A stretch of DNA of 64,000 nucleotides from Candidatus Nitrosocosmicus oleophilus (lineage in GTDB: Archaea > Thermoproteota > Nitrososphaeria > Nitrososphaerales > Nitrososphaeraceae). Location: positions 1,302,001 through 1,366,000 of the forward strand of contig NZ_CP012850.1 in NCBI RefSeq assembly GCF_000802205.1, written 5' to 3'. The notes below the pieces were generated by a model. It worked only from the letters and a program-made list of their open reading frames with translations. It was not told the DNA's origin and did not search any database. This document shows, piece by piece, positions 1-64,000 of this stretch (its first letter is position 1; each line of letters opens with the position of its first letter). The position numbers were made by a program, and so were the translations under genes.

Positions 1-2
1 CG

Positions 3-452
3 GTGTATGATATTATTTACAATAACATCAAAAAAGCCAGGGTAACTTTACAAGCTCAAAGAACGCTTGAAGAATCAAGATTAATCTTATTTGCTCCAGG
101 AAATCCGATCACAAGTATTGGACCAATAATAAACATACCTGGTATGAAAAACCTTTTGAAGAAGTTAAAAAATAAAATTGTTATGGTTTCCCCCCTTATC
201 TCTAATAGAGCAGTCAGTGGTCCATGTGAAATTTATATGAAGGCGAAGAATATCTCTCCTAATTTGAGGGGGTTAATTGACTTTTATTCTGAAATTGCTA
301 ATACCATGATCTTCGATAAACTTGATGAAGCTGAGATTGAAAAAAAATTAAGAAACGATTATCCTGAAATAAACTTTTGTTATTCTAACATACTTATGAC
401 GAATTTAAGAAAAGAAACATCACTGGCGCGGTACATAATTTCTAATTTTTAG
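3..452 (+). CDS. cofD: 2-phospho-L-lactate transferase CofD, C-terminal part (cut by window edge)
   Basis: Transfers the phospholactate-derived moiety to the deazaflavin Fo to make F420-0 in coenzyme F420 synthesis. About 149 C-terminal residues are visible, whereas the family is near 300, so the gene starts before the window; the GTG at position 3 is probably internal. The LLFAPGNPITSIGPII stretch, the VSPLIS...AVSGP region and the C-terminal helical part match CofD. The gene is followed after 19 bases by cofC, which supplies its activated substrate, and the pairing supports both calls. The family assignment is firm; the N-terminal active site cannot be seen. Confidence 0.88.
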   Translation: MYDIIYNNIKKARVTLQAQRTLEESRLILFAPGNPITSIGPIINIPGMKNLLKKLKNKIVMVSPLISNRAVSGPCEIYMKAKNISPNLRGLIDFYSEIANTMIFDKLDEAEIEKKLRNDYPEINFCYSNILMTNLRKETSLARYIISNF

Positions 453-471
453 GATAGAATAGGGTTATTTT

Positions 472-1197
472 TTGAACAACACAAGAACTGCAATAATTAT
501 TCCAATAAAAAGATTTGACAAGAGTAAGACACGGTTGAGTGGGTTTCTCAGCCAAGAACAAAGGGCCCGGCTTTGTCATCTTATGGTAAATGATTTAATT
601 GAAAAAATGTCCGAGTTAGAAGAAAGTAATTTGTTTTTGGTTACAAATGAAATTATTCCAATACCGGAGAAATCAAAGGAAAAGGTTGTAGTGCTATTTG
701 AAGGCCACAGCAGCGGAGTAAATGATGCTGTTAAAATTGCAGATTGTTATATAAAGAAAAACAAATTTGATAGTTCGATTGTGATCCCAATAGATATACC
801 GCTGTTAACCCTAAAGGAAATAAAAGAGATCATTTCTTTCGCACGGGACTATAAAGAGATTATTAGTATGGTTCCTTCAAAAAGATTCGATGGGACCAAC
901 ATATTATTGAGAAAGCCGCATTCGATAATAGATACGAGCTTCGATGATAACAGTTTTTTCAACCATTTCAGAAAAGCACTTGATAATGGCGTCTCGCTGA
1001 AAATATTTTACCACGAAAATTTGAAGGTGGATATTGATACTATCGATGATGTGATGCTGGCTTTGAAAAAATATCATCTAGATAATTCTCCTTTCAAAAT
1101 GAGGGACTCGGAACAAAAAGAAGTAAACAAGATTGAAAATAAATCGATAGAATATCTATTGAATATCTTTCAGAACAGGGATGAACTTGGTTATTAG
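472..1197 (+). CDS. cofC: 2-phospho-L-lactate guanylyltransferase CofC
   Basis: Nucleotidyltransferase that activates 2-phospholactate (or phosphoenolpyruvate) with GTP for CofD in F420 synthesis. The 241-residue protein begins with the NTP-transferase signature IIPIKRFDKSKTRL (about residues 9-22), followed by a Rossmann core with an IPIDIPLL stretch that corresponds to the metal-binding Asp region. Length fits the family with a slightly long C-terminus. The TTG start at 472 is chosen because no ATG or GTG gives the N-terminal strand. It lies directly behind cofD, presumably in one transcript. cofE lies apart at 6.7 kb on the other strand. Confidence 0.9.
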   Translation: MNNTRTAIIIPIKRFDKSKTRLSGFLSQEQRARLCHLMVNDLIEKMSELEESNLFLVTNEIIPIPEKSKEKVVVLFEGHSSGVNDAVKIADCYIKKNKFDSSIVIPIDIPLLTLKEIKEIISFARDYKEIISMVPSKRFDGTNILLRKPHSIIDTSFDDNSFFNHFRKALDNGVSLKIFYHENLKVDIDTIDDVMLALKKYHLDNSPFKMRDSEQKEVNKIENKSIEYLLNIFQNRDELGY

Positions 1198-1323
1198 TAC
1201 TATGGATTTTAATTTAGTGTTCTGTAGTGTAGTGATTGCACTTTAAGAAGTATGTAACTAGTTTGATGTGAAAAATTTTTTCATTCAAGATATTTATTGG
1301 TAGTATAATAATAATTAACATAC

Positions 1324-1704
1324 TTGTTGCATAATATCATTGCTATCATAGCCATTTCATTCATTGTAGTCGGCGGTTTATGGGGCATTGGTAGTCTATT
1401 GAATGCTCCTCAGGAAAAAAATATTCAAAAGTCAAATGATTCGATCTTACTAATAGCTCAAAATAATGCCTTTAACCAGACCAATCCAACATTATATGTG
1501 AATGCAAGTCAACCTACCCGATTAATAATTCTCAATAAAGACTTTGTGAAACATGATTTCATTTCCGATGAACTAGGCATTAATACTGCCTACTTGACAA
1601 CAGAGCAAGATTTCGTTACAGGAATTGCAAGTAATAAAACAGGTAACTACACATACTATTGTTCTTTTCATCCCGAAATGAAGGGAGAAATTGTTATAAA
1701 ATGA
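1324..1704 (+). CDS. Membrane-anchored cupredoxin (type 1 copper protein)
   Basis: A 126-residue protein with one hydrophobic N-terminal segment (about residues 4-27, signal or anchor) followed by a small cupredoxin domain. Likely type 1 copper ligands are His77 (KHDF), Cys113 and His116 (YYCSFH) and Met119 (HPEM), the usual spacing of plastocyanin-like domains. It probably carries electrons outside the cytoplasmic membrane; Nitrososphaeria use many such copper proteins in place of c-type cytochromes. The TTG start is inferred from the reading frame; an A/T-rich TATA-like stretch lies upstream (about 1290-1315). The redox partner is unknown. Confidence 0.82.
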   Translation: MLHNIIAIIAISFIVVGGLWGIGSLLNAPQEKNIQKSNDSILLIAQNNAFNQTNPTLYVNASQPTRLIILNKDFVKHDFISDELGINTAYLTTEQDFVTGIASNKTGNYTYYCSFHPEMKGEIVIK

Positions 1705-1848
1705 TCAAAAAATATGATGTAACATGAAATCACAAATATATATTTTAAAGCGAATTTTCGATATTTTGTTAAACTCAGGATAATGAGAATTTCTGATAAA
1801 ATATTATTAAATAACCTTTTATCTTTTTACTTGCTAAGCGATTACTAA

Positions 1849-2400
1849 ATGTACAGCCCTTCTGAGGATACTTATTTCATGGAGGATATTCTAGCAAATT
1901 ATAGAGGTAAAATTGCCCTTGAGGTGGGTATTGGATCCGGATACTTGACTAGATTATTATGTACAAATTTTGAGTTTGTTGTCGGAACTGATATTGATGT
2001 TAATTCCGTCATGTATGCTAAAAATAATACACTGGCAAATATTAAAAACAAACTGTTGGTTTGCTCTGATTTAAGTTTACCATTAAAATGTAAATTTGAT
2101 TTGATCATTAGCAATCCTCCGTATTTACCAACGGAATTTGGCAATCTTGATGATACTGCTGTTTATGGAGGAAAAAAAGGAATAGAATTGACTATCCGAT
2201 TATTGAGATCAATTCGATTGCAACTAAGCGAATGTGGGAAAATTGTGATAATGAGATCATCCTTATCTGACCTTAATAAAATGGATGATTTCATTGATAA
2301 ATTGTTTTTGAACAATAAGATACTCGCAAAAAAAAATTTCTTTTTTGAATCTTTAGAAATATTGGAACTCTCTGGTGTAAGAAATAGTTCTATGATTTGA
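1849..2400 (+). CDS. HemK/Mtq2-type N5-glutamine methyltransferase
   Basis: Class I SAM-dependent methyltransferase of 183 residues. EVGIGSG (25-31) is the SAM-binding motif I, and NPPY (89-92) is the catalytic motif of enzymes that methylate the amide nitrogen of glutamine or of bases. The short form without an N-terminal HemK domain is the archaeal/eukaryotic Mtq2 type, which methylates the GGQ glutamine of release factor aRF1. The substrate is inferred from family membership only. It stands alone between cupredoxin and the convergent dehydrogenase gene. Overlapping antisense open frames are shadows. Confidence 0.85.
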   Translation: MYSPSEDTYFMEDILANYRGKIALEVGIGSGYLTRLLCTNFEFVVGTDIDVNSVMYAKNNTLANIKNKLLVCSDLSLPLKCKFDLIISNPPYLPTEFGNLDDTAVYGGKKGIELTIRLLRSIRLQLSECGKIVIMRSSLSDLNKMDDFIDKLFLNNKILAKKNFFFESLEILELSGVRNSSMI

Positions 2401-2506
2401 TTACACAAAGTAAAAAGAAAATATATGTGATCAAGGACTAGGACGATAAAAAGAAAGACTCAAAAAATAAAAGGTATAAGTTGACTTTCGTCTTAGATTA
2501 TTGGCA

Positions 2507-3532
2507 TTATTTTTTGATTAATGATGCTGACCTTTGAGCAATTGCCTCTGCCATTTTTGATAATGACGACGATCCGCCCAGATCGTATGTCAAAAACTTT
2601 CCCTCGTCAATCGTTTGTTCAGTGGCTTTGAAAATTGCTTCTGAGATATGCTTCTCTCCTAAATATTCAACCATCCAAGCACCTGATAAAATAGTTGCCA
2701 CTGGATTTACCTTGTCTTGCCTAGCATGCTTTGGAGCGCTCCCATGAGCAGGCTCAAACATCGCATATGTATCACCATAATTTCCAGAATAAACATTGCC
2801 GATAGACCCTACATGTCCTGAGGCGCATTCAGAGATTATGTCCATAAATAAATTTGTACTAAGTAGTAAGCTATTGTTGAATCTTTCTGGATTCTTGACT
2901 AGTTGTTGAGTCATGTTGTCAATATAATATTCTTCAACTTCGATGTCTGGATATGTTTTGTTTGCTTCCACTACAGCATTCCAAAAAATCCCATCAGTTT
3001 CTTTTAAAATATTTCGTTTAGTTATGGCAAATATTTTCTTAAATCCTTTTTCTTTGGCTAGTTCAAAGCCCTTTTTGACTACCCTCCTGCAACCCTTTCC
3101 TGTGGTTTTTCTAATTGCTATGGCCGAGTCATCACTTGTCTTAAACTCAATACCTGCATACAGCCCTTCTGTTGATTCTCTAACGCAAATAAAATCTAGC
3201 TGTAATTTCGAAATCTTGTATGTTTTGATCGGGCGGATGTTTGCATAAAGTTGAAATTTTTGTCTAATGCTTACGGCTACACTTCTTGGGGCATCTGGAT
3301 TTGGGACTGTAGTAGTAGGACCTTTAAAACAAGCATCGGAAGATTTCAGAGTATCCCAGACCTCATTTGAGATATAAGAATTACCTCCATTTTTTTCCCA
3401 CCATTCAGAACCTGCGTTACATGTTATCAATTCAACGTTAGTATTACATGATTTTAGAACTTTAATCATCGCATTAACTAATTCAGGACCAGTACCGTCA
3501 CCATTTATTATAGCAGCTTTTTTATTGCTCAA
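2507..3532 (-). CDS. Isocitrate/isopropylmalate dehydrogenase family protein (probably NAD(P)-isocitrate dehydrogenase)
   Basis: Metal-dependent decarboxylating beta-hydroxyacid dehydrogenase of 341 residues. It shows the N-terminal INGDGTGPE motif, a FKGPTTTVPN stretch, the substrate-loop region around RSVAVSIRQKF followed by QLYANIRP, and the metal-binding GNVYSGNYGD segment. The FKGPTTTV segment and the QLYANIRP sequence favour an isocitrate dehydrogenase rather than LeuB, but the substrate-loop position that is often Asn in SxNxxxR is Ala here, so 3-isopropylmalate or homoisocitrate remains possible. leuC/leuD-type genes lie 4 kb away. Substrate is not settled by sequence. Confidence 0.8.
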   Translation of the reverse strand: MSNKKAAIINGDGTGPELVNAMIKVLKSCNTNVELITCNAGSEWWEKNGGNSYISNEVWDTLKSSDACFKGPTTTVPNPDAPRSVAVSIRQKFQLYANIRPIKTYKISKLQLDFICVRESTEGLYAGIEFKTSDDSAIAIRKTTGKGCRRVVKKGFELAKEKGFKKIFAITKRNILKETDGIFWNAVVEANKTYPDIEVEEYYIDNMTQQLVKNPERFNNSLLLSTNLFMDIISECASGHVGSIGNVYSGNYGDTYAMFEPAHGSAPKHARQDKVNPVATILSGAWMVEYLGEKHISEAIFKATEQTIDEGKFLTYDLGGSSSLSKMAEAIAQRSASLIKK

Positions 3533-3577
3533 ATGAACTCAAAAAATGTTTGATTATATTCATATTTATTTATTCAG

Positions 3578-4153
3578 TTACTTTGGGATAAAATCAATCC
3601 TCCCAAAAAAAGCATTGGAAAATGGTGGAAACTCGCTATTATTTACAATTTTAGTAAACTCTCCTTTGTCTGAATAATATGAATACTGAATGTCATAATC
3701 TTCAAGCTCTATAGTGTTATTTACATATTTGCCAGTAGAGTTATCTACCAAATTAACAGTTTTATTATCATATGAATAGATTTTCATCAAATCCGGTAAG
3801 GACAAATGAACCGGTCTAATATATTGGACATGAAGAGTATCACCTATTGAATCAGTATGAATTGGTTTTAAACATTCTTTCCCTTCTACGATTTGCTTCC
3901 CCACGTTATCTGGAAACAAATATTGTTTATTATCTACAAACACTTGGACCCTTGGATAAACATTGTAACTATCCAATGAATGTGCTTTGAGGCAGACACT
4001 CAATATCTGTGGAGGTGGAACGAGCTGTGTAAATACAAGTCCAAACAATACGGCTGCCCCTATGATTATCGGAGGCAAAAGTAAATCCTTTTTACCCATT
4101 TTTTGGAAAAAATTCTTTTTTGGGGTCCCCTCTTTTATCTTTCTCTTGGGCAC
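3578..4153 (-). CDS. Conserved membrane-anchored protein of unknown function
   Basis: 191 residues: a basic cytoplasmic N-terminus (about 1-25), one transmembrane helix (about 26-46, LLLPPIIIGAAVLFGLVF), then an extracytoplasmic domain with two Cys residues (VCLKAH and KECLK) and several NxS/T sequons. I do not recognise the domain. It follows the dehydrogenase gene on the same strand with a short gap. The topology is clear; the function is not. Confidence 0.7.
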   Translation of the reverse strand: MPKRKIKEGTPKKNFFQKMGKKDLLLPPIIIGAAVLFGLVFTQLVPPPQILSVCLKAHSLDSYNVYPRVQVFVDNKQYLFPDNVGKQIVEGKECLKPIHTDSIGDTLHVQYIRPVHLSLPDLMKIYSYDNKTVNLVDNSTGKYVNNTIELEDYDIQYSYYSDKGEFTKIVNNSEFPPFSNAFFGRIDFIPK

Positions 4154-4272
4154 AAATTCAGTATTCCTCTAACAATATAAATTCTTTAGAAATACCTACA
4201 TGATACACTGACTTTTATCTTAATGGTAAAAAATAAAAAAAATAAATGTAAAATAGTTTTTTAATAATGTAG

Positions 4273-4683
4273 TTGTTGGACGTACATATTGATGGTGCAA
4301 GTAGAGGAAACCCGGGATTATCTGCAATAGGCATCACGATAAAAAATGACGACAAAATAATAAAAGAACACTGTGAATTTATAGGCATCCGAACCAATAA
4401 TCAAGCAGAATATGAAGCATTACGGCGAGCCCTTGAAATCTGTATAGACATGGATGGTGAAGTAAACATTTCATCAGATAGCGAACTACTGATAAATCAA
4501 AGAAACCTAAAGTACAGAATACGAAGCCAGGAACTAAAAATAATTTCCAGAGAAATTACAAATCTGGAAAAAAACTATGATAAGATTACTTACAAACATA
4601 TTCCTAGAACCAAAAATAGTCGTGCAGATTATCTTGCAAACAAAGCTCTTGATAAATATGTTGGTGCAAACTCAAAGAAATGA
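4273..4683 (+). CDS. rnhA: Ribonuclease HI
   Basis: Cleaves RNA in RNA/DNA hybrids. The 136-residue protein begins directly with the catalytic strand: Asp7 in VHIDGASRGNPG, Glu46 in NNQAEYEAL, Asp69 in SSDS and Asp119 in SRADYLANKAL form the expected DEDD set. The archaeal short form lacks an N-terminal hybrid-binding domain. The start is TTG at 4273; the ATG six bases earlier runs into an immediate stop. Monocistronic, on the opposite strand to its neighbours. Confidence 0.92.
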   Translation: MLDVHIDGASRGNPGLSAIGITIKNDDKIIKEHCEFIGIRTNNQAEYEALRRALEICIDMDGEVNISSDSELLINQRNLKYRIRSQELKIISREITNLEKNYDKITYKHIPRTKNSRADYLANKALDKYVGANSKK

Positions 4684-4818
4684 CCATTATTAATCAGAAA
4701 TTTGTCGCAGGTTATTAAACTAGTATTTGTCGTAACTTGAACGTATAAACGTCTCTAATGCACAGTACACTTTAGAATCGAAAAATCAAATAATCGGTAG
4801 ATAATATACAGATGCGTA

Positions 4819-4884
4819 GGCGGCTATGAGGAATCAGAGTTATCACGTATTCAATATGAAGAAAAGGCATTTGACTGAGCCGCC
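4819..4884 (+). ncRNA. Probable C/D box sRNA (2'-O-methylation guide)
   Basis: The 66-nt stretch is closed by a perfect 6-bp terminal stem (GGCGGC at 4819-4824 with GCCGCC at 4879-4884). Just inside lie a C-like box ATGAGGA (4826-4832) and a perfect D box CTGA (4875-4878) that touches the closing stem. An internal C'-like box ATGAAGA sits at 4856-4862, leaving exactly 12 nt to the D box (4863-4874), the canonical archaeal guide length. The D' box is weak. It lies in the rnhA-DRG gap. Known archaeal C/D RNAs bind L7Ae, Nop5 and fibrillarin. The target is not identified. Confidence 0.65.
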
Positions 4885-4896
4885 AAACCATGGTAT

Positions 4897-6018
4897 TTAA
4901 AGAGCGTTTATTTTCTTCACGATCGTAAGGACATCTTCATCAATAATTTTGTGTTCTAACCCAACCTTTTGACCTCCGAATTTTACGCTTTTGCCCCATA
5001 CCTGAGCGAACTTAAAGTCTCTGACCATGTTTCTGTGAATCTTGTTACAAATATTCTGGACAGTACTATTCCTAGGCATGATTAAAGGCTCTTCCAAATC
5101 AGCATCTTGTCCCTTGGGTTTCATGTATATTCGAACAAAGTCTAATTTATTGTAGATTTCCCGTTTTAGAAGTTCTATGTTCTTGTTTGCGTCTGCCGAT
5201 ACGGCTGTATATGGAATTTTAAGTTTAGAAGTTGCCATCTTGAGATATTCTGTATCAACCAAATCGATTTTATTTATAACTACTAACGAGGGGACGTAAA
5301 CCCGATTCCCTGATAAAGCGTCTATTAGTTGGTCAATCGTAAGCCCTCTTTCTCGTATGGTGATACGACCGTTGTGGATACCGTTTATTCGCATCACATT
5401 TCTGATAAAGTTTTCATCAGCTTGTATCGGAACCTGAATATTTACCGAAATCCCTCCTGTAACAGTCTTTTCCACAATAATATCGGGAGGCTTTTCATCA
5501 ACCTTGACTCCTATTTCCGAAAGTTCCTTTTTTATTACCTCAAGATGTTTGATCTGGAATACATCCAGGATTATTAAAACTAAATCTGCATTTCTGGCAA
5601 CAGATAGTACTCTTTTTCCCAAACCTTTGCCCGCAGCAGCACCTTCAATTATACCTGGTAAATCCAAAATCTGGATCCGTGCACCATTGTAGTCTAACAT
5701 ACCTGGCACAGCGGTTAATGTAGTAAATGAGTACGCTGCTGTTTTAGATTTTGCGTTTGTTAATGCATTTAATAAAGTAGATTTACCTACACTGGGAAAT
5801 CCTATCAAAACGACAGTACCATCGCCGGCTTTTCTAACGTCAAAGCCCGCACTGCCCCCTCCTGTAGCAACGGTTTTTCCATGGGTATTTTCTTCTTGTT
5901 CTTTCTTTAACTTTGCTATCTTGGCCTTTAGAATTCCTATATGGAATTCTGTTGCTTTGTTTATCTGAGTCTTGTGGATCTCATCCTGAATGGCCTGGAT
6001 TTTCTCTGGTATTCCCAT
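4897..6018 (-). CDS. DRG-family GTPase with TGS domain
   Basis: Developmentally-regulated GTP-binding protein of the Obg/DRG translation-associated GTPases, 373 residues. Order: N-terminal helical region (1-55), P-loop GFPSVGKST (73-81), G3 DLPG (119-122), G4 NKID (249-252), and a C-terminal TGS domain (about 295-373). Archaeal and eukaryotic DRGs associate with ribosomes; the precise role is not known. Length and motif order are those of the family. The start is preceded by an A/T-rich promoter-like region. Confidence 0.93.
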   Translation of the reverse strand: MGIPEKIQAIQDEIHKTQINKATEFHIGILKAKIAKLKKEQEENTHGKTVATGGGSAGFDVRKAGDGTVVLIGFPSVGKSTLLNALTNAKSKTAAYSFTTLTAVPGMLDYNGARIQILDLPGIIEGAAAGKGLGKRVLSVARNADLVLIILDVFQIKHLEVIKKELSEIGVKVDEKPPDIIVEKTVTGGISVNIQVPIQADENFIRNVMRINGIHNGRITIRERGLTIDQLIDALSGNRVYVPSLVVINKIDLVDTEYLKMATSKLKIPYTAVSADANKNIELLKREIYNKLDFVRIYMKPKGQDADLEEPLIMPRNSTVQNICNKIHRNMVRDFKFAQVWGKSVKFGGQKVGLEHKIIDEDVLTIVKKINAL

Positions 6019-6093
6019 TGGTTTTAATATTAGTTTATAAAAATAACAATAAAAATTTTGTTAATATCGTCTCAATTATATCCATCCACTGTG

Positions 6094-6648
6094 TTATTTC
6101 AATACCATGAAAAATTTCAGACCGTACACAATCAAAACAGATGTGATAAACCCTAGCATCCCCAACCATGGTAATGCGGGAATCTTGGGAGTTTTTATTT
6201 TTATTTGATGATCTTCAACGATATTCGTGATATAATCCTTGACAATCGAGTGCCATAATTGATATTCAATACGGTGTTTTTTTAAGATGGTCTCAATTTC
6301 ATATACTACAGGAACTCTCACTGATTTTATATGTTGTAAATAGTTTCTAGAGATTTCGACCTCCGCATGGATTCCAATCATTCCTTGATTAAAATCTAGG
6401 AGTCTTACATGCATTTCCCATGGTTTCTTTAGTTTTTTTGAAAACCCACTACCTATCTGAGTAGGTTTTTTATGTTCAAATTTTACCATCTTAAACCCTT
6501 CAGAAACTAGTGTATTGACAATTTCATCTTTTCTTATTTTAACCATCAAAAATAAATGATCTAGCTCGACCTCTTCTCTTTTAATAAGATTCTGAATCCC
6601 TTGTAGAAGATTCATTCTTCTAGGATATAATGTAGAAAATTCAGACAT
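6094..6648 (-). CDS. Conserved tail-anchored protein of unknown function
   Basis: 184 residues, mostly charged alpha/beta sequence, ending in one transmembrane helix (about 160-180, LPWLGMLGFITSVLIVYGLKFF). This is a tail-anchor arrangement that would place the bulk in the cytoplasm. No catalytic motif seen. It lies between the DRG gene and cofE on the same strand. Not recognised beyond probable restriction to Nitrososphaeria. Confidence 0.7.
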   Translation of the reverse strand: MSEFSTLYPRRMNLLQGIQNLIKREEVELDHLFLMVKIRKDEIVNTLVSEGFKMVKFEHKKPTQIGSGFSKKLKKPWEMHVRLLDFNQGMIGIHAEVEISRNYLQHIKSVRVPVVYEIETILKKHRIEYQLWHSIVKDYITNIVEDHQIKIKTPKIPALPWLGMLGFITSVLIVYGLKFFMVLK

Positions 6649-6718
6649 TAACAGTTTTCTCCAATTACAATTGTTATAATATTGTTTGACTATTTATAAT
6701 TTAAAAAAATAAAACTTT

Positions 6719-7492
6719 TCAAACATATGATGGATCTATTCTCTTTGAGAGTCCTCGTACATAAATGTCAAATTTACTATCCATGTTCAAGGTATCACTA
6801 GAGATAGGCTTGTCAGTCATCTTGATATTTAATCCCCTTATTATTATGACTGGAGTCGATGCGTCCGATTCTCCCATTATCATGGTCCCAATGGAAGCCA
6901 GACAATCTGCAAGATTTTGAGATGTATATTTTAGAACATTTCCAAAAAGATCTAAAGTCCCTTTTAGATCAATTACGGGTTCAAAACCACAGCAAGCTAG
7001 TGCGATGCCTACTGTACCTTTCCTCATGGGTAAGATTCTACTATCTGACAATACAATTCCAACCCTTTTCCAGGAATCTATAAAAAATTTTTGTTTGAGG
7101 ATCTCTATGGAGTGGTACGGGTATTTTGGATACAAAACAACACTACCATGGGGGACGTTTGACTTGTCAATGCCTGCATTGGGGGCCAAAACTTTATGGC
7201 TAGAAGTTAGGATAAAGCCGTATAATCCTCCAAAAATTTCATCAGACTCCCTGAGAACTAGTTCCATTATTTTTGGATCAATGTGATAAAGTTTAGATGA
7301 TTGAATAGCCTGACTACTTGGTTTTATCCCAGCTAGCTTCTTGATCCTACCTTCACTTATCGAAAGATATTTGCTTGAAATAACAAGCACATCGTTATCA
7401 TTGATGATTATTTTTTCCGTATTCTTGTTGATTTTATCATATATATCAAATTCTGAGGATTCTCTATCTAGGTGGATGGGAATAACTTCCAA
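6719..7492 (-). CDS. cofE: Coenzyme F420-0:L-glutamate ligase CofE
   Basis: Adds the L-glutamate tail to F420-0 using GTP. The 257-residue archaeal stand-alone form (no FbiB nitroreductase domain) shows the family landmarks: VISSKYLSISEG near residue 40, NAGIDKSNVPHG near 130, the DSRILPMRKGTVGIA run near 175, LDLFGNVL near 208, and GESDASTPVIIIRG near 229. With cofD/cofC at the window start and an ArfB-like enzyme at 24.5 kb, much of the F420 tail pathway is present though not clustered in one operon. Confidence 0.93.
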   Translation of the reverse strand: MEVIPIHLDRESSEFDIYDKINKNTEKIIINDNDVLVISSKYLSISEGRIKKLAGIKPSSQAIQSSKLYHIDPKIMELVLRESDEIFGGLYGFILTSSHKVLAPNAGIDKSNVPHGSVVLYPKYPYHSIEILKQKFFIDSWKRVGIVLSDSRILPMRKGTVGIALACCGFEPVIDLKGTLDLFGNVLKYTSQNLADCLASIGTMIMGESDASTPVIIIRGLNIKMTDKPISSDTLNMDSKFDIYVRGLSKRIDPSYV

Positions 7493-7610
7493 ACTATGGT
7501 ATTTCTCAAAGCGACATACATAAGTAATCTTTTTATTATTATCTTCAAACTTTGTTTAAACTAAATTCAAAAAGTATTAATCTTTAGCAGTCATATCTAG
7601 TCGTATTACT

Positions 7611-8888
7611 ATGGGAATGACATTAACCGAAAAAATCCTAGCTCATTCCTCAGATTCTAAAACGGTTACCCCTGGAGACATTATCTTTTCCAACGTTGAT
7701 AAAGCCATGATTCATGATGTTTCAGGTCCTGGAGTTATCAAGGTGTTTAAGGAATTGGAAAAAAAGGGCTATAAACTGGAAAAATTGTGGGACCCTGATA
7801 GAGTATGGATTTCTGAAGATCACTTCGTTCCAGCCTCCGATAGGATTTCTGCTGATAATGTGATACAATTAACAAAATGGGCTCAAAAATATGGCATTAA
7901 GAAACACTTCAAGTATGGAATGGGACAATATGGCATTTGTCATACGATTTCTCATGAAGAAGGGCTAGTGTTACCTGGAGAGGTTTATGTTGGTGGAGAT
8001 TCACATACTAATACTACCGGTGCGATTGGTGCTTTTAGTGCGGGGCTTGGTCATACAGATATTGCGTATGTTTTAAAACATGGTAAAATATGGTTCAAGG
8101 TACCGGAGACTATGCTGTTTAAGGTAACAGGAAAAAAACCAGATTATGTTATGGCTAAAGATATTATCTTGAATATTATTTCTGATATAGGGACTGATGG
8201 AGCAAATTACAAAGCGATGCAATTTAGTGGCAATGTTATAGATGATATGGAAATGGAGGAAAGATTTACTTTAACTAATATGACTACCGAGGCAGGTGCA
8301 AAAAACGGAATAATTGAACCAGATAGCACTACTGTGGATTATTTGAGGACAAGACTTGGGGCATTAAAATTTAACCTAGTTAAAGGAGATCCAGATGCCG
8401 AATTTGGTGAAGTATTTGAATATGATTGCGAAGAAATGGAACCTTCTGTGGCAAAACCATATTCGCCGGAGAATGTTGTCCCCGTAAGAGATGTTCAGGG
8501 TACAGAAATAGATAAAGCATACATCGGATCTTGTACTGGTGCAAAGCTTTCTGACCTCAGATCTGCAGCCAAGATCTTGGAAGGAAAGAAAGTCAAAGTA
8601 CGAACTGAGGTACTGCCTGCCGCTCAATCAATCTATATGAAGGCTATTAAAGAGGGATTGGTTACCATTTTTATGGAGTCTGGAGCAGTTATTGGCCCAC
8701 CTACCTGTGGTGCTTGTTGTGGTGCTCATATGGGTGTTTTAGGTAAAGATGAAATTTGTGCAAGCACGACTAATAGAAATTTTCCAGGTAGAATGGGAAA
8801 TGTAACATCCCAAACGTATCTAGCCTCCCCGATGGTTGTAGCTGCGTCAGCGATTACAGGAAAATTAACGGATCCGAGGGATTTATGA
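7611..8888 (+). CDS. leuC: 3-isopropylmalate dehydratase-type large subunit (LeuC/HacA family)
   Basis: 425-residue catalytic subunit of an archaeal two-subunit hydro-lyase with a [4Fe-4S] cluster. Visible are the HTISHEEGLVLPGE and GGDSHTNTTGAIGAF active-site segments and the cluster cysteines in GSCTGA and PTCGACCGAH. It overlaps the small subunit by an ATGA junction, so the two are translationally coupled. Leucine synthesis (isopropylmalate isomerisation) is the likeliest role; homoaconitase or related activity of this family in lysine synthesis cannot be excluded by sequence alone. Confidence 0.88.
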   Translation: MGMTLTEKILAHSSDSKTVTPGDIIFSNVDKAMIHDVSGPGVIKVFKELEKKGYKLEKLWDPDRVWISEDHFVPASDRISADNVIQLTKWAQKYGIKKHFKYGMGQYGICHTISHEEGLVLPGEVYVGGDSHTNTTGAIGAFSAGLGHTDIAYVLKHGKIWFKVPETMLFKVTGKKPDYVMAKDIILNIISDIGTDGANYKAMQFSGNVIDDMEMEERFTLTNMTTEAGAKNGIIEPDSTTVDYLRTRLGALKFNLVKGDPDAEFGEVFEYDCEEMEPSVAKPYSPENVVPVRDVQGTEIDKAYIGSCTGAKLSDLRSAAKILEGKKVKVRTEVLPAAQSIYMKAIKEGLVTIFMESGAVIGPPTCGACCGAHMGVLGKDEICASTTNRNFPGRMGNVTSQTYLASPMVVAASAITGKLTDPRDL

Positions 8889-9379
8889 TGGTCTTAAAAG
8901 GTACTGTACATAAATACAATAAACCGAATATAGACACGGATGTTATCATTCCAGGTCCATATCTAAAAATTCATGATCATGATGAACTTGCAAAACATGC
9001 AATGGAAGGATTGGATACTAATTTTATCAACAAAGTTTCAAAAGGTGATTTTCTCTTAGTGGGTCATAATTTTGGATGTGGATCAAGTCGAGAGCATGCT
9101 CCAATTGCTCTATCAAAAACAGGTATTAAGGCTATTTTGTCTCCGTCTTTTGCAAGAATATTTTACAGAAATTCTATAGATGGTGGTTATTTACTTCCAA
9201 TTGAAATTGAAGAAAATATTTTAGAAAAAATAGATGATAAGGATGAAATAGAAATTAATTTAAACACAAACATCATTCTAAACGTTACTAAAAAAGAATC
9301 ATATCCAATCAAACCCTTTAGTAAGATAATTTCTGATATAATAGAAGCCGGGGGACTTTTTAACTATAAAATCACTTGA
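8885..9379 (+). CDS. leuD: 3-isopropylmalate dehydratase-type small subunit (LeuD family)
   Basis: 164-residue swivelling-domain subunit that partners the large subunit just upstream; the start codon overlaps the leuC stop (ATGA). Conserved features are NIDTDVIIPGPYL, the GHNFGCGSSREHAP loop (family active-site serine/arginine loop) and FARIFYRNSIDGG. Archaeal length (about 165) is normal. Substrate specificity is shared with the large subunit and remains inferred as isopropylmalate. Confidence 0.88.
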   Translation: MMVLKGTVHKYNKPNIDTDVIIPGPYLKIHDHDELAKHAMEGLDTNFINKVSKGDFLLVGHNFGCGSSREHAPIALSKTGIKAILSPSFARIFYRNSIDGGYLLPIEIEENILEKIDDKDEIEINLNTNIILNVTKKESYPIKPFSKIISDIIEAGGLFNYKIT

Positions 9380-9441
9380 AAAATACTGATGCATTCAATT
9401 AAAAGATGAATGCTTTTTATTTTTTATAAAATTCAAAGATG

Positions 9442-9864
9442 TTAGTCTGTATGTATTTTACTAAGGTAGGAATTCGATGATTGCAAAATGATTGCAGGAT
9501 TTAAGTACTCAAAATCTAATTTATTTTGAGAATGATAAAACATAATCTGTTCCTTTCTTTCTGTGTCTATGACATCAAAATTAGAGTAGTATACTACGAG
9601 CTCAAATAAATCCAGCTCTTTGAGTCGTTTTACATGGACCAGCTGTATATTTCCGTGTCTAGCACATATCGAATGAGCCAAAGCACACGCAAATTCAAAG
9701 TTCTTTCCCTTGAAATTTTCGATCACAAGATTAGAGGATATCGCCTCAAGCATTTCGATTTTATTTGATTGATGGCTGATATTGTAATTATTTTGAATGG
9801 TTTCTCCTACCATCTTGTTCTCAAATAATACTTTTATTTCACATTTATTAAAAAACGATTCCAT
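9442..9864 (-). CDS. Hypothetical cytoplasmic protein
   Basis: 140 residues without signal peptide or membrane segment; mixed alpha/beta composition with a central AHSICARHGN stretch. Not recognised. It is convergent with leuD, and the short A/T-rich gap between them (9380-9441) probably ends both transcripts. The coding assignment rests on an uninterrupted frame, normal host codon use and lack of competing frames. Confidence 0.6.
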   Translation of the reverse strand: MESFFNKCEIKVLFENKMVGETIQNNYNISHQSNKIEMLEAISSNLVIENFKGKNFEFACALAHSICARHGNIQLVHVKRLKELDLFELVVYYSNFDVIDTERKEQIMFYHSQNKLDFEYLNPAIILQSSNSYLSKIHTD

Positions 9865-10062
9865 CAGATATTGCCGACTCCGCTCATCAAAAAATGATGA
9901 AAACTCTAACTCATTTATTTTGTGGGATTATTTGCTGGTTTCTCAAATAGATTGTTGACATTAATTTGAATTAGCTGTAATGAGTGACAAAAATATTTTA
10001 TTTTTAATCTCGCCAAAAAAACTGGTACTATCTAGTCAGGGTGAAATCTCAATTTTTATTTG

Positions 10063-10677
10063 TCACGAGTAGGTTCCAGTTAATTCTCTATATACCTCAA
10101 GTGCGCTTTCTATGTTATTGTTCATGATCGAATGAAATACTTTTCCACTAAAAGAATAACTGACCAAAAAAGGTTCATTTGTTATAATACGCAATCCATT
10201 CCCAGAGAACTGGACACTACCGGTGTTTTTGGGTTCGTCAAGCAGATTAGTTGGAATTACCGCAGTATCGTTAACAGGGAATGTATATAGTGTTCCAAAT
10301 TGGATGGGTAGTTTCAAGCTATTGTTTATAGTCAATATATTCAACGATTGTATTTGTACGGGTTTGCTCGAAGTAAAAGTCAATACTCCTGAATAAGTAG
10401 TACTTTCATTCTTAACTGGGAAAATAAAAAATGATTGTTCAAGCCCTGAATTGTGAAAGACATCGGGGTTTGAGGATACTGTTCCAGTAAAAGATACGTC
10501 CTGAGACCCTTGACTGGTATTATTTTTGCTAACTGTGGCTAAAACAGAAAGTGAAAAATCTGGTGCTATATAAATAAGAGAAATTACTAATAGTACAATA
10601 AGAGCGAACCTTGGCATCATCAAAAAAAATGAACTGCAATGAGACTTTTTGTTGTTATGGATTGATGCTTTGATCAT
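10063..10677 (-). CDS. Secreted protein of unknown function
   Basis: 204 residues with a signal peptide or anchor (about 21-47, MMPRFALIVLLVISLIYIAP...SVLA), then a beta-rich, Ser/Thr/Asn-rich extracytoplasmic region with many glycosylation-type sequons. The start could be the internal Met near residue 20, which would shorten the basic leader. Not recognised. It lies 52 bases downstream of the leader-like gene on the same strand, so co-transcription with it is possible. Confidence 0.65.
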   Translation of the reverse strand: MIKASIHNNKKSHCSSFFLMMPRFALIVLLVISLIYIAPDFSLSVLATVSKNNTSQGSQDVSFTGTVSSNPDVFHNSGLEQSFFIFPVKNESTTYSGVLTFTSSKPVQIQSLNILTINNSLKLPIQFGTLYTFPVNDTAVIPTNLLDEPKNTGSVQFSGNGLRIITNEPFLVSYSFSGKVFHSIMNNNIESALEVYRELTGTYS

Positions 10678-10728
10678 TGGACTAATTAAATATTAAATTC
10701 TATGATTGATAATTAAAACTAATAGAAT

Positions 10729-11010
10729 CTATTGAGTTAGATCAACAATGGTCCGCTGAATTACTTGCTTGGCTTCATTTGAAATACCATAACAATCAAG
10801 TATTTTTTTGGGACTCTTGATCAATCGTCGCCTGAATTCGGGCTCACTGGCTGCCTTAAGTAAAATCTCGCTTATAACTTCAGCTTCAATATTGATAGAA
10901 CTCAAGTAGTTCCTCAAGAGGACCTGTAATATATATACTTTTTTAATTTCCTTCTGCTTTTTATGAACATTTAATTTATCTACTGCCGATTGATTAAGCA
11001 TTTTTATCAA
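10729..11010 (-). CDS. NHLP/Os1348-like leader-domain protein, possible YcaO substrate
   Basis: 93 residues. The C-terminal half (about 42-90: ISEILLKAASEPEFRRRLIK, then SPKKIL, CYGIS) closely resembles the nitrile-hydratase-alpha-like leader (NHLP/Os1348) domain found in RiPP precursors: helices with xAxxDPEFRxxLxxxPxxxL and a following Gly. It is divergent from, and adjacent to, a YcaO-TfuA pair, the enzyme type that installs thioamides or azolines. No Cys/Ser/Thr-rich core follows the domain; the tail is only TIVDLTQ. So it may be a substrate with an atypical core, a docking partner or a stand-alone NHLP-clan protein. Confidence 0.72.
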   Translation of the reverse strand: MIKMLNQSAVDKLNVHKKQKEIKKVYILQVLLRNYLSSINIEAEVISEILLKAASEPEFRRRLIKSPKKILDCYGISNEAKQVIQRTIVDLTQ

Positions 11011-11088
11011 GTCAATCCAATAATTAAAATAATATTTGGTAGAAATGATGAATGTAAATTCTTATTGAAAACTACATCTCAATTATCA

Positions 11089-12408
11089 TTGAAATCTCAA
11101 AAAAAATGGAATGCGATGGGTACCTCTAGAATCCAGCCGGTAGAGCAAACTTTAGAAAAAGTAAATTCCTTGGTTCATGAAATTGGGATTACAAGAATTG
11201 CAGATATTACAAATATGGATAGGCTTAAAATACCTAATTTTTCAGCCGTATTACCGGGAACTGAAGATTACATTTGGGTATATAGTGGGAAGGGACCAAC
11301 GAAAAACCACGCAAAGGCTAGTGTTATTATGGAAAGCATTGAAAGGTATTCATCATTACCTGCAAATTTCGAAGGAAAAATTCAAAGGGGCACTTTTAAA
11401 GAATTATCTCAAAGTTACGATGTTCTAAAATATGATGAAGTAGTAGAACCAGTTTCATTCCACTTAAATGAAGAAATGATAATGGACTACTGTATCGGTT
11501 ATGATTTATTAAGTAACACTCAAGTATTGGTGCCTGCGCCATTAACAATTTTCAGATATACTCCGTCACCGCCATCAATAAATCCATACTCCTATTTCCA
11601 TACAAATGGATTGGCTTCTGGGAATGTCATCGAAGAGGCAATTTGCCATGCCCTATGCGAAGTTGTAGAAAGAGATGCAGTGAGTTTGGCAGAGTTCACT
11701 TCTAGTGCATTTCAGTATCATGTATTAAAAACTGTTGAAAATTCGCTTGTAAAAGGGGGCTTCCAACTAGAACCATTTGATTCAAAGAACTTTGTCGATG
11801 ATGATTCTATTTATCCAGAAATTGATCTGAAAAGTATCGAACACCTACCTATTAAGAGAGTCATCAATAGGTTTAGACATTCTCAAATACCTTTGACAGT
11901 AAAGGATATTACTTCCGACCTTGGAATCCCAACTTTCATAGCAAGTAGTGCCGAGTGGATTAATCATGAGTATGGATATTTGGTAGAAGGACATGGAACT
12001 CATCCAGATGCACGCATTGCAATGATGAGGGCTGTAACAGAAGTATCTCAATCAAGAGCAGCTAATATTCAAGGTTCGAGGGATGATCTACGAAAGATGA
12101 AATATGATCCTGAAAATAGTGATGAAAACAGATCATGGCAATTCATAAAGTCAAAAGAAAAGAAATCGTTTTCAGATATTCACACATTTATCTATGATGA
12201 TATATTAGATGACATTAAACTTATACTGAGTAGTTTGAAAGCAAGAGGTCTAAAGAGAGCAATAGTGGTAAACTTGACTAATTCGAAATTAAATATACCA
12301 GTTATTAGGGTCATTGTCCCTGGATTGGAAACATTCAAAATAAATAAAGCAGTTATCGGTCAAAGAGCCAAAGAAAGTGTTAAAAAATGGTTAGATCCAA
12401 ACCTGTAA
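11089..12408 (+). CDS. YcaO-domain protein (ATP-dependent backbone amide activation)
   Basis: YcaO enzymes phosphorylate a backbone amide to allow cyclodehydration or, with TfuA, thioamidation. Visible ATP-binding signatures are GKGPTKNHAKAS...MESIERY (nt 11293-11350), EAICHALCEVVERDA (from 11635) and the EGHGTHPDARIAMMRAVTEVSQSRA stretch (two parts, from 11986). I place the start at TTG 11089 because the conserved GTSR segment begins just after it; an open frame reaches ATG 10990 but would overlap the divergent leader gene, and ATG 11116 is another option. No proline-rich C-terminus. It overlaps tfuA by 22 bases. Confidence 0.88.
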   Translation: MKSQKKWNAMGTSRIQPVEQTLEKVNSLVHEIGITRIADITNMDRLKIPNFSAVLPGTEDYIWVYSGKGPTKNHAKASVIMESIERYSSLPANFEGKIQRGTFKELSQSYDVLKYDEVVEPVSFHLNEEMIMDYCIGYDLLSNTQVLVPAPLTIFRYTPSPPSINPYSYFHTNGLASGNVIEEAICHALCEVVERDAVSLAEFTSSAFQYHVLKTVENSLVKGGFQLEPFDSKNFVDDDSIYPEIDLKSIEHLPIKRVINRFRHSQIPLTVKDITSDLGIPTFIASSAEWINHEYGYLVEGHGTHPDARIAMMRAVTEVSQSRAANIQGSRDDLRKMKYDPENSDENRSWQFIKSKEKKSFSDIHTFIYDDILDDIKLILSSLKARGLKRAIVVNLTNSKLNIPVIRVIVPGLETFKINKAVIGQRAKESVKKWLDPNL

Positions 12409-13046
12409 TATTTTTAGGACCGTCCCTATCAAGGGAAAAAGCAAGAAAAATTCTAGACGCAGATTACAGACTACCGGCAAAAAAAGGGGACCTACTTCAG
12501 TTGATACTAAAAGAGGTTAATATTGTTGGATTAGTTGATGGATATTTTCTTCAGGATTACCCGCCCACGCCAATTGAAGTATATAACCTGGTCAGAAAAA
12601 GGAATGTGAAGGTTTTTGGATCATCGAGTTTGGGTGCACTTCGGGCAGTCGAACTTGGTAAATACGGAATGATAGGAATAGGAAAAATTTTTAGACTTTT
12701 TAGGGATGGAATATTGGAGTCTGATGATGAAGTAGCTGTGACGTTTACGGATTATACCAATTACAAATCAGAAGCACTAATTGATATTAGATACAATTTA
12801 TTTTTGGCCCAAAAATACAATATCATAGACAATAGCACTGGAAGGTCGATCCTTAAAGTATCAAAACAGACATATTTTCCTTATAGGACCTACGGAGACA
12901 TTTTGGACAAATGTAAATCAAAATATCCTGAAATCAATTCTAAGATTGAAAGTTTTAGAGATTATATCCTGAATAATAGAAAGAGTTTGAAGGAGAGAGA
13001 TGCTGTGCGATTATTAAAGCACATCAAAAGCATCTGTGAACCCTGA
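12387..13046 (+). CDS. TfuA-like core-domain protein (YcaO partner)
   Basis: 219 residues of the TfuA family: VIFLGPSLSREKARKIL at the N-terminus, LVDGYFLQ, then GSSSLGALRAVELGKYGMIGIG, all diagnostic. In methanogens YcaO and TfuA together convert a glycine amide of methyl-coenzyme M reductase to a thioamide, TfuA being thought to help deliver sulfide; thioamitide RiPP clusters use the same pair. No McrA exists in ammonia oxidisers, so the substrate must be different. It overlaps the ycaO end, implying coupled translation. Confidence 0.9.
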   Translation: MVRSKPVIFLGPSLSREKARKILDADYRLPAKKGDLLQLILKEVNIVGLVDGYFLQDYPPTPIEVYNLVRKRNVKVFGSSSLGALRAVELGKYGMIGIGKIFRLFRDGILESDDEVAVTFTDYTNYKSEALIDIRYNLFLAQKYNIIDNSTGRSILKVSKQTYFPYRTYGDILDKCKSKYPEINSKIESFRDYILNNRKSLKERDAVRLLKHIKSICEP

Positions 13047-13098
13047 CATCTATAGAGTTAATTTTATATTCACTACAATTTATCTAAAAGTATTACTC

Positions 13099-13677
13099 AT
13101 GAATGATATGTTGACCAATTTTTTTCATAGTATTGATTCGCGTATTATTTACATCGTATTTTTCTATTTTTCAGCATTTATGATGCTGTATATAACAATG
13201 TTTGGAATGTATTGGAGTTGGGTGGAATATGATAAAACCGGTGCATTAAATATAGGCGAGACAATAGTGAAGAACGATTTAATCTTTGATGGATCTGGTA
13301 AATTGGTTACTTATCTCGCAATTTTCTCTGTCATAACATGGTTTTGTGTTACCAAAATCGGTTATAGCAGAGTACAGAATACGCCTAAAATAGTTCGATC
13401 TGTATTGTCTGTATTATCAATTATCTTGATAGTCGTTGCAGCTTACGAATTTACTTACAATTTTACGGTGTGGGGAGCTCTGATTACTGTACATACAATC
13501 AATAACTCTTTGAATTTTGATGAAATTAATTTAAGTTATCCTAACCCCGAAACACCCTGGAACCTAGTTTTTGCAACTAAAATGACTCTTGCGGCTCTTA
13601 TAATATCTTGCCATGCTTTTTATATTATTCAAAGATCGGACAAGAAATCATCAATATTTGTTAAAGAACAGTCATAA
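13099..13677 (+). CDS. Four-helix membrane protein of unknown function
   Basis: About 192 residues from ATG 13099, with four predicted transmembrane helices (near residues 14-37, 64-84, 97-118 and 159-180) and an extracellular loop after helix 3. An open frame continues upstream to 13036 and overlaps tfuA, but the 5' extension looks non-coding and MNDML is a better start. Same strand as ycaO-tfuA with a 52-base gap, so it may share their transcript; whether it takes part in that system is unknown. Confidence 0.7.
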   Translation: MNDMLTNFFHSIDSRIIYIVFFYFSAFMMLYITMFGMYWSWVEYDKTGALNIGETIVKNDLIFDGSGKLVTYLAIFSVITWFCVTKIGYSRVQNTPKIVRSVLSVLSIILIVVAAYEFTYNFTVWGALITVHTINNSLNFDEINLSYPNPETPWNLVFATKMTLAALIISCHAFYIIQRSDKKSSIFVKEQS

Positions 13678-14009
13678 AGTACGTCTTCTTTCCACCTACA
13701 CGCCCACCCACTCTCCCACACTAAATCTCCCTTCCATCCACCTCCTTTACTCGTTCCCCAAAGCTCTTCCGTTGGTCACATGTAACATAAAAACACAATT
13801 TTATAGAAATAAAAAAATCAAAATTATGAAATTGAGAAATCAAAATTATGAAAATACTATCTGCAGAATATTAAAACTGCCTGTCTGCCTGCTTACCTGT
13901 TTGGCCCGTACTAATTTCAATATCCAGATACTTGGTATTGTTAGGTTCTGAGTTGTTTCATGAATGTAGTATGATGACCAGATGTCACAAGAAAATCACA
14001 AGATTTTTT
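13678..14009. other. Intergenic stretch with a C-rich polypyrimidine tract
   Basis: No convincing gene. Positions about 13688-13765 are strongly pyrimidine-rich on the + strand with repeated CCACC/CCCAC motifs, unlike the AT-rich surroundings. A direct repeat AATCAAAATTATGAAA occurs near 13815 and again near 13840. The tract lies behind a membrane-protein gene and may act in transcription termination; that is inference. Confidence 0.4.
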
Positions 14010-14585
14010 ATGATGATCAAAAAACTATTGATAGTGAAAATTGGCGTAATCTCAGATACCCACGATGATATTGAAAATACTGAAAAAGCAATAAATATTT
14101 TTAACCTGATGAAAGTAGATCATGTTTTTCACGCAGGCGATTACGTTTATCCCGGGATAATCAGTCTATTCAAGAAATTAGACAAAGAAACACAATTTTA
14201 TGGGGTTCGTGGCAACAACGATGGGGAATTATTGGGTATCACAAGACAATTCGCCGAAATTGAAAATGCTCTATTTCTAAACGAATTTGGAAAACTCTTA
14301 ATTTCATCAAAAAAAATAGGCATATATCATGGAACAAACTCTGAGTTGTCAGAATCCTTGGTGGAGAGTCAATTATTCGATATTTTAATACTCGGTCACA
14401 CCCATGTCAAGAGAATTGAAAAAATGGGAAAAACACTTGTTTTAAACCCCGGAGCTTTGAATAGGAATTTCTTTTCTAAAAAAACTGCAGACGATCCTTG
14501 TGTAATCATCTATGATGAAAAACGCAAAATGGCCGAATTTATAAACATCAATAGTACAAACACTGAGTATGACTATGCAAAATGA
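14010..14585 (+). CDS. YfcE-type metallophosphoesterase
   Basis: Binuclear metal phosphodiesterase of the YfcE/MJ0936 family. Motifs: GVISDTHDD near the N-terminus, FHAGDYV, GVRGNND, YHGTN and LILGHTHVKR give the expected D-x-H / GD / GNxD / GHTH set. The natural start is ATG 14010 or the GTG at 14034, which would begin VKIGVISDTH like most homologues; the frame open to 13932 gives an unlikely extension. The physiological substrate of the family is mostly unknown (cyclic nucleotides in vitro). Confidence 0.88.
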   Translation: MMIKKLLIVKIGVISDTHDDIENTEKAINIFNLMKVDHVFHAGDYVYPGIISLFKKLDKETQFYGVRGNNDGELLGITRQFAEIENALFLNEFGKLLISSKKIGIYHGTNSELSESLVESQLFDILILGHTHVKRIEKMGKTLVLNPGALNRNFFSKKTADDPCVIIYDEKRKMAEFININSTNTEYDYAK

Positions 14586-14730
14586 TTTGAATATTACAAT
14601 TTGATCCGTATATAAAAGATCAAACGATTCTCTAGAGTCGATTCGTAGTACAAAAGCAACAACAACAACAACTAAATGAAAAGAATTTGTTGATACTTGT
14701 TATTTCTACAACTTGATCACTCAAGGTAAA

Positions 14731-14740
14731 TAATATATAA
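14731..14740 (+). promoter_or_regulatory. TATA box that decides the start of the following gene
   Basis: TAATATATAA is a good archaeal TATA element. Transcription would begin about 25 bases downstream, near 14760. That is after the ATG at 14751, so the next in-frame ATG at 14790 is the better translation start. Confidence 0.5.
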
Positions 14741-14789
14741 AATCATTGATATGTACTATGTTATCACATGGACCGAGGGAAAAAGTGGA

Positions 14790-15113
14790 ATGACCGAAAC
14801 AAGCTCAGATAAAAGCAGTAGCATTGAAAATACTGCAAAAGTAAATAATGATCAAACTACTCAAATTGGAAATCAAAACAGTAATGATATAAAAGCAAAT
14901 GAGGAAATTTTGGATGAGACACTTGCTGCTAAAGGTACAGCGATTCTTAATGAGGGAAATATCGCCAATGTTGATCCAAAGACAGGGTTAACTTCAAACT
15001 ATTTTTGCTTCGATTGCGGAGCGGTGTTGACTACAATGGAAGACAAAAAACAACATGACTTGATCGAAATTGAAAGAAAGAATAGAAATGATTTAGAGAA
15101 TGGTGGTGATTAA
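14790..15113 (+). CDS. Small acidic protein with C-terminal Cys/His motif
   Basis: 107 residues. The first half is Ser/Asn/Asp-rich and probably disordered; the C-terminal part has FCFDCGAVLTT followed after 12 residues by a His, a possible treble-clef or half zinc finger. Not recognised. ATG 14790 is preferred over ATG 14751 because of the position of the TATA box. No obvious operon partners. Confidence 0.62.
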   Translation: MTETSSDKSSSIENTAKVNNDQTTQIGNQNSNDIKANEEILDETLAAKGTAILNEGNIANVDPKTGLTSNYFCFDCGAVLTTMEDKKQHDLIEIERKNRNDLENGGD

Positions 15114-15204
15114 CTAAGGAAACAAGGTATGAAGTTTACTTTATTATTTTTGTTCATAGATATATTTAGGACCTAGGCCTAACTTTTTTGATTGTTATGA
15201 AAAA

Positions 15205-15537
15205 TTAAGTATCATTTTGTTCATATCTTTGAATATCTATAACTACTTTATCCCCAACTTTGATCTTTAGGTCGTCATATTCTTTCATGGTTACTTTGAA
15301 GGTAGGGGCATCACCTACTGCGCCTCCACCAAACATATTAGAGATATTTGACATGGCTTTAGGCAGATTCTTCATAAGGTCTTCTGGAGAATTAAAAGCC
15401 ATTACGTTGGAACCAAAAGGATTCATTTGCTTATCACCAGCTTTTAAATATTCATTTGGATCCTTGAATGATACGTATATATAAGGAGAACCATCCGTGG
15501 ATGCTTCAATTTTAGCAACTATGAATTCTTTTTTCAT
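15205..15537 (-). CDS. Conserved hypothetical protein (small beta-rich)
   Basis: 110 residues: an N-terminal strand pair (FIVAKIEASTDGSPYIYVSF), a Met/Phe/Gly-rich middle (AMSNISNMFGGGAVG) and a C-terminal beta region (FKVTMKEYDDLKIKVGDKVVID) reminiscent of a small OB or SH3 fold. No signal peptide. Function not recognised. Monocistronic, convergent with the preceding gene. Confidence 0.65.
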   Translation of the reverse strand: MKKEFIVAKIEASTDGSPYIYVSFKDPNEYLKAGDKQMNPFGSNVMAFNSPEDLMKNLPKAMSNISNMFGGGAVGDAPTFKVTMKEYDDLKIKVGDKVVIDIQRYEQNDT

Positions 15538-15586
15538 TTATACTAATTAGTGTTGATCGATATAATAAATATTTAATTCAAAAAAT

Positions 15587-16825
15587 TTAAGAGATTTTAT
15601 ATATACTTCCACTTTCTAATGAAACGACATAAATATCTCCATCCGGACCTGTTTGTATATCAGTAATGCTGCCAAACCCGGTTCCTAAAATATAATTATT
15701 AAGTTCTTCCTCTGAATCAATAACCGCGTCTTGAATTTCCAATCCGTTTCTTTGGTCATTTAATTTAAAAAAATACAGGTTACCGTTATTATTATCTCCC
15801 ACCAAAATATTGTTTGTGTAGTCGGGTCCTAGGCTGGTACTATTGATGAATTCTATGTCTGTGACTGCGGTGGGCTCAAGCCAACTAATCTCTGGATCTG
15901 AATAATTAGAATTGGGTGAAAGGAACACCAGAGCTTTTATTTCGTCAGCTGATGAAGCTGGACCCATTATTGATCTCCAACCGCTATTAAATCCAGGCTC
16001 AACTAGATTTATCTCATCAGAAAAGGAGGGACCATTCTCTGTATCCCAAATATTGCCAGTAATTGGATCTACAGTAAGACCAAATGAATTTCTAATACCA
16101 TATGCAAATGTTTTATCAATATTTGGAACATCGCTTTCTACAAAGGGATTATCGCCAGGTGCAGAACCCGAATGTGGATCAATTCTATAAATAGAACCAG
16201 TAAAGTCAGGGTCTCCTCCATTCTCAAAATTCTGTAATTTAGTTCTGTGGTTCAAATCCCCTATTATAACGTAAAGATTGTTGTCTTTGCCTAGAGTTAT
16301 CTTTCCACCATTGTGATTTGGCCCAGGTATGGCAGGTAAATCTAAGATCAACTTTTGATTAATAAGGTCGTTACCATCCCATTCAAAACTGTATATTCTA
16401 TTACGCAAGTTCTCATTGGGGTTTGTCACAGTTTGATCGGCGTCATTTTCGGTAACATAAAAGAAAACTAGTGTAGTGTTATTTTCTTTCATTACTTGCA
16501 CTCCTAATAAACCGCGTTCACTTTCAAAATTGACGTCAAATTGCTTTAACGGTGTATCCTGTAGTATGCCACCTGAAATTAATTTTACGTTACCTTTTTT
16601 TTCAATCACTATGATATTCTTTCCAGAATCATCAAGAAATGCCATCCCCGTAGGTGATGTAAAATCATTGTAAATTGGTTGCAAACTGAGGTTTGGATCT
16701 TTGAGGGTTTGAGCACTAGTCAACACAATATCAAGTGACTTGGACTGAGTAATCAATAAAATCAACAAGCAGGTCCATACGGTCAATAGGCCAGTAAAGC
16801 ATAAAGACCTAAGTTTAAAAGCCAT
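15587..16825 (-). CDS. Secreted PQQ-dependent sugar dehydrogenase-like protein
   Basis: 412 residues with a signal peptide (about 1-30), then a six-bladed beta-propeller of the soluble aldose dehydrogenase (GSDH/Asd) family. Characteristic are NFESERGLLGVQV, the active-site PGPNHNGGKITLGKDNNLYV segment with the catalytic His, FAYGIRNSFGL, WDTENGPSFSDEINLV and C-terminal DIQTGPDGDIYVVS. The family oxidises aldoses using PQQ plus calcium outside the membrane. No PQQ synthesis genes are in the window, so cofactor and substrate are unproven. Confidence 0.85.
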   Translation of the reverse strand: MAFKLRSLCFTGLLTVWTCLLILLITQSKSLDIVLTSAQTLKDPNLSLQPIYNDFTSPTGMAFLDDSGKNIIVIEKKGNVKLISGGILQDTPLKQFDVNFESERGLLGVQVMKENNTTLVFFYVTENDADQTVTNPNENLRNRIYSFEWDGNDLINQKLILDLPAIPGPNHNGGKITLGKDNNLYVIIGDLNHRTKLQNFENGGDPDFTGSIYRIDPHSGSAPGDNPFVESDVPNIDKTFAYGIRNSFGLTVDPITGNIWDTENGPSFSDEINLVEPGFNSGWRSIMGPASSADEIKALVFLSPNSNYSDPEISWLEPTAVTDIEFINSTSLGPDYTNNILVGDNNNGNLYFFKLNDQRNGLEIQDAVIDSEEELNNYILGTGFGSITDIQTGPDGDIYVVSLESGSIYKIS

Positions 16826-16937
16826 TGGGATAATATTTAGAACATTTGTTATAAATTAGTATTATTTTTGATTCAAAATCTTACAGAGCCTTGTTCGGAA
16901 ATCTATATTTTGGTGATTTTGAACCAAATTATTTCAT

Positions 16938-18209
16938 CTAGGTTTTTGGTCTTAACGCTTCTATGGGGCTTATCTTTGATGCCTTCCAAGCTGGCAATAG
17001 TCCTGCTATTACACTTAGGACAACCGAGATTATCCACACTGTAACCATATCGCTCATAAAAAATAGGGGGATGAGTGGGGGGTCGCCTTCATTTCTGGGG
17101 GTAGCTTGAGATAGTGCATAACCACCACCTATACCTCCAATTAAACCCAGAGTTGCACCCAGCATACCTATTATCAAAGCTTCAAAAACAAACATTGTTA
17201 AAATGTTAGAACTTTGTGCACCTATTGCTTTTAGTGTGCCTATTTCTCTAATCCTTTCAATCACGGAAGTATACAATGTGGTAATTATACCTACTGCACC
17301 AACAATTAATGAGATGATAGCAATGCTCAACAAGAAAGATGTAATCCCGCCTGTAAATTGCTCAATGGTCTTGAGTATGGCCTTTACTGTTGTTACTCCT
17401 ATATCATTTCCATATAATTTCTTGATTTCGCTTTCAACAACATCAACTAATTCATTGGATGATGCAACTATAAATAAAGAGTCATATTTGCCTGATTTTT
17501 GAAAAAGGGAATCGCCAGCGTCCAAGTTAATGACTGCTGCGTTGTCTATTGTTGGATTGCCTGTCGATTCCATTATTGCAGTAACCAAAAAATTCTTCGA
17601 TACCGTATCTTGTTTTCCTGTTGTGTCATCAATAAATGAATATTCTAGTTCTACTGTCTCACCCAATGTTACAAATGGGTTGTCTTCTCCAGGAGGTTTG
17701 GCAATATTTTCTGCTATTACAATTGCAGATGGATCATTTTGTTTTATTTGAGAGCCCTCCTGTAAACCAAGGGTCGGTGCAATCACAAATAATTTATTTG
17801 GATCTATGGATAGTGCTGCGTGTGATTTTTCTTCGCCCTTAGATTTGATCAATACCTGTGATTGATAAGATGGTATAACTTCTTCGACAAAGGGCAATGA
17901 ATCAATTCTGTTTATGACTGCGGCATTTAAGGTGATCTTTGAACCAGCAGAGCCTCCTCCGCCTCCGCCTCCGCCTCCTCCCGAGCCGACGGTGCCTGAG
18001 CCTTGTTCTTGACCACTTGTAACAAATAAAATATTAGGAGCTAAATTGCTAAACTGTTTATTAAAGAATTCAGTGAACCCTGCCCCTACACCATTTACTG
18101 CTACTAGTAGACTAGTTCCAGCCATAACCATTAGAATGGTTAGAAGAGACCTGATTTTTCTCTCTCTCAATGCCTGAAATGATAAAACAAATATTTCCTT
18201 AATGTCCAT
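16938..18209 (-). CDS. MacB/FtsX-type ABC transporter permease
   Basis: 423 residues: N-terminal transmembrane helix (about 20-40), large extracytoplasmic MacB_PCD domain, and three C-terminal helices (near 300-320, 345-370, 385-405) with the FtsX signature IGTLKAIGAQSSNILTMF. A run of ten glycines in GSGGGG...GSAG (about residues 77-88) forms a flexible linker near the start of the periplasmic-type domain. It pairs with the ATP-binding protein at 18643-19356, on the same strand upstream. Likely exports a lipid, peptide or lipoprotein-like substrate; actual cargo unknown. Confidence 0.88.
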   Translation of the reverse strand: MDIKEIFVLSFQALRERKIRSLLTILMVMAGTSLLVAVNGVGAGFTEFFNKQFSNLAPNILFVTSGQEQGSGTVGSGGGGGGGGGGSAGSKITLNAAVINRIDSLPFVEEVIPSYQSQVLIKSKGEEKSHAALSIDPNKLFVIAPTLGLQEGSQIKQNDPSAIVIAENIAKPPGEDNPFVTLGETVELEYSFIDDTTGKQDTVSKNFLVTAIMESTGNPTIDNAAVINLDAGDSLFQKSGKYDSLFIVASSNELVDVVESEIKKLYGNDIGVTTVKAILKTIEQFTGGITSFLLSIAIISLIVGAVGIITTLYTSVIERIREIGTLKAIGAQSSNILTMFVFEALIIGMLGATLGLIGGIGGGYALSQATPRNEGDPPLIPLFFMSDMVTVWIISVVLSVIAGLLPAWKASKISPIEALRPKT

Positions 18210-18266
18210 GGATCCTATCCCTACTTCCTATCCTTTCATAATTAGATCCAAACCTTGGTTTTGGCG

Positions 18267-18314
18267 GTGATGTTGATGTTGATGTTGATGTTGATGTTGA
18301 TGTTGATGTTGATG
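18267..18314. repeat. Hexanucleotide microsatellite (TGATGT)n
   Basis: About eight perfect copies of TGATGT lie just upstream of the ABC permease start, in the 430-base gap behind the ATPase gene. The frame across it on the minus strand reads as a Ser/Thr run but shows no other protein features, so I treat it as non-coding. Such tracts change length readily. Confidence 0.8.
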
Positions 18315-18642
18315 GTGGTGGTGATGGTAGTAGTGAATTGCATGGACAGTATTGCAAAATTTTCATAAAGTATGTCGTCCAGATAAAAGTGGTGTTTAGT
18401 ATTAAACTGAAATTAAACTGACGCAATAGACAGATCCTATCTACACCTAAGGTGTATTTATAAATTTGATGATTCTTTTTTGTCTTCATATTTTGTATTA
18501 CTATGGCTTTTATCCGTGTTACCGTAATCATCACAATAATTGCTATTATATATAACAAAAAAGACTTAAAGTTATCTAAGATATTGGGATAAAATATAGA
18601 TCTGCTTGTTGGCTACATGACTTAATTCGCTTGAAAAATATT

Positions 18643-19356
18643 TCAGGTAACTATATTTTCTTCCCGTTCTATTTCCCCATCCTTGAGATGTATTATTCTA
18701 TCGGTTTTAATTGCCAATTCAGGATTATGCGTGACCATTATTATGGTTCTATCATACTTATTGGACAACATCTTTAGCAAATTAAATACTTCATTACCAG
18801 TTTTAGTATCTAGGTTACCAGTGGGTTCATCAGCCAAAATTATGGAGGGATTATTCATTAGTGCTCTAGCGATTGCAACCCGCTGTTGTTGACCACCACT
18901 CAAATTGAATGGTTTGAAACTGCCTTTGTCTTCAATTCCTAGCAATCCCATGATTTTAAAAGCCCTTTCCAACCGCTCCTTTTTATTTAATCCTGATATT
19001 ATGCATGGAATTTCAATGTTCTTTAACACAGACGCCCTGTTTATCAAATTATACGACTGAAAAATGAATCCAATTGCATTGTTTCTTAAATAAGCCAGAT
19101 CATGATCATTTAAAGAAAATACATCTACACCGTTGATATAGATATCTCCACTTGTCGGTCGATCCAAAGTCCCTAAAATATTTAAAAGAGTAGATTTACC
19201 ACTACCAGATGGTCCTACAATAGCCACAAATTCTCCCTTTTTAACATCGAAATCAATATTTTTTAGTATCGGCGTTTCTCCAGCTGATGAAGCATAACTT
19301 TTGTAAATTCGATCGACTTTGAGGATTGGATCAGAAGAAGGAGATGAAGACGCCAT
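18643..19356 (-). CDS. ABC transporter ATP-binding protein (MacB/LolD type)
   Basis: 237 residues with Walker A GPSGSGKST, Q-loop FQSYNLI, ABC signature LSGGQQQR, Walker B IILADEPTGNLD and switch His (VTHNPE), all intact. The FQSYNLINRASVLKNIEIP segment is typical of the MacB/LolD subfamily. It is transcribed in front of the permease at 16938-18209 and should form a mechanotransmission-type exporter with it. Confidence 0.93.
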   Translation of the reverse strand: MASSSPSSDPILKVDRIYKSYASSAGETPILKNIDFDVKKGEFVAIVGPSGSGKSTLLNILGTLDRPTSGDIYINGVDVFSLNDHDLAYLRNNAIGFIFQSYNLINRASVLKNIEIPCIISGLNKKERLERAFKIMGLLGIEDKGSFKPFNLSGGQQQRVAIARALMNNPSIILADEPTGNLDTKTGNEVFNLLKMLSNKYDRTIIMVTHNPELAIKTDRIIHLKDGEIEREENIVT

Positions 19357-19854
19357 TTAAGATTTCAATTCCATATTATTACGCATCTAGCTATATAAAA
19401 ATTGAAAACAGTATTGGATTTATCAAAGGGTGTTTCTACCAGATTATTCCCATTACAAATGTTTTGGTTTTCATGTGTGAACCCAAATGTGGTACATTTC
19501 TATTTGAGCGAGGGAAAAATCATAAAAGTCCGATTAATTGAACAAATCAAACAATTCATTGCTATAGCCTCGACACGACATGGTCTGACCGACCTGATCT
19601 TATATTTTATCAATGATAATAGATGAATGGATTATTGGATTGATATATACATATATAAAATTTGTATGGATCTTACCATAATCCAAATTGGTGTTTTCTA
19701 CCCGTTGTTTAGGGGTTAAGTTAGTGTGTTTATCTTTTCATTTCTTGAATCAATACAAGAGTGGTTCTGCGGATGGCTGTTCAGGTTTGATTACTATTTC
19801 AAAGCGATAGTCAAAATTTAAATATTGTATAGTAAAATATAATATAATATTCTT
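19357..19854. other. Intergenic region, about 500 bases, no gene recognised
   Basis: Divergent upstream region of the ABC operon and the small secreted gene. A TATA-like ATATATACATATATAAAA lies near 19640-19658 on the + strand, followed by about 190 bases with a moderately GC-rich segment (19690-19790) that could be a small RNA, but I see no recognisable RNA fold. Short open frames here lack protein-like composition. Confidence 0.4.
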
Positions 19855-20064
19855 ATGAAAAAAATTCATTTAATAATTTTATCCACTTTTATTATAGGGG
19901 GAATGTTATTAAATTTTGAAAATAGAGACATCTTGTCCTATGCCCAAGAGAATGTTGATAGAAACATAATACCGTTGCTTATTCCTCCATATCAGATGAT
20001 TAAGGATCTGGGGTCATCAGATTTAAATAGGATTAATGTCACCTATGTTAATAATATTCCATAA
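19855..20064 (+). CDS. Small exported protein
   Basis: 69 residues: signal peptide (1-31, MKKIHLIILSTFIIGGMLL... with a YAQE-like cleavage region near residue 36), then a short mature part rich in Pro and Asn (LLIPPYQMIKDLG). It is preceded by a TATA-like TTTAAATA near 19818. Not recognised; the size leaves some doubt. Confidence 0.5.
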   Translation: MKKIHLIILSTFIIGGMLLNFENRDILSYAQENVDRNIIPLLIPPYQMIKDLGSSDLNRINVTYVNNIP

Positions 20065-20165
20065 GAAATAGATAGTTTAAGGTACCCAATAAATTTCTAA
20101 ATTAATAATATAGAAATATTTATCAAAATCCATTAATATGTAAATCTAATAATTCAATTAGACAT

Positions 20166-20621
20166 ATGAATCGTGGATTGAATTTTTATGCTATTATACT
20201 TGTGACAATAGCTACTCTAGTTTTTTCTGTTAGTCAATCTGGAGTGGGTCATGCAACTACTGGTATTGATCTAGGTAATAATCCCGCTCAATCTAATCAA
20301 GTACCTGGTTTAAAATCCGATCCAAATGACAACGATGACAACAATAATGACAAGAGCAGCAATAACAATGACAACAATAATAACAATAACAATAACGATG
20401 ACAACAATAATGACAAGAGCAGCAATAACAACAATAATAACAATAACAATAACGATGACAACAATAATGACAAGAGCAGCAGCAGTAGCAGCACTACTAC
20501 TACTACCACCAGCAGTAGCAGCAGCAAAGGCGATGTGCCTATGGCTTTACCATTTAATTCAAATATGGCCGATGAATCCGATGATGAGAAGGATTATTCT
20601 AGTGTAATCCCTTTCCCATGA
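20166..20621 (+). CDS. Exported Asn/Asp/Ser-rich low-complexity protein
   Basis: 151 residues: signal peptide (1-30), a short linker, then 75 residues of Asn/Asp runs with three near-identical copies of a DDNNNDKSS module, followed by poly-Ser/poly-Thr, and an acidic tail ending SSVIPFP. The underlying DNA is AAC/AAT/GAC triplet repeat. Probably a disordered surface or cell-wall-associated protein. The open frame on the opposite strand is a shadow of the repeats. Confidence 0.7.
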   Translation: MNRGLNFYAIILVTIATLVFSVSQSGVGHATTGIDLGNNPAQSNQVPGLKSDPNDNDDNNNDKSSNNNDNNNNNNNNDDNNNDKSSNNNNNNNNNNDDNNNDKSSSSSSTTTTTTSSSSSKGDVPMALPFNSNMADESDDEKDYSSVIPFP

Positions 20622-20673
20622 TTTCAAAAATATCTGTTTTATTTTATTAGACGATTCTGTGTCTTAATGTGTC

Positions 20674-22209
20674 TTAATCTTTTGTTATGTGATTGTTTAT
20701 TCCTATGAATTCGCCATGTCCCAAATTTTCAGGAAATACTGTGCCGTTTTCCATAATTATTTTTCCCCTCGATATAGTTGTGATGGGCCAGCCTTGCAAT
20801 TTAATTCCGTCATATATTGTGTAGTCTGAGGAAGATTGCAAGAGGTCGGGGGTTACTTTTTGTACCAAATCTAGATCTATAATGACGAGATCTGCATCTG
20901 AACCTTTTTGTATAGTACCTTTTTTAGGAAACATTCCAAATATCTTTGAGGTATTGAAACTGGTTAATTCAACCATGCGCTGTATTGGCAGCTGTCTTAG
21001 ATTTACTCCATAATGTAGCAAGACGGGTAACATGGTGGCTACTCCAGGAAACCCTGCTAGGGCGGTCCAAATATCATTATTTTCCCCAGACTTTAAACTC
21101 ATGGTATTTGCAACATGATCGGTTCCTATGGTATCGATTACTCCGTTTTTTATTGCATTCCATAAACTAGCTACATCATTCTTGGAACGTAAGGGTGGTA
21201 CAACCTTGCCCCTTAGATCACCAAAATCAACCGAGTGAGTCAAATAATGTGGACAAGTTTCAATATAGGCATTACAGCCTCCAATCTGTCGTTCATATAG
21301 TATAGCATCCAACGCACCATTTGATCCTATATGAACAAAGTAAATATTAGATCCAAATTGTCTGGCCATATTCATTATCTTTTTTATCGCGATTACTTCG
21401 CTCTCGGGAGGTCTACATTTAGACCACAAGTCTAGCGGGTTATCTTTGTTAAGGTTTGTTTGTTTACCCTTTACATTTTCTGGACTCTTGTCTGAAGCAT
21501 CGTTTTTTGTTTTTGACTTTTCAAACTTCTTTTCCTCAATGAGATTCGCACACGTATTATGATCTTCTGCGTGCACGAGGACAACCGAGTTCTTAAATGT
21601 TGAAGATTTGCCGACGACACTGTTGCAGAGTTCGTCTGAAACGAACACATTTTTCGGTAGACGCAAATTTCTATACGGGGACATATCCATCAATATTCTA
21701 TTATCTGTCGAACCTAGATTCATGTAGATTTTGAATGAATGTATTCCACTTTGATACAAATAAGTAATATCCTTGACTTGATCAGAATTTAGAATTGATG
21801 CATGTATGCCATAATCTATGAAATGATTCCTTGCACTAGCTTCTAGATGCTTGGATATTTCTTCCTTGTAGGATTCGTATACTCTAAGCATCCGCATAAT
21901 GGTGGTAACCCCACCAACAGCAGCAGATTTGGATTCGGTTGCTGCAGCCATTTCAATAGGTGAAAATACTCCATAATGGACGTGAGGATCGATTAGTCCT
22001 GGTAACACATATTTATCATTTGCATTTATTGATTTTGAATAATTTACACTAGCTGATGAATTCGTTAGCTCTTTGATTTTTCCATTTTCTATGAGTATAT
22101 TTGTTCTAAGAACACCTACTTTAGGTATAACAACATTTGCATTCTTTATTATTAAGTCACAGCTATTACTATTAATAGGACGATCATAATCGTTACTCAT
22201 TATCATCAC
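20674..22209 (-). CDS. Dihydropyrimidinase/dihydroorotase-like cyclic amidohydrolase
   Basis: 511 residues of the amidohydrolase superfamily. Metal-site motifs: GLIDPHVHYG, a carboxylated-lysine candidate in SFKIYMN, VHAEDHNT, FVHIGSNGAL, and the catalytic Asp in IGTDHV. HVH followed by the large C-terminal lobe (KKGTIQKGSDADLVIIDL) is typical of hydantoinase, dihydropyrimidinase and allantoinase. An insertion of about 35 residues (near 228-262, Lys/Asp/Asn-rich) follows the third motif. It may be translated from any of three close Met codons. The substrate is not identifiable; rpiA is its same-strand upstream neighbour. Confidence 0.85.
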   Translation of the reverse strand: MMIMSNDYDRPINSNSCDLIIKNANVVIPKVGVLRTNILIENGKIKELTNSSASVNYSKSINANDKYVLPGLIDPHVHYGVFSPIEMAAATESKSAAVGGVTTIMRMLRVYESYKEEISKHLEASARNHFIDYGIHASILNSDQVKDITYLYQSGIHSFKIYMNLGSTDNRILMDMSPYRNLRLPKNVFVSDELCNSVVGKSSTFKNSVVLVHAEDHNTCANLIEEKKFEKSKTKNDASDKSPENVKGKQTNLNKDNPLDLWSKCRPPESEVIAIKKIMNMARQFGSNIYFVHIGSNGALDAILYERQIGGCNAYIETCPHYLTHSVDFGDLRGKVVPPLRSKNDVASLWNAIKNGVIDTIGTDHVANTMSLKSGENNDIWTALAGFPGVATMLPVLLHYGVNLRQLPIQRMVELTSFNTSKIFGMFPKKGTIQKGSDADLVIIDLDLVQKVTPDLLQSSSDYTIYDGIKLQGWPITTISRGKIIMENGTVFPENLGHGEFIGINNHITKD

Positions 22210-22241
22210 CTGATGAGTGAAAAGAATTACGGATAGCCAAG

Positions 22242-22970
22242 TTATTCGGTAAGATTTGGCGGATTTTCATAGACTTTATATTGGTTATTCTCAAGCGCAC
22301 AATAACAAACACTTGCAGGTCGTATAAAGAATCCGGTCTCAATAATACCTGGTATTTTCTTTAGTTCTGTATCTAATTGAAGAACATTAGAATAATCGCT
22401 AAACATGACGTCTAGAATAAGATTTCCATTTTCTGTTATATAGGGATAACCCCTATCCAAAGTTCTAAGTATTGGGACGCCATTTAATTTATCCAAAAAA
22501 GGTATCGTTGCAGTTCTCCCAAACGGGAGAATTTCTAGTGGTACAGATCTTGAAAAAAGCGACACAAATTTTGAGACGTCCCCAACAATTATTGTTTTTT
22601 TAGACGAGTAGTACAAGATCTTTTCACGGAATAAGGCTCCGCCGCCGCCCTTTATCATAAAGAACTTGCTATCAATTTGATCTGCTCCGTCTATTACAAT
22701 ATCTAAAAAGGGGATTAATGATTCATCCACTATGTTTAACTTTTTCCTCTCGGCTTCAATTTTTATTTGTAACGAGGTGCAAATAAATTTACAATTTTCT
22801 ATGATGGAAAGTGGTAACAGATTCACAATTTTAGCTATGGCTCGTCCACTACCTAATCCGATAATAAGCGGTTTAATGGATATATGATTTTCAATGATGT
22901 GTTGGGCTATGTTTTCAAAGCTTTTATCTAAGGATCCATTATTTTTAGAACCGGAACTGGGTGAAGACAT
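22242..22970 (-). CDS. rpiA: Ribose-5-phosphate isomerase A
   Basis: Interconverts ribose 5-phosphate and ribulose 5-phosphate. 242 residues with GLGSGRAIAKIV (substrate phosphate loop), the catalytic DGADQID, IKGGGGALFREKIL with catalytic Lys/Glu, and the C-terminal PGIIETGFF motif. Archaea without an oxidative pentose pathway use this for nucleotide precursor supply. It precedes the amidohydrolase with a 32-base gap on the same strand, suggesting co-transcription. Confidence 0.95.
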   Translation of the reverse strand: MSSPSSGSKNNGSLDKSFENIAQHIIENHISIKPLIIGLGSGRAIAKIVNLLPLSIIENCKFICTSLQIKIEAERKKLNIVDESLIPFLDIVIDGADQIDSKFFMIKGGGGALFREKILYYSSKKTIIVGDVSKFVSLFSRSVPLEILPFGRTATIPFLDKLNGVPILRTLDRGYPYITENGNLILDVMFSDYSNVLQLDTELKKIPGIIETGFFIRPASVCYCALENNQYKVYENPPNLTE

Positions 22971-23093
22971 AATTCTTTATAATGGAGATAATGAAAGTAT
23001 ATTTAAATCGATTGAAGCAGGCACAGCACTCACAACTGCTGTAATCATGACCTTATTGTAATTGTAATTCAAATAATCATGTTGTGGTTTTAT

Positions 23094-23936
23094 TTATGAA
23101 TCCCCCAATCTTTTTAATGTTTTAAGAATGTCGTTTTGTATTTTGTCAATCTCATTTAAGTCAATGTTTCTATTCATGGATTGCTTCAAATCTTGTGGAA
23201 TAGATGATGTTCCTGAATCTTTCTCACTCATTTGAGAATATACTGTGTTCGTATCATTAAATGATCCTCCTGTTTTTTTCAATCCTTCTCTTATGCTAGA
23301 ATCTAATTCTGGTTTGTTGTCACTACCATCACTACCATCACTACCATCACTACCATCACTACCATCACTACCATCACTACCACTTTCAATCTGTGAAAAT
23401 ATTTCCTTGTTTTGTTTGTGCCTTGGTTTTATTTTTCTAATCTTATCTAGTGTCCAGACAGTTTGTTTAACGTATGTATCTAAATGTTTTTTATCCTTAT
23501 CCTTATCCTTATCCTTATCCGTAGAATTTGATTCACTATTATCTATCCCCAAACTTGATAGCTTTGTATCTATTTTCCTAACGTAGTCTGATAATATTGA
23601 ATTTAATTGATCTCTGTACTCGCATATTTCTTGGACCTCTAGTATAGGGTTAAGCTGAAAGGCACGTTTATCGTACTCTTCTACAAGATTGATATATTTA
23701 TGTGATAGCCTGTCCCTTTCAAATTCATCTATTTTTCTTTCATCAAAATGCTGATTTATCTTGTTTAAAGCCTCTAGAGCAACTGATTTTTCAACGTAAA
23801 GACTGCTTAACTCATACTTGACATTGCCGAGAATTTTTAACCTACTCTCTCTTCGTATTCTAATAATTTGGAAAATAAAAAGGGCACAAATTACACCTAA
23901 CATGGCTGAACTGGCAACTATGAGTATCTCTATCAT
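23094..23936 (-). CDS. Membrane-anchored coiled-coil protein with DGS repeats
   Basis: 280 residues: one N-terminal transmembrane helix (about 3-25), a predicted coiled coil (about 30-125), a Lys/Asp repeat, a run of seven or so DGS tripeptides (9-bp DNA repeats near 23325-23385), and a short conserved-looking C-terminal helix EIDKIQNDILKTLKRLGDS. The same layout and C-terminal helix recur in the protein at 37710-38522, so the two are probable paralogues. Function unknown; the C-terminal helix looks like a docking motif. Confidence 0.68.
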   Translation of the reverse strand: MIEILIVASSAMLGVICALFIFQIIRIRRESRLKILGNVKYELSSLYVEKSVALEALNKINQHFDERKIDEFERDRLSHKYINLVEEYDKRAFQLNPILEVQEICEYRDQLNSILSDYVRKIDTKLSSLGIDNSESNSTDKDKDKDKDKKHLDTYVKQTVWTLDKIRKIKPRHKQNKEIFSQIESGSDGSDGSDGSDGSDGSDGSDNKPELDSSIREGLKKTGGSFNDTNTVYSQMSEKDSGTSSIPQDLKQSMNRNIDLNEIDKIQNDILKTLKRLGDS

Positions 23937-24008
23937 GCTTATATGCTACTATAATGACATATTGGTTTATAAAAATAAAATAATGCTAAATAAGTAAAAA
24001 TTAAAAGG

Positions 24009-24179
24009 CTATTTTACCCGTCTTTTTATCCATTTATATTTTCTGAGCTTTGGATCAGGGTATCCACATTTTGAACATGTTTTGCCACGCTTGTGAAATG
24101 AATTATGTCCACATCTTCTACATCTAATGTGTGTCTTCTTGCGGGTAAATTTACCCATAGATGTTGTTCCTTTTGTCAA
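24009..24179 (-). CDS. rpl37e: Ribosomal protein L37e (eL37)
   Basis: 56 residues, zinc-binding large-subunit protein. The four zinc cysteines lie in RCRRCG and TCSKCG, with the typical [20 protein letters not shown] block. The start is TTG at 24179, giving the conserved [11 protein letters not shown]-terminus; the internal ATG at 24158 would drop the first seven conserved residues. It lies 27 bases downstream of the Lsm gene, the usual archaeal pairing. Confidence 0.95.
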
Positions 24180-24206
24180 TTCCTTTTACCTCAAAACTAT
24201 TTGTAG

Positions 24207-24440
24207 TTATTTGAACTGAGGAGGAGAAATTATAACCACATTATCTCCTCTCACAACGATATTTCCAATTTCATCTGTCTTCCCTTCTTCTAATATTTCC
24301 ACAGAACTTTCTAATAATAAATTCATATGTTGATCAAAACCTTGTAAGTTTCCTCTAATAACCTTGCCACCCTTCAATTTTATCAAAACATCCCTACCGA
24401 GGCTTTCATCGAGGACTTTAACTGCCATATCTACTGACAA
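24207..24440 (-). CDS. Sm-like archaeal RNA-binding protein
   Basis: 77 residues forming one Sm fold: Sm1 motif around GRDVLIKLKGGKVIRGNLQGFDQHMN and Sm2 around GNIVVRGDNVVII. Forms heptameric rings that bind U-rich RNA. Two possible Met starts (residues 1 and 5). The lsm-rpl37e order is widely conserved in archaea and supports both calls. Confidence 0.95.
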   Translation of the reverse strand: MSVDMAVKVLDESLGRDVLIKLKGGKVIRGNLQGFDQHMNLLLESSVEILEEGKTDEIGNIVVRGDNVVIISPPQFK

Positions 24441-24519
24441 CTTTATCTAACCTATTTTCTATCAAATGGATGTCCTATATTAAATTTAGTTTTTTACTTT
24501 TTTGCGCGAAATTAAATAA

Positions 24520-25251
24520 TCACCTATAGTTGTAGTCAGTTATCAAGGCCAAAATTTTTTCTATTACCTGCGAAAGCATTTTCTTTCCTTCTGTGGCATT
24601 GGCCTTAAAGGGATCTCCCCATATACCATTTTTAGTAAATTTCATAAACCCTGCCGGATTGTTAATCGACATGTTTGTACCTAATTTGTATAATGATCCG
24701 ACCTCTTGACCTTTTGCATCCAATCCCGCCTTCGCAAGATCCATATTAACAAGATTTGGATGAATGGCCATCATGATCGAAGTTTCTACTTCTCCTGCAT
24801 GATCAAATCCAGTTTCAAGCATTTGCCAGTAGTTAATAAAGTAGAAAAAGTCTGAATTTATAGCATATTTTGATGATAAATTCTGCCCGACATATTGCAA
24901 AAGGCCAATATTTCCGTGATGCCCATTGATAACATACATGCGTTTGATACCGTGTACTGATAGGGACTGGCAAATACAGGAAATAAGATCTACTAATATG
25001 TTATAGTCTATTGAGATATTAAAGAGGGGTTCATGCTCATAAGATACGCCATAGAAAAGAGAAGGAAGCAAGAATGCTTCAGATTTAGTTGACACAATAT
25101 TCGAAATATGTTCTACAATAAGGGTATCTGTCGAAAATGGTAAATGATCTCCGTGTTGTTCTATGGAACCAAGAGGCAAAATGGCCGACTCAAAATTGAA
25201 ATCTTTTATCAAGCTGGAAAATTTGTTTTGACTTATGTTCTTGATTTCCAT
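24520..25251 (-). CDS. Creatininase-family amidohydrolase, probable FAPy deformylase (ArfB-like)
   Basis: 243 residues with the creatininase metal motifs: LGSIEQHGDHLP, STDT, INGHHGN and AGEVETS. In methanogens the archaeal member ArfB deformylates the formylamino-pyrimidine intermediate made by GTP cyclohydrolase III at the start of riboflavin and Fo/F420 synthesis. That role fits an F420-making organism, but other creatininase activities are possible and no arfA is nearby. Followed upstream on the same strand by a purU-like gene, another formyl-group enzyme. Confidence 0.8.
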   Translation of the reverse strand: MEIKNISQNKFSSLIKDFNFESAILPLGSIEQHGDHLPFSTDTLIVEHISNIVSTKSEAFLLPSLFYGVSYEHEPLFNISIDYNILVDLISCICQSLSVHGIKRMYVINGHHGNIGLLQYVGQNLSSKYAINSDFFYFINYWQMLETGFDHAGEVETSIMMAIHPNLVNMDLAKAGLDAKGQEVGSLYKLGTNMSINNPAGFMKFTKNGIWGDPFKANATEGKKMLSQVIEKILALITDYNYR

Positions 25252-25298
25252 TATTAATTTAATTAGGATCGTCGCGCTGAGCTATAAAACATATTTGA

Positions 25299-26177
25299 TT
25301 ATTTATAGCTGACTTTGCCCCAGTAGACCTCCAATTTATCCTCCAAAAACAGCTTTACTGCTTCAAGCAGTGCAAGAGCTTCAGCAATTTGACCTTTTAT
25401 CTTGATAGATTCCAATGTGTCTTCTGTTAAGACCTTAAATGATTCTTGAATAATTATAGGACCTTGATCAAGATCTTCTGTCACAAAGTGTGCGGTACAT
25501 CCAATTATTTTGGCGCCTCTTTCATAAGCTTGTACATAAGCAAAAGCTCCAGGAAAAGCAGGCAACAAAGATGGATGAATGTTGATGATTCTGTTTGGAT
25601 AACGCCATACAAAATTGGGTGTTAATATCCTCATATACCTTGCTAAGACGATAAGGTCAATATCGAAATTTTCAACAAGTTGTAAAATTTCACTTTCAGC
25701 AACACTTTGTTCCAAATGGTTTACAAAATGAAATGGTATCGAAAAGGAATCTGCAATTGATTTTAGCTTTTCATCGGAGCCGATTATCAAAGAGATATTG
25801 CAATTTATTTCTCCAGAGGCACGAGAATTTAGAATTTTCAACAAGCAATGGTCTTCCCTGCTTACTAGGATTGCCACGTTCTTGATTTTGTTTTCTTCAT
25901 GGAAGTGTACTTTTACTTCCATGGCGAGTTTGCTGCCCAACTCATCCAATTCCTTTTGCATTTTTGATTTATCAATTGGTGGAAATGACGCCTCAAGATG
26001 CATCCCAAAGAGTCCTTTTACTACATTCTGGTTTATCTTTTCAATGTTTCCACCGTTTCTGAATATGTAATTTGTTATATCTGCAACTATTCCTTCTTTG
26101 TCTTTACCTACTATAGTAACTTCAACATATGTTTTAGCATTTTTTGAATCTGTAATATTTGTACCGGTATCTCCCAT
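25299..26177 (-). CDS. purU: Formyltetrahydrofolate deformylase-like protein (PurU)
   Basis: 292 residues: N-terminal ACT domain (about 13-90, VEVTIVGKDKEGIVADITNY) and C-terminal formyltransferase-type domain with NIHPSLLPAFPG and the catalytic-region VTEDLDQGPII. This domain order is that of PurU, which hydrolyses 10-formyl-tetrahydrofolate to formate. The first ~15 residues before VEVT are probably disordered. The gene precedes the ArfB-like gene in the same direction with a 47-base gap. Confidence 0.88.
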   Translation of the reverse strand: MGDTGTNITDSKNAKTYVEVTIVGKDKEGIVADITNYIFRNGGNIEKINQNVVKGLFGMHLEASFPPIDKSKMQKELDELGSKLAMEVKVHFHEENKIKNVAILVSREDHCLLKILNSRASGEINCNISLIIGSDEKLKSIADSFSIPFHFVNHLEQSVAESEILQLVENFDIDLIVLARYMRILTPNFVWRYPNRIINIHPSLLPAFPGAFAYVQAYERGAKIIGCTAHFVTEDLDQGPIIIQESFKVLTEDTLESIKIKGQIAEALALLEAVKLFLEDKLEVYWGKVSYK

Positions 26178-26643
26178 TTATGATGATGGATATTGATTAT
26201 CAGAGATAAATATGATGCACCTACGCACATACATATATGTAAGGATAAAGGTTCCTATTACAAATAAAACAGACTGTTCAAATTTTATGCTTTCCTGTCC
26301 GTCTTGACTATATTTTTCCTTGTTTACTTGTTTACTTGTTTACTTGTTTACTTGTTTACTTGTTTACTTGTTTACTTGTTTACTTGTTTACTTGTTTACT
26401 TGTTTACTTGTTTACTTGCACCTCAAAACTCAAATGATCAAAATAAAGTGGAGAATGTGTGCGGAAGAATCCACGCATATCATAACACATCAGCGGTTTG
26501 CTTATCCATTATCGAATCAGTCGATAGATTCAGGATTCGCTTTGACAATAAATATAACAGTTTTTTATTTAGTAAAAATTTGATATAAGATAGTAGTATA
26601 TTTATTTTAAGAACTATACATATTATACACATTACCTAAACTT
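26178..26643. other. Divergent intergenic region with a long tandem repeat
   Basis: Separates purU from the exported repeat protein. It holds a perfect TTGTTTAC tandem array (26320-26418, listed separately). The open frames across the array are repeat artefacts. An AT-rich TATA-like region lies near 26590-26625 just before the downstream gene. Confidence 0.5.
26320..26418. repeat. 8-bp tandem repeat (TTGTTTAC), about 12 copies
   Basis: Twelve essentially perfect copies of TTGTTTAC in a row; no interruptions seen. Eight-base unit, non-coding, between divergent promoters. Copy number of such an array should vary between strains. Confidence 0.95.
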
Positions 26644-27255
26644 ATGATGTTTACATTAAACAATAAAAAACCACATATTTTAGCTGTGGTTGCAGTGGTG
26701 ACTTTTGCTCTATTTTTAAGTCCCACTTTAGCTGTGAATGACGTTATGGCTAAAGACAAGAAAAATAAAGGAAATGATTCAGATCAAGACATCGATCAAG
26801 GTCAATCTTCACGACAAAATGCACAATGTGTCTCTGGTGAAGATGTGATAGCATCTTGTAATAATTTGAGCGTTCAAGACCAGGACAACGATGGAAATAA
26901 CGCAGCAGGACAACAAAATGGAAAAGGTAAAGGAAATGATTCAGATCAAGACATCGGACAAGATCAAGAAAGCAAACAAAATAGTCAGTGTGTAGCAGGT
27001 GGTAGTATTGCCGCATCTTGTAATAATTTGAGCGTTCAAGACCAGGACAACGATGGAAATAACGCAGCAGGACAACAAAATGGCGGAGATAACAAGAAAG
27101 GTAAAGGAAATGATGGAGATCAAGGCATTGATCAAGATCAAGATAACAAACAAAATGCACAATGTGTTTCTGGTGAAGAGGCGATCGTATCTTGTAACCA
27201 ATTGAGCTTCCAAGAACAAGTCAACAGCGGAAATAATGCACTAGGTCAAGACTAA
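26644..27255 (+). CDS. Exported protein with three Asp/Gln/Asn-rich, two-Cys repeats
   Basis: 203 residues: signal peptide (about 1-36), then three repeats of roughly 55 residues, each with KGNDSDQDI(D/G)Q, QNAQCVSG, ASCNNLSVQDQ and NNAAGQ. Each repeat holds two Cys about 12 residues apart, likely a disulfide-closed loop. Repeats 1 and 2 share about 69 identical bases, so the duplication is recent or gene-converted. Function unknown; a surface or matrix role is an inference from export and repetitiveness. Confidence 0.75.
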   Translation: MMFTLNNKKPHILAVVAVVTFALFLSPTLAVNDVMAKDKKNKGNDSDQDIDQGQSSRQNAQCVSGEDVIASCNNLSVQDQDNDGNNAAGQQNGKGKGNDSDQDIGQDQESKQNSQCVAGGSIAASCNNLSVQDQDNDGNNAAGQQNGGDNKKGKGNDGDQGIDQDQDNKQNAQCVSGEEAIVSCNQLSFQEQVNSGNNALGQD

Positions 27256-27530
27256 CCTCTTCCTTCAATTTTTTTCTTTTCATTATTTGATGTAATAGTT
27301 TTAATCTTTTTTCTTTTATTCTAGAGGGTTATCGGATTATATCATTAATTTTACCATAAACCAATTGATATTACGTTAACCAATTGATCCCTTGGTCTAC
27401 TCTCTATCTCTAGTTCAAAGATATTCCTAAATCTAAAAAATTTATTTGAAATTATCTAAGCAAATGTCTGTATACTTTTACAAAAGATCAATTTAATTTA
27501 TTAAAAGGTTGACTTTATTATTAATTATAA

Positions 27531-27701
27531 ATGGGTAGTAGAAAGAGAAAAACTGCAAGACCAGTACGAAAAACAAAGTCTACTGAAGGACGATGTCCAA
27601 AATGTAAGACCATAGTAAGATTCAATGTTTCTGGCCAAGTTGGCAGCGAGATCTACGAATGCATAGGTTGTACTACAAAGTATAAAATTGATGAGCTGTA
27701 A
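27531..27701 (+). CDS. Small zinc-ribbon protein
   Basis: 56 residues: basic N-terminus (SRKRKTARPVRKTK) then a zinc ribbon with RCPKCK and ECIGCT, two CxxC knuckles 20 residues apart, ending KIDEL. The Lys/Arg-rich tail plus zinc ribbon suggests nucleic-acid or ribosome binding, similar in size to archaeal transcription or ribosome-associated zinc ribbons. Exact family not recognised. The gap upstream (27256-27530) is AT-rich and shows no gene. Confidence 0.8.
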   Translation: MGSRKRKTARPVRKTKSTEGRCPKCKTIVRFNVSGQVGSEIYECIGCTTKYKIDEL

Positions 27702-27751
27702 TTAGAAATAGAACAGTTTGTTGACCGAATACCTAAGGTTATGTCACGGGA

Positions 27752-28045
27752 ATGTTTTTTTATTGCAAAATTTTTAGGTATTCAGTGTCTAATAGAATAG
27801 AATATACCGATAAAGTCTATTTATATAGCAGCGGGATGCCTGCAGAATTGATAGATAAAAGTAAAGAAAAATTAAATGAACATGGAGTTAATCTAAATGA
27901 TTTAATAGTAATTGAATCTCCTGAAAATGTTCCTGAAGGTGCAATTATGATAACTCTCTGGCCACACTATTTGTCTGTGGCAAAAGTAAAGAGAGTCAGA
28001 GAAGGGTCTATCTATGCACCTCAATTATTTAATATAGATTTGTAG
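27752..28045 (+). CDS. Conserved hypothetical protein
   Basis: 97 residues with no signal peptide after the first ~12 residues; mixed alpha/beta (YLYSSGMPAELIDKSKEKLNE, LNDLIVIESPENVPEGAIMITLWPHYL). Not recognised. Lies 50 bases behind the zinc-ribbon gene and 15 bases ahead of a Cys-rich small gene, so the three may form an operon. Confidence 0.6.
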   Translation: MFFYCKIFRYSVSNRIEYTDKVYLYSSGMPAELIDKSKEKLNEHGVNLNDLIVIESPENVPEGAIMITLWPHYLSVAKVKRVREGSIYAPQLFNIDL

Positions 28046-28060
28046 GTTTACATACATATC

Positions 28061-28246
28061 ATGTTCTTAACCTTTTTTTGTAAAAGAGACAAGCATAAGG
28101 AATGTCCTGGTAATTGGCCCATGGATGAGACTTGCGGTCCTGCCGAAGATTGCTCCTTTGACATGAAAATGGAAAGATGCGAATGTGAATGTCATAGTAC
28201 AAATACAATTAGCTCAAATAAAGTAGATATTAAGAATAAAGTCTAG
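28061..28246 (+). CDS. Small cysteine-rich protein
   Basis: 61 residues with eight Cys: FCKRDKHKECPG, ETCGPAEDCSF and RCECECH, closing with a His. The spacing suggests metal binding (zinc or iron) or a disulfide-knotted fold; no signal peptide. Tail is polar. Not recognised. Close same-strand spacing to 27752-28045. Confidence 0.6.
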   Translation: MFLTFFCKRDKHKECPGNWPMDETCGPAEDCSFDMKMERCECECHSTNTISSNKVDIKNKV

Positions 28247-28446
28247 TATCTGCTTGACTCCAAGTAGTGGTCGAGACAAGATTATGGGATTAACAGTTTT
28301 GTGGCAGATTAGCCTCAGGACCCATTGAACAACTCTTGTTCATGATGCTTCATGTCGAATAAAGTCTTAATTTTTTTCTCAGTATTAGAAAAAAAACAAG
28401 AAATAATAATGCTTTTTAAAGCTATATAATTACAACTGTATTAACG

Positions 28447-28845
28447 ATGGAAAATAAATATACTAATCATCCAAGTAAATCTGTTTATCATGACAGGTGT
28501 GTCGCATTTTTGAATATTTCTGAAAAGATTCGCTATGTTGGAATAATAAACAGATTTGGCAGAACATTATCAGGCAAGCTGCGAAAGAATGTGAAGCCAT
28601 TGTTATCTCCCGAAAAGGCTAGAGATGAACGCTTTATCGAATCTATGAGACAACAGCTTCGAAATTCCTTTGAGTCATCGATTGGAAAAACTGTTTTCTC
28701 TATTACAAAAAATGAATTTGTTACTTTGGTATTGGTTCCGTCCAAAACCAATGACGGCGTTCTCTATTATGTAACTGTAGACAAGGACGTTTCGCTAGAC
28801 GAAGCCAATGATATCATAAACAAAATAATTGAAATAGATGGTTAA
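28447..28845 (+). CDS. Conserved Nitrososphaeria small protein (roadblock/profilin-like guess)
   Basis: 132 residues with the pattern IRYVGIINRFGRTLSGKLRKNVKPLL, followed by a helical part and C-terminal strands (FVTLVLVPS, VLYYVTVDKD). A family of such proteins with multiple members per genome seems usual in ammonia-oxidising archaea; the fold guess is mine and unproven. No membrane segment. TATA-like sequence upstream near 28420. Confidence 0.65.
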   Translation: MENKYTNHPSKSVYHDRCVAFLNISEKIRYVGIINRFGRTLSGKLRKNVKPLLSPEKARDERFIESMRQQLRNSFESSIGKTVFSITKNEFVTLVLVPSKTNDGVLYYVTVDKDVSLDEANDIINKIIEIDG

Positions 28846-28876
28846 AAAGAAAAAAGATAAGTCTTTACTAATCTAA

Positions 28877-29329
28877 TTAGTTAAAATTTATTCTACTTCT
28901 CATTTCTTTATCTTTTATAATAGCCGGATGATTTGTATCTACCAGTATTACTTCAAACCAAGAATACATTCCGTCTTGATAAAGTAAATATGATCCCATG
29001 ACCCTTAAATTGAGGTATTTTTCATTGACACGTCTTTCGGCTACTCTTTTCATGCTAATACTTTGTTTGATATGCACTACACCAATGTGTTTTGGTCTCC
29101 TGCCTGAAACAGGACGTTGTTTTCTCATTCCGCCTCTGCCAACACGAATTCTTACCACAATTATGCCTTGTTTAGCCTTGTAACCCAGTGCTCTAGCTCT
29201 ATCTATACGACTTGGGTGTTCTATCTTGTGTATTGTAGGTTCTCTTCTCCATACATACGCTTTATTCTTTATTTCTGGAGATCTAGTTTTCAACATTGTC
29301 TTCCATGTTTCCGCAATATGGCTGTACAT
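28877..29329 (-). CDS. rpl15e: Ribosomal protein L15e (eL15)
   Basis: 150 residues of the archaeal/eukaryotic L15e family, a large-subunit protein. Recognised by YKAKQGIIVVRIRVGRGGMRKQRP, SGRRPKHIGV and YLNLRVMGSYLLYQDG. Slightly shorter than eukaryotic forms, normal for archaea. The S30e gene lies 140 bases upstream on the same strand. Confidence 0.96.
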   Translation of the reverse strand: MYSHIAETWKTMLKTRSPEIKNKAYVWRREPTIHKIEHPSRIDRARALGYKAKQGIIVVRIRVGRGGMRKQRPVSGRRPKHIGVVHIKQSISMKRVAERRVNEKYLNLRVMGSYLLYQDGMYSWFEVILVDTNHPAIIKDKEMRSRINFN

Positions 29330-29469
29330 GTTTTTGCTTTGTTTTTACCCATTAATATTTTATTTGGGTAAAAAACAATTGAGAAAAACGATCTTGGTTA
29401 AATAAAAAACTCAAATAATATTGGAAAAATTAGAACAAAAAACAGACTAGCAGAGGCAGAGAGCGCTGC

Positions 29470-29649
29470 TTAACGTCTGTGCATTCTTTCTGGTTTTTTC
29501 TGTCCTGGTTGAATCCTTTTTTCAAATCTTTTTACAAAATTATTCTTATTCCTAACTTTAGATGAAGGGCTAGTTCTTTCACGTGCTTGTATTTTGGGAG
29601 TTTGACCTCTAACCTTTCCAGCTTTAGTTAATGATCCGTGAGTCGGCAT
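29470..29649 (-). CDS. rps30e: Ribosomal protein S30e (eS30)
   Basis: 59 residues: [19 protein letters not shown] at the N-terminus and a Lys/Arg-rich remainder ending MHRR are diagnostic for S30e, here a free protein without the ubiquitin-like fusion known from eukaryotes. ATG at 29649, TAA at 29470. Upstream of rpl15e in the same direction. Confidence 0.95.
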
Positions 29650-29800
29650 GAGCTATTAATATTGAAACTCATATTTATTATATGCATTTTGAAATTAGAA
29701 TATTATAGGCAACAATTACCCGCATAGAAAAATTCATGGCAATCAAATACTAAATCACTATTATTTAAATTGAAGAATCTCATAATTTGATTTGCAAGTA

Positions 29801-30751
29801 ATGTCAGTATTGAAACTCGAATACGCGGAAGAAATCCAAAGACTAAAGAAAGAAAAGAACGCAATAATTTTGGCTCATAACTACCAAATTTCTGAAGTTC
29901 AAGATATATCTGACTTTATTGGAGATTCTCTTAAATTATCTAGATTAGCTGGGGAAACAGATGCTTCAATTATTGTATTTTGTGGTGTCCATTTCATGGC
30001 TGAAACAGCTTCAATAATAAGTCCAAACAAGAAAGTCTTGATACCTGATTTAGAAGCTGGATGTTCACTTGCTTCTTCTATTAATCCACAAGAACTCTTA
30101 AAATGGAAAGGTGAAAACCCGGATGCTATGGTTGTAAGCTATGTGAATACATCTGCAGAGATAAAAGCTTTGTCGGATTATTGTTGCACCTCCTCAAATG
30201 CAGTAAAGGTAGTACAGAGTATTCCAAAACATACTCCAATCCTGTTCTTGCCCGACATGTTTTTGGGAGCTTATGTTGCAGAAGTGACCAAAAGGGATAA
30301 TATCCAGATATGGCCAGGTGAATGCCATGTACATGCTGGTATTACTGATAAAGATATCAACCTGATGTTAAAAAAATATTCAAAAGCAGAATTTTTAGTC
30401 CACCCTGAATGTAGCTGTACTTCCTCAACACTATACCACGTATCTAAAGGGGATATAAATAGAGATTGTAAAATATTATCTACAGAAGGGATGATGAAAG
30501 AGGCTAGCTCGTCAAAAAACGATCAATTCCTAATAGCCACAGAAGTAGGAATACTTCATAGGATGCAGGTAGAAAATCCATTTAAAGAATTTATCCCTGT
30601 AAAAAAAGATGCAATATGTAAATATATGAAAAAAATAACCGTAGAAAAAGTATACAATTCACTTCTTAATGATGTTCATGAGGTTAAAGTTCCTGAAAAA
30701 ATAGCAAAAAGAGCCATAATACCGATAGAAAGAATGCTGGCAATCTCTTGA
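29801..30751 (+). CDS. nadA: Quinolinate synthase NadA
   Basis: Condenses iminoaspartate with dihydroxyacetone phosphate to quinolinate with a [4Fe-4S] cluster. About 316 residues with AHNYQISEVQDISDFIGDSL, FCGVHFMAETA (first cluster Cys), HPECSC (second) and a C-terminal KDAICKYM (third), plus ATEVGILHRM. ATG 29801 is preferred over TTG 29792. NadC, the next enzyme, is at 32421-33392 on the other strand. No NadB was seen. Confidence 0.95.
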   Translation: MSVLKLEYAEEIQRLKKEKNAIILAHNYQISEVQDISDFIGDSLKLSRLAGETDASIIVFCGVHFMAETASIISPNKKVLIPDLEAGCSLASSINPQELLKWKGENPDAMVVSYVNTSAEIKALSDYCCTSSNAVKVVQSIPKHTPILFLPDMFLGAYVAEVTKRDNIQIWPGECHVHAGITDKDINLMLKKYSKAEFLVHPECSCTSSTLYHVSKGDINRDCKILSTEGMMKEASSSKNDQFLIATEVGILHRMQVENPFKEFIPVKKDAICKYMKKITVEKVYNSLLNDVHEVKVPEKIAKRAIIPIERMLAIS

Positions 30752-31073
30752 CCTGGTTCTAGGGGGATATGAATCAATCCTGGATTTAATCCAGTGCAAA
30801 AAAAAAAACAATACATGTCCAAGATATAAATAATCTTTGGATATTTTGAAAGGTTTAGTCAAGTAATCAATAAAGATATTCTCCATGAAAAAATTCCACT
30901 AGGTCATCTTTGTTTAGATTGTATGGTTTATAGTGAGAACAAAGTTCAGAGTGGTAAAAGGGTTCTCATAAATTACTCGTAGTATTTGTAAAAAAAATAG
31001 CTAAATACTAGGATAAAAGAGTAAAAAAGTAATTGCAACTTCCATCAGCATGTCTGCTTATTGCAATATTTTT
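30752..31073. other. Intergenic region, about 320 bases, nothing recognised
   Basis: AT-rich convergent gap behind nadA and the propeller gene. A 5-bp inverted repeat (CTGGATTTAATCCAG near 30779) followed by an A-run could serve as a terminator for nadA. No gene or RNA recognised. Confidence 0.35.
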
Positions 31074-32276
31074 TCAGCTTGTGGAGTTGGTCTTGGTTGT
31101 GGTTGTGGTTGTGGTTGTGGTTATTAACGAAACACTGTCTGAATTTTCGTTAACAACATAGATATCGCCATTGCTTGGGTTGTACTTTATGTCGACTGGA
31201 TTGTCTCCTACATCAACGGTTTGAAGCACCTTGTCAGTGTCGCTGTCTATTACTATGACTTTGCCAGTTCCATCGGAGTTAGAAATTGAGGTACCATACA
31301 TGTTACCATTGCTCGGATTATATACTAGGTTGTGAATATTATCTCCTCCATCAATAGTCCGTATGACCTTGTTGGTGCTGTTGTCTATTACAAAGACGTT
31401 ACCACTTCCATCAGAGTCAGAAACAGAGGTACCATACATATCACCATTGCTCGGGTTGTATTTTAAAGCATCAGGACTGGTATCGGAACCGCTACCTACT
31501 TGTATTATATGAATGACCTTGTTGGTGTTGCTGTCTATTACGGATATGTCGCCGGATCCACTATTGGACACATACATGTTACCATTGCTCGGGTTGTATT
31601 CAACAAAACTTGGACTTTTTCCTACACCTATAGTATGGATCAGCTTATTTGTAGCATTGTCTATTACTAGGACCTTACTATTTACATCTGTATCTGTATC
31701 TGAGTTCGGATCAGATACCGCATACATGTTACCATTGTTAGGATTATATTCTAGAAAAGTTGGGCCATGAGGTATGCGCAAAGTGTGAATGACCTTGTTG
31801 GTATTGCTATCTACTACTAATACCTCTCCTAAGTTGCCTATATACATGTTACCATTGCTTGGATTATATTTTAGAAATTGAGGGCTATCTCCAGCATCAA
31901 TAGTGTGAATGACCTTGTTGGTATTGCTATCTATTACTAAAATCTGATCCAAGTTACTAGCGTACATGTTACCATTACTCGGATTATATTCTAAAACATT
32001 AGGACTGCCGTTTACTTGTATTGTGTGAATGACCTTGTTGGTGTTGTTATCTATTACGGATATATCACCTGTATAAAAATTAGAAACATACATGTTACCA
32101 TTACTCGGGTTGTATTCTACATTCTGTGGGTGCTCTCCTACATTGATAGGAATCACTGTAAATTGCGCCCATACCTCCTCGGTATTCAAAAGAGCAGGAG
32201 TCAAAGTAATAATTGAGATCACCAAAACAAAGAGATAGCCAAAATGATATCTAGAAATTGTATTTCTGTTCGTCAA
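31074..32276 (-). CDS. Secreted YVTN-type beta-propeller protein
   Basis: 400 residues: signal peptide (about 1-36), then eight or nine repeats of about 40 residues with the theme YNPSNGNMYVSN...VIDNNTNKVIHTI, i.e. YVTN/NHL-like propeller blades, and a C-terminal Thr/Ser tail. Such surface propellers are common in archaeal cell envelopes. No membrane anchor is seen after the propeller. Binding partner unknown. Confidence 0.85.
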   Translation of the reverse strand: MTNRNTISRYHFGYLFVLVISIITLTPALLNTEEVWAQFTVIPINVGEHPQNVEYNPSNGNMYVSNFYTGDISVIDNNTNKVIHTIQVNGSPNVLEYNPSNGNMYASNLDQILVIDSNTNKVIHTIDAGDSPQFLKYNPSNGNMYIGNLGEVLVVDSNTNKVIHTLRIPHGPTFLEYNPNNGNMYAVSDPNSDTDTDVNSKVLVIDNATNKLIHTIGVGKSPSFVEYNPSNGNMYVSNSGSGDISVIDSNTNKVIHIIQVGSGSDTSPDALKYNPSNGDMYGTSVSDSDGSGNVFVIDNSTNKVIRTIDGGDNIHNLVYNPSNGNMYGTSISNSDGTGKVIVIDSDTDKVLQTVDVGDNPVDIKYNPSNGDIYVVNENSDSVSLITTTTTTTTTKTNSTS

Positions 32277-32420
32277 CTTTTTTTGTCTTTCAAGATATAA
32301 TGTATACAGATTGATAAATTTTATTATACCTATTTATGAATTTTCTGTTCTTTGTATAGACCTTGCAAGCTTTGGGGATCCTATACGCAAGTTTATACAA
32401 CTTCAAAAGTACACATAGTA

Positions 32421-33392
32421 TTACACGGGAATTTCTAGACTGAAATCTATGGCTTGAACTGAATGAGTTAATGATCCAATAGAGATAACATCTGGTTTAG
32501 CAATGGCATAATCATAAATATTATCCAAATTTATGCCCCCAGAAACTTCAATAATGATTTTATCGCGTAAACCTAGTTTCCTGATTTTATCTAATGAGTC
32601 TTTGACATCTTCTGGTTTAAAATTGTCTAGCATTACTATGTCGGCCCCTGATTTTATCGCTTCAACTATGCCGCCAAAATCATTTACCTCGCATTCTATT
32701 TTTCTTTTATCTCCATACACAGACTTTGCCTTCTCAATCGCTTTTTTCACAGATCCAACAACTGCGATATGATTATCCTTTATTAATATCAGTTGATCAA
32801 GTCTTACTCTGTGGGAGATCCCACCCCCGATGACTACGGCCTTTTTATCAAAATACCTTAATCCAGGAACAGTTTTTCTTGTTGAAGAAATTCTTACAGT
32901 TTTCGACAATTCCCCTAATTTTTCAATAAAATGGTTGGTATGGGTAGATATTCCGCTCATGCGCATCAAAAGATTGAGTGCAGTCCTTTCTCCTTTTAAA
33001 ATCGATCTGGATGATCCTTCTACTGCTAGGACATCCATCCCTTTTGCAATTTTTGATCCGTCTTCAACTAACAGGGTTGCTTCGCAGCCGCAAATATCAA
33101 AAATAATTTTTGCTTCTGAAAGTCCGCTAACTATTATGTTATTTCCGGTATTCTTACAAACTATAGTTCCTTTGGAGGTGGCATCCTCTGGAATCAGTAA
33201 ATTACTTGTAATGTCTCCAGTGCCAATATCCTCATTTAAAAAACCGGCCAGTGTGGCTCTTTTTTCTACCTCTGACTGGAATGGATAACTAAATTCCTCA
33301 TGATCCTCATCGTGCTTCTCCTCTGGCCCTTGTCCATTCCTTCGATTTAAATGAGTTGAGTTTGAATTATAAAAATTGTTATAATTTTTCAA
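32421..33392 (-). CDS. nadC: Nicotinate-nucleotide pyrophosphorylase NadC
   Basis: Converts quinolinate and PRPP to nicotinate mononucleotide. 323 residues with EDIGTGDITSN, the RTALNLLMRMSGIST motif, TRKTVPGLRYFDK, GGGISHRVRLDQLILIKDNH and EVSGGINLDN. An N-terminal polar extension of about 35 residues (Asn/Glu/Asp-rich) precedes the conserved part and is longer than usual; the true start may be a downstream non-ATG codon. Confidence 0.95.
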   Translation of the reverse strand: MKNYNNFYNSNSTHLNRRNGQGPEEKHDEDHEEFSYPFQSEVEKRATLAGFLNEDIGTGDITSNLLIPEDATSKGTIVCKNTGNNIIVSGLSEAKIIFDICGCEATLLVEDGSKIAKGMDVLAVEGSSRSILKGERTALNLLMRMSGISTHTNHFIEKLGELSKTVRISSTRKTVPGLRYFDKKAVVIGGGISHRVRLDQLILIKDNHIAVVGSVKKAIEKAKSVYGDKRKIECEVNDFGGIVEAIKSGADIVMLDNFKPEDVKDSLDKIRKLGLRDKIIIEVSGGINLDNIYDYAIAKPDVISIGSLTHSVQAIDFSLEIPV

Positions 33393-33402
33393 TTCAAAAA
33401 AT

Positions 33403-33600
33403 TTATGTAACTTTTAAAGCATATTTATGAGGAACAGTTATTTCCAATGTAGCTGCGACCTTTGATTTTTCTGGATGAAGTATCAACATTATTCCAAACC
33501 AGTCTTTGGATAATTCAGTAGACTTACAAACCGGACACATTTTCCCGGTGGTTAGTGCCTTACATTTCTTACAGGCGTATTCTCTTGCCAACACTATCAC
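33403..33600 (-). CDS. spt4: Transcription elongation factor Spt4 (RpoE2)
   Basis: 65 residues: zinc-finger CKKCK and CPVCKS (two CxxC) followed by the STELSKDWFGIMLILHPEKS core that binds Spt5. Directly behind rpo7 (15-base gap) as in most archaea. Confidence 0.95.
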   Translation of the reverse strand: MIVLAREYACKKCKALTTGKMCPVCKSTELSKDWFGIMLILHPEKSKVAATLEITVPHKYALKVT

Positions 33601-33615
33601 TACTCGGTATAATTT

Positions 33616-34251
33616 TTATCTCTTGTCTTTTTTTGCAGCTCTTGCTTGTGGACTTTCTGCGTTCTTATCTTTGCTGTTGGGATTTTCACCACTAGTCCCC
33701 CCTTGGGCACGTCGTATCTCTTTTTCAACCCATTCTAATGCACCTAGAAATGGTTGTCTACATGTGATTCCTATCTTACCCATTGATGCACTCTTTCCTA
33801 AGCTAATTGCTGTGATTCTCGCACGTATTTTAGAGCTTATTCGTAAAGTTTTTTCAGATTGATTTGATAATATCAAACCTTGTTTAACATCACTTTTTAA
33901 ATAATCATCTGTGATCTGAGATAAGTGTAAAAGAGCGTCAGTTGGACCTATTCTAACAAATGCACCAAAATCGGTGATTTCTACTACCTCGCCCTCTACG
34001 ACCTCGTGAAGTTTGGGATAAAACGTTAATGCTGTAAAATTTACTTTGTGATATGTAGCCCCATCCCCAGCAATAACCTTGCCTACAGCGTTAGTTTCTG
34101 CATCTATAATCAAAATAACATAACCTAAATCTGAACTGACCATACTTTCATACTTTTCCTTTAGGATACCAATTGCAGTTAATTTTAGAGAGTTAGTTAG
34201 CTTACTAGGTGGAATTCTTACTACATCGGACATATGTGCTATAGCAAACAT
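33616..34251 (-). CDS. rpo7: DNA-directed RNA polymerase subunit Rpo7 (RpoE1)
   Basis: 211 residues: N-terminal tip domain starting MFAIAHMSDVVRIPPSKL and a C-terminal S1/OB domain (EVVEITDFGAFVRIGPTDALLHLSQI). Binds Rpo4 to make the stalk of archaeal polymerase. The C-terminal tail (about 180-211) is polar and extended relative to short archaeal forms. Upstream of spt4, same transcript. Confidence 0.95.
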   Translation of the reverse strand: MFAIAHMSDVVRIPPSKLTNSLKLTAIGILKEKYESMVSSDLGYVILIIDAETNAVGKVIAGDGATYHKVNFTALTFYPKLHEVVEGEVVEITDFGAFVRIGPTDALLHLSQITDDYLKSDVKQGLILSNQSEKTLRISSKIRARITAISLGKSASMGKIGITCRQPFLGALEWVEKEIRRAQGGTSGENPNSKDKNAESPQARAAKKDKR

Positions 34252-34415
34252 AATAAAGATAAAAGATATCCAGAACTATCAGTTTATGAACTTTATGTTT
34301 AATTTTGATTAATTATGTGAGACGACCTATCCTTACTTACTGTTTTGTCTATTTTCATTCTTGCTTTTGAGAATGAATGATTTAAATAGAATAATGACTC
34401 GATTTTTATATCGTC

Positions 34416-35528
34416 ATGGTTACTGTAGATAAAGTCATTAGTGCCTTAAAAACTGTTAAAGATCCTGAATTACACAAAGATATAGTTTCTATGGGTATGA
34501 TAAAAGATATTACCATTAATGAAGATAAACTTGCTTTTACATTGGAATTAACAACACCTGCCTGTCCATTTAATAGCGAAATTGAACAAGATGTGCGAAA
34601 TACCATATCAAATTTGGGAATCAAAGATTTGGAACTTAAAGTCACGGCTAGAGTCATGGAGGGCAGGACAATAACTATGGATCAGATTTTGCCTGGAGTA
34701 AAAAACATAATAGCAGTAGCGAGTGGGAAAGGGGGAGTAGGAAAAACCACTGTTTCGGTGAATTTGGCACTAGCCCTTGCAAAGTCGGGTGCTAGAGTTG
34801 GTATATTGGATGCAGATGTTTATGGGCCCAGTGTACCTTTAATGTTGGGACTAAAAGAAGTCCCAGAGGTTTTAGAAGGTAAAATTCAACCTCCCATTAC
34901 TGAAAATGTTAAAGTAATGTCTATGGGATTCTTTTATGAACAGTCTCAGCAAGCAGGGATATACCGTGGACCTATTATTGCAGGCATAGTAAAACAGTTC
35001 ATAACAGACGTAAACTGGGGTGAGCTTGATTATCTTATTATAGATTTACCACCTGGTACTGGTGATGCTCCCCTTACAATGGCACAAACGATACCAATTA
35101 CTGGAATCCTTATTGTGACAACCCCTCAAGAGGTTGCAATGAATGTAGCGGTTAAATCAATTGGTATGTTCAACAAACTAAACATACCAATAATAGGCGT
35201 GATAGAAAATATGAGCTATCTAAAGTGTCCTAATTGTGATGACAAAATACATATTTTTGGAGAAGGAGGAGGAATCAAGATTAGCGAACAGTTCAAAGTT
35301 CCTTTTATAGGCGAAATACCTTTGACAACCCAAATTATGAAAGGAAGTGATAGTGGAGTATCTGTTATAATTTCTGAACCTACGTCTGAATATGCGCAGG
35401 CTTTTAATAAAATCTCAAAAATAACCGCTGGAAGAATAAGCGTTATTGCCTCTGAATTAATGGACCAAGAAAAAGAACAAGAAAAAGAGCAACAAAAAGA
35501 ACAAGAAAAAGAGCAACAAAAATCATAG
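34416..35528 (+). CDS. Mrp/NBP35-type iron-sulfur carrier ATPase with N-terminal MIP18 domain
   Basis: 370 residues: N-terminal MIP18/DUF59 domain (about 1-85, VISALKTVKDPELHKDIVSMGMI), then the deviant Walker A ASGKGGVGKTT, Walker B-like DYLIIDLPPGTGD and a CPNC motif for cluster binding. It delivers Fe-S clusters to apoproteins. The C-terminal tail (KEQEKEQ-type repeats, about 25 residues) is low-complexity and unusual. The gene seems leaderless: a TATA-like TTTAAATAGAATAA lies about 30 bases before the ATG. Confidence 0.93.
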   Translation: MVTVDKVISALKTVKDPELHKDIVSMGMIKDITINEDKLAFTLELTTPACPFNSEIEQDVRNTISNLGIKDLELKVTARVMEGRTITMDQILPGVKNIIAVASGKGGVGKTTVSVNLALALAKSGARVGILDADVYGPSVPLMLGLKEVPEVLEGKIQPPITENVKVMSMGFFYEQSQQAGIYRGPIIAGIVKQFITDVNWGELDYLIIDLPPGTGDAPLTMAQTIPITGILIVTTPQEVAMNVAVKSIGMFNKLNIPIIGVIENMSYLKCPNCDDKIHIFGEGGGIKISEQFKVPFIGEIPLTTQIMKGSDSGVSVIISEPTSEYAQAFNKISKITAGRISVIASELMDQEKEQEKEQQKEQEKEQQKS

Positions 35529-35610
35529 AGTTCTGGTTCTTTTAATAATTCTTTGAGCCAAATCTATAAAGATAAAAAAACTTTAAGAATTTTAAAAGGG
35601 AAACAAGAAT

Positions 35611-36165
35611 TTGAAAATCGATCCATCCCAATTGAATCTTTTGAAGGAGCCCTTTGGCGTGCTAATTAAGGATGAGAACATTAATAAAGAATCTTTAGAC
35701 CGAGAAATTGAAAGCGCACACAAGATAATAACAGTAGGAGATACTACTACTGAAAAATTAGTGCGTCTAGGTTATGTCCCCGACATCTCGGTTGTGGATG
35801 GAAAAGAAAAAAGGATAAAAAAAGATAGGATATTTGAATATTCCGCTGACGAAATTTTACATTTTGAGAATAAACCAGGAGAACTTGATGAACATATAAT
35901 TACACAAATACAACAATTAACTCAAAGCAAATTAAAAGACAAAATAAAATTCATTATTGAAGGCGAGGAAGATTTGGTTGCACTTCCGTTTCTAATGTTT
36001 TCGCCAGACAATTGGGTTATTTGTTATGGACAACCACAACCATATCACGGTATGGTAATAGTACATGTGAACGAGGATTCTAGAAGACGGGCCAAGTTAA
36101 TATTTAATAAAGTCTTTAACATTGAGTTCAATAATCCAGGGTATGATGATACGGTGGCTGTATGA
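35611..36165 (+). CDS. GTP-dependent dephospho-CoA kinase
   Basis: 184 residues of the DUF359 family, which makes CoA from dephospho-CoA using GTP, the last archaeal CoA step. Motifs: KEPFGVLIKDE, TVGDTTTEKLVRLGYVPDISVVDGKEKR and IIEGEEDLVALPFLMFSPDN. The start is TTG at 35611 (no suitable ATG). 80 bases behind the Mrp gene, possibly one operon. Confidence 0.9.
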   Translation: MKIDPSQLNLLKEPFGVLIKDENINKESLDREIESAHKIITVGDTTTEKLVRLGYVPDISVVDGKEKRIKKDRIFEYSADEILHFENKPGELDEHIITQIQQLTQSKLKDKIKFIIEGEEDLVALPFLMFSPDNWVICYGQPQPYHGMVIVHVNEDSRRRAKLIFNKVFNIEFNNPGYDDTVAV

Positions 36166-36297
36166 AAATACAATAAAAGAGATGATTTGATTTTACCATT
36201 TACTGACCCTGAATTTGCTTTTTGTTTTTTTATTTTCTCTAGGTTTGTACTTTTCTCCAACTTAATAATGACCTAGACCTTTTTCTTTACCTTCTTA

Positions 36298-36429
36298 TCA
36301 GCAATCGCATCCGCAACCATCTCTGCTATTATCAAAGGTACCTATGCCATATTTCTTCATGCATGCATTGCAAACACTCTCAGATTCGTTAATTGTGGCA
36401 ATATTACAAAACGAACATACTTTCGTCAT
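36298..36429 (-). CDS. Small cysteine-rich zinc-ribbon-like protein
   Basis: 43 residues: VCSFCN and VCNACM make a four-Cys zinc site, and the protein ends in a DGCGCDC tail. ATG at 36429, TGA at 36298. Not recognised, but the ordered Cys pattern argues it is translated. It lies between the CoA-kinase and nucleotide-cyclase genes. Confidence 0.6.
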   Translation of the reverse strand: MTKVCSFCNIATINESESVCNACMKKYGIGTFDNSRDGCGCDC

Positions 36430-36527
36430 ATGTGTACTCTATGGAGATCAAAAATAAATCCTTATCTAAAATTGAAATTTTCCTCTTTTATCGATGTATA
36501 TATTCTAGACGTGAACCACGTAGTTAC

Positions 36528-37580
36528 TTATGCGCGGTTCAAGAAAAGTTTGTATATGGATCCTGTCTCGTCACTGATATAGTTCCAGTTTTCAGGATTG
36601 ATATCTACAACAGAGAAATATTCTTGTTCCTCTTTTGATAGTACATCATAAATCAACTGGCCTACTACTATATGGTTAACCTTGGCAAAAGTGGTCATTT
36701 TGGTTGCAATACTTATGGTGTACCCTAGAATATCGTAAGACGGTTCCTTATTTGATATCAATTCGCTAGTTTTTTGAATAGTTTTATATTCATACTGTGT
36801 TAAGTCGTTTACATTATCTACATATGGATAGTATTTTACAATTACATTTTCACCGTAATCAATACCAATTCTAACGCCGATCTCTGGATAATCATATTGA
36901 CTAAATACCGGATTGAATCCTTGATTGATAACCTTAATCATGGTACGGGCGCAATTTATTGCATTAATACAAAGGGTATACAAATGGTCAGAGCTAACAT
37001 TAAAAAAACCAATTATTCCATCGCCAATGTACTTTAGAACATATCCTCCATATAGGCGGATAATCTTGGTCATCTCCTGACTAAAAGTTTGGATTATTTT
37101 AGACACCCTTTCTATTGGGAGGTTCATTGACATTTTCGTAGACCCTACTATATCGATATTTAGAATTATCAGTTTGATTTTTTCATTATAATAACTGCTG
37201 AGAACTTTCTGTGTTTCTTCAAAAGGAGCTGTAAAAATGGGATCTGAGCGTAAAGCCTTCCACATACTTGATTGGGAAGAGGAAATAATTTTTTGGATAT
37301 CTATGAGAGCATCTACGTAAAAAACAGAGGCATTATCCACCAAATTGTTGCCTATCAGCCTGCTATTTTCATGATCTTTTTTTTCAATTAAGTTCTTGAT
37401 GACATTATCAACTTCTTCTAAATCTACATCTAACTGCAATGCGATTATTTCTGGAGGAATTCCTGATTCGAAGAGATTTACAATCGTTTGGTGTTGCTCA
37501 TATTTGGCAATTTTCCTTATTGTTTGATCCTTTTCTAAATTGTTCTCATCTGATTGCGAAATTCTCTTTTCACCTACAAT
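36528..37580 (-). CDS. Class III adenylate/guanylate cyclase with N-terminal HTH-like region
   Basis: The catalytic domain shows the metal-binding NIDIVGSTKMS and KYIGDGIIGFF motifs and a GVRIGIDYGE strand; no membrane segment. From TTG 37439 the protein has 303 residues, but the frame stays open upstream to a stop at 37590-37592 and reads as an HTH-like helix set (TIVNLFESGIPPEIIALQL, continuing DVDLEEV). No ATG/GTG/TTG exists in the extension; ATT at 37580 is a candidate start, and ATG 37593 is out of frame by one base. The bounds given include the extension. Predicted to make cAMP/cGMP or act as a degenerate sensor. Confidence 0.78.
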   Translation of the reverse strand: MVGEKRISQSDENNLEKDQTIRKIAKYEQHQTIVNLFESGIPPEIIALQLDVDLEEVDNVIKNLIEKKDHENSRLIGNNLVDNASVFYVDALIDIQKIISSSQSSMWKALRSDPIFTAPFEETQKVLSSYYNEKIKLIILNIDIVGSTKMSMNLPIERVSKIIQTFSQEMTKIIRLYGGYVLKYIGDGIIGFFNVSSDHLYTLCINAINCARTMIKVINQGFNPVFSQYDYPEIGVRIGIDYGENVIVKYYPYVDNVNDLTQYEYKTIQKTSELISNKEPSYDILGYTISIATKMTTFAKVNHIVVGQLIYDVLSKEEQEYFSVVDINPENWNYISDETGSIYKLFLNRA

Positions 37581-37709
37581 GATATCAAATCATGGTTAAA
37601 AATCTATAGTAGATTATCATTTATAATTTTTGCCAATATCGTATCTATCAACCCAAAAATTGAGTCTAGAATTTTTTGGTTGTATCAAAAAATCAACTTC
37701 TGCCTGACT

Positions 37710-38522
37710 TTAGTCAATATTTTTCCCCTTTCTGTCGGACTTTTTTGCAGTTTGGTATATGACATCTTCTCTATTGCTATCGCCATAGCCATAACCATAA
37801 TTATCATTACTACCACCTAGTCTTTTGAGGGCTGTTAGAATTTCTCTCTCAATTTTATCTATTTCTGGGTTTGTATTTTTTTCATAGGGGGAATCAGTAT
37901 GATCAATGTTTTTGGAATCTATGGATACCTTGCTGTCATCCACAAAGTCCGCTATTGTGTCCTTAGCTGCAGTATCACTACGTTTGTTGTTTGTCGATAT
38001 TTCTGAAAATGAATTATTATTAGAAAGAGGGTTTGACCCTGTGGTCATAATCGGAGGTACTGATTCTGGCTGGGAAATAGACGAAGTTTCTATTGTTGGT
38101 ATAGGATTAGTTTCCGAATCTTTTGATTTGATCGCATATGTATTTGCAGTCTGTCCTGTTTCTGATATTCTAGCGTCCCTTGAATTTTGGCCATATAGAA
38201 TGGTATCTTTTAACAGACTTTGAGAAACAGATTCCTCATGAGTGGTAACCCCGGTTCGACGAAAAGTCGAAGGATCAAGAGAAGACCTCGGGTATTTGAA
38301 TTTATCCTCATTAGCGGAAATTACCAAAACTTGGTTGTATAGATAGGATAATTTTGATTCTACTCTATCCAATTTTTCATCTATTTTTTCATTTAAATCA
38401 ATATTTTTATACTGAATTTTTCTTATTTTAAGGTAAATAGTCAATATTATTAGTGAAATAACAATTGTTTGAACAAAAATTGCAACTATCATTAAATCAG
38501 AGGTACTTTCAAAACCAAACAT
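37710..38522 (-). CDS. Membrane-anchored protein, paralogue of the 23.1-kb coiled-coil protein
   Basis: 270 residues: one N-terminal transmembrane helix (about 10-32), a basic short coiled coil (35-70), a long disordered Ser/Thr/Asp-rich stretch, then a C-terminal helix EIDKIEREILTALKRLGGS followed by a Gly/Tyr tail. The helix matches that of the 23094-23936 protein almost residue for residue. Downstream of the cyclase promoter region, opposite order. Function unknown. Confidence 0.65.
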   Translation of the reverse strand: MFGFESTSDLMIVAIFVQTIVISLIILTIYLKIRKIQYKNIDLNEKIDEKLDRVESKLSYLYNQVLVISANEDKFKYPRSSLDPSTFRRTGVTTHEESVSQSLLKDTILYGQNSRDARISETGQTANTYAIKSKDSETNPIPTIETSSISQPESVPPIMTTGSNPLSNNNSFSEISTNNKRSDTAAKDTIADFVDDSKVSIDSKNIDHTDSPYEKNTNPEIDKIEREILTALKRLGGSNDNYGYGYGDSNREDVIYQTAKKSDRKGKNID

Positions 38523-38720
38523 TTCAATAAGAAATGGTAATTTTTTTCTCGCTTTTAAGTCTAATTATTCAATTAACTGTAGGGAAAGGTGTTGATGAGT
38601 TGGGTCGATCCAATCCACAGTGTTTTTGTCCTTTCATTATGCGCAGAGAATGCCATCTTAAAAGAACATCGAAAGAGGATGACCATGGTGGAAATGGTGG
38701 AGTAAGAAAGCAAGCAAGAC

Positions 38721-39173
38721 CTATGCATTCCATCGAATTGAATCTGTATTTCGAATAAGGTAGGAAATTCGTTTAATAACACTTTTTGTATCATCCCCAC
38801 AACCATAACGAGAATAAAAATTGTTTCCAATGTAACAGGCTTTGGAGAATTTCTGATCCACTAATTGCACATTCTCGTATCTTATGAGGCCTAAGTTAAT
38901 TCCTATCAGGTCCATGATTACTTGTACCAGACCTTTCCTTGATGCGTATGCTCTATCTCTTTTCACATACCAAAACATCCTGGTTGGATCGTTGGGATAA
39001 TTACTAAATACCAATTCTTTTAGTTCGGTAGATCTTTCAATATCAAAGTGTCCCAAAATTTCTATCTTTTTTTTCGATAGCTGGTAAATGACATTGGCAA
39101 ATTTGGAGCAAGACGAGCAATAATTATCATAAATTAAAACCGGAAAATGAAACTTATCGTTTTCTTTTTCCAT
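38721..39173 (-). CDS. DCC-family (DUF393) thiol-disulfide oxidoreductase-like protein
   Basis: 150 residues beginning with FPVLIYDNYCSSCSKFANVI, the thioredoxin-like CxxC motif of the DCC family (usual YDGxCxxC), and later helical segments. Members are cytoplasmic or membrane-associated redox proteins of unclear substrate. No membrane helix here. Monocistronic. Confidence 0.8.
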   Translation of the reverse strand: MEKENDKFHFPVLIYDNYCSSCSKFANVIYQLSKKKIEILGHFDIERSTELKELVFSNYPNDPTRMFWYVKRDRAYASRKGLVQVIMDLIGINLGLIRYENVQLVDQKFSKACYIGNNFYSRYGCGDDTKSVIKRISYLIRNTDSIRWNA

Positions 39174-39476
39174 GTTTATTATTGCACATCCTGACTTTTA
39201 TTTTATTAACTAACAAGAAAATTTGAAAATGCTGTCAAAACACTCCAGAATATGTCGAAAAATACAAAAGCGACAAATATGTACTTCCATTCGTCATTTC
39301 AAAGCTCTGGGAAATGAAAATTCAGCCTATTATTCAGAATGAAATTGCCTCTGTATTCGAGGTTTGATACCGATGCCTTAATGAATTAATAGGATAAACC
39401 AAGGCGGGTTTGCAAAACATGCTTGTCCCAGGCGCATCAAATCCTCGTCTCTGGTCCTGGCCTATCTGAGTGGCCG

Positions 39477-39544
39477 TCATTCTGCCGTCACTTACCCATC
39501 ATTCTGCCGTCACTTACCCATCATTCTGCCGTCACTTACCCGTC
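39477..39544. repeat. 22-bp tandem repeat, three copies
   Basis: TCATTCTGCCGTCACTTACC plus two bases, three nearly perfect head-to-tail copies, the first preceded by a related GGCCG. GC-richer than the gap around it. Sits about 45 bases ahead of the TATA box of the HTH protein gene, so it could be a set of operator sites; that is inference. Confidence 0.85.
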
Positions 39545-39588
39545 ATTTAGGTCAACTCTTATTTTATGAGGGATTTGCAGGTTGATTT

Positions 39589-39600
39589 CTTTATATATAA
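39589..39600 (+). promoter_or_regulatory. TATA box for the HTH protein gene
   Basis: TTTATATATAAAC lies about 35-40 bases upstream of the ATG at 39631; a second AT-rich TATATAATATAT follows at about 39610. Consistent with a leaderless or short-leader transcript. Confidence 0.55.
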
Positions 39601-39630
39601 ACTTTTTGTATATAATATATTTGTATAAAC

Positions 39631-40188
39631 ATGGTCAAAAGAATTCCTCGATCAATCAGGGTCGAGGTACTAAAACAATGGCTAGAAGGGGTCTCCCGGG
39701 ACCAAATTGCCAAAAATAACGACATTGCCTTCGGGACTGTATCCAACATACTTTTAGAGATAAAAGAAAACGTTATTCCAGACATTGATTTGCTTAGGGA
39801 AATAGCTTCAGCATTAAAGAGGGAGGATTTGGAATTAAAGCAGTTCGCTCGTGCTATGAGATTAAATAAGTTACTAGACAACCTGGGAATGACAGAAGAG
39901 CAAATTGAAAATTTTTTGGAACATTTAAATGTATTCTTTTACAGGAACGATGTTGGAGACATCAAGAATTTTCTGATGCAACTCGAGTCAGTTTCTGATA
40001 TGGTTAGGAATCTTGATCTTTCCATTTATGATATCGAAGAATATATCATTGATAAGCAGGCCGAACTATATTCGTTAATACTTGATATAGTTCAAATCAA
40101 AAAAAATATTGAAGAGGAGAAAGCTGAATTCGTTAGGGTTGTAAAGAATACTGAAAGATATCGAGCGGCACGTATGTTTGGAGGATGA
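39631..40188 (+). CDS. HTH-domain regulator with C-terminal coiled coil
   Basis: 185 residues. N-terminal resolvase/homeodomain-type helix-turn-helix (about 8-45, VLKQWLEGVSRDQIAKNNDIAFGTVSNILLEI) that looks like archaeal Hin/InvA-like HTHs, followed by helices and a long C-terminal coiled coil (about 130-175). A DNA-binding regulator that could dimerise by its coiled coil. Targets unknown; the 22-bp repeats just upstream invite autoregulation. Confidence 0.72.
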   Translation: MVKRIPRSIRVEVLKQWLEGVSRDQIAKNNDIAFGTVSNILLEIKENVIPDIDLLREIASALKREDLELKQFARAMRLNKLLDNLGMTEEQIENFLEHLNVFFYRNDVGDIKNFLMQLESVSDMVRNLDLSIYDIEEYIIDKQAELYSLILDIVQIKKNIEEEKAEFVRVVKNTERYRAARMFGG

Positions 40189-40460
40189 GCTTCTAGCCAA
40201 GTCTAGTTTTGTGATGCTTGGATTACAGATTCAATTGTTAATAATGAACTTGCATTAATCTGAAATGACAATTGGAATAAGATCTATGATTTTCAAAAAT
40301 TTACTCTTTATGACTGATCAGGGGTTGTAATATCGATTTTGACCCCAGAGAAGGGATAAGTGAGGGTGTTGCTAATCAGTCTTGATAACTGTAAAAAGAA
40401 TAATGTGATTTCTGCAAATTTATAATGTGAGTATCCAGATATCAGAAGAAAATATTTAAA

Positions 40461-41435
40461 TTGAAAAAAACATTTCAGGGTAATGTGTGGAAGATTTTAA
40501 TTCCAAAAAAAATCGCATATGGCGAAAATGCCGCAAAGGAATTTGATTACCCTGAAAATGCATTAATAATAACAACAACAGAGCCCAAGATTTATGAAAA
40601 ATGGATAGAGTATATGGGAATAAAAAATTATCACATTTATGATAAAGTTACTCCTGATCCAGCTGTTGAAACAATTGAAACCATAAAAAATGAGTTTGAT
40701 GGAAAAAATGTATCTTGTTACATAGGGTTAGGCGGTGGTAGCTCGCTTGATGTGTGTAAATACTTGAGCAAAATGACTGGTGTCCCAAAAATTCTAATAC
40801 CTACTACATTTGGAACTGGTGCCGAAATGACTACTTACGCTGTAATCAGTTTTGATCACAAAAAGAAACTATTGCAGGATGAGGCTTTCTTGGCCGACGC
40901 CGCTATTATCGATCCATACTTTTTGCCTGGGACTCCATTTAATATCATGCGTAATTCTGCATGTGATGCTGCAGCACAGGCTTCTGAGGGATATGATAGC
41001 AAGTTGGCAAATCCTCTAACAAAACTATTTTGTAAGGAGGCATTTGATATTCTGGAAGACGCTATAATCAACGACAAGCCCGACTTATTGCCTTATGGGG
41101 CAATGCTTTCAGGAATAGGTTTCGGCAACTCATCAACTACCCTTGGGCACGCCTTATCTTACGTTTTTTCCAATGAGGGAGTGCCACACGGATATTCTTT
41201 ATCTTCATGCACAACCGTAGCACACAAGTTTAACAATTCTATCTATTCTGATAGATTCAAGAAAATATGTCAAAAACTAAAATTTGAGCCCTTAAAGCTT
41301 AATCAACCTCTGGATGCCGCAGCGGATGTTATCATGCCTGATAGGGGGCATTTAGATAACAATCCGAAAGAAGTTACAAAACAGGACATTATAAAATGTC
41401 TAGATGAGATTGTAAATAGTAATCCACTTGCTTAA
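40461..41435 (+). CDS. Iron-containing alcohol dehydrogenase family protein
   Basis: 324 residues with GLGGGSSLDVCKYL (NAD(P) binding), PTTFGTGAEMT, and the metal-site segments CDAAAQASEGY, GHALSYVF and GVPHGYSLS. One metal-ligand position that is usually His (in DALTHAxEAY) is Gln here. In Nitrosopumilus a Fe-ADH serves as malonic-semialdehyde reductase of the 3-hydroxypropionate/4-hydroxybutyrate cycle, so a carbon-fixation role is plausible. TTG start. Glycerol-1-phosphate dehydrogenase is less likely. Confidence 0.82.
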   Translation: MKKTFQGNVWKILIPKKIAYGENAAKEFDYPENALIITTTEPKIYEKWIEYMGIKNYHIYDKVTPDPAVETIETIKNEFDGKNVSCYIGLGGGSSLDVCKYLSKMTGVPKILIPTTFGTGAEMTTYAVISFDHKKKLLQDEAFLADAAIIDPYFLPGTPFNIMRNSACDAAAQASEGYDSKLANPLTKLFCKEAFDILEDAIINDKPDLLPYGAMLSGIGFGNSSTTLGHALSYVFSNEGVPHGYSLSSCTTVAHKFNNSIYSDRFKKICQKLKFEPLKLNQPLDAAADVIMPDRGHLDNNPKEVTKQDIIKCLDEIVNSNPLA

Positions 41436-41503
41436 AAACTCTATTTTTTTGTTTTTGCTAGGAAAAACTATAAATTCATATTAATTATTTATCAAGTTAT
41501 CTT

Positions 41504-42106
41504 ATGACTACCATTAGTAAGAGTATGGATATTGCTGCTCCATTGAGCGAAGTTTTCACTTATTTTGCAAGGCCTGAACATATGGCAGATCAATTTCCAG
41601 AAAATATGGGTCTAAACGTAATTCCATTAGAAGTTAAAAACGGGTTTGGAGTAGGTACAATTTTTAGAATTAGCGGTGATTTTGATGGCAAAAAATTGGA
41701 ATGGGATTGTGAAACAATTGATTACATTCCACATAAAAAAATAGTCGCAAAAATGATTGAGGGGCCATTTAAACACTGGCAGATTACTGTTGATTTTGAT
41801 GAATTAGGAGAGAAAAAAACAAAGACAACATTGACAGTAGAGTATGATATGCCCATGGGACCTCTTGGAGGCCTAATTGATAAGGTTAAACTAAAGAAAA
41901 TAGCTGAAAGGGGTATGGAAAATGGCTTGTACAGAGTTAAAGCATTGTTGGAGGGCACAGGTTCTATTCCGGTCTATATCACTCTAGAAGCCTATAGAAA
42001 GGTATTAAAGGAGAAAGAGAGGCTGAAATGCTCAGTTTCTGAGGCAATTGTTGATATAATCAATCAAAATCAACAACAAGCTACAGCCGCCAAACCAATA
42101 CCATAA
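41504..42106 (+). CDS. SRPBCC-fold (START-like) protein with ribbon-helix-helix-like C-terminus
   Basis: 200 residues: an SRPBCC/polyketide-cyclase-like domain (about 1-145, ISKSMDIAAPLSEVFTYFA) that typically binds hydrophobic ligands, then a segment (about 152-188) with IPVYITLEAYRKVLKEKERL and SVSEAIVDII, matching the beta-strand/two-helix pattern of RHH DNA-binding proteins. This would be an unusual fusion. 68 bases behind the Fe-ADH gene; a TATA-like ACTATAAATTC is upstream, so it may have its own promoter. Confidence 0.78.
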   Translation: MTTISKSMDIAAPLSEVFTYFARPEHMADQFPENMGLNVIPLEVKNGFGVGTIFRISGDFDGKKLEWDCETIDYIPHKKIVAKMIEGPFKHWQITVDFDELGEKKTKTTLTVEYDMPMGPLGGLIDKVKLKKIAERGMENGLYRVKALLEGTGSIPVYITLEAYRKVLKEKERLKCSVSEAIVDIINQNQQQATAAKPIP

Positions 42107-42152
42107 TTTTTGAATCCATTATATAATAAAACAGATAATTTCCTTAGCTTAG

Positions 42153-42160
42153 TTTAAATA
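42153..42160 (+). promoter_or_regulatory. TATA box of tRNA-Lys
   Basis: TTTAAATA centred about 31 bases before the first base of tRNA-Lys, the expected archaeal distance. Confidence 0.6.
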
Positions 42161-42187
42161 GTGTTCAGTTAATTTCATTTAAACGTA

Positions 42188-42276
42188 GGGTTCGTAGCTC
42201 AGCCAGGTAGAGCGTCTGGCTCTTAACCAGATCGAAAGAGGTTAAAATGTCGTGGGTCCGAATCCCACCGAACCCG
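42188..42276 (+). tRNA. tRNA-Lys (anticodon CTT) with a ~15-nt non-canonical intron
   Basis: Acceptor stem GGGTTCG/CGAACCC (7 bp), anticodon stem TCTGG/CCAGA with loop CTCTTAA (anticodon CTT), T-arm GTGGG-TCCGAAT-CCCAC, discriminator G, CCA not encoded. Between the anticodon stem and the T stem lie 20 bases instead of about 5, while Lys tRNAs have short variable loops. The extra ~15 bases (within 42233-42252) fit an archaeal intron at a non-canonical variable-loop site, flanked by TCG repeats. The sequence continues with CTACC that recurs in the repeat family downstream. Confidence 0.93.
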
Positions 42277-42592
42277 CTACCATTTATAGTAACTATAACG
42301 ATAACAATACATTAGATCGATTCTTAAGAAATGAGGATTATACATAATCGGCTAGTTGGTAGTTCAAAACAATTCTTGGATCATTTGACTTGTCGCTGTT
42401 AATTTGTATAGGTATATGAAGATGCACTTAGGTTTTGTTACTATTGCTGCTGATGTTGGCTTAGAAAAACTACTTGTTTTCTTCGGTTAACATAATTGAT
42501 AAGATCAAAGTCACGTTGTGGATTTTCGTATACTTTGAAATTGGATTCGCGTGTTGGAACTTTGATACAATATTTGACCATATTTCATAATA
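42277..42592. other. Start of the low-density accessory region behind tRNA-Lys
   Basis: AT-rich, about 315 bases. The segment CTACCATTTATAGTAAC immediately after the tRNA resembles the 3' part of the dispersed repeats. No gene seen. Confidence 0.4.
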
Positions 42593-42742
42593 GTGAATGT
42601 ATTGAACTACATAAGTACAATTTTCAAGTTTGATGATCCTTCGCAGGAGATTATTATTGATACAGGTTCTGAAAAGTATTGGATAGGTGCAGATAAAGTT
42701 TCTTCCTACTGGAGACACAAAGAAGGATTTAGTAAGGAATAA
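42593..42742 (+). CDS. Possible small protein or gene remnant
   Basis: 49 residues from GTG 42593; the C-terminal part (EIIIDTGSEKYWIGADKVSS, then YWRHKEGF) has protein-like composition, while the N-terminal third is AT-rich and doubtful. May be the 3' end of a decayed gene. Not recognised. Confidence 0.3.
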   Translation: MNVLNYISTIFKFDDPSQEIIIDTGSEKYWIGADKVSSYWRHKEGFSKE

Positions 42743-42831
42743 TTCTATTTATTTTTATCCAATTTTTCTTAATAACTGCTATACGATGTTATAAAAGAAT
42801 ATTGTAAGGTCGACCTAGTCAGCCTAGGTCT

Positions 42832-43497
42832 CTAATCCCATGAATTTTCGGCATCACCATGACCCATCATATTACCTTGACCCATCATGCCCATCTCTGG
42901 ACCCATCATATTACCTTGACCCATCATGCCCATCTCTGGACCCATCATATTACCTTGACCCATCATGCCCATCTCTGGACCCATCATATTACCTTGACCC
43001 ATCATGCCACCTTTACCGCCGTGGACTAACATCATCAATTTCATAAATGATGTTTTCTCGTCCTTCAACAAATTGCCGTTACCTGGATCGACTAAGACCT
43101 TGTGTGGTGTTCCACTAGAGTCAAGTACAATCACTGTATAAACTATGTAATGTTTTTCTGGATGTAAGAATGCAGCTATTGTAGTAGCGTTATCGCCAAC
43201 TGCTCCTCGAGCGGTTGTGATCGCATCATTGATATCTACCTTAATCATGGATTTGAATGCATTAATTATTGGCTGAAAAATAGATATAGAGCTCGTTAAG
43301 TTGTTATCCTGTTGTTTAGCCTCATAGGATCCCATAGACATATCGTCATTCATTGGCATCCCAATAGGGTTGTGAGATGTCTGACCATTTGTCGTATTAC
43401 TTGAAGTTTGTGCATAGACGCCTGCTATTGTGGAAAAAAGTAAAAGTAAACTAAACAGCGCAGCGAATGGCGCTACAAATAATGAATTATTCTGATT
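42832..43497 (-). CDS. Exported PepSY-like protein with Met/Gly-rich C-terminal repeats
   Basis: About 221 residues from ATG 43497 (frame open to 43515). Signal peptide (1-28, ending VYAQ), Asn/Met-rich linker, a region resembling a PepSY domain (AITTARGAVGD...IVYTVIVLDSSGTPHKVLVD, near 90-135), then about three and a half copies of a 13-residue GPEMGMMGQGNMM module encoded by 39-bp DNA repeats (42860-43010). Clustered Met suggests extracellular Cu(I) binding or storage. Useful to a copper-demanding ammonia oxidiser, but function is inferred. Confidence 0.72.
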   Translation of the reverse strand, partial: NQNNSLFVAPFAALFSLLLLFSTIAGVYAQTSSNTTNGQTSHNPIGMPMNDDMSMGSYEAKQQDNNLTSSISIFQPIINAFKSMIKVDINDAITTARGAVGDNATTIAAFLHPEKHYIVYTVIVLDSSGTPHKVLVDPGNGNLLKDEKTSFMKLMMLVHGGKGGMMGQGNMMGPEMGMMGQGNMMGPEMGMMGQGNMMGPEMGMMGQGNMMGHGDAENSWD

Positions 43498-43515
43498 CAT
43501 TAAGACTAAATACAA

Positions 43516-44165
43516 ATAAAAGTATATAAATATACAAAAATGTCCATAATATAACTAAAATTAGATACCTTTTTCAATTTTCCAGCGACTGTATTGCAGG
43601 CATTTTGATCATAGTAATTACTTGACTCTTCAGAAAACTAAATTTATATCTTAACCATGAAATGATTAGTTACGGCCTGCATATTATAACAAAGTTTCAA
43701 GTAAACTGTAATAGGATTAAAATCTGATTGATTTAAAAATAAGGATAACAAAGGAATATGATTTAATTGAATTATTCTCCTTTAAAGGATTTTTCTGATG
43801 AACCTATTTTATCGGAATAAACATTCCTGTAATCTCTCCAATCGATATTTGAATATGAACAAGGTACTGTAAGTAACAGCAAAAAATATCCGATATTCCT
43901 TTTTGATCGAGTAACTACAATGTAGGTTCCCATCTATCTCTAGTGGGATTTTTAGTCTAAGTCATGGCTGATGGCAATTACTATCTGAATGAACTTATCA
44001 AACCCATGTGGAATTTCACACGATTTCCACCGAACCCGCTACCTAATGTAGTAACGAAATTACTTACAACAGTGCTCTAAAATAATTAATAATCATTCAA
44101 AATTAGTATATTACAAGGTTTTTTCTAAATCACAATGTATTGAATAAAGACAAAAGAATCATACA
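43516..44165. other. Intergenic region of 650 bases containing repeat copy 1
   Basis: AT-rich, no gene. Contains the tRNA-Lys-3'-like repeat at 43996-44056. No RNA or mobile-element gene recognised. Confidence 0.45.
43996..44056 (+). repeat. tRNA-Lys 3'-end-like repeat, copy 1
   Basis: GTGGA (44008-44012) and TCCAC (44026-44030) can pair around a 13-nt loop, immediately followed by CGAACCC-GCTACC, the 3' acceptor strand, discriminator and following bases of tRNA-Lys, then TAATGTAGTAACG. Same orientation as the tRNA. Confidence 0.85.
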
Positions 44166-44828
44166 GTGAATATCCCAAAGAATGGATTAAGACATAGAAT
44201 GAGTAAAGTTTGGGATAAAATATATGAATCCGATAGCGCATTTTTTGGTGATGAACCTAGCCATTTTGCAACCCTTTGTTTAAGAGAAATGAAAACAAAT
44301 AATGTAAAAAAATTGTTAGAATTAGGTGCAGGTCAAGGTAGAGATTCAATATTTTTCGCCTCAAATGGGATTCAGGTCGCGGCATTAGATTATTCAAACG
44401 CTGGGATTGAAATAATACTCAATAAGACAAAAAAAGAAAAAAAAGGATTGCAAGTTAATTCAAAAACGTTTGATATAAGGAATGCACTTCCATTTCCAAA
44501 TAATTATTTTGATGCAGTATACTCTCATATGTTCCTTAATATGAAGTTCTCACAGGATGAACTCAATTTTATTATTTCAGAAATAAGAAGAGTATTAAAA
44601 GATGGAGGGTTTAACTTTTTTTCAGTCAGAAATAATCATGACAATTTTTACAGGAAGGGGATGGAAATTGAAAAAGGTATTTATGATATAAACGGTTTTG
44701 AAATTCGTTTCTTTACGGAAAAGGATATTCAGGATTTACTCGGAGGACATTTTCAATTACTTTGGATAAAGGAAATGTCTGAAGATCCAGTTACCCTTTA
44801 TCTAATATGTTATAAGAAGAATCTCTAA
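44166..44828 (+). CDS. Class I SAM-dependent methyltransferase
   Basis: 220 residues. Motif I LLELGAGQGRDSIFFASNG, motif II acidic AALDYSNAG, post-motif DAVYSHMF and IRRVLKDGG place it in the Methyltransf_11/25 (TehB-like) group. GTG start at 44166. Substrate unknown. It stands between two repeat copies within the accessory region, transcribed in the same direction as the repeats. Confidence 0.82.
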   Translation: MNIPKNGLRHRMSKVWDKIYESDSAFFGDEPSHFATLCLREMKTNNVKKLLELGAGQGRDSIFFASNGIQVAALDYSNAGIEIILNKTKKEKKGLQVNSKTFDIRNALPFPNNYFDAVYSHMFLNMKFSQDELNFIISEIRRVLKDGGFNFFSVRNNHDNFYRKGMEIEKGIYDINGFEIRFFTEKDIQDLLGGHFQLLWIKEMSEDPVTLYLICYKKNL

Positions 44829-45188
44829 TGAGGAATAATTTTCACAAAGGAATCTATCAGGGTACTAGTCAATTTCCAGTTATCTTGTAATGCTTTTCCA
44901 CATCATTGGCTATTGTTAATAATAGGATAACAGAATGGTTGAATAAATTCAAATTTGTTTCACATACCACCGAACCCGCATAGTATACGGGTCTATATAC
45001 GGGTTATTCGTTAATATATTCGTCATAAGGATATGAATCTTGATGATTTTCGTATTAACTTGAGGTTTAGTGGATGCCAGTAAAATTAGAAACCACACTA
45101 AGTATTAAAAATAAAATATTGAATGGGGTACACAAAAGCCATAGATTGTTCATTTTCTTGTAGGTAACTTGTAGGAGTAATTGACTTT
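44829..45188. other. Intergenic region of 360 bases with repeat copy 2
   Basis: AT-rich; the only structured element is the tRNA-3'-like repeat at 44957-44992. Nothing else recognised. Confidence 0.45.
44957..44992 (+). repeat. tRNA-Lys 3'-end-like repeat, copy 2
   Basis: TTTCACATACCACCGAACCC then GCATAGTATACGGGT. The ACCACCGAACCCGC core matches the tRNA 3' end; the GCATAGTATACGG tail is shared with copy 5. The upstream half is degenerate. Confidence 0.75.
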
Positions 45189-46007
45189 CTACCTTTCAAT
45201 ATTGGTATTATCATAGGCGGTTGCAAGGGCCTGACTATTTCGCAGATCCCCTTGATTTAGATTTTGACTTGGACTTCCAACCACAGATGGCAATGTAGCA
45301 ATTTGTGATTGATTAGTTAGAACACTGCCTGGAGGAACCAATGTGTTGTCGGGGATTTCAACTCCTGTTATGATACTGCCGACCCTGATGACCACGTTGT
45401 TACCTATCTTTGAATCAAGCACAGCACTCTTGACTCCGATTAACGTATTGTTTCCAATCCACACTGGCCCATGGATAAGCGAGTCATGTGCCAAGCTCAC
45501 ATTTCCACTGAGGTATATTGCATATCCCTCATCAAATCGTGTGTCATTGCCTAGTAGTCTATCTCCTTCTTGTGAAAACCTTTTGTTATCAACATTGGTA
45601 CCGTCTCTAACAGCATCAAGAGCATGTAGAATTACTCCATCCTGAATGTTTGAATAATCACCAATGTGAATCGGAATGCCTTCATCCGCTCTACAAACAG
45701 CAGTGGGGGCTACTAATACCTTCTTTCCAATTGAACAATCGCCGATTATTATTGCAAATGGATGTATGTATGCCGTATCATCTATTCTGGGGGATGTAAC
45801 ATTTTCAACGACAAATGTATTTACATTAGACATTATGTTTGGCCATTGTTTAGATATTATCGATGTATCGTTAATAGTATCTTGACCCATGGCGAAAGGA
45901 TTTTGATATCCTAAACTAATAGTTAATACCAGAATCAAAGATAATGTCATTACTACGACAGAGTATGTAGCACAGCTATTTTTCATTAGATTTGTTATAG
46001 ATTGCAA
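45189..46007 (-). CDS. Exported gamma-class carbonic anhydrase (Cam type)
   Basis: 272 residues: signal peptide (about 15-41), then a left-handed beta-helix. The three zinc/iron His lie in VILHALDA and SLAHDSLIHG, and the acidic-loop RADEG before IPIHIGDYSN resembles the archaeal Cam of Methanosarcina rather than short CamH. Interconverts CO2 and bicarbonate, here outside the cell membrane; this could supply bicarbonate to the HCO3-using 3HP/4HB cycle. Within the accessory region, convergent with the methyltransferase. Confidence 0.87.
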   Translation of the reverse strand: MQSITNLMKNSCATYSVVVMTLSLILVLTISLGYQNPFAMGQDTINDTSIISKQWPNIMSNVNTFVVENVTSPRIDDTAYIHPFAIIIGDCSIGKKVLVAPTAVCRADEGIPIHIGDYSNIQDGVILHALDAVRDGTNVDNKRFSQEGDRLLGNDTRFDEGYAIYLSGNVSLAHDSLIHGPVWIGNNTLIGVKSAVLDSKIGNNVVIRVGSIITGVEIPDNTLVPPGSVLTNQSQIATLPSVVGSPSQNLNQGDLRNSQALATAYDNTNIER

Positions 46008-46423
46008 AATATAAACAATTACCTTATGTAGTATAAGGAAAATGGTATTTAATAATTAATTTTAACCTATGCGTTTAATTTTTTGTAATTTTAATACATA
46101 TCTACTAGCCCCGAGCCGCGCTGAGCGCGGCGTTATAATATCCAATACCTGTCTGGACTGCAGGTCAATTACTATCTTTTATCTGCATGAAATGTGAAGA
46201 CTTTGGTTCGCAAAAGACGACTGAATTAGTAGATTTGCTGTCGTCCTAAACATAGAATGATTTACAGGTAGTAGTAATCTTGGCAACAATATTATTGTGA
46301 TGTTAAGTATGTGAACCATATTCAGGAGTTGAACAGGGTTGCCAGTTTAACATATTTTTTTGATTAGTCAATACTATTCTGCCCCGCTTTCTGAGCGGCC
46401 CAATGTCATTTCACCTACCAAAT
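46008..46423. other. Intergenic region of about 415 bases with GC-rich hairpins
   Basis: Contains a perfect 7-bp GC hairpin (46115-46131) and a second weaker one near 46383-46402 with a CCGCT/AGCGG stem. No gene recognised. Confidence 0.45.
46115..46131. repeat. GC-rich hairpin a
   Basis: GCCGCGC-TGA-GCGCGGC, perfect 7-bp stem with three-base loop, followed by GTTATAA. Member of a loose hairpin set also at 46871, 48346 and 50002. Confidence 0.75.
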
Positions 46424-46636
46424 TTATTCATATATTTGAGGATCTTCTTTATCTGGGTTCATATTTTCTTCATAAAGAATCAAAGCCGCATAATTCTCAA
46501 CATCATTTTGACTATTGGCGATAAACTTAACATCAATCAACCTTCTTACTTCTTCCTTTTTTAGAAATTCATTGATATTTTTTTCAAGGTCTGACAGCTG
46601 CTGGTTATGATAGATCTTTACTCTTGTCATATTCAT
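46424..46636 (-). CDS. Cse60-like small protein
   Basis: 70 residues, probably starting at the internal Met near residue 3. The sequence MTRVKIYHNQQLSDLEKNIN, with EFLKK, DVKFIANSQN and YAALILYEE, resembles the Cse60 family (DUF2758) described from Bacillus sporulation, where it is a small sigma-E-controlled protein of unknown biochemistry. Here sporulation is not involved; the family is wider than its name. In the island, flanked by hairpins. Confidence 0.62.
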   Translation of the reverse strand: MNMTRVKIYHNQQLSDLEKNINEFLKKEEVRRLIDVKFIANSQNDVENYAALILYEENMNPDKEDPQIYE

Positions 46637-47026
46637 AGTTATGTACGATTGGTTTTAACATGTTCATATAAACCAAAAATTGAATTACAATCGTTGTTGA
46701 AATTGTTCAATGCATCTGAATACCTTAGTTAAACCGCATATATCGTATTGAAGCGTTTTCACTGAGCCACTTTATTCATTCGTTACATAATCATTATTAT
46801 TTTAAGAGTAAACATATTGAAAGATTTATGATTTGATATGTGTGTGGTTTTAAGTTAATTTATAGTCACACGCCGTCCTCAAGGGCGGCGTTATACTATT
46901 GACATAGAAATTGGCCACTTTGGCATCTCAAATTCAGATCATCTTAGGTATCAGCCGCTCCTAGGGGACAGCCTATCAGTGTAAGGAACCCGAGCTTTTA
47001 ATTACCCTAAAATCTCCAATATTCAA
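46637..47026. other. Intergenic region of 390 bases with GC-rich hairpin b
   Basis: Holds hairpin b (46871-46890) and the promoter side of the cupredoxin-like gene. Nothing else seen. Confidence 0.4.
46871..46890. repeat. GC-rich hairpin b
   Basis: CGCCGTCC-TCAA-GGGCGGCG, 8-bp stem including one G-T pair, loop TCAA, followed by TTATAC. Very similar to hairpin c at 48346. Confidence 0.8.
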
Positions 47027-47848
47027 ATGAATAGTATAAATAAAAATTCAAGTATTCATCTATTTTTAGCAATAGTTGGTACACTGGGATTGTTAATTCC
47101 CGCATCTTACTCATTGAATAATGAGGTTAATGCTCAACTAAATATATCCAGTAGTGATGATGGCGGCAATCTCCAGCCAAATATTAGTGCAGAAAGCATT
47201 TTCAACACAAAGACAATGACTTTGGGTAATAATATAAAAAACCTTGTTATCCTTATTCCTAATGAAGGTCATCATGCTGCTGGCGAAGATAGTGAAGCAA
47301 GGTTTTTGGACCAACATTTTGTAGCCGAAAATGCAGTAGTTAACACAGGTACTACCGTTCAATGGTTTAACGGCGATGCAGGTCATGAACGCACTATAGA
47401 TGTTAAAGATGATACTGGTAATAGTGTATTTAATACCGGAGAAATCGTTGATAGTCAAGCATCTACTCCATTTACTTTTAGTAATCCAGGTGTGTATAAC
47501 TATGAAGCAGAAGGTGACCCAGGTGTAACAATGACAGGTTCCGTAACAGTTGGAAATATTCAATCATCAGTAACACCGTCTAGCGCATCTACCTCAAATT
47601 CAAATTCAAGTGGTATTGATACCGTAGGAATTTTAATGGTTCCAACACAAAATATTGATGATTATATTCAACAAATAACTAGTGCAGGAATTACAGTCGA
47701 TAATACCTATGACTTTAAAGACCTGAGAGGTGGGCAAGAAGGAACAGGAGATATACAAACATTAATTGTATGGACTACAGGTGGCAAAGATTTAATCCAA
47801 ACACTTTCATTCTTAAGCGGGCTCTCATCTGATTTGCCATATAGTTGA
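47027..47848 (+). CDS. Exported two-domain cupredoxin-like protein
   Basis: 273 residues: signal peptide (about 9-36), a plastocyanin-like beta domain (about 60-180: VQWFNGDAGHERTIDV, TFSNPGVYNYEAEGDPG, TMTGSVTV), a Ser/Thr/Asn linker, and a C-terminal alpha/beta domain (about 195-265). The usual cupredoxin Cys is absent, so type 1 copper is doubtful; a His pair (GHHAAGED, AGHERT) could bind metal. A paralogue lies at 62925-63816 with the same two-part layout. Confidence 0.75.
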   Translation: MNSINKNSSIHLFLAIVGTLGLLIPASYSLNNEVNAQLNISSSDDGGNLQPNISAESIFNTKTMTLGNNIKNLVILIPNEGHHAAGEDSEARFLDQHFVAENAVVNTGTTVQWFNGDAGHERTIDVKDDTGNSVFNTGEIVDSQASTPFTFSNPGVYNYEAEGDPGVTMTGSVTVGNIQSSVTPSSASTSNSNSSGIDTVGILMVPTQNIDDYIQQITSAGITVDNTYDFKDLRGGQEGTGDIQTLIVWTTGGKDLIQTLSFLSGLSSDLPYS

Positions 47849-48386
47849 TAACAAACTATTTTTTATTTTATTGATGACATCTAAGTTGAATTAAAAACCG
47901 ATTTAAGCTATCTTACTGAAAAGTTTTATCTGCATACCAAGAAAGGTAACAAGGACAAAAATTTACTCCAAGATATTAAATAATAAGATACATCATATTT
48001 TGGGTGCAAAGTATCTTAAATACAGATTTGTTATCTTTAATCAATTATTCTATCAATTTCCTTACCAAGCCTAGATTGACAATATTATATTACATCTAGA
48101 GAAGTATTTTTCAACTCTTCCAGATGTAAACATCAAGCCTAAATGATGCATTATAAATTAAATTGTATTGTTTATAAAATATAACTAATTAATTAGGTGT
48201 AAATGCTTTGAATCGCTAGTCATTACGCTCCATCTAAGTGTAGAATGGAATTTACTAAAATGAATTATTGTATATTTTATCGGATTCACATAACGAGTTA
48301 AATTTTAACGGTAATATATCAAAATAGTTTCAACTTTTTATGTTACGCCGCCCTCAAGGCGGCGTTACTATTCATATAAAAACAAA
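47849..48386. other. Intergenic region of about 540 bases with GC-rich hairpin c
   Basis: AT-rich, no gene; hairpin c lies at 48346-48364 flanked on both sides by TTAC. Confidence 0.45.
48346..48364. repeat. GC-rich hairpin c
   Basis: CGCCGCC-CTCAA-GGCGGCG, perfect 7-bp stem, followed by TTAC and preceded by TTA(C). Subterminal hairpins next to TTAC-type sites are reminiscent of IS200/IS605 ends, but no transposase is present. Confidence 0.8.
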
Positions 48387-48530
48387 TTATAGCTGTTGGA
48401 TTATGCCATGTTTAACTAACAAACTATACAATTCGGGTTGTTCTTTTTTCAAGGCTTCTTTTGAAGATGGTAAGAATGATTTGACATTCTTTAATCGAAT
48501 ATTAGATTCTCTTTGAGGACTATCTTCTAA
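48387..48530 (-). pseudogene. Remnant of a protein-coding gene
   Basis: A 47-residue open stretch (NIRLKNVKSFLPSSKEALKK, then EQPELYSLLVKHGIIQQ) with convincing protein composition but no start codon; a stop at 48531-48533 precedes it in frame. Likely the C-terminal end of a decayed gene. Family not recognised. Confidence 0.45.
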
Positions 48531-48550
48531 TTATCATTGTGAGTGGCTAC

Positions 48551-48577
48551 TATGACAACATGCTTCTTGTTGTCATA
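48551..48577. terminator. 9-bp inverted repeat, possible terminator
   Basis: TATGACAAC and GTTGTCATA pair perfectly around a 9-nt loop. Located between the gene remnant and the MBL-fold gene, just past the 3' end of the latter. It lacks a long T-run, so termination is only a guess. Confidence 0.35.
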
Positions 48578-48627
48578 ACGGAGGTACGGACTAGTGCCCA
48601 TCAGTAACAGGAGACTGAATTAATGTT

Positions 48628-49404
48628 TTATTTTGCTATCGCATTCTTATCTGTAATGGCAACAGACACAGCTTTTTCTATCATCCGTTGAGCATTCTCA
48701 AGTATAGGTGTTGACTGGTGCGCTAACAACAATTTTTCAACCTTGAGATTCAAAAGTCTCCTTGCAGATACAATGGAAGTTTCCCAATCCTTTGTTACTG
48801 CAGATGGAGGAACAAATAGTCCGTCAGTATTTAAAATAGAATTAAAAAGAACATCTCCACCAATGAGAATTCGACGTTCTCGGTCATACAGGGATATATG
48901 ACCTGGAGTATGTCCAGGTGTATGGATAACTTGCAGGGTGTTTGCTATCATGTCGCCATCTTTCAAAAGTTCATTAGTGACAATTGGGCCGATGTTTATG
49001 TTTCCAAATTTTTTTGTTACTTTATCAATACTAGTTCCCATCAACTTCAAAACATGTTCAAAGGCATCCTTATCAGGTGGACCATTATATTGCAGTTCAT
49101 GTGACAAGTATGTGGACTCTATCCAATGTGAATAAATTTTGGCACCCGTCTTTCTCTTTACTTCATTGGCGGCCTCAATATGGTCCGGATGCAAATGTGT
49201 TAGAACAATGCGATTTATGTCTTTGATATCAATACCTGCATTCGACAAATAGGACTCAAACGTTGGAATACTACAAGTAAAACATGTGTCTATAAGGGTA
49301 TAGTCTCTTGGACCCTCTTCAATAAGATATGACACCATACCTACAGTTGGTATCGGATGGTCCAATCCGTCTATTGAATGCACCTTTGCCACAATCTCTA
49401 CCAT
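48628..49404 (-). CDS. MBL-fold metallo-hydrolase
   Basis: 258 residues with the metallo-beta-lactamase-fold motif THLHPDHIEAA, then a His in IHTPGHTPGHISL, Asp in ILIGGDVLF and a late His in LLLAHQST, all metal ligands present. No signal peptide. Related to the glyoxalase II / lactonase-like group; actual substrate unknown. In the accessory region, transcribed against the repeats. Confidence 0.87.
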   Translation of the reverse strand: MVEIVAKVHSIDGLDHPIPTVGMVSYLIEEGPRDYTLIDTCFTCSIPTFESYLSNAGIDIKDINRIVLTHLHPDHIEAANEVKRKTGAKIYSHWIESTYLSHELQYNGPPDKDAFEHVLKLMGTSIDKVTKKFGNINIGPIVTNELLKDGDMIANTLQVIHTPGHTPGHISLYDRERRILIGGDVLFNSILNTDGLFVPPSAVTKDWETSIVSARRLLNLKVEKLLLAHQSTPILENAQRMIEKAVSVAITDKNAIAK

Positions 49405-49577
49405 GTAATATTATAGTTCGCTCCTAGCAATAAGGATTTTGTTGATTAGACCAAAGTCATTACAATTACGCATATTACCTCATGATTGGAGTAATAGAAG
49501 TAGTTCGTGTGTATAGGTGATAACGTTTGGGTCAGAAAGGTTAGTTTTTGACGCTCCGTCTCTAATTCCTTAAATGC

Positions 49578-49862
49578 ATGCCCCTAACATTACATCACAT
49601 GTTTAGATACCTTGACGCTCCTGATGACTCTTTTTTGCAAAAGGACAATGACTATAATAGATTACTGAAGAAGTTGCGTAATTTTACAGAATATTTATCA
49701 TCTGAGGACAAGGAATTATTGTTAAAAATGATTAATGAAGTTTATTATAAATATCATAGATCCATCTTAATGAACTCGGAAAGTGACACCGAACTAATGC
49801 TTTCAACGTTGATAGGGTTATTGACAAAACAGAATTTAGAAATTGAAAGATTAAGGAAGTAA
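49578..49862 (+). CDS. Small helical hypothetical protein
   Basis: 94 residues (87 if started at the Met at 49599, MFRYLDAPDDSF). Almost fully helical: YNRLLKKLRNFTEYLSSEDK, then LLLKMINEVYYKYHRS, with a Leu-rich C-terminal helix. Not recognised. Codon use is host-like. Confidence 0.5.
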   Translation: MPLTLHHMFRYLDAPDDSFLQKDNDYNRLLKKLRNFTEYLSSEDKELLLKMINEVYYKYHRSILMNSESDTELMLSTLIGLLTKQNLEIERLRK

Positions 49863-50001
49863 CATTCTCTTATGTTACATTCCTTCCAGCAGTAAAAAGG
49901 GTTCACTACTCGTTGTGCCAACTGGATGACTTTCATGCGCCGCCTTACCGGGGCCTGCTGCCATGTCATTATCTTATTAAGTCAGGCTAGATGATATTTC
50001 A

Positions 50002-50025
50002 CGCCGTCCGATAAAGGTGGCGGCG
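50002..50025. repeat. GC-rich hairpin d (degenerate)
   Basis: CGCCG (50002-50006) pairs with CGGCG (50021-50025), with an inner CC/GG pair and a larger loop. Resembles hairpins b and c in sequence around CGCCGTCC. Confidence 0.55.
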
Positions 50026-50282
50026 TTGGACCACGCCTTGGTATCTATAATGTCAAATGGGATATTATCAAACATGATTCTTATGTGATTATTAACATAG
50101 CAGAGGCCGCTGTAAGTAGTATAGTTCCAGACAAGTTTATTGGAGATGCCAAGCCGATGGTAGTGGGTAATATTTGTCCTCATGATGGTTATGTAGAGTT
50201 CACAGTGTGGCGGTGGGGGGATTTTCCTTATCTTGACTTTTGGACAGATATTCTTGTATTTAATTCCTACGACCCAAGATAG
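50004..50282 (+). pseudogene. 5'-truncated gene for an exported-type protein
   Basis: An open frame without ATG reads GVGPRLGIYNVKWDIIKHDS, VIINIAEAAVSSIVPDKF, GDAKPMVVGNICPHDGYVEF and ends WTDILVFNSYDPR. It is protein-like throughout, but a GC hairpin (50002-50025) sits at its 5' end, so the natural start seems lost. Starting at GTG 50085 would give 65 residues. Not recognised; possibly a beta-sandwich secreted protein. Confidence 0.45.
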
Positions 50283-50753
50283 GATAGGCAAAGGTTTCCA
50301 TCCATTTTTGCCTCTGTAAATACTATTGACGATAACTAATGGGAAAATGATAAATAATTTACATTTTAGGAATTTCATTTATTATATTGAGTCAGAAACT
50401 AGTTTTTGTTCTATTGATTCATATTAAACTGTCAATCATATGATAACGGCAAATTAATTTTTTGTTGGATAAAATATATATTTTTGAAACTATTTATTGG
50501 TATCCAAATTAATGGCACGCACAACTCAGTAACTATAGTATATCAACATGTAAGCCACAAATATTAGAGTTAATTTCTATTGGCACATGTTATCAATGAA
50601 ATCGACGTCCGCCCTGTTTGACTAAACATCATCAGTTTGGGCTCAAGATCGGAATATTCACAGATCTGTGACTTTCCATCGAACCCGATGAAAATAATAA
50701 TTACTACAAACATATGACTAGTCTGGATATATTGTTTTAATAATTTGTTATAT
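50283..50753. other. Intergenic region of 470 bases with repeat copy 3
   Basis: AT-rich, no gene; contains the tRNA-3'-like repeat copy 3 (50655-50690). Confidence 0.45.
50655..50690 (+). repeat. tRNA-Lys 3'-end-like repeat, copy 3
   Basis: Perfect 12-bp palindrome CACAGATCTGTG (50659-50670) followed by ACTTTCCATCGAACCCGATG. The CGAACCCG core is kept; CCATC replaces CCACC. Confidence 0.7.
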
Positions 50754-50876
50754 GTGTCAAAAGAAATGTATGAAGATCATAGAATAAAGTGTTCGTCTTG
50801 TGGGAGATTATTTCACTCAAAGGAAAATGAGATAATTTGTGAAGAGTGCTATAAAGAACTTGAAAATATAAAATAA
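50754..50876 (+). CDS. Small four-cysteine zinc-ribbon protein
   Basis: 40 residues from GTG 50754 (alternative ATG 50766): KCSSCGRLF and ICEECYKEL form a CxxC...CxxC zinc site. The Cys spacing and host-like codons argue that it is real. Not recognised. Lies between repeat copies 3 and 4. Confidence 0.5.
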   Translation: MSKEMYEDHRIKCSSCGRLFHSKENEIICEECYKELENIK

Positions 50877-51449
50877 TTATCTTCAATTTTACAGTCATTT
50901 TTGATAATATAATTTTATGGATATATGTGATTTCAGATTACAAACTAGTGTGAAATTTCACACTCGTCCCACCGAACCAGCTACCCTTTCTAGTAACGAT
51001 ATTAGATATTTTATGCAGGTTTTGACATACAGATAGTTATCATATTTCGGATATTGATAATCAAAATGATAAGTGATTATTGACTTGGTCATTAGTCCCA
51101 TTCAAATAAAAATCTCTGGATATTACGCCACAATCCTGCTCAGTAGTTTGTCCTGGAATTACACATCAATATCCGGAATGTGAAAGGGGTAAGTCGAAAT
51201 CACATCCTTAAATCTGATGCATAGTTGATGTTAAATTAGTATACCTTTTTTAAAAGTCTAATGAATAATAAAAATCATAATCGATACCATATAGACCCAC
51301 TTCCTTGAAAGATTCTTTAGCGCCAACTCTGATGTAATTAGAGTTTAAGCCTTTGACAAATCACACACTTTGCCATTGACTAAATCTTATCTTTTAAAGA
51401 TCAAAGGATTGACAATAACTAAAAATGAAAGATTTAATTCATTGACGTG
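50877..51449. other. Intergenic region of about 570 bases with repeat copy 4
   Basis: AT-rich; repeat copy 4 at 50944-51000. The remainder shows no gene. Confidence 0.45.
50944..51000 (+). repeat. tRNA-Lys 3'-end-like repeat, copy 4
   Basis: Perfect 16-bp palindrome GTGTGAAATTTCACAC (50948-50963), then TCGTCCCACCGAACCAGCTA and CCCTTTCTAGTAACGAT. The TCCCACCGAACC part is the closest match to the true tRNA T-stem/acceptor strand. Confidence 0.85.
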
Positions 51450-52034
51450 TCAACAGTGCAGTTTCTCCCTAATAATCTTTGGTTGATCCAAGCCACCGAA
51501 TTTGGTCAGTATATCGCAATAGCTATTATTATCATTCTGGTCCCTGAAAGAAACTTCATATGTAGCAGTGACGGTGCTACCTGAAGAGGGTATATGACAC
51601 GTAACCTTTAATGGTCCCTGATTTGGTGCACCGCTGCAAGTATTTTTCCCACTGATGGGATTACTAAAACTAAAAGATACCGGTCCAACATCCTGTCCAT
51701 TTAATCTTGCAACCTTTGCAAAAACGGTACCTTGTTCCAGACCACCAAATAAACCTGTGCTATCTGTTCTCCAAAGCACTGCAGCTCCATTCAAAATTTC
51801 AGTTGGCAATTGAGTAAACTTTCCAGAGGCCATATTCCAAGTTACTTGAGTGAAGAATGTCCCTGGTGGAGCAAAAGCTTGACCTATGATTACGGCATTT
51901 GCTTCTTGAGATAATGCTGGAATCACAAATACCATCACCATGAGAACAAACACAACTGAGAAAACCGCCAATTGTGTAGTTTTAGTCTGCAGAATTTCTT
52001 CCATATACGCCTTAGTCATATTTTGATACTCCAA
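51450..52034 (-). CDS. Exported protein of unknown function
   Basis: 194 residues: signal peptide or anchor (about 22-46, LAVFSVVFVLMVMVFVIPAL ending QEANA), then a beta-rich domain with four Cys (NTCSGAP, KVTCHI, YCDILT, C-terminal Cys) likely in disulfides. Starts could be Met1 or Met6. Not recognised. Confidence 0.65.
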   Translation of the reverse strand: MEYQNMTKAYMEEILQTKTTQLAVFSVVFVLMVMVFVIPALSQEANAVIIGQAFAPPGTFFTQVTWNMASGKFTQLPTEILNGAAVLWRTDSTGLFGGLEQGTVFAKVARLNGQDVGPVSFSFSNPISGKNTCSGAPNQGPLKVTCHIPSSGSTVTATYEVSFRDQNDNNSYCDILTKFGGLDQPKIIREKLHC

Positions 52035-52521
52035 ATTCTTTATATAACAATGTCTGTGAAGTATACTTCAAGATATTACTGGTTCATCATACTTGTCCAC
52101 ATTTGGATGTGAAAACTTGAAATATTCGGAGGTAAAATACAGTTTAGACTTCAAACTAATATTTTAGCAAATTCTATCATTTAGCAAAACCATAGACTCA
52201 TGTGGATATCCTCATGATTTCCACCGAACCTGCATAGTATACGGAATTTAATCCCCAAAATCATTTTGTTGGTAGAGAACAAATCACCAAAAATCTTTCC
52301 TCAAATATCAAATTTGTATCTGTCATGATAGATAGTCTATTATTTGATTGTAGAAAAGATGATGTAATTAATGAAGAAAATACAATTCGGATAATGACCC
52401 CAAATGTAATATAGAGGGTTAATTGACACTGCCACTAAATTAAGTAACTATTTACTTACTGATTTCCCAAGTAATTTTATACAAAATCTAGATAATTAGA
52501 TGGGTTCTTTTTATATTCGAT
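52035..52521. other. Intergenic region of about 490 bases with repeat copy 5
   Basis: AT-rich, no gene; holds repeat copy 5 (52193-52255). Confidence 0.45.
52193..52255 (+). repeat. tRNA-Lys 3'-end-like repeat, copy 5
   Basis: GTGGA (52202-52206) and TCCAC (52220-52224) pair around a 13-nt loop, then CGAACCTGCATAGTATACGG and AATTTAATCCCC. The tail links it to copies 2, 7 and 8. Confidence 0.85.
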
Positions 52522-53403
52522 TTGACAATTAAATATGCTGTCAATAGAATCCTAAATAAAGAATATATTAATACATCTACATTTTATTCTCATGTTTTAC
52601 CTTATCGAATAATTAAAGCCATTTATCCATCGCATAAAATAGACACAGTTAGAATTTATGATGGAAAACATTCATTACAATTAGATCCAACAGATGCCTT
52701 GAATTTGGCATGGTATAGAATTTATGAACCATTTGAAACTCAAACGATGTTAAACTCTATTGATGAAGGCGATACGGTCCTTGACTTGGGCGCATTTATT
52801 GGATATTATTCAGTCCAATTCAGTTATAAAGTAGGTCCGAAGGGGAGTGTCTACTCGGTTGAAGCAAGTCCTAATAACTTTGATATATTGAAAGAGAATA
52901 CAAGGAAATATGACAATATTCATATAGAAAATAGAGCAGTTGCAAAGGAACATAATTCTACAGTTTCAATCTACGAATGCAATTCTAATAATGGAATGAA
53001 TAGAATTTATCCATCTAAATACAGCAGCTCTAAAACAAGTAATCAAAAGGTGAAAACTATGAGACTAGATTCATACTTTGCAGGTAGACAGCCAATTAAT
53101 TTCATAAAGATGGATTTGGAAGGCTCTGAATTCGGAGCATTAGAAGGAATGGAGGAGATATTTCAAAACAACAAAGGGGTAAAGTTAATGATGGAATTTC
53201 ACCCGGATAGCATCAAAGAATATGGAAAAAACCCTAGAGATTTGATTGAATTATTATATTCATACGGTCTTAAACCATATCATCTAAACAAGAAAACAAA
53301 ACAAAAGGAACTAATCAAATTAACTATTACTTCAACGGGTTCAAATATAGACGATTTTGTTGAATATTCAAATAACGAAACAACAAATTTGATTTGTGAA
53401 TAA
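52522..53403 (+). CDS. FkbM-family methyltransferase
   Basis: 293 residues. SAM motif I TVLDLGAFIGYYSVQF, acidic YSVEASPNNF, ENRAVAKE and FIKMDLEGSEFGALEGM, the last being the FkbM family signature. These O-methylate sugars, polyketides or surface glycans. TTG start at 52522 since no ATG is near the conserved part. No glycosyltransferases adjoin it, so the acceptor is unknown. Confidence 0.83.
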   Translation: MTIKYAVNRILNKEYINTSTFYSHVLPYRIIKAIYPSHKIDTVRIYDGKHSLQLDPTDALNLAWYRIYEPFETQTMLNSIDEGDTVLDLGAFIGYYSVQFSYKVGPKGSVYSVEASPNNFDILKENTRKYDNIHIENRAVAKEHNSTVSIYECNSNNGMNRIYPSKYSSSKTSNQKVKTMRLDSYFAGRQPINFIKMDLEGSEFGALEGMEEIFQNNKGVKLMMEFHPDSIKEYGKNPRDLIELLYSYGLKPYHLNKKTKQKELIKLTITSTGSNIDDFVEYSNNETTNLICE

Positions 53404-53536
53404 TTAAACTACAAAATAAATTCAAATGTGGGTTATATGGCATGATTTAAATGCAAAACACCTTTTAAAAGGCCTTTGGAGATGTCGAAGGTATGATACT
53501 CTCTATATTGCCTTAAAAATACATTGTAACTACAGT

Positions 53537-53581
53537 GCCATTCACTAATTGTAACTAATTGTAACTAATTGTAACTAATTG
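53537..53581. repeat. 10-bp tandem repeat (TAACTAATTG)
   Basis: About four copies of TAACTAATTG in a row, with the first slightly altered (CACTAATTG). Non-coding. Confidence 0.8.
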
Positions 53582-53661
53582 ATAAATAAATACAAAAACT
53601 CATATGCGTAAGTTTCTGTATTATAATAATAATCGCCATCCAATTCAAAGTTTAGAACAGA

Positions 53662-53746
53662 TTACTCACAGATCTGTAACTCTTTCCACCGAATCCGCAA
53701 CAATATTGGTCTTTTTATTCCACCCAGTTCATTATATTAGTATACA
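53662..53746 (+). repeat. tRNA-Lys 3'-end-like repeat, copy 6, with TATA-like end
   Basis: Palindromic ACAGATCTGT (53668-53677), TTTCCACCGAATCCGCAACA, then a 40-base extension almost identical to copy 9 and ending ATTATATTAGTATA, a TATA-box-like sequence, just ahead of a small ORF. Confidence 0.85.
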
Positions 53747-53751
53747 TCATC

Positions 53752-53832
53752 ATGAGCGACCGCGACCCCAACAAACAACCCGAGAACCTTGAATTACAAG
53801 CTAGACAAATTGCCATGATACTAGACAAATGA
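53752..53832 (+). CDS. Possible 26-residue peptide, coupled to the next gene
   Basis: ATG 53752 to TGA 53832: MSDRDPNKQPENLELQARQI plus MILDK-like end. It overlaps the start of the next gene (ATGA), and a TATA-like sequence is 15-25 bases upstream. Real translation is uncertain because of its size. Confidence 0.4.
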   Translation: MSDRDPNKQPENLELQARQIAMILDK

Positions 53833-54128
53833 CCATAACTAAAACCCAACAAATAGAGCTAACCAGAAAAATTTTTAAAATACTTGGGGGTGAAAAGAAC
53901 GTATATAATTTACACTTTTACTGGAATAAGGGCGACGGGTTAGAGTTTTACACTGGTAGTATATCAAAGGTTCAAAAGAAACAAATCAAAAAATTGTTTG
54001 ATAGAAATAGATTCTACATATTGGTAGAGAATTCAAAACCTAACCCATTAGAATTATATCATCCTAACAATGGTTTACACTTTTGGATATACGAAAAGCC
54101 CACGTATAAAAACCCCCCAACATCATGA
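53829..54128 (+). CDS. Small hypothetical protein
   Basis: 99 residues, no signal peptide; Lys-rich with aromatic patches (YNLHFYWNKGDGLEFYTGSI, LHFWIYEKPTYK). Not recognised. The start overlaps the tiny upstream frame, so translation may be coupled. Sits in the island right behind repeat copy 6. Confidence 0.52.
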   Translation: MTITKTQQIELTRKIFKILGGEKNVYNLHFYWNKGDGLEFYTGSISKVQKKQIKKLFDRNRFYILVENSKPNPLELYHPNNGLHFWIYEKPTYKNPPTS

Positions 54129-54585
54129 GCCTTAACATACAAGCGCCACATCTTTTAACACTTCATTATATTATAGACCCACCATCTCTGTCTTTTATCT
54201 TTTCTAAGGAAAAAGAATCTGCGTAAATCAATTTCTAACCTAAATAATGTGTATTTATCAACAAATAATAATTTTGTTATGTATTCCTTCTGTAATAAAA
54301 CTAAATCCTACTTTACCTGATGTTAAAACAAATTCTTATTCGACTTAAACTAATACCTAGAGATTTTGGATTTATCTAAATCATTAATGGTTTCAATAAT
54401 ATTGGAGAAAGATTTTAATTTTAAATCTCAACCGAACCCTTATACCATACGGAACTTAATCCCCCCGAACCCGATACTATTTATAGTATCGATGTGGGGC
54501 TGTATAAGATGTAGGGAAATTCCTAATCTTCATCTTATAAAACAAATCTTTTTCTGTTTTCATATTCACAATTGAGATCCTATGA
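54129..54585. other. Intergenic region of about 460 bases with repeat copy 7
   Basis: AT-rich up to the sharp GC rise near 54600; repeat copy 7 at 54426-54492. No gene. Confidence 0.45.
54426..54492 (+). repeat. tRNA-Lys 3'-end-like repeat, copy 7 (double core)
   Basis: Two cores in tandem: ACCGAACCCTTATACCATAC then GGAACTTAATCCCCCCGAAC and CCG, ending in a perfect hairpin GATACTA-TTTA-TAGTATC (54473-54490). About 42 bases are shared with copy 8. Confidence 0.82.
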
Positions 54586-55830
54586 TTAACGATCCTTGAC
54601 TGTTGAGGGTAAAGTTGGGGCCAGGTACGCAGCGAGTGCCTTGAAGATGTCGGTGGCGATGCTCGTGCCCTCCGTGGCGTTCGGGCCGTGCGTGTTGTCG
54701 ATCACGATCGAGAGCTGCTGCGACGGCAGGTACGCGGCAATCCCCTCGTATCCGTTGAAGACCGGGTTCTGCAACACCCACCCATTGCCGACGGCGACCC
54801 CAAGTCCGTAGCCGATCTGCCCAGGCGCACCCGGCAGGCCCTTCGACAGATCCTCGACCTGCTCGCTCGCTGACTCCTTCGAGAGCAGCTTCCCTGTGCC
54901 GACCGCCTTGATGAGCGTGGTCATGTCGCGCAGCGTCGACGTCATGATGAGTCCGTCGCCAAGGCCCCACGACGGGCTCCATCCCGTCGACTCCTCGTAG
55001 ACACCGCGCTCCGACGTGTACGCGTGGAGTGCGGGTGAAGGGATGGCCGGGAGCTTCGTGATATTCGTTTCGGTGAGCCCGAGCGGACCGAGGAACTTCT
55101 GCTGCAAGAGCTCGGTGATCGACTTCCCGGTGATCTTCTCGACAACGTTGCCGAGGATGATGAAGTTGGAGTGCGCGTAGTGGAAGCATGCGCCCGGGTC
55201 GCAGACGATTGGCTGCGCGAACGCATACTGCAGCAGCTCATCGTCCGTCCAGTGGCGGAACGGCTCCGCGAGCTGCGCCGCCTGGAAGGGCGGGTTCTCC
55301 TGGATGTAGTCGGGGTAGCCGGAGGTGACGCTCGAGAGCATCCGCAGCGTCACCTTGTCGGCGTTGGGGTACTGCGGGAACCACTTCGACAGGGTGTCGT
55401 CGAGGCTGAGCTTGCCCTGCTCCTGCAGCTGCAGCACCAGAGTCGTGAGCATGGGGATCGCCATCGAGCCGGGACGGAACTTCATGTCCGGCGTCGCCGG
55501 CACTCCCTCCTGGGAATCCCCGAGACCAGTCTTGACGACGGTGCCGTTGTCGACGTCGACGCGCAGGAGCACCCCCTTGGCGTCCTCCTTCTGTATGACG
55601 CCCTGGGTGATCGAGATGATCTGCTTCGACACCTCGGCCTTGCTCGTGCACGTGCCGCCGATGTTGATCTGGTTCGACGAGCACTTCGAGTTGGTCGTCG
55701 TTGTATTGATACCCATAGTAGAATTCGCAAGCGTATTGTTTACTGCAGACATGTTCACAACTTGTCCCATTGCTGTAGTTGGAACGAGTATGAACGCTGC
55801 CAGCACTAAGCCTAAGCAAAAGGGTTTCAT
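54586..55830 (-). CDS. Exported beta-lactamase-fold serine hydrolase-like protein, GC-rich, likely acquired
   Basis: 414 residues: signal peptide (1-22) and an Asn/Thr/Ser-rich host-like linker (to about 45), then a class C beta-lactamase/D-Ala-D-Ala peptidase-like domain (GKLSLDDTLSKWFPQYP, LRMLSSVTSGYPDY, FHYAHSNFIILGNVVEKITG, HGPNATEGTS). The domain DNA (about 54601-55703) is strongly GC-rich in an AT-rich genome; the signal-peptide DNA is not. The SxxK motif reads GSMAIP, so the catalytic Lys is absent; it may be non-hydrolytic or belong to a variant subfamily. The long overlapping frames on both strands are GC artefacts. Confidence 0.87.
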   Translation of the reverse strand: MKPFCLGLVLAAFILVPTTAMGQVVNMSAVNNTLANSTMGINTTTTNSKCSSNQINIGGTCTSKAEVSKQIISITQGVIQKEDAKGVLLRVDVDNGTVVKTGLGDSQEGVPATPDMKFRPGSMAIPMLTTLVLQLQEQGKLSLDDTLSKWFPQYPNADKVTLRMLSSVTSGYPDYIQENPPFQAAQLAEPFRHWTDDELLQYAFAQPIVCDPGACFHYAHSNFIILGNVVEKITGKSITELLQQKFLGPLGLTETNITKLPAIPSPALHAYTSERGVYEESTGWSPSWGLGDGLIMTSTLRDMTTLIKAVGTGKLLSKESASEQVEDLSKGLPGAPGQIGYGLGVAVGNGWVLQNPVFNGYEGIAAYLPSQQLSIVIDNTHGPNATEGTSIATDIFKALAAYLAPTLPSTVKDR

Positions 55831-56139
55831 TTATAGATACTCCAGTTTCGTCACGAACATACCCACGGCTTTCATTGAACTAACACTAAATTGATTCACT
55901 TCAAGTTCTTTAGGAATCCCACCAATTACAACAGATCGATCCGTGGGTTCAATGACCGTTCCATTATTATCTTTTGTAGAAGAAGGATTCCACACAAAAT
56001 TACCTCCACCACCATCTCCTATGGAGGTATGACCTTTTACAATAGCTGTCACATTTAATTTAAATGAATCTTGATTTATTTTTCCACTTATAGCACGTAA
56101 TTCACTTATGCTATCTACTGTTATTACGGACCCGATCAT
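55831..56139 (-). CDS. Small protein resembling the N-terminus of beta-helix/pectate-lyase proteins
   Basis: 102 residues with VTAIVKGHTSIGDGGGGNFV and WNPSSTKDNNGTVIEP, a module common at the N-terminus of phage tail-spike and pectate-lyase-like beta-helix proteins; the expected helix is missing. Its TAA stop abuts the ATG of the beta-lactamase-like gene (zero gap), so the two are probably co-translated. Either a truncated spike-type gene or a free-standing module. Confidence 0.6.
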   Translation of the reverse strand: MIGSVITVDSISELRAISGKINQDSFKLNVTAIVKGHTSIGDGGGGNFVWNPSSTKDNNGTVIEPTDRSVVIGGIPKELEVNQFSVSSMKAVGMFVTKLEYL

Positions 56140-56899
56140 ATTTTCAAATATGTAGATTAATATTTAAATTTGGTGTTAATAGACAAAATCAAGAATTAAC
56201 GGAAAATGACTATCAATAACGGGTCTAAACTGCTAAAACTAGCTAATTCATGGAGCAATTTCTGCATTGAGTTTATATTAAAATATCCATTCAAGAACTT
56301 ATCCATGCTTGGAAGATTCGAAAGTCACTGATGAATATTAAGATATTAACTGGTGCATAAGATAGAAAGATTTGTGAATCATTTATGGATATAGAAATGC
56401 ACCTGTAATCCAAACTTCAGAAATGTCGTGTTTTATGAAGATATAAAATTTTTATAGAAATTAGGACATTCTTTCTTACGGTTATCGATCTATCACGCAT
56501 ATTTTGTTTGTATCCATATTAACTTTGCGTTAGGATTGGGCCATTTAAATAGTCAAATTTGTTATTAGTCCCATTGAGACCGTATTAAAAATTTATTACT
56601 TCTTATTACAAATAGATTACAAACTGATTATGATATCAAAATAAAAAAATCCTTAAACCCATGTGGATATCCTCAAGAGTTCCACCGAACCCTTATACCA
56701 TACGGAACTTAATCCCCCCGAACCCGCTACCCGCTACCTAATATAGTAACGATTTATCATATAATCTAGTTAAAGTAATTCTAAACTGTCGACATATTAA
56801 AAAACATTATAAAAAAATCGGCTGATTGCAAAGAAAACCTTACCATTATCTCCTCTTAAACGTATTTATAGTATTCTGAGAATCACTATCTGAATAAAA
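56140..56899. other. Intergenic region of 760 bases with repeat copy 8
   Basis: AT-rich, no gene; repeat copy 8 at 56653-56754. A stretch near 56460-56520 may hold promoters; nothing else seen. Confidence 0.45.
56653..56754 (+). repeat. tRNA-Lys 3'-end-like repeat, copy 8 (double core)
   Basis: GTGGA (56663-56667)/TCCAC (56681-56685) stem with 13-nt loop, CGAACCC, then the copy-7-like segment, a second CCGAACCCGCTACC with CCGCTACC duplicated, ending TAATATAGTAACGAT. The fullest copy. Confidence 0.88.
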
Positions 56900-57355
56900 T
56901 TGGCTAATAAACCCATTTTCCTGATCGCCACTCTATTTGCATTAATAACTTCCATGGCCACTGCTGCGTTATTATCTTATTCGATGGATCTAGAAAATAC
57001 AGTTTATGGTTCTGCTATTCCTAAACAAGGTGAAGAATCCACAGGTGAAGAATCCACAGGTGAAGAATCCACAGGTGAAGAATCCACAGGTGAAGTACAA
57101 AACAATTCGAGTATCTCAGACAATTCATCTATAGGAAATAAGTTACCTGTAGTCAACAGCAATTCGACATTAATAACCATAGGTTGTACGCTTGGGTATG
57201 GATACGACCCCAATAGCCCTAACCCTATTTGTGTACCACTTGATGGAAGCGAAAAACCAGGAGTTATCACCTGTTCAGCTTTAGGTTGCCCTTATAATCC
57301 ACCTAATCCAAATGCTAACCAACCTATAGGAAGTGGTAATAGTCTAACCAAGTAG
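56900..57355 (+). CDS. Exported protein with GEEST repeats
   Basis: 151 residues (TTG start): signal peptide or anchor (about 1-28), four GEEST pentapeptides encoded by 15-bp repeats (57030-57090), a Ser/Asn stretch, and a C-terminal Pro/Asn/Gly-rich part with paired Cys (IGCTLGYGYDPNSPNPICVP, VITCSALGCPYNPPNP). Four Cys suggest two disulfides. Not recognised. Confidence 0.65.
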   Translation: MANKPIFLIATLFALITSMATAALLSYSMDLENTVYGSAIPKQGEESTGEESTGEESTGEESTGEVQNNSSISDNSSIGNKLPVVNSNSTLITIGCTLGYGYDPNSPNPICVPLDGSEKPGVITCSALGCPYNPPNPNANQPIGSGNSLTK

Positions 57356-57873
57356 TAGCAATCAAACTACTGTTTTAGTAAGCTCTTTTTTGATGATCAA
57401 TAGGCCTACTTAAAGCAATACTCACGGATTGTCATATTATTTATTATAAAAATAGTGATAAAATCGAGTCAAAAATGTTGACGAAATTCAACAAACAAGA
57501 CCTGGATTCTTTAGGATGGATATAAAATTTACACTCGTTCCTTTTAGATAACTGGATTAATATTTATCTTACTTTTGATTTATTTAACTTTATAATTTTA
57601 TCCCAAATCCTACCAACTTGTATGCATATAGAATCAAGCCTTGTTGTAATTCTTAAAACTATTATTATTCTTAGTCAAATAGTAAGTCAAACTTGACCTT
57701 TTAAAAAGCTCCGCGTCGGAGAGAAGAATTATAGAGTATCCAATCAGAGATTGTTAAAAGAATTTATCTCCCAATTCGGGCACTTGATGCTTGAAGCAGT
57801 ATAAATTAATCTTGTAATACACCTTGCAATTTCTGAGATTATAAGGTTTTAAGAATGTTACAATTTAAGATAA
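57356..57873. other. Intergenic region of about 520 bases, one small hairpin
   Basis: AT-rich; a CTCCG-CGT-CGGAG hairpin is at about 57708-57720. No gene or RNA recognised. Confidence 0.4.
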
Positions 57874-58518
57874 ATGCTCAAATACTTCTTCCTTAGATAT
57901 TACTTATCATTGAATAATTTTAAAAATTTGCAAAATTACTCAAAATCAATCTCTGCAGTGGTCGTTTCTGCAATGATTCTTTCAATAATCATATCAATAT
58001 CAATACCGAATGGATATGCTGCACCAAAGGATCCTCGGAATGATGAAAACGCGAAGTGTAGCACGGTATATGATAAGAAAGAAAAAAAGAACAAAGAAAC
58101 TTGTTGCTGGAGAGAAATGGTGCCTGGTAAAATATTAGGAAACACATATTGTCAAACATGTGATAGCTACTCAAATAATTGTGGAGATAAAGTACTTCAA
58201 AACCGTCTTGCAGAGCAAACTAAACCGTTGGATCCCCTCATAAATAATGATATAGTAACAGAGAATCCAACTACATTAGAACCGTCTTCTCCAACATCCA
58301 GCTCAGGGATGATTGTAACAGAGCCTTTGCAACAAATGGAAACTAACGATGATAGCAACAAGGTAGACGGGGGCTTATCAGAAGATTCACAATCAAACTC
58401 TGATGATGTAAGTGACACAGATACCCAGCAAGAAAGTGATGTTTCAGAGAACTCTGAAGAATTTACAAATTCAAATTCAAAGGACACCGGAGCGGTCGAT
58501 AATGAGGCTCCTCAATAG
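57874..58518 (+). CDS. Exported Cys-containing protein with acidic Ser/Asn tail
   Basis: 214 residues: signal peptide (about 25-50, ending GYAAP), a compact Cys-rich section (KCSTVYDKK, ETCCWREMVPG, YCQTCDSYSNNCGD; seven Cys) and a long acidic low-complexity tail (from about 115). The first 24 residues may be a longer leader. Resembles other small Cys-rich exported proteins of ammonia-oxidising archaea; function unknown. Confidence 0.68.
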   Translation: MLKYFFLRYYLSLNNFKNLQNYSKSISAVVVSAMILSIIISISIPNGYAAPKDPRNDENAKCSTVYDKKEKKNKETCCWREMVPGKILGNTYCQTCDSYSNNCGDKVLQNRLAEQTKPLDPLINNDIVTENPTTLEPSSPTSSSGMIVTEPLQQMETNDDSNKVDGGLSEDSQSNSDDVSDTDTQQESDVSENSEEFTNSNSKDTGAVDNEAPQ

Positions 58519-59276
58519 TTGGAATACCGCAATAAAAAAAGATTCATTTTTCTTTAATCCTATTTTTGAAAATTTGTTGATTATTCATTTATTTAATGAT
58601 ATTTTTCCTTTCTTCAACATATACGTTGATACAGAACTTCATATGGTCAATAATCTCAATAAGCGAACCTCATTCTCAACTAGTAATTTCTCCTTTATCA
58701 ATTGAAATAAAATCTATATATTAATCCTTATTATATGAAAGATCCTTTGCAATTTCACAGCATTAGATAATCTATAAACGGTAGCCAAAAAATTGGAATC
58801 CATATATGGGACTGATACCATCCTAAAGTTTAAGAAGATAGTTTGATTTGTCTACTGTTTTTGTAAACCAGGTGAATACTAATTTAGCAATTAAAACGGT
58901 ATACCCACCTTTTCTCATGTTACATTATCGTCTTTGAATATAGTATCCTATGCCAATATGCATATTGCGATTCAAACGGATTAACTCGGTTATCAAACCC
59001 CTGTGGATATCCTCATGATTTCCACCGAATCCGCAACAATATTGGTCTTTTTATTCCACCCATCGTATTATATTAGTATAATAAATGACGGAATCTGTCT
59101 ATGAAGCCAATCATTCTGGTCTAGAGTCTGAGCAAAATTCCCATCTAAATACCAATAGAAGCCCCTATCTACCTTCTTGTACGCTCTAAAATCTTCCGAA
59201 GCGAAGAGACAATATCCTGCAAGATTAAAGAAATTTTTTGATTATACTGGAATTAAAATCGATTCTATGACTATTT
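58519..59276. other. Intergenic region of about 760 bases with repeat copy 9
   Basis: AT-rich; repeat copy 9 at 58991-59081. A 34-codon frame from ATG 59084 follows a TATA-like end of the repeat but has little protein character. Upstream of 58990 nothing recognised. Confidence 0.45.
58991..59081 (+). repeat. tRNA-Lys 3'-end-like repeat, copy 9, with TATA-like end
   Basis: GTGGA (59003-59007)/TCCAC (59021-59025) around a 13-nt loop, CGAATCCGCAACAATATTGG, then a 40-base extension nearly identical to copy 6, ending ATTATATTAGTATAATAAAT. Preceded by TATCAAACCCC as in copy 1. Confidence 0.87.
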
Positions 59277-59824
59277 TTGAGTCAAAAGACAGGTATAAAA
59301 ATTGACGATAGTGAAAATATAAAAATCAATGGAAACGGTATAATCAAGAATTTTCAAAATGGCTTATTGACTAATTCTGATAATCAAATCAATATTTCTT
59401 CGATAAATCTTCAGAATAATGAAATGGGCGTATTTCTGACAGAGTCAAGAAATTTCATTATTCAGGATTCATACTTCAAATTCAATGATGTGTCAATTGC
59501 GCTACATACCGACTTCAATATTGAATTAGTCAATAACACCTTGGATTCCGATCATCTTGCAGGTATAACTTTAGTAGGTACAAGCGAATCCACGATTTCA
59601 GGGAATAAGGTAAAAGGATCGGTTAATGGCATTTTTTTGGATGGACATAGCAATAGTAACCTAATTGATAGCAATGTAACCTAATTGATAGCAATAGTGC
59701 ATTTGACAATAGAAGGGTAGATTTGAATAACGGAAATGGCCTTTCAACAGAAATAAACGAAAATGAGTTTATAGGTAACAAATGTGATACTTCTGTCCCC
59801 AATGGCCTGTGCATCAATAAATAA
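59277..59824 (+). pseudogene. Right-handed parallel beta-helix protein, frameshifted by a 20-bp duplication
   Basis: Residues read as PbH1/NosD-type helix coils (KINGNGIIKNFQNGLL, NNTLDSDHLAGITL, STISGNKVKGSVNGIFLDG). The frame stops at 59684, but a perfect 20-bp tandem duplication GTAACCTAATTGATAGCAAT (59656-59675 and 59676-59695) lies there; removing one copy restores the frame to a stop at 59824 (LIDSNSAFDNRRVDL...GLCINK). The 5' end also seems truncated: only a TTG start is available and no signal peptide is visible. Host-like codon use. Confidence 0.78.
59656..59695 (+). repeat. 20-bp tandem duplication inside the beta-helix pseudogene
   Basis: Two perfect copies in direct tandem; not a multiple of three, so it causes the frameshift. 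Confidence 0.95.
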
Positions 59825-60067
59825 TATAGGATTCCATATTCTTAGACCTTTCATATAATTTTCCAACCCCATTTAGTTTTTATCGAAATAATGTTTAAAA
59901 AGTTGGATTAGAGTTATTCTTGGATTCTATTTAGGAACATGCGGTAATTCTTAACTCATATGTTCAAATACAATTTATCAATACGTTTCGTATCTGAATA
60001 AATGATTATCATTCTGGAAATCAAATATTGGACAGTAAAAGTTTTTAGCAATACAGTTGTTTGAACT

Positions 60068-60484
60068 ATGACCATGAATACCAAACTTAATGCCATCTTC
60101 ACTTTGTCAGTGCTGATGTCTTTCTTTTCAGGGTTGATTGCATCAAATGTTCCAATCAACCAAGATGTCTTGGCTCAAGGATTGAATACCCATAATACCG
60201 GACCCCTAAACGTAAATGTTCAGGTTTCTAACACAGGGAATGCCGAATTGATAGGATCCATACATGTTATCTCCGATATCACAGGTGTTTCTAAAAACGC
60301 TAATGGTATTATTTTCCCCTCTGGGCAAACGGTCATCAAAACATTTGATTTTAATCAAACTGAAATTCCAAACGGTGCAGACTTTAACGTAGAGATAGTA
60401 TATGGAGACGACTTTTCTAAAATAGCACATGGTGTCAATAACCAAACAGATATGCCAGTCTTTTTCAATATTAAAATACCATGA
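60068..60484 (+). CDS. Small exported beta-rich protein
   Basis: 138 residues (136 from the second Met): signal peptide (about 8-30, ending near VLAQG), then a beta-sandwich-like domain (LNVNVQVSNTGNAELIGSIH). Resembles CARDB/Ig-like surface modules. No anchor. Function unknown. Confidence 0.68.
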   Translation: MTMNTKLNAIFTLSVLMSFFSGLIASNVPINQDVLAQGLNTHNTGPLNVNVQVSNTGNAELIGSIHVISDITGVSKNANGIIFPSGQTVIKTFDFNQTEIPNGADFNVEIVYGDDFSKIAHGVNNQTDMPVFFNIKIP

Positions 60485-60671
60485 CGGCCATTTTCTTCTT
60501 TTTCTAAAAAGAAACGATAAAATCCTTTAATCTAAAATTGGAAAATAACTGCAGAAAATAAAAGAATATATTCGCCAGATGGATAGAACTAATTTAGAGA
60601 ATTATTCAATTTAGGCTATTAACAAAATAATGTTTTATTAGTAAGATAAGTATAATGTTTCTGTATATTTT

Positions 60672-61199
60672 TTGAATCTACCTTCACCAGTGGGGATACC
60701 GGTTGGCTTCGTAAAGATCTTATCTATACTGTTTATCATTGTCTTATTTAATCATCCTTGTCAAGCCTTTTCTTTAATTGCAAATACGTCAGTTGTCAAG
60801 AATAATTATTGGATAAGTGAACGAGATAATTTGAACATAAGTCTTAGACTTGAACCGCAAGTGCCAATTATCGATCAAGTTACTAGACTAACCTTTGAGT
60901 TAAGAAACCTTAATGATTCTACACTAGTTAATAATCTAAATACAAAGGTTACTCTAACAGATCATGATGGGAGATTGTATAAGTTCGAAAATAAATCAAT
61001 TCCCATATCTGGGGGTCACTTTTCAGTTGATTATATTTTTCCAGATGATGGCGAACATAGAATAATTTTGCAGATATATAAGAATACTACCCCGTTTACT
61101 GTAAGTTCATTTGATTTGGCAATACCTCATTCGGTAGCCCCATCTGAAAATGAAAAATTATTAAATCCATTTATTGACTTTTTTGATTCCCTTTTCTAG
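60672..61199 (+). CDS. Exported Ig-like/YtkA-like domain protein
   Basis: 175 residues (TTG start): signal peptide (about 10-33), beta-sandwich domain with ISLRLEPQVPIIDQVTRLTF, TKVTLTDHDGRLYKF and IFPDDGEHRIILQIY, a pattern seen in YtkA-like and FixH-type extracellular domains. Some such domains chaperone copper, but no ligand residues stand out here. Confidence 0.65.
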   Translation: MNLPSPVGIPVGFVKILSILFIIVLFNHPCQAFSLIANTSVVKNNYWISERDNLNISLRLEPQVPIIDQVTRLTFELRNLNDSTLVNNLNTKVTLTDHDGRLYKFENKSIPISGGHFSVDYIFPDDGEHRIILQIYKNTTPFTVSSFDLAIPHSVAPSENEKLLNPFIDFFDSLF

Positions 61200-61488
61200 A
61201 AAATTGATTGACATTGTTAGTATAGGATAACTTTGCCAATTGAATAATTTATTAAACAAGTAAAACTGTCGTTTGAATATCTGAAAACTAACACTTGATT
61301 TAAGGCATCTTTTAGTATGTAGACTACATTCAATCTTGAATTGTATCCACACGGGCCCGGACCTTATGTGAATAAAGCGTTAGATGATTATGATGAGTGA
61401 TAGAATCGAGTCATAATTCTTTCACATACTACCTGGCCACCTGACTTCTTCCGGCATTCTGAAAACGGACAAAAAGAGTAGACCTATC

Positions 61489-61749
61489 TTATTCAAAATC
61501 ATCTTTCCTACTGCTATTTCGCCATTTTCCTGCTCTACTCTGCTTGATACCCCAAGAGGCCCAAGTGGCCGCCATTACAGCGATGAATCCTAAGAAGATC
61601 ACAACTACTATTGCAACGTTCTGATAAATAGTGTAATCTTCTGCATAAAAGAATAACCAGATAATTACTCCTATTATGGAAGCGAAAAAGGTGAGAATAG
61701 ATATGGTAACCCTCCACCCCATGCCGTCATCAGAGAGTGAATTGGACAT
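61489..61749 (-). CDS. Small two-helix membrane protein
   Basis: About 86 residues from the internal Met at 61749 (frame open to 61761). Two transmembrane helices (roughly VTISILTFFASIIGVIIWLF and VAIVVVIFLGFIAVMAATWA) with a polar C-terminal tail. Not recognised; similar small proteins are frequent in Nitrososphaeria. Confidence 0.68.
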   Translation of the reverse strand: MSNSLSDDGMGWRVTISILTFFASIIGVIIWLFFYAEDYTIYQNVAIVVVIFLGFIAVMAATWASWGIKQSRAGKWRNSSRKDDFE

Positions 61750-61761
61750 CTTTACTTCCAC

Positions 61762-62174
61762 TTACATATATGTGCAAAATTAATAAGGTTTTTCACATTG
61801 CTTATGGTTGCTCTATATATGGGCCCAGACAAATTTTAGTCCAAATACCATGAGGACGCTATTGCACTTAATTACATATCCTCTGAAAAAACACATTTCG
61901 AATACAAATTAAAATAGTCAAAATAATGCACAATTGTTACTGTATTTAGAGCAGTAATTCACACAACTTGCTATTCTTATACTGTAAAGTATATTGAATT
62001 TTGATGGTGGGAGTTCGTTCTTTAATATAATAAATATATTTTTCAGATTATAAAAAACCATCATATTTGGATATAATAGTATTGTACAACTTTGTAAAAA
62101 GGTGTAATTTACCTCTTGAGTATAGATATTAGTAAAAATCAAGACTTAATTGTCAATAATACTTTGGATTATCA
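61762..62174. other. Intergenic region of about 410 bases, nothing recognised
   Basis: AT-rich divergent gap between the two-helix protein and the thiamine-binding-like protein. A TATA-like region lies near 62020-62045. No gene or repeat seen. Confidence 0.35.
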
Positions 62175-62489
62175 ATGGTTTGTGAAGATCATGAGGTAGT
62201 TGCAGAATTTAATATAGTCCAATTAGGAAAACATTATTCAAGTGATCAATTACCTCCAAGCATGAGAGACGAACTAGCCATTGCTACCTATGCTATTAAA
62301 AAAGTTAAAGGAATCAATGTTTTGGGAACGGGCATGAGCATTCATATGAAAGCCAAATCAATTCAAGATATTTTAAAAGCAATAGAGTATACCCATCTAT
62401 CTCTTATGGATATAGGAATATCACGAATAATTTCATCAATACATATAGACGAAAGATATGATAAATCACAAGCGGTAGAAGAGAGATAG
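62175..62489 (+). CDS. MTH1187/YkoF-like (DUF77) thiamine-binding protein
   Basis: 104 residues, ferredoxin-like fold of the UPF0045 family: VVAEFNIVQLGKHYSSDQLP at the N-terminus and SRIISSIHIDERYDK at the C-terminus match the family, including the usual end -I-DxRxDK. Members bind thiamine or related ligands in some organisms; function in archaea is unclear. Start ATG 62175. Confidence 0.72.
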   Translation: MVCEDHEVVAEFNIVQLGKHYSSDQLPPSMRDELAIATYAIKKVKGINVLGTGMSIHMKAKSIQDILKAIEYTHLSLMDIGISRIISSIHIDERYDKSQAVEER

Positions 62490-62723
62490 TTGATTCAGTA
62501 TAAGAAAAGTTACAAATTATACAACATAAGACTATAGTGCTGTCGATAGAAAGGTCTCCATTATCTTGGAGCGTATAGTGGGCGAATTGATAAATTATCC
62601 CATACCAACATTCTCTGATTGTTCATATCCTAATTTCTGACTGCTGCTAGATGAATCCTATCAAAGCGTGAGAGTGAAGAGTAGTAGAAATAAAAGAATG
62701 ATAGTTTGAATTATAGTTTTAAT

Positions 62724-62840
62724 TTATTGTGATTTGCAATTTCCTATTACTTTAATATGCTTACTAAACTTATCCGCATCTCTCCATCCAGACTTAATCA
62801 TAAGGCGATCCGAGATGGTGGTTTCAAAATATATCTGACT
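62724..62840 (-). pseudogene. Possible 3' remnant of a gene
   Basis: 38 residues (IYFETTISDRLMIKSGWRDA, DKFSKHIKVIGN) without a start codon and closed by a stop 5' of it. Protein-like composition, not recognised. Low confidence. Confidence 0.3.
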
Positions 62841-62924
62841 TTATTTTATTCAAAAGGAAGATTCCATTGATTTTATGATAATCGCAAGGTAAGTAGTATA
62901 AGGCATTAATGTGTATTTTATATA

Positions 62925-63816
62925 ATGACTTTAACATCTGTTATTAATATAAAAAGTATATGTATCTGCGCTTTTTTAGCAATTTCGGTGGTATCCGTTC
63001 TTAGTTTTGGAAGTAATACTAAGGATAATTTGATTTCCATATATGCACAAGAGGTTACTTCTAATGTTACTACAAATTATTCTAATATTCCTTCGGCAGA
63101 ATCTGTCCATACAACTGAGATATTGAAACTACCTGCTAACGTAGACACCTTTGTAATGCTAATTGTAAACGAGGCACATGAAAGTTGGAAAGAGGAACAA
63201 CATAAATTAATTACAGATAAGAACGCATATTTTATTCCGACAAATCTTGTTATCTACGAAGGTACAAAGTTAATATTCTTGGATGCCGATGCACCTTGGG
63301 ATACATCTCATCCACATGATTTAGAATTAGTCAATGTTAATAATAGAGAAAATAGCGGTGCTTCATCATTTTCAACTGGTACCTTAGATTATACAAATAC
63401 TTCAGAACCTTTTACACTTCCTGTTGGGAATTATTCAATAACTGATAAGGACTATGAAATAAAAGGAGGAACAATTAACGTGCTTGAAAACAATCAAGGA
63501 AATAGTAATATCAGTGGGAACAACAAACTAATTGTTGGAGGATTTTATACTCCTACAAATCAAGTCAAAGACACAAAGGACAATGATGGTAACTCTCATC
63601 CTGGTTCTTTAGCATATTATAGACAAGCGTTTAATGAAAATGGAATTGAAATATTAAGCGAATATAACTTATTCTAAATGTGATTATTGTCCGGAAGGAT
63701 ATTGGCCTGATAACAAAAGCGGAAATCATACTTTAATCATGTTTAGTTCTGAACGACCACTGGAGCAGACTTTAGAAATCTTAAAAACTTTTGTAAAAGA
63801 GAATGTGTACATATAA
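62925..63816 (+). pseudogene. Frameshifted paralogue of the cupredoxin-like exported protein
   Basis: Frame 1 from ATG 62925 to a stop at 63677: signal peptide (about 1-41), then FVMLIVNEAHESWKEEQHKL, TNLVIYEGTKLIFLDADAPW, DTSHPHDLELV, similar in order to the 47027 protein. Around 63655-63677 the reading frame shifts by one; the next frame continues NITYSKCDYCPEGYWPDNKS and HTLIMFSSERPLEQTLEILK to a TAA at 63816, matching the end of its paralogue in layout. So a 297-residue protein is broken by one indel (real or sequencing error). Confidence 0.68.
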
Positions 63817-64000
63817 TCATATTTCTATCATGTATTGAGACACAATGGCAAATGTATATCGACATATTCGTCGTCATGGGTAAATGACAGCCATTAGAAT
63901 CCACCTTTAAGGACCGATATCGTTCTGAAGCCTACCGGGCCCCATGTAATCTTTTCTCTTATTAGCAAAGGATCAATATGTTTCCTTGAAATAAGATTTT
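63817..64000. other. Intergenic end of window, nothing recognised
   Basis: AT-rich, no open frame with protein character; likely continues beyond the window. Confidence 0.3.

Follow-up and report, generated by a model that had tools for sequence, protein, structure and literature searches.

Analysis of a 64,000-nt stretch of Candidatus Nitrosocosmicus oleophilus DNA (contig NZ_CP012850.1, 1,302,001-1,366,000; hereafter the window, with positions counted from its first letter) indicated that the short repeats behind tRNA-Lys(CTT) are, with a probability of about 75%, hybrid att sites left by one recombinase-driven insertion after another at the 3' end of the tRNA. An earlier note, made from the letters of the window alone, had proposed either scars of repeated integration at the tRNA or a tRNA-derived mobile repeat family. 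The first proposal was supported by the restriction of the repeats to one strand and to the downstream side, by homologous segments bounded by cores, and by a recombinase in relatives. The second was not, since the repeats lack a scattered distribution and what moves is the stretch from one core to the next rather than the repeat itself.

Distribution of the core repeat

The tRNA-Lys(CTT) gene (42188..42277, + strand; ARAGORN, and Rfam RF00005 at 61.8 bits) is an attB-like anchor whose 3' end gives the core at 42265-42274. The core, CCACCGAACC, is 10–13 bp long, lies on one strand, and was found solely downstream of this tRNA. All nine copies listed in the earlier note were recovered near the places given there, all on the + strand, with cores starting at 44027, 44967, 50676, 50969, 52221, 53686, 54429, 56682, and 59022. 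Two extra cores, at 54462 and 56715, are the second cores of double-core sites and bring the copies in the window to 11. The core match is short. On the + strand, the 42 kb preceding the tRNA contained no core even when 3 mismatches were allowed, in agreement with the note; the sole − strand match in the window, at 62991, had 3 mismatches. The repeats do lie behind tRNA-Lys as claimed, but the reported extent of nine copies in 15 kb was too small. The array outruns the window and comprises approximately 35 sites over 100–125 kb, as far as 1445–1470 kb of the genome.

A genome-wide search with CCACCGAACCCGC at no more than 1 mismatch gave 18 matches, compared to 3 for the reversed pattern used as a control. 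All 14 forward matches were within 1344265-1421937, from tRNA-Lys onward downstream, and the 4 reverse matches were in a second array at a tRNA-Arg gene (3) or in a small ectopic cluster (1). The near-exact copies (18/18) are confined to these three places and are not found all over the genome. Core mismatches increased with distance from the tRNA in the Lys array (rho 0.47, p 0.005) and in the pooled data (rho 0.23, p 0.007); of the arrays taken singly, only the Lys array of N. oleophilus showed a significant age gradient. Rfam analysis of the window matched the tRNA and no other RNA element, and that of 100 kb of the tRNA-Arg array matched nothing. Two exact site patterns had no match in IMG/VR viral contigs, and hence no free viral form was found there.

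The second array begins at tRNA-Arg(TCG) and contains approximately 30 sites over about 150 kb. Its core is the 3' end of that tRNA, its design is the same as that of the Lys array, and it was probably built in the same way. Both arrays together provide approximately 65 sites with two core specificities in one genome.

Modular architecture of the sites

The sites are modular: unlike left arms are joined to unlike right arms via the core, and a single left-arm class can pair with several right-arm classes, and conversely. The similarity among sites consists of the 10–13 bp core and the recurring arm classes and therefore exceeds the 7 bases of the acceptor strand. The left arms are mostly palindromes centered exactly 13 bp (13.0) ahead of the core (Z = 14.6), a position common to the sites although the arm sequences differ. 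The copy at 50676, with its palindrome 11 bp ahead of the core, is an exception, and the primary site at tRNA-Lys has no palindrome at 13 bp. The GTGGA...TCCAC motif described in the earlier note as replacing the T-arm was present in one arm class; as a general T-arm mimic it was rejected, the shared feature being the palindrome position. Similarly, the noted CTACC...TAGTAAC continuation represents one right-arm type (TAGTAAC), and others are ATAGTATACGGGTCTATATA, TATACCATACGGAACTTAATCC, and GGTCTTTTTATTCCACCC. The right arms showed no single strong palindrome position. The core itself is direct, with the palindrome adjacent and upstream, and inspection by eye showed no inverted-repeat relationship between left and right arms. 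The palindrome may be a binding place of the recombinase or of an accessory protein.

Organization of the window

The primary site (42265..42300, +) is composed of the T-arm, the core CCACCGAACC, and a right arm TACC..ATAGTAAC. Cassette 1 (42275..44026; 1762 bp core to core) contains a 227-aa ORF without a Pfam match (42832-43515, −) and is followed by a hybrid att site with a La-type left arm and a TAGTAAC-type right arm (44001..44061, +). Cassette 2 (44037..44966; 940 bp) carries a SAM methyltransferase (44166-44828, +) and leads to a hybrid att site of left arm Lb and right arm ATAGTATACGGGTCTATATA (44941..45005, +); this right arm stands ahead of the integrase in relatives, and no integrase is present at the window site. 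A long multi-gene segment (44977..50675), with genes for a hexapeptide-repeat protein (45189-46007, −) and an MBL-fold protein (48628-49404, −), extends to a diverged site (50650..50710, +) with core CCATCGAACC, 11 bp ahead of which lies the palindrome of left arm Lc (TCACAGATCTGTGA). At the hybrid att site 50943..51003 (+), left arm Ld, a perfect palindrome TGTGAAATTTCACA, is joined to a TAGTAAC-type right arm.

Beyond it lie a 1252-bp cassette (50979..52220) with an ORF lacking a Pfam match (51450-52034, −), a hybrid att site of left arm La and right arm ATAGTATACGGAATTTAATCC (52195..52255, +), a 1465-bp cassette (52231..53685) with an FkbM-type methyltransferase as cargo (52522-53403, +), and a hybrid att site of left arm Lc and right arm GGTCTTTTTATTCCACCC (53660..53725, +). 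Cassette X (53696..54428; 743 bp; ORF at 53829-54128, +) is separated by a double-core site (54403..54495, +; cores at 54429 and 54462, 33 bp apart, around TTATACCATACGGAACTTAATC) from the recurring cassette F3 (54472..56681; 2220 bp), which encodes a serine beta-lactamase/DD-peptidase-fold protein (54586-55830, −) and a second ORF (55831-56139, −). Another double-core site (56656..56755, +; cores at 56682 and 56715) precedes a 2307-bp cassette (56725..59021) with ORFs at 56900-57355 and 57874-58518 (both +); the ectopic cluster (1835 kb) holds a MANKPIFLIA homologue as well. After a hybrid att site of left arm La and right arm GGTCTTTTTATTCCACCC (58996..59056, +), the next segment (59032..64000) runs past the window to a site at window-equivalent position 65969 (genome 1367969).

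Cassette content and recurrence

Many units measure 0.5–3 kb and contain one or few cargo genes, on both strands; 11 of the 25 cassettes shorter than 3 kb had a single ORF of at least 80 aa. Several units are longer than 5 kb and hold many genes, resembling rumps of larger elements. The array cargo includes transporters, stress proteins, methyltransferases, and hydrolases.

In five congeneric genomes, stretches of homologous DNA start and stop at cores. Both copies ended at cores for 27 of 196 homologous-segment ends (null mean 0.17, maximum 4), and the orientation of segments homologous between arrays was the same in 96 cases and opposite in 2. Cassettes retain their own two arms while neighbors and order change. 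For example, cassette F1, encoding a 196-aa protein, occurs twice in N. oleophilus, twice in G010, and also in G003 and in one further MAG, and the left arms that precede it differ; by the criteria used, cores were present on both sides in 2 of the 4 further genomes with the F1 protein (one of the 4 being G003). Homologues of cassette X were identified in G007 (94%) and G005 (91%), and copies of F3 with 92–94% identity in G007, G003, and G005. The order is X-F3 in G000 and G007, the latter with a 532-bp core-bounded unit between them, and F3-X in G005. Small one-gene cassettes (F1, F2, and F3) recur across places and species with both boundaries unchanged, and the short recurring cassettes gave no integrase match. 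Genome comparison, rather than observation of the event, suggests that these cassettes move.

Recombinases and unarrayed relatives

In relatives G007 and G003, the first element past the same tRNA-Lys encodes a tyrosine recombinase of approximately 450 aa together with MCM and PolB, and the recombinase gene lies 178 nt downstream of the tRNA start. The assignment is based on 32% identity over 453 aa to a PF00589-positive homologue (L028) and on a weak PF00589 match in the genome search; Pfam alone gave no name, and comparison with solved structures gave nothing useful. At tRNA-Lys, -Arg, -Ile, and -Ala, integrases of a single family lie 60–80 nt beyond the tRNA 3' end, accompanied by a right arm that is conserved and resembles GGGTTCAAATA. 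In G010 (60 aa), G005 (39 aa), and the tRNA-Arg array of N. oleophilus (67 aa), relics of an integrase directly follow sites with an integrase-type right arm. Neither N. oleophilus array contained a PF00589 match or an intact integrase homologue; the three integrase homologues of this genome lie outside the Lys array, at tRNA-Ile, at tRNA-Ser, and away from any tRNA. G091 and G095 have a single core per genome, at an unarrayed tRNA-Lys with the same upstream genes (78–87% identity) and a downstream flank that is not conserved.

Proposed mechanism and alternative explanations

In the proposed mechanism, a tyrosine recombinase would recognize the 10–13 bp core supplied by the tRNA-Lys(CTT) 3' end and integrate circular DNA bearing one site of left palindrome, core, and right arm. 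The resident left arm would join the right arm of the newcomer, and the left arm of the newcomer the resident right arm; an inserted cassette would hence read right arm, cargo, left arm. Since each insertion would leave a complete site, the process could repeat, mostly beside the tRNA, and the array would grow. Because most units contain one or few cargo genes and no recombinase, the enzyme probably acts in trans, presumably supplied by autonomous elements with an integrase, an MCM helicase, and a family B polymerase; in related species, such putative helpers make use of this tRNA. As no intact recombinase is present in the Lys array of N. oleophilus, its current activity can only be inferred, and circular intermediates and mobilization in trans are likewise deduced.

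It is unlikely that every segment was once a full integrase-bearing element in tandem whose integrase was later deleted, with no independently mobile integrase-less cassette. Such accretion and decay would account for the relics right after integrase-type right arms in G010, G005, and the Arg array, for the segments of more than 5 kb, and for the rise of core mismatches with distance, but random deletion would not yield one-gene cassettes F1, F2, and F3 recurring with the same two boundaries, and these short cassettes lack an integrase match. A dispersed, self-copying repeat of the SINE or MITE type, to which the part of a tRNA and the many hairpins would be suited, was rejected as highly improbable: the copies lie on a single strand on one side of one tRNA instead of being scattered in both orientations, the core links unlike arms on both sides, and what is conserved as a unit is the intervening DNA.

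The probability of a true integron, with IntI and attC, is similarly very low. Integron-like traits are present, namely single-gene cassettes in an anchored array with order change (X/F3) and variable site sequence with constant geometry. However, the sites have a direct core beside a palindrome where an attC would have inverted R''/R' boxes, the array is anchored at the 3' end of a tRNA, and the linked recombinase scored 25.9 bits, far under the cut-off of 220 of the NCBI XerA/integron model; the missing attC architecture and this score led to its rejection. Least probable is insertion of a casposon or other transposon with the core as target-site duplication. Casposons insert site-specifically and may be arranged in tandem in thaumarchaea (PMC6563490), but Cas1 (PF01867) had no match in the N. 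oleophilus genome while the search controls were positive, on which ground it was rejected. Moreover, the arms do not appear to be mutual inverted copies, and a tyrosine recombinase is present at the same site in relatives.

Building on serial insertion of cassettes, we tentatively propose, at somewhat less than even odds, a non-integron cassette platform with a tRNA 3' dock, palindrome-core-arm sites, MCM/PolB integrases acting in trans, tRNA-proximal entry, and a time-ordered store of adaptive genes. If so, ammonia-oxidizing archaea of the Nitrosocosmicus group would gather, reorder, and exchange single genes at fixed chromosomal docks without integron parts, which would help explain the gain of genes such as those for transporters, stress proteins, methyltransferases, and hydrolases in these soil archaea. 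The approximately 65 sites also represent a natural att-site library in which the rules of archaeal recombinases could be tested directly.

Comparison with known systems

Tandem integration at tRNA genes is already known. In Prochlorococcus, tycheposons carry cargo and are inserted at tRNA genes by tyrosine recombinases; the present units would differ from them in being strung together in long arrays and in having, for the most part, no recombinase. In bacteria, CIME/ICE/IME accretion yields tandem elements at one att site, including integrase-less, att-flanked members mobilized in trans. The N. oleophilus arrays (about 35 and 30 sites) resemble CIME accretion in their tandem att-flanked segments without recombinase and in the mobilization in trans proposed for them. 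Unlike CIMEs, they occupy two tRNA loci of a single archaeal genome, comprise far more units, many of 0.5–3 kb with one or few genes as cargo, and have arm classes whose palindromes stand at a fixed distance.

Krupovic et al. (2019; PMC6563490) described cryptic elements integrated into tRNA genes of Thaumarchaeota. Their att sites are short (median 17 bp), and the paper lists a 98-kb MY3 element with PolB and MCM, and 43 IS5 copies, in N. oleophilus MY3. The tyrosine recombinase, the tRNA 3' end, the short att sites, and the MCM/PolB genes are common to both systems. The elements in the portion of that paper considered here are single or two in tandem per site, whereas arrays of approximately 30–35 hybrid sites and integrase-less single-gene units were not found described in it. 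No report of archaeal arrays this long and modular was found in the literature.

Compared to integrons, including archaeal integrons (PMC9668308), the arrays share an anchored series of mostly small cargo units, an anchor site without the palindrome of the cassette sites, and the occurrence of arrays without a resident integrase. They differ in the tRNA 3' end as anchor, the direct core with a palindrome, and genes on both strands. Since neither IntI nor attC was found, the array is not an integron, yet it seems to function like one.

Anchor and Extent of the Lys Array

The window (1302001-1366000) comes from an archaeal genome assembled as one contig of 3,430,706 bp, in which ARAGORN identified tRNA-Lys(CTT) at window positions 42188-42277 as the sole tRNA of the window. 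Scanning both strands of the window for CCACCGAACCCGC with up to three mismatches detected eleven plus-strand copies behind this tRNA, besides the tRNA itself, none on the plus strand upstream of it, and a lone minus-strand match at 62991 with three mismatches. The same-strand repeats reported behind the tRNA by the earlier note, and their absence before it, were thus confirmed, and the array continued past the window, with approximately 35 sites as far as 1445 kb and possibly 1470 kb. When the 13-mer was searched genome-wide with at most one mismatch, 18 matches were obtained (three for its reversed control). All 14 forward matches lay within 1344265-1421937, from tRNA-Lys downstream, rather than equally all over the genome, and the four reverse matches sat in other arrays (the Arg array, behind tRNA-Arg(TCG), or an ectopic cluster). 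The exact 10-mer CCACCGRRCC gave 38 matches (control, 8): 12 in the Lys array (all plus), 16 in the Arg array (all minus), three in the ectopic cluster, and seven elsewhere, one of which was on the opposite strand within the Lys array region (1428612). IS5-like transposase copies were also present in the array; one report gives 43 IS5 copies for N. oleophilus MY3 (PMC6563490). A near-identical insertion sequence with the transposase start VIDWPSYNRSLVQRG occupied several array places (L020:14522-15415, L022:8211-9104, and L023:4968-5861).

The Arg Array and the Ectopic Cluster

The second array is headed by tRNA-Arg(TCG) (1132849-1132923, minus strand; L108:12849-12923), the 3' end of which is its first site. 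Its core is CCACCGGGCCCG(T/C), and approximately 30 sites with their own arm classes extend on the minus strand over about 150 kb, starting at 1132860 and ending near 978-1002 kb (stretches L108, L107, L102, L101, L026, L100, L025, L103, and L111; genome 978-1133 kb). The 200 kb scanned yielded no Arg-type site on the opposite strand, and the upstream side of the tRNA contained a single minus-strand match with two mismatches, at 1161350. The ectopic cluster (L027; 1834401-1836915, minus strand), consisting of three sites and two cassettes, mixed Lys-type and Arg-type arms and cores and carried a homologue of window ORF 56900-57355.

Site Anatomy

Each site is composed of a left arm, a core, and a right arm. 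The left arms, mostly palindromes, belong to a small number of classes. When 50 distinct left arms, drawn from six arrays and the ectopic cluster, were compared, complementarity peaked at a centre exactly 13.0 bp upstream of the core (0.595 of 8 pairs), with no comparable peak elsewhere; arms with internally shuffled bases, a null that ignores kinship among same-class arms, gave a mean of 0.274 (sd 0.022; Z 14.6). This centre was common to several unrelated left-arm classes, including the Arg array arms of unrelated sequence, and was seen by eye in G016, of another genus, where a single element has it at its right end, while the tRNA sites had no palindrome 13 bp before the core. Right arms also form classes and are paired with left-arm classes in many combinations through the core, which locates strand exchange within the core. 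Numerous sites carried double cores spaced 33 bp apart. In G015, of another genus (L168, L174, and L176), the tRNA-Lys core was accompanied by two further copies with the left-arm palindrome at another distance, which may represent a different site type.

Cassettes and Their Cargo

The analysis covered the arrays at the orthologous tRNA-Lys of four congeneric genomes (G003, G005, G007, and G010) and the right flank of tRNA-Lys in 12 relatives. Among DNA matches between arrays (at least 80% identity, at least 150 bp, insertion sequences removed), orientation was the same in 96 of 98, and 27 of 196 match ends fell at a core in both copies. When sites were placed at random within each array 1000 times, a null that ignored site clustering, such ends averaged 0.17 and never exceeded 4. 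Cassette F1 (approximately 1.03 kb), encoding one 196-aa protein with no Pfam match, was present in two copies here, two in G010, and one in G003, and these differed in the preceding left arm and the following neighbour. Both this genome and G007 had cassette X ahead of F3, with a 532-bp unit bearing a core at each end between them in G007; the order was F3 then X in G005. Judged from these sequence comparisons, the cassettes are units that move.

The median core-to-core distance was 1.5 kb in the Lys array and 3.1 kb in the Arg array. Cargo ORFs of at least 80 aa lay on both strands (63 and 46), indicating no common promoter logic. They encoded methyltransferases, an MBL-fold protein, a beta-lactamase/DD-peptidase-fold protein, a universal stress protein, a P-type ATPase, an Nramp transporter, a histidine kinase, an alcohol dehydrogenase, and many proteins without an assigned family. 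A secreted-looking protein without a Pfam match (window 42832-43515, minus strand) contained a series of almost identical coding repeats in which Met, Gly, and Gln are abundant.

Recombinase

The earlier note had suggested looking beyond the 64 kb for a tyrosine recombinase gene. One was present at the same tRNA in G007 and G003, where the first element behind the orthologous tRNA-Lys opens with a recombinase of approximately 450 aa, 178 nt from the tRNA start; no intact homologue was found in the Lys array of this genome, and its three homologues all lay outside. The PF00589 score of this recombinase was weak, and a Pfam protein scan did not report the domain. It shared 32% identity over 453 aa with L028, which exceeds the PF00589 cut-off, and R...RHxxI...W...Y residues were seen by eye. 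In G007, the recombinase is followed by an MCM helicase (PF00493) and a family B polymerase (PF00136). This element (L032:14983-16344 and neighbours; approximately 23 kb) also carried a pair of ApeA-type HEPN proteins, probably for anti-phage defence.

Across the genus and family, members of this integrase family were found directly behind tRNA-Lys, -Arg(TCG), -Ile, and -Ala, beside a conserved GGGTTCAAATA-like right arm. Integrase relics of 60 aa in G010 and 39 aa in G005 lay at sites whose right arm is that of the integrase-bearing sites. It is plausible that such tRNA-linked elements act as helpers for the cassettes. Two open homologues of the array-type integrase in this genome, L144 (1243572-1244843, minus strand) and L155 (2712634, plus strand), which adjoins tRNA-Ile, are possible helpers in trans.

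Mechanism and History

Core decay increased with distance from the tRNA (Lys array, rho 0.47, p 0.005; pooled, rho 0.23, p 0.007). This gradient, weak outside the Lys array, suggests that new cassettes enter beside the tRNA. The small units may be mobile in trans or may be remnants of elements that were once complete. The same small units recur across several species with both boundaries intact, which favours mobility; decay has also taken place, as the integrase relics show.

In G091 and G095, from another genus of the same family, the exact 13-mer occurred once per genome, at tRNA-Lys. The two upstream genes were as here (78-87% identity) and the downstream sequence was not shared, so that this is an unarrayed locus and not a proven empty site.

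Comparison With Known Systems

In the text of open-access papers, cassette arrays anchored at tRNAs were not found described for Nitrosocosmicus, and two papers on the genus do not mention integrases. In bacteria, accretion of CIMEs is known. In archaea, tandem integration at one site is already known (PMC8371274; PMC6563490), and true integrons with attC have been described in archaeal MAGs (PMC9668308).
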